Shown here piece after piece: positions 1 through 43,884 of a stretch of 43,884 nt of DNA. Origin of the DNA: Ectobacillus funiculus (GTDB lineage: Bacteria; Bacillota; Bacilli; Bacillales; Bacillaceae_G); NCBI RefSeq assembly GCF_004138295.1, contig NZ_SCFM01000052.1, forward strand, positions 1-43,884, written 5' to 3'. A model generated the notes under the pieces. It was not told the origin of the DNA. It ran no database searches and saw only the letters and a list, made by a program, of their open reading frames with translations. The first letter of the stretch is position 1. Each line of letters starts with the position of its first letter. Made by a program: the position numbers and the translations under genes.

Positions 1-612
1 GCGGCAGAAGCAGCAGACGTACAGGAGCAGCGTGAAATCGTACTGCAGGCACCAATCACAGAAGAACAAATTCGCGAGCTTCGCGTTGGTGATGTTGTTA
101 CGATTAACGGCATGATGTACACAGGACGTGATGCAATTCATAAGCATTTAACAGATAATGATTGTCCGGTTGACCTGAATGGACAAGTGATTTACCATTG
201 CGGTCCGGTTGTGATGAAGGATAGCGAGGGCAAATATCACATTAAAGCCGCTGGTCCGACAACAAGTATTCGCGAGGAGCCATATCAAGGCGACATTATG
301 AAGAAATTTGGCATCCGCGCTGTTATCGGAAAAGGCGGTATGGGAGCGAAAACCCTTGCTGCACTTCAGGAGCATGGCGGCGTATATTTAAACGCAATCG
401 GCGGTGCAGCGCAATATTATGCAGAATGCATCAAGGAAGTAGAAGGGGTAGACTTCCTTCAGTTTGGTATTCCTGAGGCAATGTGGCATTTGCGTGTAGA
501 AGGCTTTAAAGCAGTTGTAACAATGGATTCTCACGGTAACAGCCTTCATGCGGATGTCGACAAAACATCGTTAGAAAGATTGGCACAATTTAAAGAGCCG
601 GTATTTAAATAA
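1..612 (+). CDS. Class I (Fe-S) fumarate hydratase, C-terminal part
   Basis: The 5' end lies outside the window; reading frame 1 is open from the first base to TAA at 610-612, giving about 203 residues. It matches the C-terminal (beta) domain of the [4Fe-4S] class I fumarase / tartrate dehydratase family, which interconverts fumarate and L-malate: 'GPTTSIREEPY' around residues 82-92, followed by 'GKGGMG' and 'LNAIGGAAQYYAECI'. In the single-chain Bacillaceae enzyme this domain follows the cluster-binding alpha domain, which is not visible here. A tartrate dehydratase beta subunit is the alternative, but the upstream extension before the first Met suggests a fused enzyme. The stop codon overlaps the edge of repeat copy A. 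Confidence 0.9.
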   Translation, partial: AAEAADVQEQREIVLQAPITEEQIRELRVGDVVTINGMMYTGRDAIHKHLTDNDCPVDLNGQVIYHCGPVVMKDSEGKYHIKAAGPTTSIREEPYQGDIMKKFGIRAVIGKGGMGAKTLAALQEHGGVYLNAIGGAAQYYAECIKEVEGVDFLQFGIPEAMWHLRVEGFKAVVTMDSHGNSLHADVDKTSLERLAQFKEPVFK

Positions 613-750
613 AGACAACTCGCCGACTGGCGAGCCCTACTTTTGGGCGAAGACAGAGGCGTAGTTGCACTTATACTGGATGCCTAAAATTTCCGACTAC
701 GTCGAATTGGCTTCTAGCTGGAAATTTCTACTTTCCTATAGTGTAAAAAG
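611..750 (-). repeat. Dispersed 130-140 bp repeat, copy A (only minus-strand copy)
   Basis: The reverse complement reads through the family consensus: TACACTATAGGAAAGTA start, AATTCGACGTAGTCGG middle, GCAACTACGCCTCTGTCTTC core, and the closing hairpin CTCGCCAGTCGGCGAG followed by TTGTCTTT. Its hairpin end overlaps the last two bases of the fumarase stop codon. It lies between the convergent fumarase and hsp20 genes. Confidence 0.9.
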
Positions 751-752
751 GG

Positions 753-787
753 AAAAATGACTGGGCGGGTGTCGCTCAGTCATTTTT
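753..787. terminator. Bidirectional intrinsic terminator
   Basis: Perfect 11-bp stem AAAAATGACTG / CAGTCATTTTT around a GC-containing loop, with A/T runs on both sides. It sits just past the 3' end of hsp20 (minus) and downstream of the fumarase (plus), so it can serve both convergent genes. Confidence 0.8.
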
Positions 788-795
788 CGTGGATT

Positions 796-1233
796 TTAAT
801 GGAATTCTACGTGAACTCTTCTTCTTTGATTTTTCATAGACTTCGGCATGCGAATTTCTAGCACACCATTCTTATAAGAAGCTCTTACACCTACATTTGA
901 TACAGGACTTGGAAGCGAAACTACGCGTTGGAAACGGCCGACATAACGTTCTCTCCGATGTGTATTCTCTTCTTTCATCTCGTGGGATTTATGAATTGAG
1001 CCGCTAATCATCAGCATGTCATTTTCAACCTCAATGTCAACATCCTCTTTCTTTTGGAGCCCGGGAATATCACATGTGGCAATAATCTCATTTTCTGTTT
1101 CATGTACATCAACCCGGATACCGCCTATATTATGCTGATTCCCAAAATGAGAAGGGAAGTCCGTAAAGAAATGATCAAATTCCTTTTGCATATTAGCTAA
1201 TTGTCTAAATGGATCGTATGGTATCAATCCCAT
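796..1233 (-). CDS. Hsp20/alpha-crystallin family small heat shock protein
   Basis: A 145-residue protein with an alpha-crystallin domain from about residue 38 to 140: 'IRVDVHETENEIIATCDIPG' opens it, and 'ASYKNGVLEIRMPK' is the A-x(n)-G-V-L signature near its end. The N-terminal arm 'MGLIPYDPFRQL' is typical of bacterial Hsp20, an ATP-independent cytosolic holdase. The start is supported by AAGGAG about 10 nt upstream. Monocistronic, convergent with the fumarase. No CIRCE element is evident in the short upstream region. Confidence 0.93.
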   Translation of the reverse strand: MGLIPYDPFRQLANMQKEFDHFFTDFPSHFGNQHNIGGIRVDVHETENEIIATCDIPGLQKKEDVDIEVENDMLMISGSIHKSHEMKEENTHRRERYVGRFQRVVSLPSPVSNVGVRASYKNGVLEIRMPKSMKNQRRRVHVEFH

Positions 1234-1348
1234 TTGTAACAGCTCCTTTTTTAATAAGATGAAGTGCGCTCTTATTATTTGCGATGTTGAAAAAAGTACT
1301 GTAGAAATGTACTAGCAATTTTCCCTATAAATGGAGCCCAGGAGCGAT

Positions 1349-1432
1349 ATGGAAGAAACTGTGCAGAATGAAGCGAAAGCAGGTAACAAAACCTACGAGT
1401 ACGAACCATTTTGGAAAGGAGACTCGGCATGA
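1349..1432 (+). CDS. 27-residue ORF overlapping the pdaA start (ATGA)
   Basis: ATG at 1349 is preceded by AGGAG (1340-1344). The frame runs 27 codons (begins MEETVQNEAKAGNK, ends FWKGDSA) and stops at TGA 1430-1432, which overlaps the pdaA ATG (1429-1431) as ATGA. That overlap is typical of translational coupling. The peptide is charged, without a membrane segment. Whether it makes a functional small sporulation protein or is only a leader that couples translation cannot be decided from one sequence. An in-frame ATG at 1331 lacks a ribosome binding site. Confidence 0.5.
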   Translation: MEETVQNEAKAGNKTYEYEPFWKGDSA

Positions 1433-2223
1433 AAAAAAGCCTTTGCATCATGACCGTACTCGCATTGTTTTTAGCCTTACTGCCATCCTTTACTTATGCT
1501 TACTCGAACGAGGCGAAGCATTGGGGCATTCCGCGCAACCAGGATGAAACGCCGCCTGATGCAGGAAAAGAGTTTACTTCAATTATTGAAAAATACGATG
1601 GCTTTTATCTTGGTGATACGAAGAAAAAGGACATTTACTTAACGTTTGACAATGGATATGAAAATGGCTATACAGCAAAGATTTTGGATGTGCTAAAGGA
1701 GAAAAAGGTACCGGCGACCTTTTTTATTACCGGTCATTATATTAAAGACCAGCCTGAGCTTGTCAAACGAATGGCGAAGGAAGGGCATATTATTGGAAAT
1801 CATTCATGGCACCATCCGGATTTAACGACCACCGGTGACGAGAAATTCCGCGAAGAGCTTATTATGATTGAAAAGGCTGTAAAGGACCTAACTGGTCAAA
1901 AGGAAATGAAATATCTTCGTCCGCCGCGCGGAATATTTAGTGAACGTACATTGGCAATTTCACGTGAAATGGGCTATCATAACGTTTTCTGGTCGCTTGC
2001 GTTCATCGATTGGAAAACCGAACAACAACGAGGCTGGCGATATGCATATGATAACGTAATGAACCTGATTCATCCAGGATCAATTCTTCTTTTACATTCT
2101 GTATCCAGTGACAATGCGGAAGCACTCAGTAAAATTATCGATGATTTACGGAAGCGGGGCTATCAATTTAAGAGCCTGGATGATTTAGTGAGAGAGAAAT
2201 TTGGTCCAGAGGTGAACTACTAA
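1429..2223 (+). CDS. pdaA: PdaA-type polysaccharide deacetylase (muramic delta-lactam biosynthesis)
   Basis: 264 residues from ATG 1429, chosen over an upstream in-frame TTG at 1411 because GGAAAGGAG lies at the right distance. A signal peptide ('MKKSLCIMTVLALFLALLPS') precedes a NodB/CE4 fold. Motif 1 is 'TFDNGYENGYT' (PdaA family has N in place of the second D), motif 2 'HSWHHPDLT', motif 3 'RPPRG', and the C-terminal motif 'LLLHSVSSDNAEAL'. PdaA removes the acetyl group from muramic acid in spore cortex peptidoglycan, a step toward muramic delta-lactam needed for cortex lysis at germination. Length equals the B. subtilis protein (263). Likely sporulation-controlled; no convincing sigma-G promoter was found. 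Confidence 0.92.
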   Translation: MKKSLCIMTVLALFLALLPSFTYAYSNEAKHWGIPRNQDETPPDAGKEFTSIIEKYDGFYLGDTKKKDIYLTFDNGYENGYTAKILDVLKEKKVPATFFITGHYIKDQPELVKRMAKEGHIIGNHSWHHPDLTTTGDEKFREELIMIEKAVKDLTGQKEMKYLRPPRGIFSERTLAISREMGYHNVFWSLAFIDWKTEQQRGWRYAYDNVMNLIHPGSILLLHSVSSDNAEALSKIIDDLRKRGYQFKSLDDLVREKFGPEVNY

Positions 2224-2473
2224 AAAACCGCAGGCAAGATGCCTGCAGTTTTTTAGTATGAATCGGACTTTTTGTTTGCTTTGCAATTCGAAATTTCCGA
2301 AATACCTTCCAAATACTATAGCCAAGCAATGCGCCAGCGACATTCAGAATAATATCATCAATATCAAACACACCTGCAAGCGTAATGAGTTGAAGCAGCT
2401 CTATATATGTGATTAACCGTATGAACAGAAGAGCGGCTGCTTTTAGGCTCCGTGTGCTGCGGATGCTCCTTTC
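2168..2473 (-). pseudogene. VanZ-like C-terminal remnant
   Basis: On the minus strand a frame is open from an in-frame TAG (2476-2474) to a stop at 2168. The segment contains 'GVFDIDDIILNVAGALLGY', the hallmark C-terminal motif of VanZ-family membrane proteins, preceded by a hydrophobic stretch (LKAAALLFIRLITYIELLQ). There is no ATG before the motif; the only plausible start is GTG 2371, within the motif. VanZ proteins are about 150-200 residues, so the N-terminal half is missing. The region downstream of about 2280 overlaps the pdaA terminator and 3' end and is probably not family sequence. Read as a 5'-truncated relic downstream of padR. Confidence 0.65.
2222..2256 (+). terminator. pdaA terminator
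   Basis: AAAAAACCGCAGGC - AAGAT - GCCTGCAGTTTTTT: GC stem with flanking A and T runs immediately after the pdaA stop. It also lies within the open frame of the VanZ remnant on the other strand. Confidence 0.85.
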
Positions 2474-2784
2474 CTACAGATTTGAATCAGCTCTGTAATT
2501 TGATCCCAAGCGGTTAATTTCTCCTGCAGCTCTAATCGTCCCGCTGCTGTCATACGATAAAATTTCCTTTTCATTTCCGTGTCTGATTCACCCCAATAGG
2601 ACTCAATTAATGCCCGTTGCTCTATGCGTTTTAGAGCGGGATATAAAGTTCCTTGGCTCATGCTGTAGGATTGATTGCTATGCTGCTTCAGCTTCTGCAC
2701 AATTTCATAGCCATATGTATCATGCTGCGCGATGATTGAAAGTAATAAAATGTCAATACTTCCTTTTAGAATCCCTTTATCCAT
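2443..2784 (-). CDS. PadR family transcriptional regulator
   Basis: 113 residues with the PadR winged-helix signature: 'ILLLSIIAQHDTYGYEIVQ' (helix 1), 'MSQGTLYPALKRIEQRALI' (recognition helix and wing) and the 'KRKFYRMTAAGR' wing strand. It then has a short C-terminal helix, so it belongs to the short PadR subfamily that often controls its own operon with a membrane protein. The ribosome binding site is weak. Its partner gene, if it was the VanZ-like ORF directly downstream, is now truncated. The regulator overlaps the remnant's open frame. Confidence 0.9.
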   Translation of the reverse strand: MDKGILKGSIDILLLSIIAQHDTYGYEIVQKLKQHSNQSYSMSQGTLYPALKRIEQRALIESYWGESDTEMKRKFYRMTAAGRLELQEKLTAWDQITELIQICRKGASAAHGA

Positions 2785-3005
2785 ATTTTATAACCCGATA
2801 AAATTGTAACACGACATATATGGGCTGGTTTTACGAAATCCGGCTTGTAACGTATAATAAGAGCTGCATGTTTAAAAGGATGAAAATTATTTAGCTTAGA
2901 GCTAAAACAAGATAATTCATTTTTGGAAATAATAAAGGAAGAATATACGCCGTATGGCAGCTATGCTTCACTAAATGTGTAGAGGAGCATTGAGTAGGAG
3001 GAACC

Positions 3006-4394
3006 ATGGAAACAACGCAAGAAAGTAAATTACAAATGGGACAAACCTTCCCAGTAACCATTAAACGTCTCGGTATTAACGGAGAAGGAGTCGGCTATTT
3101 CAAACGACAGGTTGTCTTCATTCCGGGCGCACTGCCAGGGGAGGAGGTTGTCGCTGAGGTTACTGCAATCAAAAAAGGATTTGCCGAAGCGAAAGTCAAG
3201 CGAATCCGTAAGCAATCTCCGCAGCGCGTGGCACCGCCTTGTCCGGTGCATGAGCAGTGCGGCGGTTGTCAGCTGCAGCATATCTCATATGAAGGACAGC
3301 TCGAACAAAAGCGTGACATTGTTGTTCAGGCTTTTGAACGATATACAAAACAAATTGCTCATAAGCTCGACATCCGCCCGACAATCGGAATGGAGGACCC
3401 ATGGCATTATCGAAATAAAAGCCAGCTTCAGGTTGGTATTGACAACCGCAGAGTCATCGCCGGCTTGTATGGCTTAAATTCGCATGAGCTTGTAGATATT
3501 TCTGATTGTATGATTCAGCACAAGGCAACAAACGAAGTAACGCAAAAGGTAAAACAAATTTTAGAGAACCTTGGTATCTCTATTTACAATGAGAAAAAGC
3601 ATAAGGGCGCAGTTCGCACGATTGTGACGCGCATTGCTGTTCGAACAGGAGAAATCCAGCTTGTGCTCGTAACAGCAAGAGAGGACTTCCCGCGCAAGGA
3701 TCAATTTGTAAAGCAGGTACAAACTGCTCTGCCGCAGGTCAAATCGATTATGCAAAACATCAACGGTGAGCGTACCTCTATCATTTTTGGAGACGAAACA
3801 TTCCGCCTTGCTGGAAAGGAATTTATTCAGGAGGCTTTAGGAGATTTAAAATTTGAGCTATCAGCTCGTGCCTTTTTCCAGCTCAACCCCACGCAAACAG
3901 TGAAGCTATATGATGAAGTAAAGCAGGCAGCAAAGCTAACAGGTAAGGAAAAGGTAGTTGATGCATACTGCGGCGTCGGAACGATTGGATTATGGCTGGC
4001 GAACGAAGCGGCTGAGGTTCGCGGCATGGATATCATTGAAGAAGCAATTGAGGATGCAAAAAAGAACGCGAAGCAGCATGGCTTCCTCAATACGATGTAT
4101 GTGACCGGAAAAGCAGAACAGGTTCTTCCGAAATGGGTGAAGGAAGGATGGAAGCCAGATATCATTGTGGTAGACCCACCGAGAACAGGCTGTGATGGTA
4201 TGTTGCTAAATACAATTTTGAAGGTGAAGCCGAAGCAGGTTGTGTATGTATCCTGTAATCCATCTACCCTTGCGAAAGATGTGGCGAAGCTGCTAGGGGA
4301 TTATGAGGTTTCGTATGTGCAGCCGGTGGATATGTTTCCGCATACGGCGCATGTGGAGTGTGTCTTGCAACTCATTTTAAAGAAAGGCAACTAA
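3006..4394 (+). CDS. rlmCD: 23S rRNA (uracil-C5)-methyltransferase, RlmCD/RlmD (TrmA family)
   Basis: 462 residues; ATG 3006 follows GTAGGAGGAACC. Domains in order: TRAM RNA-binding domain (about 10-70), a cysteine cluster '[11 protein letters not shown]' for the [4Fe-4S] centre, and the SAM-binding methyltransferase fold with '[15 protein letters not shown]', '[10 protein letters not shown]' and the catalytic '[12 protein letters not shown]'. The family methylates U747/U1939 of 23S rRNA; Bacillus genomes carry two paralogues (YefA = RlmCD, and YfjO). I recall yfjO lying next to the dihydrouridine synthase gene yfjN in B. subtilis, as here, so this may be the YfjO orthologue, whose target is less certain. 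The tail [12 protein letters not shown] recurs in two intergenic scraps of this window. Confidence 0.88.
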
Positions 4395-4453
4395 TCCTTT
4401 GTAAAATGTACCCTTTGTAAAGGACACTTTAAAAAAGGTCATGCAGCTCGAAG

Positions 4454-4490
4454 AAGATGATCTCTGTATTGCACAGGGGTCATCTTTTTT
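4454..4490 (+). terminator. Intrinsic terminator after rlmCD
   Basis: AAGATGATC ... GGGTCATCTTTTTT hairpin (one G-U pair) with a T tail, 60 nt beyond the rlmCD stop. Confidence 0.75.
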
Positions 4491-4703
4491 AGCAAAACTT
4501 TATTTTAACTCGAACAGAGGAATGCTAGTTGATAGGGTGGATTTTAGCAAACCCTGATTTCATGAAAATGAACATGTCCGATCAGTTTGATAAAAAGTGA
4601 TGAAGCATGGTATAAGTGTATAGGAAGTAGGAAACATCTTGCTTTTAAATTTTGGGTAAGGGGTTGGCCTGGTATCCCATAATGAGAGGGTTTGAGTTTG
4701 AAT
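4491..4703. other. Intergenic, leader of the dus gene
   Basis: No gene, repeat or strong structure recognised. GAGAGGG at 4684-4690 is the likely ribosome binding site of the next gene. Confidence 0.5.
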
Positions 4704-5687
4704 ATGATAGATAATTTTTGGCGTGATTTACCACGGCCTTTTTTTATACTGGCACCAATGGAAGATGTTACGGATGTTGTTTTTCGCCATGTAGTGAGTG
4801 AAGCAGCCAGACCTGATGTGTTTTTTACAGAGTTTACAAACACGGAGAGCTATTGTCACCCAGAGGGGATCCATAGTGTGCGTGGGCGTTTGACTTTTAC
4901 AGAGGATGAACAACCAATTGTAGCCCATATCTGGGGGGATAAGCCTGAATACTTTCGGCAAATGAGTTTTGGTATGGCAAAACTAGGGTTTAAGGGTATA
5001 GATATCAATATGGGCTGTCCTGTACCTAATGTGGCACAGTACGGGAAGGGGAGCGGTCTTATCCGTCGTCCAGAAGTTGCAGCAGATTTAATACAAGCAG
5101 CAAAAGCAGGAGGATTGCCTGTAAGTGTAAAGACAAGGCTTGGTTACACTGAGATAGACGAATGGCACGACTGGCTGACACACATATTGAAACAAGACAT
5201 TGTCAACCTTTCCATTCATCTGCGTACAAGGGAGGAAATGAGCAAAGTAGATGCTCATTGGGAACTAATCCCGGAGATTAAGAAACTTCGTGATCAGGTG
5301 GCACCAGATACACTCTTGACGATCAATGGGGATATCCCTGACCGTCAAACTGGCTTAAAGCTCGCTCATCAATACGGTATTGATGGGATTATGATTGGGC
5401 GTGGTATTTTCAATAATCCATTTGCCTTTGAAAAGCAGCCGAAAGATCACAGTAGTGAGGAATTGCTTAGTCTCTTAAGATTGCATCTGGATCTCCATGA
5501 TAAATATTCAAAATTGGAGCTGCGTCCGTTCAAGGCTTTTCAGCGATTCTTTAAGATATATGTCCGTGGGTTCCGAGGCGCAAGTGAATTAAGAAATCAA
5601 TTAATGAGTACAGCGTCAACAGATGAAGTGCGTGCATTGCTCGATAACTTTGGGTCAAAGAATCTTGATGGAATGGGGGAACAGTAG
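4704..5687 (+). CDS. tRNA-dihydrouridine synthase (Dus family)
   Basis: About 327 residues, an FMN-dependent TIM-barrel enzyme that reduces uridine in the tRNA D-loop. Seen: '[14 protein letters not shown]' (FMN-binding strand 1), '[12 protein letters not shown]' with the catalytic Cys, 'VSVKTRLGY', '[10 protein letters not shown]', 'TINGDI' and '[12 protein letters not shown]' (FMN phosphate site). ATG 4704 starts '[13 protein letters not shown]'; two in-frame TTG codons (4692, 4698) lie upstream and 4698 has the better spacing to GAGAGG, so the start is uncertain by two codons. It follows the RlmCD-type gene in the same direction, with a terminator between; both act on RNA uracils. Confidence 0.9.
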
Positions 5688-5768
5688 AAGGGCCCAATTC
5701 AAGGTGAAAGCGAAGTAGGACGTTAAACTGGTGTGTCTCCAAAAAGTTAGTGTTTATACTTAGCAGTT

Positions 5769-5820
5769 AATTGGCTGGTGTGAAGGTGGTCCTGAACCGG
5801 ACCCATTCCCGCCAATTTTT
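5769..5820 (+). terminator. Intrinsic terminator after dus
   Basis: AATTGGC ... GCCAATTTTT outer stem with an inner GGTGGTCC / GGACCCA stem, then a T run; about 80 nt beyond the dus stop. Confidence 0.65.
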
Positions 5821-5883
5821 ACTTTATATGTGTTACTACAAGTGAAAAACACAGCTAAATGGCGCTTTAAATGAAATATTGCT

Positions 5884-5919
5884 AAAGGAATCAGGTGTTA
5901 CTGGTTCCTTTATTTTTTT
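5884..5919 (+). terminator. Second intrinsic-terminator-like hairpin
   Basis: AAAGGAATCAGG - TGTTA - CTGGTTCCTTTATTTTTTT: stem and a strong T tail. No intact gene precedes it directly, so it may be left over from a lost gene. Confidence 0.6.
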
Positions 5920-5947
5920 GTAAAATCACCAACACTTCTTGTGTTGT

Positions 5948-5993
5948 CAATTACAGTCCACGCATGTGGAGGCAGTGACAGTGTTAACCTTAA
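5948..5993 (+). pseudogene. Scrap resembling the C-terminal tail of an RlmCD-type methyltransferase
   Basis: In one frame the bases encode QSTHVEAVTVLTLK followed by TAA. The intact RlmCD above ends [17 protein letters not shown], and the 'HVE-x-V' ending is a family feature. Upstream bases (TCACCAACAC...TGTGTTGT) resemble those in front of the other scrap near 26.13 kb. Only about 14 codons can be matched, so this is a weak call. Confidence 0.35.
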
Positions 5994-6006
5994 AATAAAA
6001 GGATTT

Positions 6007-6201
6007 TTAAGGCAATGGATAAAATGTGGTTAATCCCATTTTATCCATTGCCTTTTCAAATTGCTTCCCCGAATTTTTATGCTGTTTCTTGTTGCCTCCC
6101 GGGGTTATATATGAATAGATATCACGAGCTGTTCTTATACTTGAGTCACCAAGCCTAATTGCAACAATCCTTGAGTTTTCTGCAAAAATATGCCTTATTA
6201 G
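6007..6201 (-). pseudogene. Tyrosine recombinase (phage-type integrase) C-terminal remnant
   Basis: 64 codons open on the minus strand between an in-frame TAG (6204-6202) and TAA (6009-6007). The product contains 'LIRHIFAENS', matching the catalytic LRH-x-FA motif of tyrosine recombinases, then 'IRLGDSSIRTARDIYSYI', matching the LGHSS...Y segment with the nucleophilic Tyr, then a charged tail. There is no start codon and no upstream catalytic domain in frame, so it is a relic of a site-specific recombinase, possibly of a lost prophage or integrative element. Confidence 0.65.
6009..6054. terminator. 18-bp perfect hairpin at the recombinase remnant 3' end
   Basis: AAGGCAATGGATAAAATG pairs perfectly with CATTTTATCCATTGCCTT around a 10-nt loop. 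On the plus strand it is followed by TTTTC. It contains the last codons and stop of the recombinase remnant. Confidence 0.6.
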
Positions 6202-6386
6202 CTATCCTGAATATTCCTTGTAATTTTGTTACATGTAAGTGGCTAAAGAAGGTATATATTCAGCATCAAGTACAGACTTTGGTGTAGAGCCTTTAAAGGA
6301 ATAATATCGTTTGTCCAAGCTTTAAAGACTAATAGTAATTATTTTGAGACTTTTATACCATAACTGAACAGGATTGGTGGAAAAGA

Positions 6387-6470
6387 GCAATTTTCTTAAA
6401 GAAAACGGAAAAGTGGCAATATTCTTAATTTTGACAGCAATATTCTTAAAAAACATAGCAATGCTTTTTA
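6387..6470. repeat. Short direct repeats GCAATWTTCTTAA (three plus one degenerate)
   Basis: GCAATTTTCTTAAA (6387), GCAATATTCTTAAT (6416) and GCAATATTCTTAAA (6437), plus a weaker GCAATGCTTTTTA (6458). Starts are spaced 29, 21 and 21 bp. They lie about 190 bp from the recombinase remnant; arm-type recombinase sites are one possibility, chance in A/T-rich DNA another. Confidence 0.45.
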
Positions 6471-6558
6471 ATGACTCCTTTTTTAATAGTTTAATCAAAT
6501 GAAATTATGATAGCAATAATTTTATAAAGGTGCTATATATTCCAAGGATTTGGCTGGT

Positions 6559-6645
6559 ATGGCTTTATTATTTGGTTACTGCATTCGTTTGTCTTCAACT
6601 AGGGGAGCTTGGTTAGGAGTTTTGGTCTTAGCGAGAATACCGTAA
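6559..6645 (+). pseudogene. Possible O-antigen ligase/polymerase (Wzy_C-type) scrap
   Basis: 28 codons encode a hydrophobic stretch with 'LSSTRGAWLGVLVLARIP' before TAA. 'SRGAWLGLLV' is the recurring motif of O-antigen ligase/Wzy_C membrane proteins. The scrap is far shorter than the family (400 or more residues), has no ribosome binding site and is flanked by stops in all frames. Low confidence. Confidence 0.3.
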
Positions 6646-6745
6646 TAGGAGTTTCCTAAAAGACTTATCCTAACATAGAAGTAGGAGTATGAGGGGAAGA
6701 GGTAATGTCAAATCAGCTTATTCAATCAAAAACTCGGAGATAAAT

Positions 6746-6781
6746 AAAAAAGGCTTTGTCCGAAAAACAAAGCCTTTTTTT
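6746..6781. terminator. Terminator of the sugar-acid operon (gntP end)
   Basis: AAAAAAGGCTTTGT / ACAAAGCCTTTTTT, a perfect 14-bp stem with A/T flanks, six bases beyond the gntP stop on the minus strand; symmetric, so it may work both ways. Confidence 0.85.
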
Positions 6782-6786
6782 ATAGG

Positions 6787-8106
6787 TTATATAAACATAT
6801 CCAAGATTAGGACACCAGCAAGTCCGACTAAAGAAATAATCGTTACCATGACAGACCATGTTTTAATGGTTTTTCCGATGGATAGGTTAAAGTATTCTTT
6901 GTAAATCCAGAAGCCTGCGTCATTCACGTGTGAGAAGGTAACACTTCCTGCACCAGCAGCTAATACCATCAATTCTGGACTTGCACCAGCTGAAGCGACA
7001 AGTGGTGCAGCAATACCTGCTGCTGTCATACCTGCTACAGTTGCAGATCCTACTGCTATCCTTAGGATTGCTGCAATCAGCCAAGTTAAAAGCAGCGGTG
7101 AAAGGGTAGAGCCAGCCATAAGACCAGAAATATATTTATCAATATGGCTATCAACCAGTACTTGTTTGAATGCGCCACCAGCAGCAATGATTAATAGAAT
7201 CATCCCGATACCGCTTACAGCTTCACTAAGAGATTGCATAATTTCTGGCATTTTTTTACCAAGATTTAAACCGAATGTAAAGATGGCAACAATGATTGAA
7301 ATTAACAGGGCTATATTCGCATTACCGATAAAATCAGTGAACGGTGCAATGGCCGATTTAGGTGCAAAAATTTCTACAACCGCTTGTAACGCAATTAGAA
7401 TAACTGGTAAAAGAGCAGTGAGAAGACTGATTCCGAATTTAGGAAGTTCCTCTTCTTTAAATTGCTTAGGATTAAATAGGCCTTTTGGAATTTCAATTTC
7501 TAACGATTCTTTTTTAAATAATTTTGTATAAACTGGACCTGCAAGAAGAAATGCAGGAATGGCAATGATGATTCCATAAATCATAGTTAAACCGATATTT
7601 GCTCCAAAAACATTTGCAACCGCAGTTGGACCAGGGTGCGGAGGCACAAATCCATGCATAGTAATCAGGGCAGCAATTACTGGCATACCAAGATATAGTA
7701 CCGGTACTCTAGCAGCTGTAGCAATGGTAAATACTAATGGAATTAAAACAACAACCCCAGTTTCAAAGAATAAAGCGATTCCAACAATAGCAGCTGTAAC
7801 AACAGCAGCCAATTGAACTCTTTTTTCTCCAAAAGCATTAATCAATGTCGTCGCAATCCGCTGCGCACCGCCTGAATCAGTCATTAACTTACCAAGTACG
7901 GCACCAAAGATAATAATCATCGTAAGATGTCCAAGTGTTCCGCCTAGCCCTGCTTCAATGGACCCGACTGCCTCAATCGGTGTCATTCCTTCTAGGATTC
8001 CTACCACTAGCGAAACGATAATTAATGATACGAAAGCGTTTAACTTTGTGCCCATCATTAATACTAATAATAGGGCAACCCCAATAGTAACTGAAATAAT
8101 TGGCAT
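6787..8106 (-). CDS. GntP family gluconate/sugar-acid:H+ symporter
   Basis: 439 residues, very hydrophobic, about 12-14 membrane segments. Family sequences seen: 'IIIFGAVLGKLMTDSGGAQ', 'ALFFETGVVVLIPLV', 'HGFVPPHPGPTAVA' (the highly conserved PPHPGP loop) and a C-terminal 'SHVNDAGFWIYKEYF'. GntP proteins import gluconate or related aldonates. Start ATG 8106 has AGAGAAGAGGAAG upstream. Third gene of the garR-type / DUF1537 / gntP set on the minus strand, 166 nt after the kinase stop, with a long inverted repeat in that gap. The partner enzymes suggest a four-carbon or similar aldonate as substrate, as for E. coli YgbN. Confidence 0.92.
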   Translation of the reverse strand: MPIISVTIGVALLLVLMMGTKLNAFVSLIIVSLVVGILEGMTPIEAVGSIEAGLGGTLGHLTMIIIFGAVLGKLMTDSGGAQRIATTLINAFGEKRVQLAAVVTAAIVGIALFFETGVVVLIPLVFTIATAARVPVLYLGMPVIAALITMHGFVPPHPGPTAVANVFGANIGLTMIYGIIIAIPAFLLAGPVYTKLFKKESLEIEIPKGLFNPKQFKEEELPKFGISLLTALLPVILIALQAVVEIFAPKSAIAPFTDFIGNANIALLISIIVAIFTFGLNLGKKMPEIMQSLSEAVSGIGMILLIIAAGGAFKQVLVDSHIDKYISGLMAGSTLSPLLLTWLIAAILRIAVGSATVAGMTAAGIAAPLVASAGASPELMVLAAGAGSVTFSHVNDAGFWIYKEYFNLSIGKTIKTWSVMVTIISLVGLAGVLILDMFI

Positions 8107-8144
8107 TTTTTCTTCCTCTTCTCTTATTTGGCTTCATAAAAAGA

Positions 8145-8251
8145 GGCCCTCTTCCGTAAGGAGTTTACTCAAATTCTATAATCTAATTCTTGATGATGAA
8201 AAATTCTTGCTGAAAGACTATATGATGAGTATTACTCCTTACCTCAGGGCC
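8145..8251. repeat. Long interrupted inverted repeat between the DUF1537 kinase gene and gntP
   Basis: Left arm GGCCCT-(5 nt)-GTAAGGAGT-(1)-TACTC at 8145-8170; right arm GAGTA-(2)-ACTCCTTAC-(3)-AGGGCC at 8227-8251. In the minus-strand transcript this makes a roughly 20-bp interrupted stem with a loop of about 56 nt. There is no T tail, so it is not an ordinary terminator. An intercistronic mRNA structure or a small inverted-repeat insertion are both possible. Confidence 0.7.
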
Positions 8252-8272
8252 AAACTTAAAAGGACATTTAGA

Positions 8273-9709
8273 TTACTTTTTGCTTAGCATTTCAACAACT
8301 TCTCTTAAATCCGTCTTTGTCCCAACGTTTCCTGGGAAGATAACATAGGAAATTCCCGGGAACTTGCTTTCACTGCCTGTTGTCCAGACTGGAATTCCAG
8401 GTCGAATTTGACCTGCTACTGTTGCTCTTTTAACTTCAAGACCGTTTGTCCCAACATCACTAGATGTAATACCGCCCTTAGCAATAATATAGGAAGGTCT
8501 TACTTCTAACCGTTTTACAATACTGGTAACTGCATCGGAAATCTTTACTGATAGCTTTAATTCTTCTTCTTTTTTGCCTTCTCCGAGATCCAATCTTTCT
8601 CTTCTTGTATAAACGGCAACATTTTTTCCTTCAATAATAAGCTTATTTGTCATCGCTATTACTCGAGCAAGCTCTTCTTCGAATTTTTCAGGCTCTAGTA
8701 CAAGATGAACATTGAACTCAATAAATTCAACAGTATCTGAATTTTTCAGCTCTTCAAACTGTTCTGTAGTCTTTTTAACATGTGAACCGATAATGACCAA
8801 TCCGCCATTGTTTGTGTCTTCACTCATGATTTCCTCACGAGTGAGCAGGTTTTTATCGCTTACGCCCCCGATAACCTTCGTAAGTGCAGCTGCACTTCTG
8901 AACATAAAGTTCTTTCCTTTATTCATCGCTCTAATCAAAGCAATGGTAAAGATTTTAACATCCGCATAGTCAACAGCATTCACAATGACCTTATTAAAGT
9001 TCTCAACTTTCAGTAATTGCTGTTCAATTGTCTCAACATCTAGTGCACGCAGGCTATCAAGTGAAATATACGTCATATTCTCCGCTTTATATTCACCGTT
9101 AGATTTTTCTTCAGCCCACTCGCCTAAATGCGATTTGGTATAGCCGAAGGTACGATCTTTCGCAAATTCTGTTTCTCCTGCAGGGACGAGATACTCGTCA
9201 TATTGAACATAATGGATATTGTCAATTGTGAAGCGTCCGCCTTCCTTAAAGAATGGAAGGATTACCTCACCATCAAATTTCATATCAGAGTTGGCTTCAA
9301 CTGTTTCTTTTAATACTTGAGTTTCCAGCGGGTAATGGCCTCTTAATGTTGAATCACCACGGCTGATAATGGTAAATTCGCGATTGCTCCTCTTCGCTGC
9401 TTCCACGATATTTGCAGCAATTTCTTGATGCGCTTTTGTTGTTTCAGCAGCTGTAAATCCACGTGAATTTGTTAAGATAAAGAACATGGAGTTCTCTTCT
9501 TGGAAGCCTTTTTCGATACTGTCCAAAGACCAGTCTGTATAAACAGAAATTCCATGAACTGTTTGAACACCAGTTGGGTCATCATCCAGTACGATGATTT
9601 TTTTATTTAAATTTTTAAGTTCTTTCTCAATCATTTCATTCACAAGGCTTGTATCGACAAAAGGTATTTTGCTAAAAACTTCTTCCACTAATCTTTTATT
9701 TGAACTCAT
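8273..9709 (-). CDS. Four-carbon acid sugar kinase family protein (DUF1537, OtnK-like)
   Basis: 478 residues. The N-terminal 'VLDDDPTGVQTVHG' (residues 40-53) is the substrate-binding signature of the OtnK/DUF1537 kinase family, which phosphorylates 3- or 2-oxo-tetronates and related acid sugars with ATP. The C-terminal nucleotide-binding half includes 'YIIAKGGITSSDVGTNGL' and 'PVWTTGSESKFPGISYVIFP'. It is longer than E. coli YgbK/OtnK (about 390-420), mostly at the N-terminus. ATG 9709 overlaps the stop of the upstream dehydrogenase (ATGA), so the two are translationally coupled. Confidence 0.9.
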   Translation of the reverse strand: MSSNKRLVEEVFSKIPFVDTSLVNEMIEKELKNLNKKIIVLDDDPTGVQTVHGISVYTDWSLDSIEKGFQEENSMFFILTNSRGFTAAETTKAHQEIAANIVEAAKRSNREFTIISRGDSTLRGHYPLETQVLKETVEANSDMKFDGEVILPFFKEGGRFTIDNIHYVQYDEYLVPAGETEFAKDRTFGYTKSHLGEWAEEKSNGEYKAENMTYISLDSLRALDVETIEQQLLKVENFNKVIVNAVDYADVKIFTIALIRAMNKGKNFMFRSAAALTKVIGGVSDKNLLTREEIMSEDTNNGGLVIIGSHVKKTTEQFEELKNSDTVEFIEFNVHLVLEPEKFEEELARVIAMTNKLIIEGKNVAVYTRRERLDLGEGKKEEELKLSVKISDAVTSIVKRLEVRPSYIIAKGGITSSDVGTNGLEVKRATVAGQIRPGIPVWTTGSESKFPGISYVIFPGNVGTKTDLREVVEMLSKK

Positions 9710-10605
9710 TGATTAGAACCCCTTACTTCAACATTTGCTAGTTTTTCGTAATACTGTACGATGCCACCATGATCATCCATTAATTTTCCATCTACTTTTA
9801 GCGCATGGAAGATTTCTAATAGGTGGCTTGATAATGGAAGCGGTACGCCAATTTCATGAGCTGTATCCATTACGTTAGTAATATCTTTCATATTGATAGC
9901 AATGGTTCCGCCTGGAGCAAAGTTTCTTTCAAGAATTAATGGAACCTTTGCATCCAGTACCGCACTTCCTGCTAATCCGCCTCTGATCGCCTGATACATT
10001 TTTTCGATATCGATTCCAGCTTTAGCTGCTAAGATAAGCGCTTCTGACATTGCAGCAATGTTAAGGTTTACAATGATCTGATTCGCTAATTTTGCTGTAA
10101 CTCCGCAGCCGCTATTTCCAACTAATGTAACCGCACTTCCCATATCGAATAAAACTGATTTTGCCGCTTCGAACACATCTTCTTTACCGCCTACCATGAT
10201 GGCTAATGTACCGTCGATTGCTTTAGGTTCTCCGCCGCTGACAGGTGCATCTAGGAAGCCGACGCCTTTTTTGGCAGCTTCTTCTGCAAGTTCAATTGAA
10301 ATAGCAGGAGTAATGGAGCTCATGTCGATAATAATGGAGCCTTCTTTTGCTCCTGCTAAAATTCCATTGTCGCCTAAAACAACAGATTGTACATGTTTCG
10401 ATGCCGGAAGCATTGTGATAATGATTTCGCTGTTTTCTGCTACTTCTCTTGGTGAACGAGCTACTGTTGCACCCGCTTCCAATAATGTTTGTACCGCCTC
10501 TTGATTTAAATCATTAACTGTTAATGTATGTCCTGCTTTAATAAGGTTTAAAGCCATAGGTTTTCCCATTATGCCCAATCCGATAAAGCCAACCTTTTTT
10601 GTCAT
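9706..10605 (-). CDS. NAD(P)-dependent beta-hydroxyacid dehydrogenase (GarR/LtnD type)
   Basis: 299 residues from ATG 10605, chosen because GGGAGGAAAATAGC precedes it; the frame stays open upstream to 10893 but that part crosses the operator boxes. Rossmann motif 'GFIGLGIMGKPM' (6-17), substrate motif 'DAPVSGGEPKA' (119-129) and the catalytic Lys in 'GVTAKLANQ' (K172). The family includes tartronate semialdehyde reductase (GarR/GlxR) and L-threonate dehydrogenase (LtnD/YgbJ). The DUF1537 and GntP neighbours favour an aldonate (C2 or C3) dehydrogenase of the LtnD kind. First gene of the minus-strand operon. Confidence 0.9.
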   Translation of the reverse strand: MTKKVGFIGLGIMGKPMALNLIKAGHTLTVNDLNQEAVQTLLEAGATVARSPREVAENSEIIITMLPASKHVQSVVLGDNGILAGAKEGSIIIDMSSITPAISIELAEEAAKKGVGFLDAPVSGGEPKAIDGTLAIMVGGKEDVFEAAKSVLFDMGSAVTLVGNSGCGVTAKLANQIIVNLNIAAMSEALILAAKAGIDIEKMYQAIRGGLAGSAVLDAKVPLILERNFAPGGTIAINMKDITNVMDTAHEIGVPLPLSSHLLEIFHALKVDGKLMDDHGGIVQYYEKLANVEVRGSNQ

Positions 10606-10838
10606 GCTATTTTCCTCCCAATACATTTTTGTGAAAGGCTCAGTTAATTTGTCTTTTGATTTCCGCTTCAAGCGCTCGCTTTCATGTTGCAAATCAACAA
10701 TGAGTCTTAACATCGTCCTATGAAAAGCAGATAACCTCTTAAAAAAATAGCTTTTCCCATTTTCATCATCTTCAATTAGGTTTTCTGCCTTGGAATTGAA
10801 AGCTTGTAAGCAATCGCTTACATCGTTGTTTACGGTTT
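10606..10838 (-). other. Long leader of the sugar-acid operon, in-frame open region
   Basis: The dehydrogenase frame is open for 96 codons upstream of its likely start. Part of it (for example 'FHRTMLRLIVDLQHE', then a Lys/Arg-rich run) looks helical and charged, but the segment matches no family I know and lies downstream of the operators. It may be a leader of about 240 nt, a small protein or an N-terminal extension. Confidence 0.3.
10809..10822 (-). promoter_or_regulatory. cre-like catabolite control site
   Basis: The minus strand reads TGTAAGCGATTGCT, matching the CcpA cre consensus TGWAARCGYTWNCW at 13 of 14 positions (mismatch at Y). It is also the core of the inverted repeat TGTAAGC/GCTTACA. 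It lies in the leader downstream of the GTATAC boxes, where a CcpA roadblock is possible. Confidence 0.5.
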
Positions 10839-10839
10839 C

Positions 10840-10910
10840 ATTGTATACTAAAAAATAATTTTTGTATACATTTTTTGTTGTATTCGTGTACATTTTTTGT
10901 TTTCCGTATA
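10840..10910. promoter_or_regulatory. Four GTATAC-type operator boxes upstream of the dehydrogenase operon
   Basis: GTATAC at 10843-10848 and 10863-10868, GTGTAC at 10885-10890, GTATAC at 10905-10910. Start-to-start spacings are 20, 22 and 20 bp, about two helical turns. The same ATTGTATAC / GTATACAAT arms occur upstream of the class II aldolase. The likely binder is the divergently transcribed GntR/FCD regulator. Confidence 0.7.
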
Positions 10911-11005
10911 CTGAATGTGGTTTTTACTTTTTTCTCCAGCATGATTTTATTAAAATAATTTGGTACTATGGATATAATTAGAAATGAAAAACTGGGGTGA
11001 AATTT

Positions 11006-11629
11006 GTGATTGAAAGTAACAGCTCACGGCTGGCGTATCACCATTGTTATGAAATTCTTCGTGATAAAATTTTAAATGGTGAGCTTCCTGGCGGTACTAA
11101 GATTGTCGAAGAAAAAATCGCTGCTGAGCTTGGCGTCAGCAGAACACCGATAAGGGATTCGATACGAAAATTAGAATATGAAGGACTAATTGTTAAAAAG
11201 AGAGTGGTAAATCCAACGGAGAAGGACTTACGGAATATGTTTAATGTCCGGATCCTGCTAGAAGGGTACTCAGCTCGATGTGCGGCAAACTTTTTAAGAG
11301 AAAATGAAATTGAAAAACTGCACGAGTATGTTGAGATTGGCAGAAAGGGCACTAAAGAGGAAATCATGTCTGCCAATGAAAGCTTTCATAATGATATTGT
11401 GAAAGCAAGTAATAATCCTGTCATGATTGATATTATTGATCGGATGCAGGCGATTATTTATTTGTTTAGAAAAACCGTTGTTATCTATAATCGTCCACAT
11501 CTTATTGATGAGCATGAAGAAATTTATGAAGCAATCAAGGCAAGAGATGGTGAAAAGGCCGAAATTTTGATGAAAAAACACTTAGAAACTGACTTGAATT
11601 TTTATCTGCACATAATGAGTAATGAATAG
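11006..11629 (+). CDS. GntR family regulator, FadR/FCD subfamily
   Basis: About 207 residues from GTG 11006, preferred over GTG 10997 because GGGGTGA (10994-11000) then has correct spacing. N-terminal winged helix ('LRDKILNGELPGGTKIVEE', 'LGVSRTPIRDSIRKLEYEGL') and an all-helical FCD effector domain with 'LLEGYSARCAANF', 'NESFHNDIVKASNNP' and 'EHEEIYEAIKARDGEKAE'; the Asp/His residues of that domain usually bind a metal and a carboxylate ligand. It lies between the two transcription units that carry GTATAC boxes, so it is the probable local repressor, with a sugar acid or its phosphate as inducer. A TATAAT at 10973-10978 is a candidate -10. Confidence 0.9.
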   Translation: MIESNSSRLAYHHCYEILRDKILNGELPGGTKIVEEKIAAELGVSRTPIRDSIRKLEYEGLIVKKRVVNPTEKDLRNMFNVRILLEGYSARCAANFLRENEIEKLHEYVEIGRKGTKEEIMSANESFHNDIVKASNNPVMIDIIDRMQAIIYLFRKTVVIYNRPHLIDEHEEIYEAIKARDGEKAEILMKKHLETDLNFYLHIMSNE

Positions 11630-11659
11630 TATCTTCTACAAACAGCTGATTAATAAGCA

Positions 11660-11695
11660 AAAGTGCCCTCATTGAATTCTGAGGGCATTTTTGTC
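11660..11695 (+). terminator. Terminator of the GntR/FCD gene
   Basis: AAAGTGCCCTCA - TTGAATTC - TGAGGGCATTTTTG, strong stem with T tail 30 nt beyond the stop. Confidence 0.85.
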
Positions 11696-11775
11696 GTGTT
11701 CCCCCAACAATACAAGTGTTTTACTTATGTACGCTTCACCTTAATTCATTCAAATAGTATCTAGAAATGAAATAA

Positions 11776-11808
11776 ATTGTATACAAAAATTATAAAAACG
11801 TATACAAT
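11776..11808. promoter_or_regulatory. GTATAC-pair operator upstream of the class II aldolase
   Basis: Perfect 9-bp arms ATTGTATAC (11776-11784) and GTATACAAT (11800-11808) separated by 15 bp; box centres are 21 bp apart. It is the same site type as in front of the dehydrogenase operon and probably overlaps the aldolase promoter. Confidence 0.75.
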
Positions 11809-11846
11809 TCTCTTAACTTAATCTATCAAGTAAGGAGTAAACGATC

Positions 11847-12683
11847 ATGTTAATGAATACAAAAGAAATTTTAACACAGGCACAACAAGGCAAATATGCT
11901 GTGGCGGCTTTTAACGTGTATAACTTAGAAACAGCCCAAGCTGCTATCCAAGTGAGCGAGCGGGAAGGTACATCTGTGATTATCGCTCTCGGAGAACGTT
12001 ATTTTCCTACAGTGGATGTTGAAGGTTTTTCAGCCATGATCAAAGCAATGGCTGAAAAGGTAAAGGTTCCGGTTGCACTGCATCTTGATCATGCCTATGA
12101 AAAAGAATCAATTATTCGAGCAATTCGAGCTGGCTTCACCTCTGTTATGTACGACGGATCTAAATATGATCTTGAACAAAATATCCGTTTTACCAAAGAG
12201 ATTGTGGAAATTGCCCATATGGCAGGAGTCTCTGTTGAAGCAGAAATCGGCTCTGTGGCAAGGGGGGCATTCTCAGACGAAGAAGAAGGGGATGGAACTT
12301 TAACAGATCCGCAATCAGCCAAGGCATTCGTGGCTGAAACAAACATTGACTTTTTAGCTGCTGCAATTGGCACTGTTCATGGAATGTACAAGGGCGAACC
12401 GAAAATTGACTTAGCTCTTCTAGAAAAGATTCGTGAAGCAGTTGGTATCCCGCTCGTTCTGCATGGCGGTTCTGGAACACCTGAAAATGTTCTAAAGAAA
12501 GCAATCGAATTAGGCATTTGTAAAGTAAACGTCAATACAGAAATTTCCATGGCGGCTGTTTCTTATCTTGAAAAATATGCTAAAGAGAAACAAACGGCTC
12601 ATCTATCTACCATCATGGCAGAAATGCAGCAAGCAATGGAGCCAGTAATGACGAAATTTGTGCGCTTGTTATCAAAAAAATAA
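11847..12683 (+). CDS. Class II fructose-bisphosphate aldolase family protein (GatY/KbaY/Fba type)
   Basis: 278 residues, start ATG 11847 after AAGGAG. A zinc-dependent TIM-barrel aldolase: catalytic/metal-binding 'LHLDHAYE' (D81, H82), 'VEAEIGSVAR', 'AAAIGTVHGMYKG' and 'LHGGSGTP'. The family splits ketose-1,6-bisphosphates to DHAP and an aldehyde. A housekeeping fbaA would normally sit in another context; here the GTATAC operator shared with the dehydrogenase/kinase/permease operon suggests it works in that sugar-acid pathway, releasing DHAP or a related C3 unit. The exact substrate cannot be told. Confidence 0.88.
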   Translation: MLMNTKEILTQAQQGKYAVAAFNVYNLETAQAAIQVSEREGTSVIIALGERYFPTVDVEGFSAMIKAMAEKVKVPVALHLDHAYEKESIIRAIRAGFTSVMYDGSKYDLEQNIRFTKEIVEIAHMAGVSVEAEIGSVARGAFSDEEEGDGTLTDPQSAKAFVAETNIDFLAAAIGTVHGMYKGEPKIDLALLEKIREAVGIPLVLHGGSGTPENVLKKAIELGICKVNVNTEISMAAVSYLEKYAKEKQTAHLSTIMAEMQQAMEPVMTKFVRLLSKK

Positions 12684-12694
12684 AAGAGCAACAG

Positions 12695-12740
12695 ACCCTT
12701 AATTTTGTTAAGGGGTACTTATGGTAACCGTACCATAAGT
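12695..12740 (+). terminator. Two consecutive hairpins after the aldolase gene
   Basis: ACCCTTAA/TTAAGGGGT (12695-12716), followed at once by ACTTATGGTA - ACCG - TACCATAAGT (12717-12740), a perfect 10-bp stem with a four-base loop, then an A/T-rich tract (AATTTTTTAG). Confidence 0.55.
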
Positions 12741-12827
12741 AAATGGAATTTTTTAGAAGTAAAAGGAAGGAACCTCACCTTAAATAGAGGCGGTTTTTTA
12801 GTTACAGTCATTTGGAGATAGTTGTCA

Positions 12828-12862
12828 AAGGGCCACTAAATAAAGTTTAGTGACCCTTTTTT
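12828..12862 (+). terminator. Intrinsic terminator directly before repeat copy B
   Basis: AAGGGCCACTAAA - TAAAG - TTTAGTGACCCTTTTTT: 13-position stem (one mismatch) with T tail. The T run merges into the first bases of the repeat. Confidence 0.8.
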
Positions 12863-12990
12863 ACACTGTAGGAAAGTATAAATTTCTAGCTAGAAGCGAA
12901 TTTGACGAAGGTGGAAATTTTAGGAATACAGTATAAGTGCAACTACGCCTCTGTCTTCGCCTAACGGCTTGCCAGTCAGCGAATCTTCTT
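12861..12990 (+). repeat. Dispersed 130-140 bp repeat, copy B
   Basis: Begins TTACACTGTAGGAAAGTATA, contains the core GCAACTACGCCTCTGTCTTC and ends in a weakened hairpin (CTTGCCAGTCAGCGAA) and TCTTCTT. Its hairpin end is 10 nt from the stop of the gerAC-like gene, which runs the other way. Confidence 0.88.
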
Positions 12991-13000
12991 ATGGAGGTCT

Positions 13001-14068
13001 TTACTTAACAACTCCAACCTCAATTATGTTTACATCTGCAGTAACCTGAAATCGAGCACTTTTATAGTTCTCATTCCATTTGTTAAAATCAAAATTTCGT
13101 GTGTTGGCTTTCGCAATATGGCCAAAGCCGGCCGGGTCAATTTCTTTTTTTTGAAAGCTCTCAATCATTTTCTTACATTCTACAACAATTTGTTTTTCCA
13201 AATGCTTCTCAATTTTACGTACTTCGCCCTTCTTAAGGGTCCTTTCTTTATGCTCTGTAAGAAGCCCCTTTATTTTCATATGAACCGCAAATTTATAGGG
13301 ACTCCTGCTTATTAGTCTGATTTTATTCTTTGAAGTGATACTTTGGATAGTGGATTCTTCATCCTTATCTTTTACCTTTACTGAACCCCTGGTATGTTTG
13401 TCGACAAGCAGTTTGAAATAAAACATTTTATTTTCTGGAAGAATAGCGACAACTTGGTCATTCCTGAAGAGGGCTATTCCAGTTATGCTTACCAAATGAG
13501 ATTGCCTCTTCTTAAGCAGAGGTAAATAAGCATCCTTCCCTTTTTGGTATAAAGCAGCTAAAAATTGATGAAGGTTGGTCAGCGGTAAGTTTTCTCCTTC
13601 TATATTATGTTCAAGTAATTGTGTAAGGTATGCGGCGTTTCCGCGGTCTCCATATCTACCTTTAAAAATATCAATTGCTTTTCCATCTACTACAGCTAAA
13701 TGGGTTCTTGCGCCAACGCTTGGATCCCGAAGGAAGACTTCAACTATTTGGTTGATTCCCTCACGCGCGACATCTTCTCCAAAAAAAGCAAGATCTAGAC
13801 TTCCACTGACAATTGGCTGGGAAGCTTTTTTCTGTATTTCGGTCATCAAATCCCTCATAATAGTTCCTTTGGCGGAAAAGGTAAAATTCCCAAATGACTT
13901 ATCAGGTTTAAAGACGGGAATCATGATACTTCCAAGCAATTGATCACCACTTTTATCAACACCGATACCTGTCGCAATATTTACATCATCAATAACATTT
14001 GTCTGGACACATCCGGTCAAAAACATAGTGCAAAAAAGTAAGGACATGGCGAAGTGAATAGTCTTCAC
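13001..14068 (-). CDS. Ger(x)C family spore germination lipoprotein (GerAC-like)
   Basis: 355 residues. A lipoprotein signal peptide ends in the lipobox LTGC (Cys20). The body shows Ger(x)C features: 'NVIDDVNIATGIGVD' near the start, 'ASQPIVSGSLDLAFFGEDVA', 'FLRDPSVGARTHLAV' and a C-terminal domain of alternating charged strands. It is the C subunit of a GerA-type nutrient germinant receptor, attached to the spore inner membrane. It overlaps the B-subunit gene by four bases (ATGA). The cognate germinant cannot be read from sequence. Confidence 0.93.
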   Translation of the reverse strand: MKTIHFAMSLLFCTMFLTGCVQTNVIDDVNIATGIGVDKSGDQLLGSIMIPVFKPDKSFGNFTFSAKGTIMRDLMTEIQKKASQPIVSGSLDLAFFGEDVAREGINQIVEVFLRDPSVGARTHLAVVDGKAIDIFKGRYGDRGNAAYLTQLLEHNIEGENLPLTNLHQFLAALYQKGKDAYLPLLKKRQSHLVSITGIALFRNDQVVAILPENKMFYFKLLVDKHTRGSVKVKDKDEESTIQSITSKNKIRLISRSPYKFAVHMKIKGLLTEHKERTLKKGEVRKIEKHLEKQIVVECKKMIESFQKKEIDPAGFGHIAKANTRNFDFNKWNENYKSARFQVTADVNIIEVGVVK

Positions 14069-15156
14069 TTTGTTTTCACCTTCTTTTTAATGAGTAGTAG
14101 TAAATAGAGAATGGGGATATAAATATAAACTAAAGAGAAGCCAACTTTTGAGTCTATGTCTAAGAAAAGATCCATCCTTTCGCGGGTAGGTATTAATACC
14201 GCGATAATCAGACATAACAAGGCAATGAAAATGACTGCTTTTTTTTGTTGGATGCGATAAACCCGTTTGGCGCACCGACTGGCAGCCCATAATGTAATCG
14301 CAACATTCGGGATAAGGATTAAGGCCCAATTCGCAATTCCCAAATACTCGAACCTTTCAATAAAAGGGAGTCTGACAATTTTCCACATTTCCAATGTTGC
14401 CCAAATTGATCGTTCGAGCAAGCTAGGTGGAAAATAGGAAAAACTAACAACTGCCAAACCAGTATAAAAAAGGGTAGTCGCCAAAAGCCCGATATAAACC
14501 CATTTTTTTGATTGCTCAGGCTTCTTAATAAAAGGATAAAAAACTAATAAAGTTTCAAAGCCAAGATAACTAAGTGACATATGGTACCCACTGTTTATCA
14601 TGTCGCTAAAGGAGTGGTCGAAAACAGGAAGTAAATTGGTAAAATCCCCATACTTTAATGCAAATCCGAAGGTAAACACTAAATAAGAGGGAATGACTGT
14701 TCCGAGAAAGGAAATTCCCACCACTGTTCTGAACCCGCCATAGACAATATAAATCCCTAAAAGTAAATAAACGCTTGCAAACCCAAAAGGGTTTAAATCA
14801 AGAAACATCCATGTACGGATAATTTCAATCAGACCGCCGAGTACGCCAGCACAAGTAATGATAAAATAGACAATAAATAAGGTATTTATGCTGTTACCAA
14901 TGATTTTTCCAAACACGTAAACATTGGCATACATCACATCCCCTTCAACAGCTTCGCATACTTTATATATCAGCCATACGGAGATGTTGGTAATTAATCC
15001 TGCCGCTAAAACAGAAATCCAAGCATCATATCCAGCATCTTTGGCAATGCTTCGCTGAAAACCGAGGATACCAATTCCGATCTGCATTGCGACGACGACA
15101 TATGCGGCCATAAATGGTGAAATTTGTAGTCTCTCCGGGACGGATCCCTGCATCAT
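14065..15156 (-). CDS. Spore germination permease (GerAB-like)
   Basis: 363 residues with about ten membrane segments, of the amino acid permease-like GerAB family, the germinant-sensing subunit of the receptor. 'ERLQISPFMAAYVVVAMQIG' at the start and the following 'GILGFQRSIAKDAGYDAW' are typical of the family's first two helices. ATG 15156 is followed by a second ATG at 15153; AAGGAAAC precedes both. Middle gene of the operon, 22 nt after the A subunit. Confidence 0.94.
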   Translation of the reverse strand: MMQGSVPERLQISPFMAAYVVVAMQIGIGILGFQRSIAKDAGYDAWISVLAAGLITNISVWLIYKVCEAVEGDVMYANVYVFGKIIGNSINTLFIVYFIITCAGVLGGLIEIIRTWMFLDLNPFGFASVYLLLGIYIVYGGFRTVVGISFLGTVIPSYLVFTFGFALKYGDFTNLLPVFDHSFSDMINSGYHMSLSYLGFETLLVFYPFIKKPEQSKKWVYIGLLATTLFYTGLAVVSFSYFPPSLLERSIWATLEMWKIVRLPFIERFEYLGIANWALILIPNVAITLWAASRCAKRVYRIQQKKAVIFIALLCLIIAVLIPTRERMDLFLDIDSKVGFSLVYIYIPILYLLLLIKKKVKTK

Positions 15157-15178
15157 GTTTCCTTACCTGCCTTTTTCG

Positions 15179-16750
15179 TTATTCATCAATGTCCTTCTTT
15201 TTAGAAGCCTTTTCCTTACTAAAACGAACCGGATTGCTGGTTCTTAAAAACTGCGGGCGAAGTGCTTGGCTTTTAAATGGGAACCGAAATAAGGCATCTT
15301 TGAAATCCTTTATTCTGAGTGGAAAAACAGGTTCCATAAATGGCAAGCCAAGCGATGTAAGCCGAAGCAAATGAATAAGTAGAAAACAAAATGCGATTGT
15401 TATCCCGAGCAAACCCCATAATTCGGCCATGAAAAGAAACGGAAAACGCATAATCCTAATCGTATTGCTCATTTGGTACACAGGTGTTGTGAAGGAGGCA
15501 AGAGCAGACAGGGCAATAAAAATCAAAAGAACATTGCTCGTAAGACCAGCTTCAACAGATGCTGTCCCGATAACAATACCGCCTACGATGCCGATTGTCT
15601 GGCCGACCTTAGTCGGAAGCCTAGCTCCTGCTTCTCTTAATAGTTCAATCGTTACTTCCAGAAACAATACTTCAAGAACTGGCGGGAAAGGAACAACCCG
15701 CCTTGAGGTAACTAACGTAATTAATAAGTCCTTTGGAATTAATTCATAGTGGTACGTAACCACCGCAACATAAAGAGGTGTAATCAAAATCGAAAACGTA
15801 ACCGCAAATAAACGTATTAACCTGATAAAAGAAGCAAGAATCCAGTTAAGAAAGTAATCTTCAAACGAGTTAAAAAACTCTGTCAAAGTGGTTGGTCCGA
15901 TTAGTGCATGTGGTGAGCCGTCCACTAAAATAACAACTTTCCCTTCTGCCAGGCTGGATGCAACCCGGTCCGGTCTTTCTGTATCAAGCAGTTGCGGAAA
16001 AGGAGAATGCCCGTTGTCTGAGATCATCTGCGTAAAATACGAACTGTCAGCGATTTCGTCCTTTTCAATATCATCAATCCGCTGCTTAACCGTATTGACA
16101 ATTTCTTTATTTATGATTCCGTCGATATAGAGAACGATTACTTTCGTTTTTGATAATTTTCCGACGCAGAATTCTTCCGCTATTAGCTCCTGAATAGGTA
16201 AACGTTTTCGAATCAAGTTCAAGTTTTGCCCAATGGCCTCGACAAATGCTTCTTTAGGGCCAACGACGCTGAATTCAATTTCTGGAGCCGTAACCGATCG
16301 AACAACTTGTTTGGACGCAGAGATAAAGGCAAATTCACTTGTATCTCCTTCAATTGTTAGCATTACATACCCGTTAAGCAGTCTTTGGGGGATATCAGCT
16401 GTGTTGCTTGATAGCTCTACATCCGCAATCGGAAGCAGCTTTTTAACATCGGCTATTTTCCAAAACTCTCCATTAAGTAAAGAGGGGAGGACATTATTGT
16501 CCAGCACTTCTTCTTCAACGAGTGAGGATAGAAAGGTAAAGTGAAATTTTTTTTCTGACTCTTGATTAAGATAGAAAGTTTTTGTGTAATCTCTTGATTT
16601 AGTGAGTTCCTTTTCCCAGTCTTCGATATAATCGTTTGTTTGTATATTTTGTTCTGGTTCACTTTGTTCATCTTTTAGGTAATCTGCTAGGTAGTTTTGG
16701 TTAGGTCTGCGTTTTTTAAGTCTGAATAAATTAAGCATTAGCCACACCAT
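15179..16750 (-). CDS. Spore germination protein, GerAA family
   Basis: 523 residues: an N-terminal cytosolic region (about 1-300) with the GerAA signatures 'SLAEGKVVILVDGSPHALIGPT' region and 'TKVIVLYIDGIINKEIV', then about five membrane helices with 'VVPFPPVLEVLFLEV' and 'KVGQTIGIVGGIVIG'. GerAA assembles into an oligomeric ion channel that opens on germinant binding. First gene of the gerA-like operon. The start is uncertain: ATG 16750 or ATG 16738, both with weak ribosome binding sites. The N-terminus is rich in Lys, Gln and Asn. Confidence 0.94.
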   Translation of the reverse strand: MVWLMLNLFRLKKRRPNQNYLADYLKDEQSEPEQNIQTNDYIEDWEKELTKSRDYTKTFYLNQESEKKFHFTFLSSLVEEEVLDNNVLPSLLNGEFWKIADVKKLLPIADVELSSNTADIPQRLLNGYVMLTIEGDTSEFAFISASKQVVRSVTAPEIEFSVVGPKEAFVEAIGQNLNLIRKRLPIQELIAEEFCVGKLSKTKVIVLYIDGIINKEIVNTVKQRIDDIEKDEIADSSYFTQMISDNGHSPFPQLLDTERPDRVASSLAEGKVVILVDGSPHALIGPTTLTEFFNSFEDYFLNWILASFIRLIRLFAVTFSILITPLYVAVVTYHYELIPKDLLITLVTSRRVVPFPPVLEVLFLEVTIELLREAGARLPTKVGQTIGIVGGIVIGTASVEAGLTSNVLLIFIALSALASFTTPVYQMSNTIRIMRFPFLFMAELWGLLGITIAFCFLLIHLLRLTSLGLPFMEPVFPLRIKDFKDALFRFPFKSQALRPQFLRTSNPVRFSKEKASKKKDIDE

Positions 16751-16797
16751 TTCGAATGTTTGCCTTTATTTTTACCGTAATTGGTAAGATTATCCCG

Positions 16798-16828
16798 TAT
16801 AAATGGGATAGTAATCTTTATTTTTTCA
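16798..16828 (-). promoter_or_regulatory. Candidate sigma-G-type promoter of the gerA-like operon
   Basis: On the minus strand TGAAAA (16828-16823) and CATTTATA (16805-16798) are separated by 17 bp, about 47 bp upstream of the first start codon. This partly fits the sigma-G pattern (GMATR / CATWHTA), the forespore sigma factor that transcribes gerA operons. The -35 match is partial. Confidence 0.35.
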
Positions 16829-16922
16829 TTTCAGCTAATGAAAAAGATTATGTGAAAAAATATGTGATTTGTCGGGCGTTGTCATCAATTGGTGAGGAAA
16901 GATAAATAAGATAACAATGAGT

Positions 16923-16959
16923 AAAGGAGCTTTTCTATAAAGAAAGGCTCCTTTGCTTT
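16923..16959 (+). terminator. Orphan terminator-like hairpin
   Basis: AAAGGAGC ... GCTCCTTT with an inner CTTTTC/GAAAGG pairing, then TGCTTTT. No plus-strand gene lies upstream within reach. Confidence 0.45.
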
Positions 16960-16974
16960 TGGAGGTATATGTAT

Positions 16975-17413
16975 ATAACACGCAGGACTTCCACGGCTTT
17001 TGTTAGCTAGGCGTGAAGCCCGTTATGTAAGGTATCAGAACAGGTTATAAATATGTGCTACTAATGAATTTAGGAGGACTTGTAATAAACATTTTCCACA
17101 TTCCTTTCTGAGTGAGCAAAAAGCGTGAAAAAGGCATTTGGAGGCAACTTCATTTTAACTCGTAGGTTTGAAAAGTGAAAATAACAAGTCATTATTTTGC
17201 TGAAAAAGAAAATAGGTGTAATAGTTGATTCAAAGGCATCTCAAAAGGGGTGCCTTTTTGGGGTACAAAACCATTCCCGTAATCATCTTCTAACTAATTA
17301 CAGCAAGATTTGGAAAGTCTAACTAACCCCATTTTGATATCTTATTATTATTCAAAATAACTTTACGAACGAGAAAGGAGCATAAACGAGAGTGTAATCA
17401 CTTTAAAGTGAAA
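16975..17413. other. Gene-free region before the AraC regulator
   Basis: Holds an imperfect inverted repeat at 16975-17026 (ATAAC...CTTC.ACG / CGTGAAG...GTTAT), a small hairpin AAAGGCA/TGCCTTTTT at 17232-17260 that may end transcription on the plus strand, and otherwise A/T-rich sequence. No ORF with a ribosome binding site was seen. Confidence 0.4.
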
Positions 17414-18283
17414 TTAAAAATCTGAATCAATCGGTAGTTTTTTGATAGGTGTATATATGTGGTAGGCGGAATCAAGATTGTGAATATTATCAAAAGCTTG
17501 AATGAGTTCGATATGTGAATTCTCAGTTTCCCGCTTTGAGATCTTTAAAAACCTTGCAAAATCAGTGACGAGGACGTCTCCTATGTCAAGTAAATCACCA
17601 AAATATTTAAATTTAGCACAAAAGAGCTGCGGTATATCAACGGTAAAATAATAGGGCTTATCTATTTGTATATCATATGGAATTCCGAAAAGAACCTTGA
17701 AACGGGTTGAATTTGGCTGGCAGTCTGAATAAATGACATAACATGGACCATTTATTGTCTTATCAATGTTATCTAATAGCATTTTTGAATGAGAGCGGAT
17801 CTTCGTTTTGTAATCATCAGTTGCAAGATCAACTTCAAAGGCTATGCCACTGACCCTGATTGTTTTGAACTCCGTTAGGGTGAAATCGGTGACAATATCA
17901 CCATTGATGTTTTTAATGGGTCTTTTAACTACTGAAGGTATTGGCATTTGAGATATGGTCGTATCCTTAACTCTAAGAGAGCTTGGTGCTATACCATATT
18001 GGTGTTTGAAGGCACGGGTGAAGGATGCTTGAGTTCCGAAGTTTAGCCGATAAGCAATATCTGTTAGAGATAAGGTGTCGTTTTGAATGAATTGTAGTGA
18101 TGCATTCAATCTTCTGGACAGTATGTAATTGTTTAATGAACAACCCATCATGGCAGAAAAAAGTCTATGAAAATAGTATTTTGACATGTTGAAGGTATTC
18201 GCAACAGAATCCAATGATAAAGGTTGTTGAATATTGTTTTCAATATATAGCAAGGCATCCTTAATTACATCATAATGGTCCAT
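17414..18283 (-). CDS. AraC family regulator with GyrI-like effector domain
   Basis: 289 residues. Two helix-turn-helix motifs at the N-terminus (about 8-105): 'LSLDSVANTFNMSKYYFHRL' and 'LTDIAYRLNFGTQASFTRAF', the latter followed by 'HQYGIAPSSLR'. The C-terminal half (about 130-285) has the SRPBCC/GyrI-like (AraC_E_bind) layout seen in BltR/Rob-type regulators that sense small amphipathic compounds. ATG 18283 has AAGGAG. It is divergent from the DUF4386 membrane protein with 91 nt between them, so it probably controls that gene. Confidence 0.9.
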   Translation of the reverse strand: MDHYDVIKDALLYIENNIQQPLSLDSVANTFNMSKYYFHRLFSAMMGCSLNNYILSRRLNASLQFIQNDTLSLTDIAYRLNFGTQASFTRAFKHQYGIAPSSLRVKDTTISQMPIPSVVKRPIKNINGDIVTDFTLTEFKTIRVSGIAFEVDLATDDYKTKIRSHSKMLLDNIDKTINGPCYVIYSDCQPNSTRFKVLFGIPYDIQIDKPYYFTVDIPQLFCAKFKYFGDLLDIGDVLVTDFARFLKISKRETENSHIELIQAFDNIHNLDSAYHIYTPIKKLPIDSDF

Positions 18284-18374
18284 AATAACTCCTTATATCA
18301 ATGTTTTTATGATCCTCATAACCAGTATAACATAGGAAATTCAATTGGTAGTTATTTCAAGGGGGGTAAAGATC

Positions 18375-19073
18375 ATGACAAGAGACAGAATGAATGGAAT
18401 TATCATCGGCATTTTATATATAGCAGCTGCGGTCACTTCGGTCATAGCTGTTGTCTTTTATCAGCCGATATTGTCAGAGCAATGGTATATGTCCGTAGCA
18501 AATGGATTTCAAACGAAGATTTTGCTCGGTGTAATGAATGATTTTTTACTTGTAGTGACAGCTATTGGGACAGCAGTCATGCTGTTTCCTTATCTTCGCC
18601 GTTGGAATGAGCATATTGCATTAGGGTATCTTTGCTTTCGATTTATGGAAGCTGTTTTTATTGCAATAGGCTTAGTAAGTATATTAGGTTTATTACATCT
18701 TAGTACACATTATGAAGCAGACAGTTTAACAGGTGAAGAAAATCTTCTTACTATCGGTTTAATGTTGCAGGCCTTTTATCGTTGGACTTCTATGTTAGGT
18801 CCAAATCTCATGTTAGGCTTAAATACGATCATGTATAGTTATTTACTTTTTAGAACAGGCTTAGTGCCCAAAACGTTAGCGCTATTTGGGATGATTACAG
18901 CTGCCCTTGTATTTATAGCCGGTTTATTAGAAATGTTTGGTGCAGTAGAGCCTTTCTCTACGACAAAGGGACTCATTGCTCTACCTGTGGGCGTTTATGA
19001 GATGAGCTTGGCAGTCTGGTTGATTGTGAAGGGATTTCATAAACAAAAGCTTGAAAAACTAAAAGTGAATTAG
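18375..19073 (+). CDS. DUF4386 domain integral membrane protein
   Basis: 232 residues from ATG 18375, with GGGGGGT seven bases upstream. About six membrane helices; the opening 'MNGIIIGILYIAAAVTSVIAV' and 'LMLGLNTIMYSYLLFRTGLV' match the DUF4386 family, whose function is unknown. Divergent from the AraC/GyrI-like regulator. The repeat copy C follows 34 nt after the stop. Confidence 0.85.
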   Translation: MTRDRMNGIIIGILYIAAAVTSVIAVVFYQPILSEQWYMSVANGFQTKILLGVMNDFLLVVTAIGTAVMLFPYLRRWNEHIALGYLCFRFMEAVFIAIGLVSILGLLHLSTHYEADSLTGEENLLTIGLMLQAFYRWTSMLGPNLMLGLNTIMYSYLLFRTGLVPKTLALFGMITAALVFIAGLLEMFGAVEPFSTTKGLIALPVGVYEMSLAVWLIVKGFHKQKLEKLKVN

Positions 19074-19106
19074 TGTTTTCAAATCTATTAATGATGATGT
19101 AAATTT

Positions 19107-19242
19107 TTACACTGTAAAAAAGGATAAATTTCTAGCTGGAAGCCAATTCGACGTAGTGAGAAATTTGAGGAATACAGTATAAGTGCAACTACGCCTCTGT
19201 CTTCGCCCAAGGGCAGGGCTTGCTAATCGGCGAGTTTTCTTT
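19107..19242 (+). repeat. Dispersed 130-140 bp repeat, copy C
   Basis: TTACACTGTAAAAAAGGATA start, GCAACTACGCCTCTGTCTTC core, end hairpin CTTGCTAATCGGCGAG (one C-G pair replaced by T-G) and TTTTCTTT. Lies between the DUF4386 gene and the histidine kinase. Confidence 0.92.
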
Positions 19243-19397
19243 AACAAGAGAAATAATTGACAGATTATTGCCAAAAATAGAAAAATATAATATATTTATT
19301 ATGGATATAGAGTTGATGCTCTGTTCTAATTGGAAAATTGAAGTAAGTAGTGAAATCTAAAATGGTAACGAATTCTAGAAATGTACGCTAGATTTTA

Positions 19398-19447
19398 AAG
19401 CCACAGTAAGAAGCAGGGAATCATCTGCTCTTATTGTGGCTTTTTTA
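19398..19447 (+). terminator. Terminator hairpin in the histidine kinase leader
   Basis: AAAGCCAC-(3)-AAGA-(1)-GCAG ... CTGC-(1)-CTT-(3)-GTGGCTTT followed by TTTT. The T run ends about 32 nt before the kinase start codon and just upstream of its ribosome binding site. It may simply end upstream transcripts, or act as an attenuator. Confidence 0.75.
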
Positions 19448-19478
19448 TTTCATTAAATTAGGAAAGGAGATCTGCCTT

Positions 19479-20609
19479 ATGGTTATGCATGGAACTAATC
19501 AGAAAAGTGCCCTTTTAAAAGCATATAGAGATACGAACATGAATCAGGACTTCTCAATTCTATCCCAAAATCATGATGCGTTTCTATTAATTGACTTGCA
19601 AGGGAAGGTTGAATATGCCAGCCATGCTTGTGAACCACTATTAGGTTATTCAGGAGATCCCCTACAGCAATTAACATTACATAAACTGTTTATCTCGGAC
19701 TTTTTAAATCAAGCGCATACCTTCTTTAAAGGCAGAGAACAGGAGAAACTTGATAATTTTGATGCTCAGGTACAAGTGAACGACGAAGGTATCTTAGATG
19801 TTAATGTTACCTCCATTCCCATTTTCTTTGAAAAAGCTTTTCTTGGCTCGTATCTAGTCTTAAAGGATATTACATCCATCAAACAAAATAGGCTTACGAT
19901 GGAACATGAAAAAGAATATCATACTTTAATTAGTAGTTTGTTCCGCGTATCGGAGAAACAAGCTACTGCTGCGCAGCTGGCAGCCGGGATTGCCCATGAG
20001 ATCCGCAATCCAATTACAGCTATCAAAGGCTTTCTACAATTATTAACGGGAGAAAACGTTGGTAATAAAATTTATTTCGAAATTATGCATTCTGAGATTG
20101 ACCGAATTGAAGCAATTCTAAAGGAGTTAATGGTGCTCGCCAAACCATCCAAGCAAAAATATGAAAGAGTAAATCTTCAAGCTTTATTAGATCAAGTTGT
20201 TACCTTAATGACATCACAGGCCCTTTTAAATACTATTCAAATAGAAACACAATTCGATTTTACCAATCGATGGATTTTAGGTGATAGTGACCGATTGAAG
20301 CAAGTTTTTATTAATTATATAAAAAATGCAATTGAAGCTATGCCTAATGGGGGAGTGCTGCGAATACATGGGAGTTCCCCTGCTGATGGGCAGGTTCGAA
20401 TCAGCGTCATCGATCAGGGTTCCGGAATCCCGTCCGAGATTCTTAAGCAAATTGGCAAGCCCTTTTTTACAACAAAAGAAAACGGAACAGGACTTGGCAT
20501 GCTAGTCAGCTGGCAAATTATCAAGGAGCATAAAGGGGACATATACATAGAGAGTGATTCAAAAGGAACCTCCATTCATGTAAAATTACCTTTATTATCA
20601 CAAGAATGA
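19479..20609 (+). CDS. PAS-domain sensor histidine kinase (sporulation-kinase-like)
   Basis: 376 residues from ATG 19479 (GGAAAGGAGA at 19461-19470); ATG 19485 is an alternative. No membrane segment. A PAS domain (about 25-135) with 'HDAFLLIDLQGKVEYASHAC' is followed by a HisKA domain with 'GIAHEIRNPITAIKGF' (phospho-acceptor H173) and a complete HATPase: N-box 'NYIKNAIEAMPNGG', G1 'DQGSGIP', F-box and G2 'PFFTTKENGTGLGM'. The layout resembles the soluble or PAS-type Kin kinases of Bacilli that feed the Spo0A phosphorelay, but no response regulator is adjacent. Followed by two DUF2294-type genes on the same strand. Confidence 0.9.
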   Translation: MVMHGTNQKSALLKAYRDTNMNQDFSILSQNHDAFLLIDLQGKVEYASHACEPLLGYSGDPLQQLTLHKLFISDFLNQAHTFFKGREQEKLDNFDAQVQVNDEGILDVNVTSIPIFFEKAFLGSYLVLKDITSIKQNRLTMEHEKEYHTLISSLFRVSEKQATAAQLAAGIAHEIRNPITAIKGFLQLLTGENVGNKIYFEIMHSEIDRIEAILKELMVLAKPSKQKYERVNLQALLDQVVTLMTSQALLNTIQIETQFDFTNRWILGDSDRLKQVFINYIKNAIEAMPNGGVLRIHGSSPADGQVRISVIDQGSGIPSEILKQIGKPFFTTKENGTGLGMLVSWQIIKEHKGDIYIESDSKGTSIHVKLPLLSQE

Positions 20610-20793
20610 AGCTTCATTTACTAATTTTTATCTGAATGTGTTGTTATCCTTTGGAAATGATGTTAGAATGAATTTTGTCTAATGTCTTGCAGTCATTAGT
20701 TATCTTATTCTGTTCAAAAGTATCATTTTAAATAAACACTATCTTATTGTGATGGTAAATGGTAGAAGCTATTTTTATAGTCGTCTTAACCGT

Positions 20794-20832
20794 GGCCTAA
20801 CTTCCTATTTGTGAAGTTAGGCCTTTTTATTT
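20794..20832 (+). terminator. Terminator hairpin in the leader of the first DUF2294 gene
   Basis: Perfect 11-bp stem GGCCTAACTTC - CTATTTGT - GAAGTTAGGCC followed by TTTTTATTTTTT. It lies 185 nt after the kinase stop but only about 20 nt before the next start codon. Confidence 0.85.
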
Positions 20833-20850
20833 TTTATAAGGGGGATTTGA

Positions 20851-21543
20851 ATGGTTGTAACTCAAGAAGATTTGCTATCTGTTAGTAGTTCTTTCAGTAG
20901 AATAATCAAGCGCGGAATCGGAAAAGGACCTGAAGCCTGTTATACAGTGCTAAAAGCAAACCGATTATACGTTTATATCCGTAATTTTATGACACCTGCT
21001 GAAGAAATCTTAACTGACAAAAAGGAATATAATTTAGTAATAAGATATCGGTCCTCTGTTATAGCAGCTTTGTCCGATGAGTTATTACAAGAAGCATCAC
21101 AACTTTTAGGAATTCCCTTTGAATCCTTTTATCAAGATTGGAACTATAATACTAACTCTGGCATTTTACTGCTGGTGAATAATGACTTCAATCCTGACGT
21201 GAAGATAGATGAAAGTTTCGAGAGGAAGTTATTTCCGTTAGTTCGAATGGTAGGTTCACAGCTACATAAAATCCCGAGTGGGCTCAAGATTGTCAAGTAT
21301 ACCCGTAATATCTGTGTAGTTGAATCTAAAGGAATTATGCTTCCACTGGAACACTTACTTTTAGAACAAGGAAATATAGAGTTACTATTAACCCATGCTG
21401 CAGAAATTAAAAAGGGATACATTCAGCATAGAGAATTATTTGAAGAAGCATTTAATGGATTGATTGAGGACTTATTCATGATGTGGGATTATAAACAAAA
21501 TAAAAGCTATTTGATTTTTAGCTTTAACAAGGTTTATACCTGA
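20851..21543 (+). CDS. DUF2294-type protein, paralogue 1
   Basis: 230 residues, soluble; GGGGGA lies upstream of ATG 20851. The N-terminal half carries 'GIGKGPEACYTVLKANRLYV', 'YIRNFMTPAEEIL' and 'FYQDWNYNTNSGILLL', which I associate with the DUF2294 family. The C-terminal half seems to be a diverged second copy: 'IVKYTRNICVVESKGIMLPL' and 'LFMMWDYKQNKSYLIFSF' echo the first-half motifs. Function unknown. The gene after it encodes a same-length paralogue. Its place behind a PAS kinase suggests a signalling or sporulation-linked role, which is inference. Confidence 0.75.
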   Translation: MVVTQEDLLSVSSSFSRIIKRGIGKGPEACYTVLKANRLYVYIRNFMTPAEEILTDKKEYNLVIRYRSSVIAALSDELLQEASQLLGIPFESFYQDWNYNTNSGILLLVNNDFNPDVKIDESFERKLFPLVRMVGSQLHKIPSGLKIVKYTRNICVVESKGIMLPLEHLLLEQGNIELLLTHAAEIKKGYIQHRELFEEAFNGLIEDLFMMWDYKQNKSYLIFSFNKVYT

Positions 21544-21556
21544 ATAGTAAAAATCT

Positions 21557-21594
21557 TACTGCCTGGACATGATAATGTAAGGCAGTATTTTTTT
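21557..21594 (+). terminator. Terminator hairpin between the two DUF2294 genes
   Basis: TACTGCCT-(2)-ACAT-GATA-ATGT-(1)-AGGCAGTA followed by TTTTTTT. It lies 13 nt after the first gene and its T run ends about 30 nt before the second gene's start, leaving little room for a promoter. Confidence 0.85.
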
Positions 21595-21624
21595 GCCTTT
21601 GTCGAAAGCGAGGTTGAACCACTT

Positions 21625-22317
21625 ATGTCATCGCCACTACAGCAAAAATTAATGGATATAAGCAGCCTAACCAGCAAATTGTTAAGAAAAAATTTTGGCC
21701 GTGGTCCGGAAGCTTGCTATGCTTATGCAAATGAGCAATTTTTAGTTTTTTACATACGAGGATTCATGTCTCCATTGGAGTCTATTTTGCTGGAGAACGG
21801 TAATCCCGATAACATCGATATTTCTCGGAATATAGTTATGAAAACGGTCCTTAATCAATTGAAGGGTATTATTGAACTGGAATTTGAACAGGATGTCGAA
21901 TGTTTTTACCATGATTGGAACTATCCGCAAAATACAGGGATGATAACAGTTCAATTTGAAGGTGATATCACTAAACAAGTCCATCAGGATAATGGTTCTA
22001 TTGATTTGAAACCATTAATTGCTGAGGTGGAAAGAATTAGTATTTTGGTACAGAAAAAACCTGAGAAAACCGAGGCATTCTTTATCTCTCCAAAGATGTA
22101 TTTGGTAAAACGGGATGGAATTTTAGTTCAAATTGAAAAGCAGTTAATCATAAAGGGATATGAACAGACACTCATGGTTACCAAGGATGAGCTAGAAAAG
22201 TCATATTTACATCGTGATAGCCGCTTTGAAGAAATCTTTAGGAATCCTGTCGCAGATATTTTTGTGGATTGGGACTTTAATGAAGATAGGAGTATTATGT
22301 GTTTTGTTCTCAAGTAA
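21625..22317 (+). CDS. DUF2294-type protein, paralogue 2
   Basis: 230 residues, same length and architecture as paralogue 1. Shared motifs: 'FGRGPEACYAYANEQFLVFY', 'IRGFMSPLESIL', 'FYHDWNYPQNTGMITV' and at the end 'DIFVDWDFNEDRSIMCFVL'. The internal half-repeat is again visible (DWNY near residue 96 and DWDF near 215). The ribosome binding site GCGAGG is weak and 11 nt from ATG 21625. Function unknown. With no obvious promoter after the preceding terminator, expression may depend on read-through. Confidence 0.75.
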   Translation: MSSPLQQKLMDISSLTSKLLRKNFGRGPEACYAYANEQFLVFYIRGFMSPLESILLENGNPDNIDISRNIVMKTVLNQLKGIIELEFEQDVECFYHDWNYPQNTGMITVQFEGDITKQVHQDNGSIDLKPLIAEVERISILVQKKPEKTEAFFISPKMYLVKRDGILVQIEKQLIIKGYEQTLMVTKDELEKSYLHRDSRFEEIFRNPVADIFVDWDFNEDRSIMCFVLK

Positions 22318-22410
22318 GCACTGAAAGGGGTAGAAAGATGGGCGGTTTGGGAGAACATTGGAAAGGACATTCCTGCACAATAGCAGCTCGATGGAATCTT
22401 ACCTGAAAAT

Positions 22411-22510
22411 GAGAATTATTGATATCTTTGTTGATTGGGATTTCGAGCCTGATAAAAGCTAGATTGTTTTGATCACCAATCCAAAAGAATTGAAGGGTAA
22501 AGACAATTGA
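22411..22510 (+). pseudogene. Third DUF2294-type copy, decayed C-terminal scrap
   Basis: One frame encodes RIIDIFVDWDFEPDKS, an in-frame TAG, then IVLITNPKELKGKDN and TGA. The first part matches the C-terminus of paralogue 2 ('VADIFVDWDFNEDRS'), and the sequence past the TAG fits the expected following strand. About 90 bp upstream has no usable frame. A degraded third tandem copy is the simplest reading. Confidence 0.6.
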
Positions 22511-22550
22511 AATAAAGTGAATTTTGTATAGTAAGCCATTTGAGTGGATG

Positions 22551-22607
22551 AGTAAAGAAGACCCTCTCAAAGGTCATTTAAATATATTGGAGAGGGTCTT
22601 CTTTACT
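22551..22607. terminator. 18-bp perfect hairpin between convergent genes
   Basis: AGTAAAGAAGACCCTCTC pairs perfectly with GAGAGGGTCTTCTTTACT around a 21-nt A/T-rich loop; ten bases from the CPBP protease stop and downstream of the DUF2294 set. Likely a bidirectional terminator. Confidence 0.75.
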
Positions 22608-22616
22608 TTTGAAAAT

Positions 22617-23543
22617 CTATCTACTGATAATTTCATTTTCAACAGGTGCCATATTGGGATTATTTTGTATATATCCAAGACTGCCGCGAGTAAAGACAAT
22701 AATTAGTAAAGCTAGAGCCCCAAATCCGATAAGGAAGGGTAAATCTGTGCGAGTCAAAATGGGTACTGAGAGATTTGATTGCAGTGTGCTAAAGGCATTA
22801 ATGCTGGTGTGCAGCAAGATAGCGATAAATAGACTGCCCTGTGTATGATTGAAGACCCAAGTAAAAATGATTAAAATAGCTATACACAACACGATAAAGA
22901 TTGGTAAATTGATATAAAAAATAGCTAAGCCAGTTCCGGGACCGCCCCTTTGAGGTGCTGTTAAGAAATGCGGTAAATGCCATAAGGCCCACAGAACCCC
23001 CATGAATAAAGATGCTTTCAATGCTCCATATCTTGATTGCATTCGCGGTAAGGCAAAACCGCGCCACCCTATTTCCTCAGACAATGGCCCGCCAAAAAAG
23101 AAAATAAGCATAAATTGTATAAGGTATCCTACAAAGTATGAAGACGTTAGGCCGTGGAAATCCGGCAGTGTTCCACCGTTTAAGACAATGATCCCTAGAA
23201 ACATCACCGCAGGAATTCCGATAAGAATGAATAGGTACCATTTCAATCCAGCTTTGACTTGCTTCAAGCCTTTTCTTACATTTTGCCAGGCTTCTTTTCC
23301 TCCTATAATACGATGCATAATATACGAAGCCAATAACGGACCGGCAAATGAATTAAGCGCAAAGGAAACGGCAAACGCTTTAGTATTGGGCAAGATATTC
23401 CATTGTGATAAGATATAAGGAATTAATGTAATCCATGAGAATCCATATGACATGACAAAGAATGAGATCAATGGCCGAGAAGCTAGCAATTTCTTTAGGC
23501 CCGACGATGATGTTTGTTCGGCTCCTAACAACGAATTCAACAT
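22617..23543 (-). CDS. CPBP family intramembrane glutamic endopeptidase (CAAX/Abi type)
   Basis: 308 residues, about eight membrane helices. All CPBP motifs are present: 'SEEIGWRGFALPRM' (E156-E157, motif 1), 'WALWHLPHFL' (motif 2) and 'LLHTSINAF' (motif 3). Related to Rce1-type proteases and bacteriocin self-immunity proteins; the bacterial substrate is usually unknown. ATG 23543 follows GAAGGGGGTGG. It lies 16 nt downstream of the frameshifted CcdC-like gene, so the two form an operon, divergent from a two-component system that may control them. Confidence 0.9.
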   Translation of the reverse strand: MLNSLLGAEQTSSSGLKKLLASRPLISFFVMSYGFSWITLIPYILSQWNILPNTKAFAVSFALNSFAGPLLASYIMHRIIGGKEAWQNVRKGLKQVKAGLKWYLFILIGIPAVMFLGIIVLNGGTLPDFHGLTSSYFVGYLIQFMLIFFFGGPLSEEIGWRGFALPRMQSRYGALKASLFMGVLWALWHLPHFLTAPQRGGPGTGLAIFYINLPIFIVLCIAILIIFTWVFNHTQGSLFIAILLHTSINAFSTLQSNLSVPILTRTDLPFLIGFGALALLIIVFTRGSLGYIQNNPNMAPVENEIISR

Positions 23544-23559
23544 AAACCACCCCCTTCAA

Positions 23560-24050
23560 TTAATTAGGTAACATCTCTTTACCGAGAGCCTGCAATTGTT
23601 TTACCTTTCTAAATTTAATAAAGGAAACGATTTTCCAAGGTACAACATAACTGCAAGCCACTGTAAAGAAAAGAATAGTCAAGCTTGCTGGATCAATGCC
23701 CGATATAAATTGTCTTAATACGATTCGAATCACCACAACTCCAATCAATGCGATAAAAAAGGTGTTATTTTTTTGTGCATAAATCTGTCCATCCTGACGA
23801 ATTTCATAGTTGGTAGCAACATAAGAGGAACTGCAAGCAATGCCCCAATTAAAGCTGCAACAGCCATTTCCCGTATTTTTAAGTGCATTTGAAGGCTCGA
23901 AAATGCATAAATTCCTGGAATTAAATAGAACATAGGAAGCAGTATTTTGATGCCTGAGCCTTGAATCGGATGAACCATCGCCCTAGTACGTCTCCAAAAC
24001 ACCAATCCGGCAATTACAATAATTATTCCATACATTCCTATTCCGTTCAT
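23560..24050 (-). pseudogene. CcdC-like (DUF1453) membrane protein gene with a frameshift
   Basis: The first frame (24050 down to 23745) opens with a strong AAGGAGAAGGAAAA and reads 'GIIIVIAGLVFWRRTRAMVH', like the CcdC/DUF1453 N-terminus with several membrane helices. Homology-like sequence then continues in another frame with 'TNYEIRQDGQIYAQKNNTFF' joined to 'IGVVVIRIVLRQFISGIDPA' down to 23560. A missing base near 23808-23828 restores one reading frame of about 163 codons, the usual family length. Either a real one-base deletion or a sequence error. Confidence 0.7.
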
Positions 24051-24165
24051 TTTTCCTTCTCCTTCTCTATAAGCTTATTTTCAATTGAATTTTGTTTTTC
24101 TGTTTTACATCTTCATTATAAGTTCATTGACCTTCCCGAATGTAGTAACGTTCGTCAACAATTGC

Positions 24166-24201
24166 TATGTGACTTTAGTCATCATTTTGATGTGACTTTG
24201 A
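24166..24201. promoter_or_regulatory. Direct repeat ATGTGACTTT in the divergent promoter region
   Basis: ATGTGACTTT occurs at 24167-24176 and 24190-24199, 23 bp apart, and the first overlaps a palindrome TGACTTTAGTCA. It is placed between the CcdC-like/CPBP operon and the two-component system, so it is a candidate binding site for the LuxR-type response regulator. Confidence 0.45.
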
Positions 24202-24274
24202 ATTATGTTTTTTCTATCAAATGAAATAGTATAATATCTTTATATGTATATAGGTTTTTTCGGAGGAGATAGGG

Positions 24275-25434
24275 ATGGTTAACAGCAAGTCTAAGAAAAT
24301 GGTTTGGGCCTTTAAAGTGGTGATTAGCTTTTTGATTTTGTATGAAATTGTGGCTCGCGAAGGCTTTTCAACGGAAATGAAGGCTGTATGGATAACGGGT
24401 ATTTTGCTGCTGCAGGCTAATGATTTTTTCAGAAATCACTATCGCTTATGGGAGTGTTATCGAATTCTTTATACAGTCTCAATGGTAGTGAATATTGCAG
24501 TAATCGGTATCTATATGGTGTTGTTTGATAGTCCTGCAACCGGGATTTATTATGTATTTCCTCTTGTGGAAGTTTTTTTGACTGGCCGGTCGATTCAAAC
24601 TGGAATTGTAGCCGTTCATGTTGTTGTGTATTTGGCAGGGATGGTAATGGCGAAGGCGGATGTTCAAGAAGCATTGATACCCTACATGGCGATGCTGCTT
24701 TTGGTTTATTTGTTTCGGGCAATCAGTTTAGAGAGAGAGAAAAAGGCCAGCTGTTAACTGCCGAATTGATAGAGGCACACGCCAAGCTGAAGGAAATTAC
24801 AATTGTCAAAGAGAGAACGAGAATCGCTCAGGAAATGCACGATTCCATCGGACATTCGCTCATTGCTTTGCGGATGCACTTGGAATTTGCTGAGAATATG
24901 ATTGAAGCCAATCCGCAAAAGGCGGGGGAAGCAATTGTGAAAGCTCATGATTTTTCACAAAAATCGATTAAGGAGCTTCGGAAGGCTGTTGCTGTATTGA
25001 AAGATCAATCGGTAAACAGTCAAATTGATCTTGAGGAATTATTGAACGACATGATAGAAAGCTTGCAAACCTCAGGGAAGTTAAAGTTCACGCTGAATTT
25101 TGATAAAGAGGTAGAGTCCGGCAATCAGGACATGAAAAATTGTATTTATAATTCAGTGCGTGAAGCGGTGACCAATGGTTTAAAGCACGGCAAAGCCCAG
25201 CAATTCTTGATCAACATCACTAAAAGTAGCGAAAAGATACGCGTAATTGTGGAAGATGACGGCGAAGGCTGCAGTCAAATCAAAAAATCTCATGGTCTAC
25301 AAGGAATTGAAGAACGCATTGGTTTATTGAATGGAAAAGTGAGCTTCTCATCAGAAAAAGGACGCGGGTTTAAGCTGTTGGCCGAAATACCTGTCATGTA
25401 TAAAACAAATGCTATAAAGACGGGGGTAATGTAA
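24275..25434 (+). pseudogene. DesK/NarL-type sensor histidine kinase split by a frameshift
   Basis: The first part (24275-24757, 160 codons, after GGAGGAGATAGGG) encodes about five membrane helices. The second part, open in another frame from about 24745 to 25434, begins 'GQLLTAELIEAHAKLKE' and carries a HisKA_3 dimerisation domain 'ERTRIAQEMHDSIGHSLIAL' and a HATPase with 'REAVTNGLKHGKA' and 'VEDDGEGC'. The frames join at GAGAAAAAGGCC (24737-24748): one additional base, or a -1 ribosomal slip, would give one protein of about 386 residues. The response regulator gene starts directly after the stop. Real inactivation, sequencing error and recoding are all possible. Confidence 0.75.
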
Positions 25435-26085
25435 ATGACAAAGGTGATGATTGTAGACGACCAGGCAATGGTAAGAGAGGGCTTCAGATTAATTCTGAGC
25501 ATGCATGAGGAGATTGATATTGTCGGGGAAGCCGAAAACGGGGAAGAATTGCTCAAGTTATTGGAGAATATGCTGCCTGACGTTATTCTCATGGATATTC
25601 GAATGCCGGTGATGAACGGTATTGATACGTTAAAAATCGTGAAGGAAACCTATCCCGCTGTGAAAGTCATTATTCTGACTACCTTTAATGAGGACGAGTA
25701 CATATTCAACGGATTGAAATATGGCGCAGACGGCTATATTCTCAAAGACTCCAATTCTAAGGAAATTATTAAAGCGATTAGGGCGGCATGTGAAGGTAAT
25801 ATGCTGCTTCATTCACAGGTAAGCTCGAAAATTTCCAAAGTACTGCATTCTATGGAGCTTGCATCTGTGGACGAAAATAGACTCCAGGAGCAGTTAGGCA
25901 ATCCATTGACACCGAGGGAAATCGAAGTTGTGGAGCTGCTGATGGAAGGGAAAAGCAATAAGCAAATCGGCAGCGTATTGTTTTTAACGGAAGGTACGGT
26001 TAAAAATTACATTTCCCGGATTCTTGATAAGCTCGAGCTTAATAACCGTACTGAACTTGTGTTGTATTTGCAGAAAAAGCATTAG
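25435..26085 (+). CDS. NarL/LuxR-family response regulator
   Basis: 216 residues. Receiver domain with the acidic pocket 'IVDDQ', phospho-acceptor D54 in 'ILMDIRMP', 'LTTF' and K in 'ILKDSN'. The C-terminal LuxR HTH (about 150-210) reads 'LTPREIEVVELLMEGKSNKQ' and 'EGTVKNYISRILDKL'. It starts immediately after the kinase stop, with GGGGGT inside the kinase 3' end. Partner of the frameshifted kinase; likely targets include the divergent CcdC-like/CPBP operon. The gene itself looks intact. Confidence 0.93.
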   Translation: MTKVMIVDDQAMVREGFRLILSMHEEIDIVGEAENGEELLKLLENMLPDVILMDIRMPVMNGIDTLKIVKETYPAVKVIILTTFNEDEYIFNGLKYGADGYILKDSNSKEIIKAIRAACEGNMLLHSQVSSKISKVLHSMELASVDENRLQEQLGNPLTPREIEVVELLMEGKSNKQIGSVLFLTEGTVKNYISRILDKLELNNRTELVLYLQKKH

Positions 26086-26145
26086 ACGGGAACCAACGGG
26101 TAAAATATAGTTTTTTATCTTTATAAATTCACTAACACCCCATGT

Positions 26146-26214
26146 GTTGTTGCATACACTCTGGACATATGGGGGGTGTCCTACAACTCATTTTAAAAAA
26201 GGCAACTTTCTTGT
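26146..26214 (+). pseudogene. RlmCD-tail-like scrap
   Basis: One frame encodes [19 protein letters not shown] and a stop; the intact RlmCD at 3.0-4.4 kb ends [17 protein letters not shown]. At the DNA level CAACTCATTTTAAA is identical in both and neighbouring bases differ mostly by single substitutions. The 40 bp upstream resemble the bases before the other scrap at 5.93 kb. Probably the degraded 3' end of another family copy or a small duplicated tail. Confidence 0.5.
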
Positions 26215-26215
26215 G

Positions 26216-26270
26216 AACTGCACCCAAATTGTTAGACACAATGACAACTAACAATTTGGGTGCAGTTTTT
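26216..26270. terminator. 20-bp perfect hairpin
   Basis: AACTGCACCCAAATTGTTAG pairs perfectly with CTAACAATTTGGGTGCAGTT around a 12-nt loop, followed by TTTTT. It can end transcription from the response regulator. The arms also vaguely recall terminal repeats of IS3-family elements, but no transposase is present. Confidence 0.75.
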
Positions 26271-26401
26271 TTATATTGTCAGAAAGGATAAATATCTAGC
26301 TAGAAGCGAATTCGACGTGGTCGGAAATTTTAAGAATATAAGTAGGGCTACATCTCTGTCTTCGACCAAGGGCAGGGCTTACCAATCAGCGAGTTTTCTT
26401 T
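26271..26401 (+). repeat. Dispersed 130-140 bp repeat, copy D (most diverged)
   Basis: TTATATTGTCAGAAAGGATA start, TTCGACGTGGTCGGAAATTT middle, CATCTCTGTCTTCG core remnant, end TTACCAATCAGCGAG and TTTTCTTT. Several bases around the GCAACTACG part of the core are missing. Confidence 0.85.
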
Positions 26402-26479
26402 ATTGAGTTTTAGTTTGACATGGTATGCGTTTCATAATTTACACTCATACCAAATAACAGGAAGCGGGGGGAAGCTCTT

Positions 26480-26614
26480 ATGTTTGCATTCATTATACTT
26501 TGCTTTGTTATCTATTTGGCCACTTACTTTTGTTTAAGGGCATCTGGACAATCGATGGAAGTGGAATCAATTCAGTCCATCAATGATTATTTCATTCAAT
26601 CTAATGAGAAATAA
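26480..26614 (+). CDS. 44-residue predicted single-pass membrane protein
   Basis: ATG 26480 follows GCGGGGGGAAG at good spacing. The frame encodes a hydrophobic N-terminal helix 'MFAFIILCFVIYLATYFCL', then a polar tail rich in Ser, Ile and Asp (SMEVESIQSINDYF...), and stops at 26612. No family recognised. It stands alone between repeat copies D and E. The strong ribosome binding site and one clean membrane helix favour a real small protein. Confidence 0.55.
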   Translation: MFAFIILCFVIYLATYFCLRASGQSMEVESIQSINDYFIQSNEK

Positions 26615-26721
26615 CTTTTACCTCTAAGTCAATTTAAATGGTATTGCTGAGAATACTAAAACAAATTCTTGAAAATTTACAATAACCAGTTAGAAAATTG
26701 ACAAGGGGCTACCATCGTTTT

Positions 26722-26858
26722 TTGCACTTTAAGAAAGTATAAATTCCCAGCCAGAAGTTCATTCAGCGCAGTAGGGAATTTTAGAAATAAAGTATATGTG
26801 CAACTACGCCTCTGTCTTCGCCCAAGGGCAGGGCCTGCCAATCGGCGGAGTTTTCTTT
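26722..26858 (+). repeat. Dispersed 130-140 bp repeat, copy E
   Basis: TTGCACTTTAAGAAAGTATA start, full GCAACTACGCCTCTGTCTTC core, end hairpin GCCAATCGGC and TTTTCTTT. Its hairpin ends about 15 nt before the LacI start codon, so it forms the immediate 5' leader of that gene. Confidence 0.92.
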
Positions 26859-26873
26859 AAAAAAGGTGAGTGT

Positions 26874-27833
26874 ATGACAAATATTAAAGACTTGGCAAAG
26901 ATGGCTGAAGTATCTGTCACAACAGTTTCCCGTGTATTGAATAATCACCCGTATGTCAGTGAAGAAAAACGGAAAGCTGTTTTAGAGGCGATTAAGGTCA
27001 GTAATTATCATAAAAATATAAATGCTGTTCATTTAAGTAAGGGAAAAACACAGCTGATGGGTGTAGTTCTTCCTTTTTCGGATCATCCTTATTTTGCTCT
27101 ATTATTAAAGGGGATAGCCAAGCAGGCATTGGAACATAACTATAAGTTGGTCTTATTTCAAACTGATTACATGGAGAGCAGAGAAATGGAAGCTCTGCAA
27201 ATGTTAAAGCAAAAACAGATCGATTCATTAATTATTTGCTCGAGAGCCTGTGATTTGTCTACGATTGAAGAGCATTTGCCATTTGGACCAATTGTATTAT
27301 GTGAAAGCATTACAAATGGAAAAATAGCATCCACTTTTGTAGACCAATACAAAATTTTCTCTGAAGCATTAGAATATTTGTATCATAAAGGTCATGAAAA
27401 AATTGGGTATTGCATTGGCAGAAGATCAGGAGCAAATAGTCATGATCGGAAGCGTGCATATAAGGATTTTATTGCAAAATATAATTTATCATACAATCCT
27501 GACTATATTATTGATGAGTGCCTATATTTTGAGGACGGTGAAAAAGTCATCAAACAAATAAGTGAAATGGATACACCGCCATCAGCATTACTAGTTACAA
27601 ATGATCAAGTCGCATCCGGAATTGTTACCTGCTGCCACAATCAAAATGTATCCATACCCGATGAACTTGCGATAATCGGTTTTGATAATCAACCGATAGC
27701 TCAAATGATGAATATTACAACAATAGACTTGCCTCTTGAGGAGATGGGAAACAGCCTTTTTCTTCAAGCTGTAAATGGGGATGTATCCAATCAGGAAATG
27801 TTTGTTAAGCTAATTGAGAGAGGAACTGTTTAA
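26874..27833 (+). CDS. LacI family transcriptional regulator
   Basis: 319 residues from ATG 26874 with AAAGGTGAG upstream; the frame extends upstream only into repeat copy E. The N-terminal HTH and hinge read 'IKDLAKMAEVSVTTVSRVLN', followed by a periplasmic-binding-protein-like core: 'LMGVVLPFSDHPYFALLLKG', 'DSLIICSR', 'HEKIGYCIGR', 'PSALLVTNDQVASGI' and 'IPDELAIIGFDNQPIAQMM'. Such proteins repress sugar genes until a sugar ligand binds. The HAD phosphatase and the oxidoreductase downstream are candidate targets. Copy E lies where its promoter or leader should be. Confidence 0.93.
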   Translation: MTNIKDLAKMAEVSVTTVSRVLNNHPYVSEEKRKAVLEAIKVSNYHKNINAVHLSKGKTQLMGVVLPFSDHPYFALLLKGIAKQALEHNYKLVLFQTDYMESREMEALQMLKQKQIDSLIICSRACDLSTIEEHLPFGPIVLCESITNGKIASTFVDQYKIFSEALEYLYHKGHEKIGYCIGRRSGANSHDRKRAYKDFIAKYNLSYNPDYIIDECLYFEDGEKVIKQISEMDTPPSALLVTNDQVASGIVTCCHNQNVSIPDELAIIGFDNQPIAQMMNITTIDLPLEEMGNSLFLQAVNGDVSNQEMFVKLIERGTV

Positions 27834-27934
27834 GCGTGTGTATCTGCCGCTGTTTATGGTTTTGATGCATTATAACGAGAATGACTTAAAGCAATTGAGA
27901 CTAAACAAATTATATACCGAAAGTTGGGACAGAA

Positions 27935-28714
27935 ATGATGGAACGAAGTGTTATCTTTTTTGATATAGATGGAACCTTGCTTACTCATGATAAAGACTTG
28001 CCCTCTTCAACAAAAGAAGCCATTTTTGAATTAAAGGAACAGGGGCATGAAGTAGCTATCGCAACAGGACGAGCTCCTTTTATGTTTGAGGATTTGCGAA
28101 AAGAATTGGATATTCGTACTTTTGTTAGCTATAACGGCCAATACGTCGTGTTAAATAATGAAGTATTATATGCAAACCCATTAAATATCCCATCTCTTGA
28201 GAGGTTAACAGAAGCAGCTCTTCACAACAATCATCCTGTTGTTTTTATGGATCATGAAGATATGAAGGCGAACGTTCCAGAGCATAACTATATTAAGGAA
28301 AGCATTGCTACTCTAAAAATTAGCCGTTTTCCTGCGCATGATCCGCATTATTACAAGGGACGCGAATTGTATCAAACCCTGCTTTTTTGCCCAGAGGGAG
28401 AAGAACAGCAATACGAACAGGAGTTTCTGGATTTTGATTTTGTGAGATGGCATCCTGTTTCAGTCGATATTCTCCCAAAGGGGGGATCAAAAGCTAAAGG
28501 GATTGAAAAGCTCGTTGAAAAACTAGGATTTCCAGAAGAGCGTCAATATGCCTTTGGGGATGGATTAAATGATATCGAGATGCTCTTAGCTATAAAAAAT
28601 AGCGTGGCAATGGGGAATGCGGAAGAAACGGTTAAGGCTGCTGCAAAGTATGTTACAAAATCTGTTGAAGATGATGGAATTCTTCATGGTCTTCAAATGG
28701 TGGGTTTGTTATAA
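27935..28714 (+). CDS. Cof-type HAD-IIB family hydrolase
   Basis: 259 residues. HAD motif I 'FFDIDGTLLTHD', motif II 'AIATGR', the C2B cap, motif III Lys near 'PKGGSKAKGIEKL' and motif IV 'AFGDGLNDIEML'. Cof-like phosphatases act on sugar phosphates and nucleotide cofactors in the cytosol; the substrate is open. Two adjacent ATG codons (27935, 27938) are possible starts with a weak GGGAC site. It is 101 nt after the LacI gene in the same direction, so the two may be cotranscribed. Confidence 0.92.
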   Translation: MMERSVIFFDIDGTLLTHDKDLPSSTKEAIFELKEQGHEVAIATGRAPFMFEDLRKELDIRTFVSYNGQYVVLNNEVLYANPLNIPSLERLTEAALHNNHPVVFMDHEDMKANVPEHNYIKESIATLKISRFPAHDPHYYKGRELYQTLLFCPEGEEQQYEQEFLDFDFVRWHPVSVDILPKGGSKAKGIEKLVEKLGFPEERQYAFGDGLNDIEMLLAIKNSVAMGNAEETVKAAAKYVTKSVEDDGILHGLQMVGLL

Positions 28715-29166
28715 CCTTAGAAGATAGATACTTTATTCCGTTTTCTATTCATTGTATTATCTAAAACCGAGTATTCAAAAACATTGGTATCATATAACAA
28801 TCCCTAGTGTTATTTGCTACTTGTGAGGGAGGATTCGTAAAAGATATAGGTATGAGTATCAGAGCCTTCTCGTTTGAGGAGGCTCTTATTATTTAGGATG
28901 GACCTTTAATGCAAAAGAATTTAGAAAGGTTTTATAAGTTTCAAAACGAACTGCGTATCAATGGTAAGAGGAATTTTACTTTTCTGCCATTAAAGTTGGT
29001 AGATGCAAAAATTAATTCATCTCTTTTTTGAGTATCCTATAGTGCAAGATTGTGAAGTTTTTTTGGAAAATAGTTACTAAGTTTCTGTCAAAATGCGGTT
29101 TTTCTACTGCTACAAAAATAAGATATTAGAGGTTATTAATGGAAAAAAGACTATAATTTTAACTAT
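28715..29166 (+). other. Intergenic region with terminator
   Basis: A hairpin AGAGCCTTCTC - GTTT - GAGGAGGCTCT at 28861-28886 with a T-rich tail probably ends the LacI/HAD transcript. A 40-codon frame from ATG 28909 has only a poor ribosome binding site and no recognisable features. The rest is A/T-rich. Confidence 0.6.
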
Positions 29167-29180
29167 AGCAAACGCTTACA
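29167..29180 (-). promoter_or_regulatory. cre site, full consensus match
   Basis: The minus strand reads TGTAAGCGTTTGCT, matching TGWAARCGYTWNCW at every position, 43 bp upstream of the oxidoreductase start. CcpA repression in the presence of preferred sugars is expected. Confidence 0.8.
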
Positions 29181-29222
29181 AAAAATTAAAAATAAAATCA
29201 AAATTTCAAAAAAGAGGTGCTT

Positions 29223-30425
29223 ATGATGTTAAATGGTGAAAAGAAAATTGCAAGACCTTTCAGATGGGCGATGATAGGTGGAGGCCGATTAAGTCAGGTT
29301 GGATATAAGCATAGAACGGGTGCATTAAGAGATAATACTGCTTTTACCCTAGTGGCAGGAGCTTTTGATATTGATGCAGAACGAGGGAAAGAATTTGGAG
29401 CAAATCTCGGCGTTAATGAAAATCGCTGCTATTCTGACTACAAAACAATGTTTGCTGAAGAGGCAAAGCGAGAGGATGGGATTGAGGTTGTCTCTATTGC
29501 GACTCCGAACGGAACTCACTATGAAATTTGTAAGGCCGCGTTAGAAGCTGGTTTACATGTTATTTGTGAGAAACCTTTATTCTTCACTTCTGAAGAAGGT
29601 GAAGAAATTAAAGAATTGGCGGAGAGAAAAGGAAAAATTGTTGGGGTAACATACGGTTTTTCTGGAAATCAAATGCTGCTTCAAATGCGGGCAATGATCG
29701 AGCAAGGAAAAATTGGTGACATTCGTATGGTCGAACTGCAGTATACGCATGGCTTTAGTGCAAATGATGCAACAGATAAAACAAGTGATGCGCAAAAATG
29801 GCGTGTTGATCCTAAGGTTGCAGGTCCAAGCTTTGTGTTAGGGGATCTTTCTACACATACCTACTATATGTCCCAGCTGATTATGCCGCAGATGAAAATT
29901 AAGAAGTTATTATGTGACCGCCAGAGCTTTGTGGGAAGCCGCGCTCCTTTAGAGGATAATGCTTATGTTCTCATGCATTATGAAAACGGAGCAGTAGGAA
30001 GACTTTGGACATCCTCTGTCAATGCAGGATGTATGGATGGGCATAGAATTCGCATTGTAGGATCGAAGGGAAGCCTAGAGTGGTGGGATAACAAAGGCGG
30101 CGAACTTAGATATGAAGTGCAAGGTGAGCCTGCCCAAACTTTAATTCGTGCAATGCCTTATTTAGATGATAGCTGCAATGCTGATGAACGTTTAGGGGCG
30201 CTGCATGTAGAAGGCTTGTCTGACTCTTGGGCAAATATTTATCTCAAATTTGCCATTGCGATGGATGCTAAAAACCGAAATGATGACGAAGCATTAAAAA
30301 ATCTTGTTTACCCTGATATGAATGCTGGCTTGGATGGCATTCGCTGGATTGAAAATTGTGTTCGCTCTGCAGATAACGGATCGACTTGGGTAGAGTTTGA
30401 GCATGAAAAGGCTGCATTAGTGTGA
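29223..30425 (+). CDS. Gfo/Idh/MocA family oxidoreductase
   Basis: About 400 residues; ATG 29223 or 29226, with AGAGGTG upstream. N-terminal Rossmann domain with 'WAMIGGGRLSQVG' and the family's 'GLHVICEKPLFF' (catalytic Lys of the EKP motif), then the GFO_IDH_MocA C-terminal fold with 'GPSFVLGDLSTHTYYMSQLI' (the G-x-x-x-D-x-x-x-H pattern). These NAD(P)-dependent enzymes act on sugars, inositols or their derivatives. It is transcribed alone, under a full-consensus cre site, and terminated at 30631-30655. The substrate is unknown. Confidence 0.92.
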   Translation: MMLNGEKKIARPFRWAMIGGGRLSQVGYKHRTGALRDNTAFTLVAGAFDIDAERGKEFGANLGVNENRCYSDYKTMFAEEAKREDGIEVVSIATPNGTHYEICKAALEAGLHVICEKPLFFTSEEGEEIKELAERKGKIVGVTYGFSGNQMLLQMRAMIEQGKIGDIRMVELQYTHGFSANDATDKTSDAQKWRVDPKVAGPSFVLGDLSTHTYYMSQLIMPQMKIKKLLCDRQSFVGSRAPLEDNAYVLMHYENGAVGRLWTSSVNAGCMDGHRIRIVGSKGSLEWWDNKGGELRYEVQGEPAQTLIRAMPYLDDSCNADERLGALHVEGLSDSWANIYLKFAIAMDAKNRNDDEALKNLVYPDMNAGLDGIRWIENCVRSADNGSTWVEFEHEKAALV

Positions 30426-30630
30426 AAATTTTTGTATCACTAGAGTATTGGAGAGCATGTGCTGAACAGAAAACCGGTTAAATAAAAATTGAAAGCTCAT
30501 CAGTCAAAATAGCAAAAAAACAACACTCAAAGTGATATAGTATTACGATTTGCAGGCAGTATCATTGGACAATCCCTGATGTGAAAATAGAAAAAAATAA
30601 AGTATGAAGCTATAAAAATAATTATAAACA

Positions 30631-30660
30631 AAAGGTGCTTCGGGGAAGCACCTTTATGTT
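30631..30660 (+). terminator. Terminator after the oxidoreductase
   Basis: AAAGGTGCTTC - GGG - GAAGCACCTTT, perfect 11-bp stem followed by ATGTTT. Confidence 0.75.
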
Positions 30661-30695
30661 TATATATGCAATATATAGTGTAGCCTTTATTTTGC

Positions 30696-30830
30696 TTACA
30701 CTTTAAGAAAGTATAAATTTCTAGCCGGAAGCCAATTCGACGTAGCGAGAAATTTTAGGAATACAGTATAAGTGCAACTACGCCTCTGTCTTCGCCCAAG
30801 AGCAGGGCTCGCCAATCGCCGAGTTCTTTT
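30696..30830 (+). repeat. Dispersed 130-140 bp repeat, copy F
   Basis: TTACACTTTAAGAAAGTATA start, complete GCAACTACGCCTCTGTCTTC core, end CTCGCCAATCGCCGAG and TTCTTTT (one stem mismatch). The hairpin end is 13 nt from the stop codon of glpF on the opposite strand. Confidence 0.92.
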
Positions 30831-30843
30831 ACAGAGTAATTAC

Positions 30844-31668
30844 TTATGCCGCCTCTGACTTCGAAAGCGTTTGCTTTTGTTTTCTCACTCCTGAAAGATA
30901 CGATAAAATTAATACAAGGATAGTTAGGACTAATGTAATCAACAACTGAGAGAGCATTTTTCCTTGAAACACACTGTTATAAAAGAATCCGCCTAGGCAT
31001 CCGCCAAGAATAGGTCCTACAACTGGTATCCAAGCATAGCGCCAATTCGAATCTCCTTTACCTGGAATGGGTAATAGAAAATGTGCGATTCTCGGTCCTA
31101 AATCACGGGCTGGATTCATTGCGGCACCAGTCGATCCACCTAAAGATAATCCGAGCGTAATAATTAAGAAACCAACAGCTAATGGATGGAGACCATCAGT
31201 AAACTTATTGGCACCAATAGAGAGTATTCCTAAAACGAGAATAAAAGTTCCTAATATCTCACTTAAAATATTCGAAAACGTATGCTGAATAGCTGGACCC
31301 GTTGAAAAGACACCAAGTATAGCTTTTGGATCTTTTGTTTCTTTCCAGTGAGGCAAATATTGTAGGTATACTCCTGCCGCACCGATCATTGCGCCTGCAA
31401 ACTGAGCTATTATATAGATAGGTACCTGATACCAGGGCAAATCCCCTGAAGATGCAAGAACCAAGGTTATAACTGGATTCAAATGGGCCCCGCTGAATTT
31501 CCCTACAGCAAAAATGGCTGTAGCCACCGCGAATCCCCAGGCAAATTGAATTGCCAACCAGCCTGCATTATAAGCAAAAGACTTTTTTAGAGAAGCGCCG
31601 GCACAGACACTTCCTCCTAAAAAAATTAAAATGGCAGTACCGACGACTTCTCCCCAAAAGGCAGTCAT
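30844..31668 (-). CDS. glpF: Glycerol uptake facilitator (aquaglyceroporin GlpF)
   Basis: 274 residues, the same length as B. subtilis GlpF as I recall it, and very similar from 'MTAFWGEVVGT' through 'LGVFSTGPAIQHTF' and 'NPARDLGPRIAHFLLPIPGK'. Six helices and two half-helices. The second selectivity motif is the normal NPA (MNPARD, with the Arg typical of glycerol channels), but the first is NPV (residues 64-66, HLNPVI) instead of NPA. ATG 31668 follows AAAGGAG. glpK and glpD are not adjacent: the gene stands alone between repeat copies F and G. Confidence 0.92.
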   Translation of the reverse strand: MTAFWGEVVGTAILIFLGGSVCAGASLKKSFAYNAGWLAIQFAWGFAVATAIFAVGKFSGAHLNPVITLVLASSGDLPWYQVPIYIIAQFAGAMIGAAGVYLQYLPHWKETKDPKAILGVFSTGPAIQHTFSNILSEILGTFILVLGILSIGANKFTDGLHPLAVGFLIITLGLSLGGSTGAAMNPARDLGPRIAHFLLPIPGKGDSNWRYAWIPVVGPILGGCLGGFFYNSVFQGKMLSQLLITLVLTILVLILSYLSGVRKQKQTLSKSEAA

Positions 31669-31720
31669 GACTAACTCCTTTCTATCTAAAGGTTTGAGAT
31701 TAGACAGTAATGTTTTGATC

Positions 31721-31850
31721 TATAATAAAATGTAAATTTCTAACTGAAAGCCAATTCGACGTAGTCAGAAGTTTTAGGAATACAGTATACGTGCAACTCC
31801 GCCTCTGTCTTCGCTCAATGGCAGGGCTCGCCAATCCGCGAGTTGTCTTT
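31721..31850 (+). repeat. Dispersed 130-140 bp repeat, copy G
   Basis: TATAATAAAATGTAAATTTC start (diverged), GCAACTCCGCCTCTGTCTTC core, end CTCGCCAATCCGCGAG and TTGTCTTT. Its last two bases are part of the stop codon of the GntR gene on the opposite strand, and its other end faces the glpF promoter. Confidence 0.9.
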
Positions 31851-32559
31851 ATAACACATGACTATTCGCTTGGATAAAGAACTGTGATTGTTGATAGTTA
31901 TAAGTGATTTTTGAAAAGTCGAATGGCTGGCCATTAGTTAGATGAATAATACTTTCAACGTCAAGTTTAGGTGCTCCATTCTCTAAACCTAAATACTCCG
32001 CTTCTTCTTCATTCAACTTATCTACACGAAGATATGAGTCTGAAAAACCAATCTTTAAGCCTAATCCTTCTCTTATATAATTAAATATTGATTCACAAAC
32101 AATTTCTTTATTCAAATAGGTGATGATCGATTTATTATAATAGGATTCCTCCAAACATAATGTTTGCCCGTTAATATACCGAATTCTTTTTACATAATAG
32201 ATATCGTCATCGAGTCCAATATTTAAATTATGAGCTGCTTCTTGTGTTGGTTTTCTCACATCTAATTCAATTACTTTTGAAGTTATATTAAAATCCTCAA
32301 GATCCTTTTTGAATCCTTGATTAGTAAGAAGGCTAATATATCCTTTTCTCTTAAGTCTTCTAACAAAAATTCCACTGCCTCTGACTTGGAATATGACTCC
32401 TTTTTTCTCTAACAGATCTAACGATTTCGTAATTGTACTCTTACTCACTTCAAATTGCGCCATTAATGCTTCTAATACTGGCAGTTTATCTCCTTGTTGG
32501 AGTGCATTATCTTCAATATACTTTTCAATTTCTGTTACAATTTGCTGGTATTTTAGCAT
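31849..32559 (-). CDS. GntR family regulator, HutC/UTRA subfamily
   Basis: About 236 residues. ATG 32559 is preferred because GCGGGGA then has six bases of spacing; ATG 32565 is directly against it. The GntR winged helix includes 'DNALQQGDKLPVLEALMAQF' and 'VSKSTITKSLDLLEKKGVI', and the UTRA effector domain 'DIYYVKRIRYINGQTLCLEE', 'ESIFNYIREGLGLKIGFSD' and 'LGLENGAPKLDVES'. Relatives (TreR, GmuR, BglR) repress PTS operons and respond to the sugar phosphate. The probable targets are the two TACCGGTACAAT palindromes upstream of the beta-glucoside PTS gene. Confidence 0.92.
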   Translation of the reverse strand: MLKYQQIVTEIEKYIEDNALQQGDKLPVLEALMAQFEVSKSTITKSLDLLEKKGVIFQVRGSGIFVRRLKRKGYISLLTNQGFKKDLEDFNITSKVIELDVRKPTQEAAHNLNIGLDDDIYYVKRIRYINGQTLCLEESYYNKSIITYLNKEIVCESIFNYIREGLGLKIGFSDSYLRVDKLNEEEAEYLGLENGAPKLDVESIIHLTNGQPFDFSKITYNYQQSQFFIQANSHVL

Positions 32560-32599
32560 ATACATTCCCCGCTAGTTTATTTATTTCACTTTCTTTTAT

Positions 32600-32729
32600 T
32601 TACACTGCAAGTATAAATTTCTAGCTAGAAGACCATTCGACGTAGCAAGAAATTTTCAGAATACAGTATAGGTGCAACTCCGCCTCTGTCTTCACCCAAA
32701 TGTAGGGCTCGTCAATCGGCGAGTTTTTT
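32600..32729 (+). repeat. Dispersed 130-140 bp repeat, copy H (tandem with I)
   Basis: TTACACTGCAAGTATAAATT start, GCAACTCCGCCTCTGTCTTC core, end CTCGTCAATCGGCGAG and TTTTTTT. It joins copy I head to tail without extra bases; the C-to-T change in the stem is compatible with a G-U pair. Confidence 0.92.
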
Positions 32730-32865
32730 TTACACTGTAAGAAAGTATAAATTTCCAGCTAGAAGCCAATTCGACGTAGTCGGAAATTTTAGGAATACAG
32801 TATAAGTGCAACTCCGCCTCTGTCTTCGTCCAAATGCAGGGCTCGCCAATCGGCGAGTTTTCTTT
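32730..32865 (+). repeat. Dispersed 130-140 bp repeat, copy I (tandem with H)
   Basis: Close to the family consensus throughout: TTACACTGTAAGAAAGTATA start, TTCGACGTAGTCGGAAATTT middle, GCAACTCCGCCTCTGTCTTC core, hairpin CTCGCCAATCGGCGAG, tail TTTTCTTT. It lies between the GntR gene and the PTS promoter. Confidence 0.93.
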
Positions 32866-32952
32866 ATTTCATTCAACAATCAGAAGTATAGCATAAACCT
32901 ATAAAAAACTCATTCAATAATGTTATACATAAATAAATATTTTATTTGGGTA

Positions 32953-33000
32953 TTGATTAATTGTACCGGTACAATTATAATTCGATTATACCGGTACAAT
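32953..33000 (+). promoter_or_regulatory. Promoter of the beta-glucoside PTS operon with two operators
   Basis: TTGATT (32953-32958), 17 bp, TATAAT (32976-32981) form a good sigma-A promoter. The 17-bp spacer is itself almost exactly the palindrome AATTGTACCGGTACAATT (32959-32976). A second half-variant ATTATACCGGTACAAT lies at 32985-33000, at the expected start point. Binding by the adjacent GntR/UTRA protein would block RNA polymerase. Confidence 0.75.
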
Positions 33001-33005
33001 AAAAA

Positions 33006-33019
33006 TGTAAGCGTATAGA
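33006..33019 (+). promoter_or_regulatory. Weak cre-like site in the PTS leader
   Basis: TGTAAGCGTATAGA agrees with the cre consensus at 12 of 14 positions. Its position just downstream of the promoter would suit CcpA repression, but the match is imperfect. Confidence 0.35.
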
Positions 33020-33040
33020 TAGATTAAGGAGGGATTTAAA

Positions 33041-36389
<3,349 letters not shown>

Positions 36390-36420
36390 GATATCCCCTG
36401 TTAACTTAGCAGTGAACAAT

Positions 36421-36467
36421 AACCCGAATAATGGACGCTTATAAATAAGTGCCTTATTCGGGTTTTT
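36421..36467 (+). terminator. Terminator of the beta-glucoside operon
   Basis: AACCCGAATAA ... TTATTCGGGTT with an imperfect inner part, followed by TTTT. Confidence 0.8.
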
Positions 36468-36533
36468 ATGTAGGAAGGATATGAACCGGATTATGAATCA
36501 GGTTAAGTATTGATTATGGAACCTATTTCGACC

Positions 36534-36720
36534 TTATTTTTTATACCGTTTAATAGTTTTATATGACTGATTTAGATAACGGATAAGCCGATAGGGTTTG
36601 CTAATAACACGAATTGGAATTTTTCCTAAAAACTCATCTAAACCTTGTTTATACTCTTCGGTAATTCTTGATGGCTTTGTTGAGATTCGATCATAGACTT
36701 CCTTTATATGATAAAATCAA
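36534..36720 (-). pseudogene. Unidentified coding remnant (about 60 codons, no start)
   Basis: A minus-strand frame is open between TGA near 36721 and TAA 36536-36534 and encodes a protein-like, charged sequence with 'IKEVYDRISTKPSRITEEY', 'LDEFLGKIPIRVISKPY' and a Lys/Tyr-rich end. It has no ATG, GTG or TTG start with a ribosome binding site, and I do not recognise the family. It looks like the C-terminus of a lost gene. Confidence 0.35.
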
Positions 36721-36724
36721 AAGA

Positions 36725-36769
36725 CTCCTTGTAATGAGGAATATATAGCATATTCCTCATTACAAGGAG
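36725..36769. terminator. Terminator of the glucitol-type PTS operon
   Basis: Perfect 19-bp stem CTCCTTGTAATGAGGAATA / TATTCCTCATTACAAGGAG with a 7-nt loop, followed on the minus strand by TCTTTTGATTTT; 17 nt beyond the gutM stop. Confidence 0.8.
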
Positions 36770-36785
36770 AACCAATAGATAATAT

Positions 36786-37190
36786 TCAATTAACTGACAA
36801 TTCTATAGTTGTTAATGCATTCGTGTTTCTTTTTTCCATTTCATTTTTAATCATTTGGATAGCATTTTCCATTACTTCTTTGTATTTTTCTTTTCCGTTC
36901 CATTCTATGTGAAAGATATTTTTACCTTCATAACCAGGGTCTTTACGAAACCTTGAAAAAACAGTGAATCCAGATAGAATTCGGCATTCTGTAATTTCCC
37001 CATGAACATCGGTAACCATAATGCAGATTTGATTTAACTTAAATTTTTGTCGGTTCATTCCCACACCAAGATAACCTTCTGATCTTTTACTCATTTTTCT
37101 AAGTACGCTTTGATAATATTTAATGTGTAGAATCCCTGTGAGGAATTGTAAAATCATAAGGGTAACAATAATAATCAATAACTCTTTCAC
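36786..37190 (-). CDS. gutM: Glucitol operon activator protein GutM
   Basis: 134 residues: one N-terminal membrane helix ('LLIIIVTLMILQFLTGIL'), then 'HIKYYQSVLRKMSKRSEGYL' and 'VGMNRQKFKLNQICIMVTD', the pattern of GutM/SrlM proteins (about 120-150 residues) that accompany glucitol PTS operons and increase their expression. Last gene of the operon, two bases after the dehydrogenase stop. The usual repressor/activator partner (GutR/SrlR) is not in the neighbourhood. Confidence 0.8.
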   Translation of the reverse strand: MKELLIIIVTLMILQFLTGILHIKYYQSVLRKMSKRSEGYLGVGMNRQKFKLNQICIMVTDVHGEITECRILSGFTVFSRFRKDPGYEGKNIFHIEWNGKEKYKEVMENAIQMIKNEMEKRNTNALTTIELSVN

Positions 37191-37192
37191 GT

Positions 37193-38209
37193 TTATTCTC
37201 CTTGTTTAATTGCTAGATTGGAAATCTCCGGAATTATTCTTTTTGTCAGGATCTTAGGTGAGTTGGCAAAGTTTCCAATTGTCGAACCTGCAATATGTGG
37301 TGTTATCGTTATATTGTCGAGCTGTAAATAAGGATGATCTTGTGGTAATGGTTCTTGATCATATACATCTACCGCTGCACCAGCAATTATTTTTTCTTGT
37401 AAGGCTTCAATCAGATCACGCTCATTGATTAAGCCGGATCGAGCACTATTGATTACAACAGCAGACCTCTTCATTTTTTCAAAGTGGGTCTTATTAAGCA
37501 TATGCTTCGTTTGTTCTGTTAATCGATAATGCATTGAAATGATATCTGCTTCTCTGACTAATGTATCCAAATCAACCTGGCTATCTTCTGTTTCCCCCTT
37601 GAAGTAATCATCAAAAAAGATAATTCTCCCTCCAAATGGGCGAAGAAGGTTAGCAACCCTTTGTCCTATCGCGCCGTACCCAATGATTCCAACGGTTGAT
37701 TCTTTCAATTCTGGGGATAAAATACCATTTGGGTAATATTTTTCCCATTTCCCATTTTTTAAATGATAGTTTCCTCGTGAAATATTCCGAATTTCGGACA
37801 AGATTAAACCTACAGTAAATTCAGATACACTTGTATCACTTCTTCCAGGTGTATTAAATACTTTAATTCCTTTTTCCTCCGCATAGCGATAATTAACGTT
37901 TTCTATTCCAGCTCGAAGCACTCCTAATATTTTTAAGTTTTTACCTTTATCAATCACTTGTTTCCCTATCGGTGCAAATTGAGTAATGATAATATCATAA
38001 TCCTCAATACCATCTACAATTTCAGCAGGTAAAGCAATGGCCTCGCTGCCCTCATGCTCCAACTTTATGTTATCCCTCTGTAAAGTTTCCAGGTCTTCAT
38101 GAAGCCATTCCTTAATAGTAATTTCAATACCTTGATTACGTAATTCAACTAAACCTTCATCCATCATATCTTTCGTAATAAATAAATCAGAGATTGCTAA
38201 ACATTTCAT
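37193..38209 (-). CDS. D-isomer-specific 2-hydroxyacid dehydrogenase family protein
   Basis: 338 residues. The catalytic Arg is in 'GVLRAGIENVN', the NAD-binding motif is 'VGIIGYGAIGQRVANLL', and further signatures are 'VINSARSGLINERDL', 'DVYDQEPLP' (catalytic Glu) and 'TPHIAGST' (catalytic His). These enzymes reduce 2-oxo acids or oxidise D-2-hydroxyacids. It lies between the zinc dehydrogenase and gutM in a glucitol-type PTS operon, where such an enzyme is not part of the classical sorbitol pathway; it suggests that the substrate or an intermediate is a sugar acid. The start ATG 38209 has GAGAGGGGAAATGAAC upstream. Confidence 0.88.
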   Translation of the reverse strand: MKCLAISDLFITKDMMDEGLVELRNQGIEITIKEWLHEDLETLQRDNIKLEHEGSEAIALPAEIVDGIEDYDIIITQFAPIGKQVIDKGKNLKILGVLRAGIENVNYRYAEEKGIKVFNTPGRSDTSVSEFTVGLILSEIRNISRGNYHLKNGKWEKYYPNGILSPELKESTVGIIGYGAIGQRVANLLRPFGGRIIFFDDYFKGETEDSQVDLDTLVREADIISMHYRLTEQTKHMLNKTHFEKMKRSAVVINSARSGLINERDLIEALQEKIIAGAAVDVYDQEPLPQDHPYLQLDNITITPHIAGSTIGNFANSPKILTKRIIPEISNLAIKQGE

Positions 38210-38261
38210 TGTTCATTTCCCCTCTCTTATTTACACTCTGGCCTGTATCATCACCTGCTTG

Positions 38262-39320
38262 CTATTCCTGTAACATTACTGATATCCTGAAATTACCTTT
38301 TGTGCTTGCCTTTTCAAATGCCTGCTGAATATTTGTTAATGGGACCTTCTCTTCTATTAAATATGAAACATCAATTCGTCTTTCGCTAAGCATTTCCCCT
38401 GCATTATTAAAATCCTCTAAAGTAGAGCCAAAGGTTCCTACTAGTTCTAAATTTTTATAATGAATTACATTTGAATCCACATTTAATTCAGGTACTGGAT
38501 ATCCGGCAGCATATAATAATATTCTTCCATGCTGATCCTTCACCATTTCTAAAGCCTGTTGATTAGCTGATGTTGCTCCTGCTGATACAATAACTGCATC
38601 TGCTCCACGGCCATTTGTCAACCTTTTCACTTCTTCTACAGGATCCGTGTTGCCAGCGTCAATCATTTCAAATCCCATTTTCCTTCCTATTTCCAGCTTC
38701 TTTTCTCCTCTTCCAGAAACAATCACTCTGGCTCCCATTGCTCTAGCAGCTGCTGCATTCAATAAACCCATCGTTCCCCCACCGATTACTGCAACTGTAT
38801 CATATCCACCTCGTAATCTAAGCTTTCTCATACCATGGAGTACAGATCCGAGGGGTTCTACAAATCCTGCTTCAGATGGCGATAAATCTGAATTCAGCTT
38901 CACAAAGCTTTTTGCATTTCTAATAAAATAGTCGGAAAAACCAAAGATTCCATAATATTCATCAGAATAATTTTTTCCAAATAGTTTTTTACTTTGACAG
39001 ATTGTAATCATATCAGCTTTGCAGTTATCACATATGGCACAATAGTCATATAAGATACTTACCCGGTCTCCTACTTCAAAGGCATCTCCTACTTTATCGC
39101 CCTTTGCAATAACAATTCCTGACGCCTCATGCCCGCCAGCCATTGGGTACCCTTGATGTTCCCTTAAACCGAGCCATTGTTGATAATCGGTTGTGCAAAT
39201 ATTACAAGCCTCCTGTTTGACCAAGAGTTCGTCTTCTCTTAACCTCGGTAGTTCCTTTACCCTTACTTCAGCATGTCCTTTTTCTGTTAAAACGGCAAAT
39301 CTCATTTTATTGGGTAGCAT
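38262..39320 (-). CDS. Zinc-dependent medium-chain alcohol/polyol dehydrogenase
   Basis: 352 residues of the MDR superfamily. Catalytic zinc ligands: C42 ('NICTTDY'), H64-E65 ('GGHEASG') and Glu in 'GFVEPLG'. Structural zinc cysteines C93, C96, C99 and C107 ('CAICDNCKADMITIC'). NAD-binding 'VAVIGGGTMGLLN'. Relatives include sorbitol dehydrogenase and galactitol-1-phosphate dehydrogenase. In this operon it presumably oxidises the phosphorylated polyol brought in by the PTS, a role normally played by the short-chain enzyme SrlD. AAAAGGGGCG precedes ATG 39320. Confidence 0.9.
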   Translation of the reverse strand: MLPNKMRFAVLTEKGHAEVRVKELPRLREDELLVKQEACNICTTDYQQWLGLREHQGYPMAGGHEASGIVIAKGDKVGDAFEVGDRVSILYDYCAICDNCKADMITICQSKKLFGKNYSDEYYGIFGFSDYFIRNAKSFVKLNSDLSPSEAGFVEPLGSVLHGMRKLRLRGGYDTVAVIGGGTMGLLNAAAARAMGARVIVSGRGEKKLEIGRKMGFEMIDAGNTDPVEEVKRLTNGRGADAVIVSAGATSANQQALEMVKDQHGRILLYAAGYPVPELNVDSNVIHYKNLELVGTFGSTLEDFNNAGEMLSERRIDVSYLIEEKVPLTNIQQAFEKASTKGNFRISVMLQE

Positions 39321-39360
39321 GAATATCGCCCCTTTTTTTAATTACACTTAGCTTTTGTCA

Positions 39361-40392
39361 TCACAAAAAGAATGAAAATCCATAGGCAACTAATACGGAT
39401 AGAGGTCCTGTAATAACCCTTGAAAATAGGATAGCTGGAACACCGACTGAAATCGTTTCAGGTTTGGCTTCCCCCAAAGTTAAACCCACGGGTGCAAAGT
39501 CACATCCTACTTGAGCATTAATGGCGAACAGTGCTGGTAAAGCATATGCCGGTGGAATTGTACCTTTAGCAATTTCCCCACCAATTAATACACCAACAAT
39601 CGCTCCGATAACTGCTCCAGGCGCAAGCAATGGAGAAAGGAAAGGGAGACCTCCAATTAATGCTAGTATTACCAATCCTGTTATATTACCAGCTAATGGA
39701 GTTAGTACATGAGCTAAAATTTCCCCAATTCCCGTAAAGTTAATAATTCCAATTAAAGCAGCAACAAAAGCCATAAACGGTAAAATGTTCCTCATAACTG
39801 TATCTATTGTTTCTCTACCTGATTGGTACATAACATTCATAAACTTTCCTGCACCACGGCCAATCACATCAATAAGTTTCATAACAGGATTCATTTTCTT
39901 TACTTCAATAGAAGCTTGAGGGACCACATTGATTTTTGATTCGACTGCAGGCTTCCTTTGTATATTTGTTTCTTCAACAGCCGCTGCAACAGTGGCTGCA
40001 ACAAAGGCTACAGATTCTGATTCAGCTAATGCGATGTCATCGACAGATACATCGGACATAAATATATCTTCAGTCATGAACTTGGCAAGAGGACCTGATG
40101 GACTCGCTACCTTAACATTAATCGTTGGAATTCTAAGTCTTGGATAGGTTCCACAACGAGCAGTCCCCCCACAATCAATGACCGCACATAATGTTTCTTC
40201 TTTTTCTACTGGATTTTTAAATGAATCAACGGCAATAGCCCCTGTTAAATCCGCAATTCTTTGTGCAACAGGATGAATTCCTCCACCGGTAACACTTATA
40301 ACATATTTTTTTTGAGAATCTGGTTTTAAAATGAATGGCCCTCCCCAGCCATTTTTCCCCTTTGTAACCTTTACCACATTGTATTCAGACAT
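39361..40392 (-). CDS. srlE: PTS glucitol/sorbitol-type EIIB(C) component (SrlE)
   Basis: 343 residues. The N-terminal EIIB part contains 'VTGGGIHPVAQRIADLTG' and the phosphorylatable Cys region 'VIDCGGTARCGTYP' (C74, C80). A linker rich in Ala and Glu leads to a membrane part (about 190-343) with 'MNVMYQSGRETIDTVMRNIL', 'GGLPFLSPLLAPGAVIGAI' and 'GCDFAPVGLTLGEA'. It forms the guc-type permease with SrlA and SrlB. 16 nt after srlA. Confidence 0.93.
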   Translation of the reverse strand: MSEYNVVKVTKGKNGWGGPFILKPDSQKKYVISVTGGGIHPVAQRIADLTGAIAVDSFKNPVEKEETLCAVIDCGGTARCGTYPRLRIPTINVKVASPSGPLAKFMTEDIFMSDVSVDDIALAESESVAFVAATVAAAVEETNIQRKPAVESKINVVPQASIEVKKMNPVMKLIDVIGRGAGKFMNVMYQSGRETIDTVMRNILPFMAFVAALIGIINFTGIGEILAHVLTPLAGNITGLVILALIGGLPFLSPLLAPGAVIGAIVGVLIGGEIAKGTIPPAYALPALFAINAQVGCDFAPVGLTLGEAKPETISVGVPAILFSRVITGPLSVLVAYGFSFFL

Positions 40393-40408
40393 GTTTTATC
40401 CCCCCATA

Positions 40409-40945
40409 TTATGCAACATTTTGTTTGGAAGCTTCATTGCGTTTCATAAGGAATGCTGTAATTTTCTCAGTTATAATTCCTCGCATTAGACTCACGGTAA
40501 GACCAGCTACAAGGTACAAAACAGCCAATTCAGATTGATTTCCAACCTTTGCAAAACCATTAGCAATTCCGAGGAAAATAAACAGCTCTGCTGAATTCGC
40601 ATGTGGAAAAATCCCAGAGATCGGATGACAAAAAGACACAGCAGAATCATAGAATGCAGGTTTCTGTTTTTCAGGAATAAATCTTCCAAAGGTATAAGCC
40701 ATAGGATTTGTTAAGAAAAACATGCTAAGGAACGGTATGAGTGTATATCTAAATATGGTAAAACGAGAAATCTTTTTCATGAAACCAAAGATTCTCTCCT
40801 CGCCGACCAACTTAATAAAAGCGGTTACAATTGTAATCAAAACTATAAGAACAGGAATAATCCCTGTAACAAATCCCATAAATACGCCGGCACCCTCTTT
40901 AATCATTGCCATAAATCCCTCTGCTAATTTAACAAAAAGCTCCAT
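40409..40945 (-). CDS. srlA: PTS glucitol/sorbitol-type EIIC component (SrlA)
   Basis: 178 residues, four to five membrane helices. Family signatures: 'AEGFMAMIKEGAGVFMGFVT', 'FLSMFFLTNPMAYTFGRF', 'PEKQKPAFYDSAVSFCHP' and 'FPHANSAELFIFLGI'. ATG 40945 follows GGGAGGG. Works with SrlE and SrlB to transport and phosphorylate a polyol. Confidence 0.93.
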   Translation of the reverse strand: MELFVKLAEGFMAMIKEGAGVFMGFVTGIIPVLIVLITIVTAFIKLVGEERIFGFMKKISRFTIFRYTLIPFLSMFFLTNPMAYTFGRFIPEKQKPAFYDSAVSFCHPISGIFPHANSAELFIFLGIANGFAKVGNQSELAVLYLVAGLTVSLMRGIITEKITAFLMKRNEASKQNVA

Positions 40946-41000
40946 TATTTATCCCTCCCAATTAAAGAACTTGTTAAATACTTGAACTTTTTCAGAATCA

Positions 41001-41357
41001 CTATTTAAGCACTATATAATCATTAACCTTAAGTTCTGGATATTCTTCAGGAGTTACTAAAATGGCTCCTGGAAGAAGTTCCTGTGAAGTGTCATCTTTA
41101 AAATAAATTGAAAGGTGACCTAGATCTTCAAAATTTTTATTAGCAAGTGACCCTACTTTTTCAATCTTATAGACTTTATTTCCAATTTCTAATGTCCCAC
41201 CCTCAACAATTGAGTTTTCCGGTTGTTGTTTTACTTCATGAACAACTGAAAATTCCTTTAATTCAGGTGGAGCAGCTGGACCGAAAAGGATTAATAAATT
41301 TTCTTCTCTAAACTCTGGAGCAGCTGGACCAATTTCTATAATTTTTGTTTCTAACAT
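41001..41357 (-). CDS. srlB: PTS glucitol/sorbitol-type EIIA component (SrlB)
   Basis: 118 residues from ATG 41357 (AAGGGAG upstream), preferred over ATG 41375. 'LILFGPAAPPELKEFSVVHE' carries the conserved region with the phosphorylated His, and 'VGSLANKNFEDLGHLSIYF' the second His-containing motif. It passes phosphate from HPr to EIIB. First gene of the operon, with about 55 nt to srlA. Confidence 0.92.
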   Translation of the reverse strand: MLETKIIEIGPAAPEFREENLLILFGPAAPPELKEFSVVHEVKQQPENSIVEGGTLEIGNKVYKIEKVGSLANKNFEDLGHLSIYFKDDTSQELLPGAILVTPEEYPELKVNDYIVLK

Positions 41358-42120
41358 AAAAGTTTCTCCCTTCATCTAAAAAATTTTTTATAAATATCGA
41401 GTTCCTGCCGACAAAATGAGGATACTGTATGATGATACATTTTCTAGAAGGTAAAATTCTGATTTCCTTACGCTAAGGGTACTTTTGACCAAAAAACCTT
41501 ATTTTAGGTATATCAATTTACATTAGTTGTCTTAGCGTATAGAATCCGCGAAATGTCGTCAGGATCTCGAATGAAGCACATAAATGGAATAACTGCATAA
41601 GAATAGATTTCATTAGGAATCTATATACCTTTTTCAAATAAATATAATCTTTGCACCAGAACTGGAAGTTGAGGACGATCTATTTATCTAGTACTTATAT
41701 GAGAGTTGAGACTTGTTCAAAACACGCAATGTCATGTTCCAGATTGGTTATCTTTGTTTTTCTGCTTTTACTTAATAGCCATTTGCGAGATGTTGTATCC
41801 GCTTACAAAAAAGGTGCACTTACTCAATCATCAATCAATATAATGTTTACATTAATTCGAAATATACAAATAAGATATTTTGTTTTGTGTAATATCCCCC
41901 TGATCAGTACTTTTCCCAATGATAGTTAAACAAGCATTAAAGTTATACTAATAATCCTCAAGCACTGAATCTGTATTATGCTGATTTACACCAAATTTGT
42001 TCCTTTTTGTTAATTTGTGTTAATTTATATTCAGTATACTATCATGACTTTTATACAGAAGCAATAACATTTTTAATAGTAAGTTAATTTTGTTATTAAA
42101 TCAAAATTATTTTTATTTTC
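41358..42120. other. Gene-free region upstream of the glucitol-type operon
   Basis: About 760 bp of A/T-rich DNA that should hold the minus-strand operon promoter; none is convincing. TGTATCCGCTTACA (41794-41807) is a near-palindrome that resembles a cre site with two mismatches. A 92-codon plus-strand frame (41651-41929) lacks a ribosome binding site and family features. No regulator gene such as gutR is present. Confidence 0.45.
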
Positions 42121-42415
42121 AGTTATGTTTTATAGGGGAGATCCCTGCAAAGGAACTCACTACTGTTATGAAGGGGGATTTATTTTGATTTTGAAGTATA
42201 GGATGTTATTGAAGAACAGTCTCAAAAACTAGGACGTGGGGGAAAATCCACATTGGCGAATGAGATTTTGTAAATTATTCGCAACAGGACCAGTACCTTC
42301 CTCAAAGAAACTCAGTCTGGACCTATCTTTTCTAGCAGGGGAGGAGAAAACAAGTCCAGGCTAAGTATATAGATGCCGTAGCTTTTGTGACTTTGATACG
42401 GAAGGCTTAGTGGCG
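42121..42415. other. Structured region with a ribbon-helix-helix-like scrap
   Basis: Possible stems: AGATCCC (from about 42137) with GGGGATTT, and AGTCTGGAC (from about 42313) with GTCCAGGCT, with an inner TTTTCT/AGAAAA stem. A short frame (about 42196-42272) encodes DVIEEQSQKLGRGGKS then TLANEIL, which resembles the IEE-x-AKKLGRSKS-x-LANEIL pattern of ribbon-helix-helix regulators, but it has no start codon. No intact gene. Confidence 0.3.
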
Positions 42416-42430
42416 TCATTTCCCACTAAG
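42402..42430. terminator. Hairpin at the cupin gene 3' end
   Basis: GGCTTAGTGG ... CCCACTAAGCC overlaps the last codons of the cupin gene. It has no T tail, so termination is not certain. Confidence 0.4.
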
Positions 42431-42835
42431 CCAGTTTTTTATTTCATCTGTCACTTCAACATTCATCTTATCGTTGCCTGGTGGTGCTTTAATAAATAAA
42501 ATAGCTGTTCCCGGTTGTGAACGTTGGGCATATTTAATACCTGGTGGAGTCACATAAAAGTCCCCTTTACGAAAGGTATATTGCTGACCTGTCTCTACAT
42601 CCTTATATTCTGTCATGCCACTGATCATGTACTGATATTCATATGCTTGAGTATGATAGTGCGGCAATTCACTATAGAATTCATCATATGAGGTGATGCC
42701 AATTTCTAGCTTGTTATCCTCTATATGCTCAAGCGCCTGAGGGTGTGATAATTTACCTACTAAGTATTGTCTAGTAGTATCTTCTAATGCCTTTGTAATC
42801 TGTTCATTCTTAATAATATGCATTTGTTTATTCAT
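42416..42835 (-). CDS. Cupin domain-containing protein
   Basis: 139 residues, a single cupin barrel (about 45-125). Motif 1 'PHYHTQAYEYQYMISG' has the metal-binding H-x-H and the later Glu; motif 2 'KGDFYVTPPGIKYAQRS' has lost the usual His of the PG-x(5)-H pattern, ending in Tyr/Ala. Substrate unknown; many such proteins bind sugars or small carboxylates. ATG 42835 follows GGAGGAAC. 30 nt downstream of the Nudix gene, so probably one transcript. Confidence 0.88.
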   Translation of the reverse strand: MNKQMHIIKNEQITKALEDTTRQYLVGKLSHPQALEHIEDNKLEIGITSYDEFYSELPHYHTQAYEYQYMISGMTEYKDVETGQQYTFRKGDFYVTPPGIKYAQRSQPGTAILFIKAPPGNDKMNVEVTDEIKNWLSGK

Positions 42836-42865
42836 CTAGTTCCTCCATAGATTTCATTAATTGAT

Positions 42866-43336
42866 TTATCTTATAAAGGCTTTACTCTCTCCGCTGAGAG
42901 CATCTTGAATTCGTATCTTCTGGGTTACGTGAATATTTAAAGAATCCAACTTGCTTAGCGCAATAAATTCTACCCTTTTTGATTCATCACTAATTACTAG
43001 TGAACCACCTATAACCTCGCATAAAAAGCAAATCGAAAATTGTTGTCGAACTTCCCCATCTTCATATGCTATGACATGATTAGGATCACTGTACACTCCA
43101 ACTAGTTGTTTTATCTCTACATCAAAACCAGTTTCTTCCTTTACCTCCCGCTTAATTGCTTCCTCTACGGTTTCTCCTGGCTCCATTTTTCCACCGGGCA
43201 AAGACCACTTTTCATTATCCACTCGTTCTTGAAGTAAAATTTCCTGTCTGTTATTAACAATTACAGCTGAAACAGCAGGAACGATTGTTTGTGGTTTTGG
43301 GGCATGTTGATCGTAATAATAATCCTTTCTATTCAT
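42866..43336 (-). CDS. Nudix hydrolase
   Basis: 156 residues with a full Nudix box at about 49-71: 'GGKMEPGETVEEAIKREVKE' then 'ETGF', matching G-x5-E-x7-RE-x2-EE-x-G. Such enzymes cleave nucleoside diphosphates linked to another group; the N-terminal 'YYYDQHAPKPQTIVPAVSAV' recalls ADP-ribose/NUDT-like members but does not fix the substrate. ATG 43336 has GGAAAGGAG. First gene of the Nudix-cupin pair. Confidence 0.92.
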   Translation of the reverse strand: MNRKDYYYDQHAPKPQTIVPAVSAVIVNNRQEILLQERVDNEKWSLPGGKMEPGETVEEAIKREVKEETGFDVEIKQLVGVYSDPNHVIAYEDGEVRQQFSICFLCEVIGGSLVISDESKRVEFIALSKLDSLNIHVTQKIRIQDALSGESKAFIR

Positions 43337-43380
43337 TTTTTGCTCCTTTCCATTTCTTTAATATTATTTCACAAAATTTA

Positions 43381-43409
43381 TTGACAACCCTTTCATTTCG
43401 TTTTATTAT
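43381..43409 (+). promoter_or_regulatory. Sigma-A promoter of the last oxidoreductase
   Basis: TTGACA (43381-43386), 17 bp, TATTAT (43404-43409). An inverted repeat follows at 43423, and the start codon is at 43628, leaving a leader of about 210 nt. Confidence 0.6.
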
Positions 43410-43422
43410 AAGCACATGGCAG

Positions 43423-43453
43423 TAACATATGATAAACACTGTGTCATATGTTA
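43423..43453. promoter_or_regulatory. Inverted repeat operator candidate TAACATATGA / TCATATGTTA
   Basis: Perfect 10-bp arms (43423-43432 and 43444-43453), each containing the palindrome CATATG; arm centres are 21 bp apart. It lies just past the promoter start point, where a repressor would block transcription. The regulator is not in the window. Confidence 0.6.
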
Positions 43454-43627
43454 ATAAAACGAATCTTTTGTTACTGTCTAAGAAAAAAGTTAAGATATTT
43501 TTCATTATAGATAATGTTGAAAAATTTAACAAACAATAAATTATTTAGCTCGTCTTATTTTTTAACTTTATTATTGGAAAACGATTAAAAGGTTGAACTT
43601 TAGGAGTATTTAAAGGGGGATATAACA

Positions 43628-43884
43628 ATGTCGATTTATCAACAGCTTTTAGAAAGAGAACGTGCGAATGAGCCAATTAAAGTGGGTGTTATCGGTGCCG
43701 GACAAATGGGATTTGGGATGATCGCTCAAATTTCTAGTATTCCAGGCATGGCAGTAACAGGAATTAGTGATATTAATGTTGAGGCTGCACAAAGAGCTGC
43801 AGATTATTATAATTCAAAAGCAGTTAAGAAAGAGCAGATTATTGTAACAAATGATTTCCGTCAAGTGATTCAATCTTCTAACGT
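43628..43884 (+). CDS. NAD(P)-dependent oxidoreductase, homoserine dehydrogenase-like/SAF type (5' part)
   Basis: The window ends after about 85 codons. ATG 43628 follows AAAGGGGGAT. The start 'MSIYQQLLERERANEPIKVG' and the Rossmann motif 'VGVIGAGQMGFGMIAQI' with 'ISDINVEAAQRAADYY' match COG4091-type proteins (predicted homoserine dehydrogenase fold with a C-terminal SAF domain), which occur in sugar, polyol and acid-sugar clusters. The SAF domain is beyond the window, so the family call rests on the N-terminus only. Confidence 0.75.
   Translation, partial: MSIYQQLLERERANEPIKVGVIGAGQMGFGMIAQISSIPGMAVTGISDINVEAAQRAADYYNSKAVKKEQIIVTNDFRQVIQSSN

Follow-up and report, generated by a model that had tools for sequence, protein, structure and literature searches.

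The window analysed here, 43,884 nt of Ectobacillus funiculus contig NZ_SCFM01000052.1, raises the question of what kind of sequence recurs nine times in a single stretch of DNA, and by what route it would have reached these positions. An initial annotation had described nine dispersed copies of a structured repeat, and all nine are real: a 20-base core occurs at eight sites (five exact, three with one mismatch) against 0.00 expected from 100 shuffles, and alignment of the repeat recovers seven plus-strand copies at full length, the copy at 26271 in two parts, and the minus-strand copy (610-747), which aligns in inverted orientation at 81-92%. The coordinates given earlier are correct to within a few bases, with the copy placed at 31721 beginning near 31714. 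A 5-base gap and an altered core mark the copy at 26271 as degraded, and that at 12861 is without a clean right end. The copies, numbered 1 to 9 along the window, are collected in Table 1 together with the evident hairpins that lie ahead of three of the nine (copies 1, 2, and 4). The element is a non-coding DNA repeat of about 134 bases, running from CAC... through ...TTTTCTTTA.

Table 1. Copies of the element and terminator-like hairpins ahead of them in the window.
Feature	Position	Strand	Evidence or remark
Copy 1, full	610..747	-	Core matches, repeat alignment; terminator-like hairpin precedes
Terminator-like hairpin ahead of copy 1	753..787	-	Read from sequence, letters checked
Terminator-like hairpin ahead of copy 2, behind class II aldolase gene	12830..12856	+	
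Copy 2, altered right end	12860..12997	+	Core matches, repeat alignment
Copy 3, full	19106..19243	+	Core matches, repeat alignment
Terminator-like hairpin ahead of copy 4, behind LuxR-type response regulator gene	26218..26265	+	
Copy 4, degraded core	26270..26402	+	Repeat alignment
Copy 5, full	26721..26857	+	Core matches, repeat alignment
Copy 6, full	30695..30831	+	Core matches, repeat alignment
Copy 7, full; right end adjoins the stop of an opposite-strand GntR-type gene	31714..31851	+	Core matches, repeat alignment
Copy 8, upstream unit of head-to-tail dimer, short left end	32598..32732	+	Core matches, repeat alignment
Copy 9, downstream unit of dimer, starts at right end of copy 8	32729..32866	+	Core matches, repeat alignment

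Exact 17-base cores number 243 in the host genome, against none in the reversed control, an excess over background that is accompanied by 557 matches in a model search of 2.43 Mb of host contigs, 136 of the exact cores among them. Because the sampled contigs were picked among copy carriers, we scaled the extrapolation by cores and not by length, which yields about 995 and hence a family of about 1,000 copies. The abundance expected earlier (hundreds per genome) is borne out, with the figure itself too low. Similar sequences had also been anticipated in related Bacillaceae, and of 299 genomes sampled across the order, 74 (host included) do have family matches, as do 41 of 116 sampled genera. 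Three congeners of the host have no copies; in another genus, 12 of 13 genomes contain 2-50 copies, G016 being the exception. The phage collection gave no match at E<=1e-5, and viral contigs contained no exact 20-base core. In the plasmid collection, which presumably includes B. cereus-group plasmids, even a cut-off of E<=10 gives a single matching record, from a Bacillaceae plasmid that bears the label Arthrobacter. A B. cereus-group identity for genus g2 lost its ground with the 100% match of one g2 contig to a plasmid labelled Arthrobacter citreus NEB 577.

The alignment of the family supports base pairing: 85.7% of cells at the predicted pairs are paired, compared to 22-51% when the alignment is slid, and the covariation score is 0.213 compared to 0.02-0.07. 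Within the layout put forward in the initial annotation, covariation holds for ACTGTA/TACAGT, AAATTTC/GAAATTT, and the closing hairpin, with the GCCC/GGGC stem weaker; of the host-genome rows, 231 have C-G at the last pair of this stem and 50 have T-C. The strongest correlation in the host genome, at columns 103-111, was set aside as pair support, being mainly a change from C-G to T-C. Pairs changed on both sides number 12 against 9.7, a value that 52 of 500 shuffles reach and that is not clearly above them, and the count of additional pair types, 31, hardly differs from the 30.4 of shuffles. Single copies fold mildly better than shuffles, with z values of -1.70 as DNA and -1.78 as RNA (10/200 and 12/200 shuffles, respectively, fold as well). 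Subterminal hairpins are found at both ends of the element, as in IS200/IS605-type elements. An Rfam scan of the window gave no family at gathering score, and one dimer (341 bases) gave seven weak matches, the best scoring 20.8 bits where 50 are required, with no group II family among them.

The right end of the element, a hairpin followed by TTTTCTTTA, is sharply defined: across isolated copies, each base of its TTTA is kept in 89-93%, and the following base is T in only 46%. The left flank of isolated copies is T-rich, with A in 64% and TTTA in 90/225, a loose motif. TTTA closes both ends, which leaves the position of the cut ambiguous by those bases. At one locus (locus 1, with a copy in G008), 7 of the 12 other genomes of that genus are empty, four by alignment (G018, G013, G004, and G017) and three by match coordinates (G014, G011, and G010). 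Here, the left flank TTTATTTTA is joined directly to the right flank, and the aligned sites have no target duplication, with empty and occupied versions differing by the element alone. A second locus, with a copy in G011, is empty by coordinates in G014, G007, and G015 and probably empty in G012. Insertion thus lies 3' of a short motif that the right end repeats, free of duplication, in the manner of IS200/IS605-type elements (locus 1 by alignment, locus 2 by coordinates). In the host genome, one 100% identical pair of copies sits at unlinked sites. Together with the empty sites in relatives and the sharp right end, this pair supports the earlier suggestion of a miniature mobile element. Paralogous empty sites were also sought in the host genome, where 299 joined flanks gave 52 junction-crossing matches, none of which we read as a clean empty site; many of the 52 are a copy's own edge or other copies.

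A classical MITE, framed by terminal inverted repeats and target duplications and moved by a DDE transposase, would likewise be small, non-coding, and high in copy number. It is nevertheless highly improbable here, since comparison of CACTGTAAG at the left end with GAGTTTTCTTTA at the right end shows no terminal inverted repeat, and the aligned empty sites speak against target duplication.

The insertion sites have a further property. In the host genome, a hairpin and T-tract resembling an intrinsic terminator lies ahead of the junction in 106 of 225 isolated copies, compared to 4% for mononucleotide shuffles, 6% at 70 nt upstream, and 5% downstream. Unoccupied T-rich TTTA sites in intergenic gaps have such a hairpin in 307/2,400 cases (12.8%), and copies matched for the same motif in 28/70. 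In other genomes, a hairpin precedes 22 of 41 copies, some of them orthologous or arrayed, against 2 and 0 in the controls. This targeting of terminators is a preference, not a rule, with the hairpin score missed by 119/225 isolated copies and reached in only 25-30% where the upstream gene faces away. A terminator scan of a stretch with six copies gave 9 terminators against 5.2 expected, and half of the six copies (5, 7, and 9) have a call at their right end. The spreading terminator module considered in the initial annotation is supported in a different sense, through the tendency to insert behind terminator-like hairpins and the similar shape of the element's own right end; a role of its own in termination would be putative.

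Copy orientation tracks the replication fork, not transcription. In the host genome, orientation and GC skew coincide for 318 of 380 full copies, and the bias is seen both in convergent gaps (48:14, p 1.7e-5) and in divergent gaps (38:5, p 2.5e-7), where free sites are even (171:165 and 287:311, respectively); among tandem genes on the lagging strand, the ratio is 15:8 (p 0.21), not significant alone. Two other genomes agree, with 47/49 copies in replication orientation in G015, and 25/29 in G008 when the terminus is placed halfway (two alternative placements give 22 and 24). Orientation thereby follows the lagging-strand template, as for IS200/IS605-type elements. If the repeat were an RNA or back-up terminator module that the host maintains, spreading through recombination and retained under selection for its effect on gene expression, the conserved fold and the terminator calls at copies 5, 7, and 9 would be expected, and bcr repeats are reported to be transcribed in two B. 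cereus strains (84/165 and 62/155; PMC3446304). This reading has little probability in our view, given that orientation follows replication in both convergent and divergent gaps, that both compared positions vary among species of one genus, and that three congeners are devoid of copies. For a processed RNA family, also proposed initially, the evidence is mixed: the fold is conserved, yet orientation tracks replication and single-copy folding is only mildly above that of shuffles.

Insertion just behind rho-independent terminators and preference for the lagging-strand template are both reported for group IIC (bacterial-C) introns (PMC8919778), and both habits are seen here. The element could hence be a retroelement, a structured RNA ending in a terminator that is reverse-transcribed into DNA behind terminators as group IIC introns are, and its conserved RNA-like fold would suit such a route. 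We regard this as unlikely. The element has 134 bases only, contains no reverse transcriptase, shows no match to a group II model in Rfam in either the window or the dimer, and is without a GUGYG-type start, a motif of group II introns. Reverse transcriptases do not track the family, as the carriers G013 (31 copies), G012 (6), and G009 (2) have no RVT_1 match. The host genome has two RVT_1 genes, and the one examined is unlike class C, with a C-terminal motif that we take to be HNH-like.

We therefore favour, as the more probable but by no means certain account, a non-autonomous element moved as single-stranded DNA in an IS200/IS605-like manner, with group IIC intron-like targeting. Such an element would move on the lagging-strand template at replication forks, inserting 3' of a T-rich tract, with TTTA as the most frequent ending, and preferring tracts behind a hairpin, that is, intrinsic terminators, whose hairpin may be recognised as single-stranded DNA. 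Because its right end resembles its own target, later copies could land behind earlier ones and give head-to-tail pairs, which replication or recombination may then have expanded. All 99 abutting copy pairs are on the same strand, head-to-tail. Small repeats that insert into one another are also described for Streptococcus pneumoniae (SPRITE, BOX, and RUP), where SPRITE resembles a terminator (PMC10969869), a likeness by description only and in an unrelated host.

The enzyme acting in trans would be of the HUH class (Y1, IS200/IS605-like), now lost or unrecognised. In published descriptions, IS608 and ISDra2 insert into the lagging-strand template, carry subterminal hairpins, and are flanked by a tetranucleotide (PMC6006769, PMC5371812). 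With IS200/IS605 ends, REP/TnpAREP, and PATEs, the element shares end hairpins, insertion 3' of a motif without duplication, and lagging-strand orientation, and, as at IS200/IS605 ends, its right end finishes in the insertion motif (PMC6006769). Unlike IS200/IS605, it has no linked or intact Y1 gene here, and its target often includes a host terminator hairpin. Guide sequences, which would lie 5' of each hairpin foot and be complementary to the cleavage motifs, are putative: on inspection, a TAAA close to the left hairpin's foot hardly varies, and many copies in other genera have a TAAAG on the right, which is mostly missing in the host genome.

No intact Y1 (TnpA) transposase was found in the host genome (17 candidates scored, two fragments). 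A Y1 match is absent from the carriers G009, G010, G012, G014, and G015 (2, 31, 6, 18, and 42 copies, respectively) and present in others, for instance G026 (38 copies, four Y1 matches) and G004. These presences and absences do not decide the matter, and neither Y1 nor reverse transcriptase co-occurs with the family in clear correlation. An autonomous partner was sought through split ends, for which 2.43 Mb contained nine left-end/right-end pairs within 6 kb; none of the seven that were read is convincing (five have large gaps holding apparently ordinary genes, two have short gaps), and the other two, on contig C103, lie outside this reading. Among 30 Y1 loci of other genomes, taken from a longer list, only L287 has a model match below E 1, ~0.9 kb beyond the gene, and hairpin-plus-T matches at L279 and L284 were taken for chance. 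It is conceivable, if rather doubtful, that the mover recognises "hairpin plus T-tract" in single-stranded DNA at forks while being neither a recognised Y1 nor a group II intron reverse transcriptase. On that reading, any intrinsic terminator in the genome could serve as a target, the right end of the element included.

Compatible with transfer as single-stranded DNA is a proposal to which we give somewhat less than an even chance, namely, that the element is the bcr1 family outside the B. cereus group, moved by the mover of bcr1. Elements of the bcr type measure 100-400 bp, are mostly chromosomal, and have a TTTAT motif; bcr1, averaging 39 copies per strain, is the most abundant of them (PMC6542083). 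Its size is listed from the literature as 147 bp, and a structure has been predicted for it in B. anthracis (PMC2267715). The element resembles bcr1 (group A, bcr1-bcr3) in size range, intergenic habit, high copy number, MITE-like character, structure, and possibly TTTAT-type ends (PMC6542083, PMC3446304, PMC2267715, PMC3733652), and its terminal TTTA, loose on the left, and its recurrence in 12 of 13 genomes of another genus fit as well. It is unlike bcr1, compared by description only, in host genus and in copy number (about 1,000 against a reported maximum of 130 integral bcr1), and the descriptions consulted mention neither terminator targeting nor fork orientation for bcr1. Published accounts confine bcr1 to the B. 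cereus group, to which no searched genome is known to belong (one protein places the present host near Ectobacillus), and report it on some plasmids, yet only the one plasmid record matches. Repeats of the bcr1 type have for years been regarded as mobile, the only mechanism proposed being one like site-specific recombination (PMC6542083).

In the literature as far as available, our search found neither terminator targeting nor fork orientation reported for repeats like bcr, and the primary bcr1 papers may say more; the terminator-type insertion preference, with fork orientation, is newly reported here for such a repeat. We know of no enzyme for bcr1-like small repeats, and the target preference, the replication-bound orientation, and the target-like right end make the mechanism testable. 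Terminator homing is a safe-haven strategy that PMC8919778 links to introns of group IIC and some of their relatives. Its presence in a ribozyme-free DNA of 134 bases would mean either repeated origins of this habit or a general role of terminators in single-stranded DNA as a landing pad.

All nine places at which the initial annotation had recognized a dispersed structured repeat hold one common element of ~134 to 138 bases. The window is one (C96) of the 146 contigs that make up a genome of 5.45 Mb; comparison of one protein places Ectobacillus antri (92%) and E. panaciterrae (88%) closest to it among named organisms. An exact 17-base core of the element occurs 243 times genome-wide, and its reversed control not at all. 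A profile built from the nine window copies and rebuilt twice gave 557 matches in the 2.43 Mb covered, 380 of them near full length; together, the matches amount to 2.7% of the sequence searched. Because the searched contigs had been picked among copy-bearing ones, we scaled by exact cores (136 of the 243 lie in the sample), which extrapolates to ~995 copies in this genome.

The right edge of isolated copies is well defined, with conservation dropping sharply after TTTTCTTTA, and the left flank is only T-rich as far as the CAC that begins the element. The last four bases 5' of this junction are TTTA in 90 of 225 isolated copies, TTTG in 27 and TTTT in 19. Empty and occupied sites were compared at two loci. 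At the first, L119, a copy in G008 was set against 12 other genomes of the same genus, in seven of which the site is empty, TTTATTTTA being joined straight to the right flank (from alignment in G018, G013, G004, and G017; from the coordinates of the matches in G014, G011, and G010); the occupied site reads TTTATTTTA, element, and the same right flank. G007 has a decayed copy there, and G015, G012, G009, and G016 give no alignment across the site. The second locus, with a copy in G011, is empty by coordinates in G014, G007, and G015, where 11 bases match both ends, and probably also in G012, where seven do; in six other genomes the match spans the element, and for G009 and G016 no alignment crosses the site. 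At these two loci, then, neither duplication nor loss of target bases is apparent, the exact cut being ambiguous by the shared TTTA bases.

The sequence entered by the element frequently resembles a transcription terminator. A stem beside the T-tract before the junction reaches a score of at least 14 in 106 of 225 isolated copies, compared with 4% of mononucleotide shuffles, 6% of controls taken 70 nt upstream, and 5% downstream. This score is blind to long-armed hairpins such as those read in the sequences at L119, L107, and L127. The share is 62% if both neighboring genes run in the direction of the element, 40% if this holds for the upstream neighbor only, and 25 to 30% if the upstream gene faces away. 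Of intergenic T-rich TTTA sites that hold no copy, only 307 of 2,400 (12.8%) reach the score, compared with 28 of 70 copies matched for this motif. In other genomes, 22 of 41 copies do so (some of the 41 are orthologous or arrayed), versus two shuffled and no upstream sequences. Within the window, a terminator-like hairpin directly precedes copies 1, 2, and 4, and the right end of copy 8 precedes copy 9; the remaining five have T-rich flanks with no evident adjoining hairpin. Copies 1 and 7 sit exactly at gene ends, and the true start of the ORF overlapping copy 5 probably lies further down, placing that copy just upstream of the gene.

Features located at or near copies of the element, and one further ORF
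Sequence	Positions	Strand	Feature
Window	610-612		stop codon of gene with fumarase C-terminal domain, covered by right end of copy 1
Window	26796-27833		ORF whose longest reading begins within copy 5
Window	26796-26857		part of this ORF within copy 5
Window	31849-31851	opposite to copy 7	stop codon of GntR-type gene, covered by right end of copy 7
L145 (own genome)	1189-1310 onward		Y1 transposase remnant just downstream of truncated element copy
L146	1993-2373	-	126-residue ORF, largely GMGMGGFP-like repeats

All 99 abutting pairs are arranged head-to-tail, with a period of 134 found in 57 of the 80 array steps. A simple reason for such growth would be that the right end of the element itself consists of a hairpin, T-tract, and TTTA and so mimics its own target, allowing a later copy to land behind an earlier one. 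The units of dimers have a mean likeness of 0.85, against 0.81 for random pairs; 27 of 33 dimers (up to 0.903) do not surpass the 95th percentile of such pairs, so that most dimers look like separate insertions, and six are closer. All eight arrays of at least four units contain runs of identical units, and such arrays therefore seem to have expanded locally.

With respect to the leading strand defined by GC skew, 318 of 380 full copies (248 of 300 by cluster) point with it. This bias alone proves little, because genes share it (1,268 of 1,590 ORFs); the informative cases are convergent and divergent gaps, where transcription gives no direction. Using 285 of 300 clusters (13 lie inside ORFs and two are without a neighbor) and crude ORF calls as genes, we counted 48 with and 14 against the leading strand in convergent gaps, and 38 with and five against in divergent gaps. 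Free T-rich TTTA sites are even in both settings (171:165 and 287:311), also when they carry a hairpin (41:38 and 23:19). Between tandem genes on the lagging strand, the tally is 15:8, which is not significant. In G015, 47 of 49 copies on the main contig agree with replication direction, one copy on a second contig (C2) being excluded; in G008, 25 of 29 agree with the terminus set halfway, and 22 and 24 under two other cuts. GC skew in eight 5-kb samples is consistent with the replication arms assumed. These counts place the element's top strand mostly in the lagging-strand template, an orientation also described for IS608 and ISDra2 (PMC6006769, PMC5371812) and for group IIC introns (PMC8919778).

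Since the ends, the target, the lack of duplication, and the fork orientation all fit, we regard it as somewhat probable that the element moved as single-stranded DNA, by an enzyme whose class we infer. The looseness of the left motif and the dependence of the hairpin preference on gene context weigh slightly against this reading. Of the IS200/IS605-type transposase domain (Y1_Tnp), our search of the host genome found two fragments only; the remnant at L145 may lie beside a truncated copy by chance. Five carrier genomes give no match to the domain and others do (e.g., G026 and G004), and the presence of reverse transcriptase domains (RVT_1) does not track the element family across genomes. Among repeats already described, the bcr elements come closest, the likeness resting on size, ends, and habit as set out in PMC3446304, PMC6542083, PMC2267715, and PMC3733652. 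For such repeats, neither terminator targeting nor fork orientation came up in our literature searches, which lay outside the primary bcr papers, and we refrain from assigning the element to bcr1, IS200/IS605, or group II introns.

The element appears to be structured. Within the host genome, covariation that preserves standard pairing is seen for 9-70, 28-54, and 26-56. In a set of 44 sequences drawn from several genera, the paired share of cells is 85.7%, versus 22 to 51% with partners slid, and the covariation score is 0.213 versus 0.02 to 0.07. There is no clear excess over shuffles in pairs changed on both sides (12 versus 9.7, reached by 52 of 500) or in further pair types (31 versus 30.4). 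Helix 4 is weakly supported (58.9%), single-copy folding energy is just mildly below that of shuffles, and Rfam scans of the window and one dimer returned no fitting family. The strongest column correlation in the host genome, a non-standard C-G to T-C change at positions 103/111, may mark a subfamily.

Under strict filters, with at most 11 matches scored per genome, the sequence model R2 finds matches in 74 of the 299 genomes sampled from the order, a count that includes the host, and in 41 of 116 genera. Within the family, 13 of 19 genomes carry the element, namely the host and 12 of 13 from another genus (g2); three congeners of the host gave no match. Among 80 named loci, three have copies, those of Neobacillus rhizophilus, Neobacillus citreus, and Bacillus sp. 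Marseille-Q3570; copies also occur on one plasmid, CP053689.1 (L339), labeled Arthrobacter citreus NEB 577. Over 3,135 bases, this record and a contig of G015 show 100% identity; G015 belongs to the same family as the host, and the plasmid label is probably wrong.

Two unlinked copies match over all 134 bases with different flanks; otherwise the nearest non-local relative of a copy is on average 0.908 identical, and a relative at 0.98 or above exists for only four of the 380, which form two pairs. Judged from this divergence, the main burst of the element in this genome is not recent, and the enzyme behind it may now be lost.
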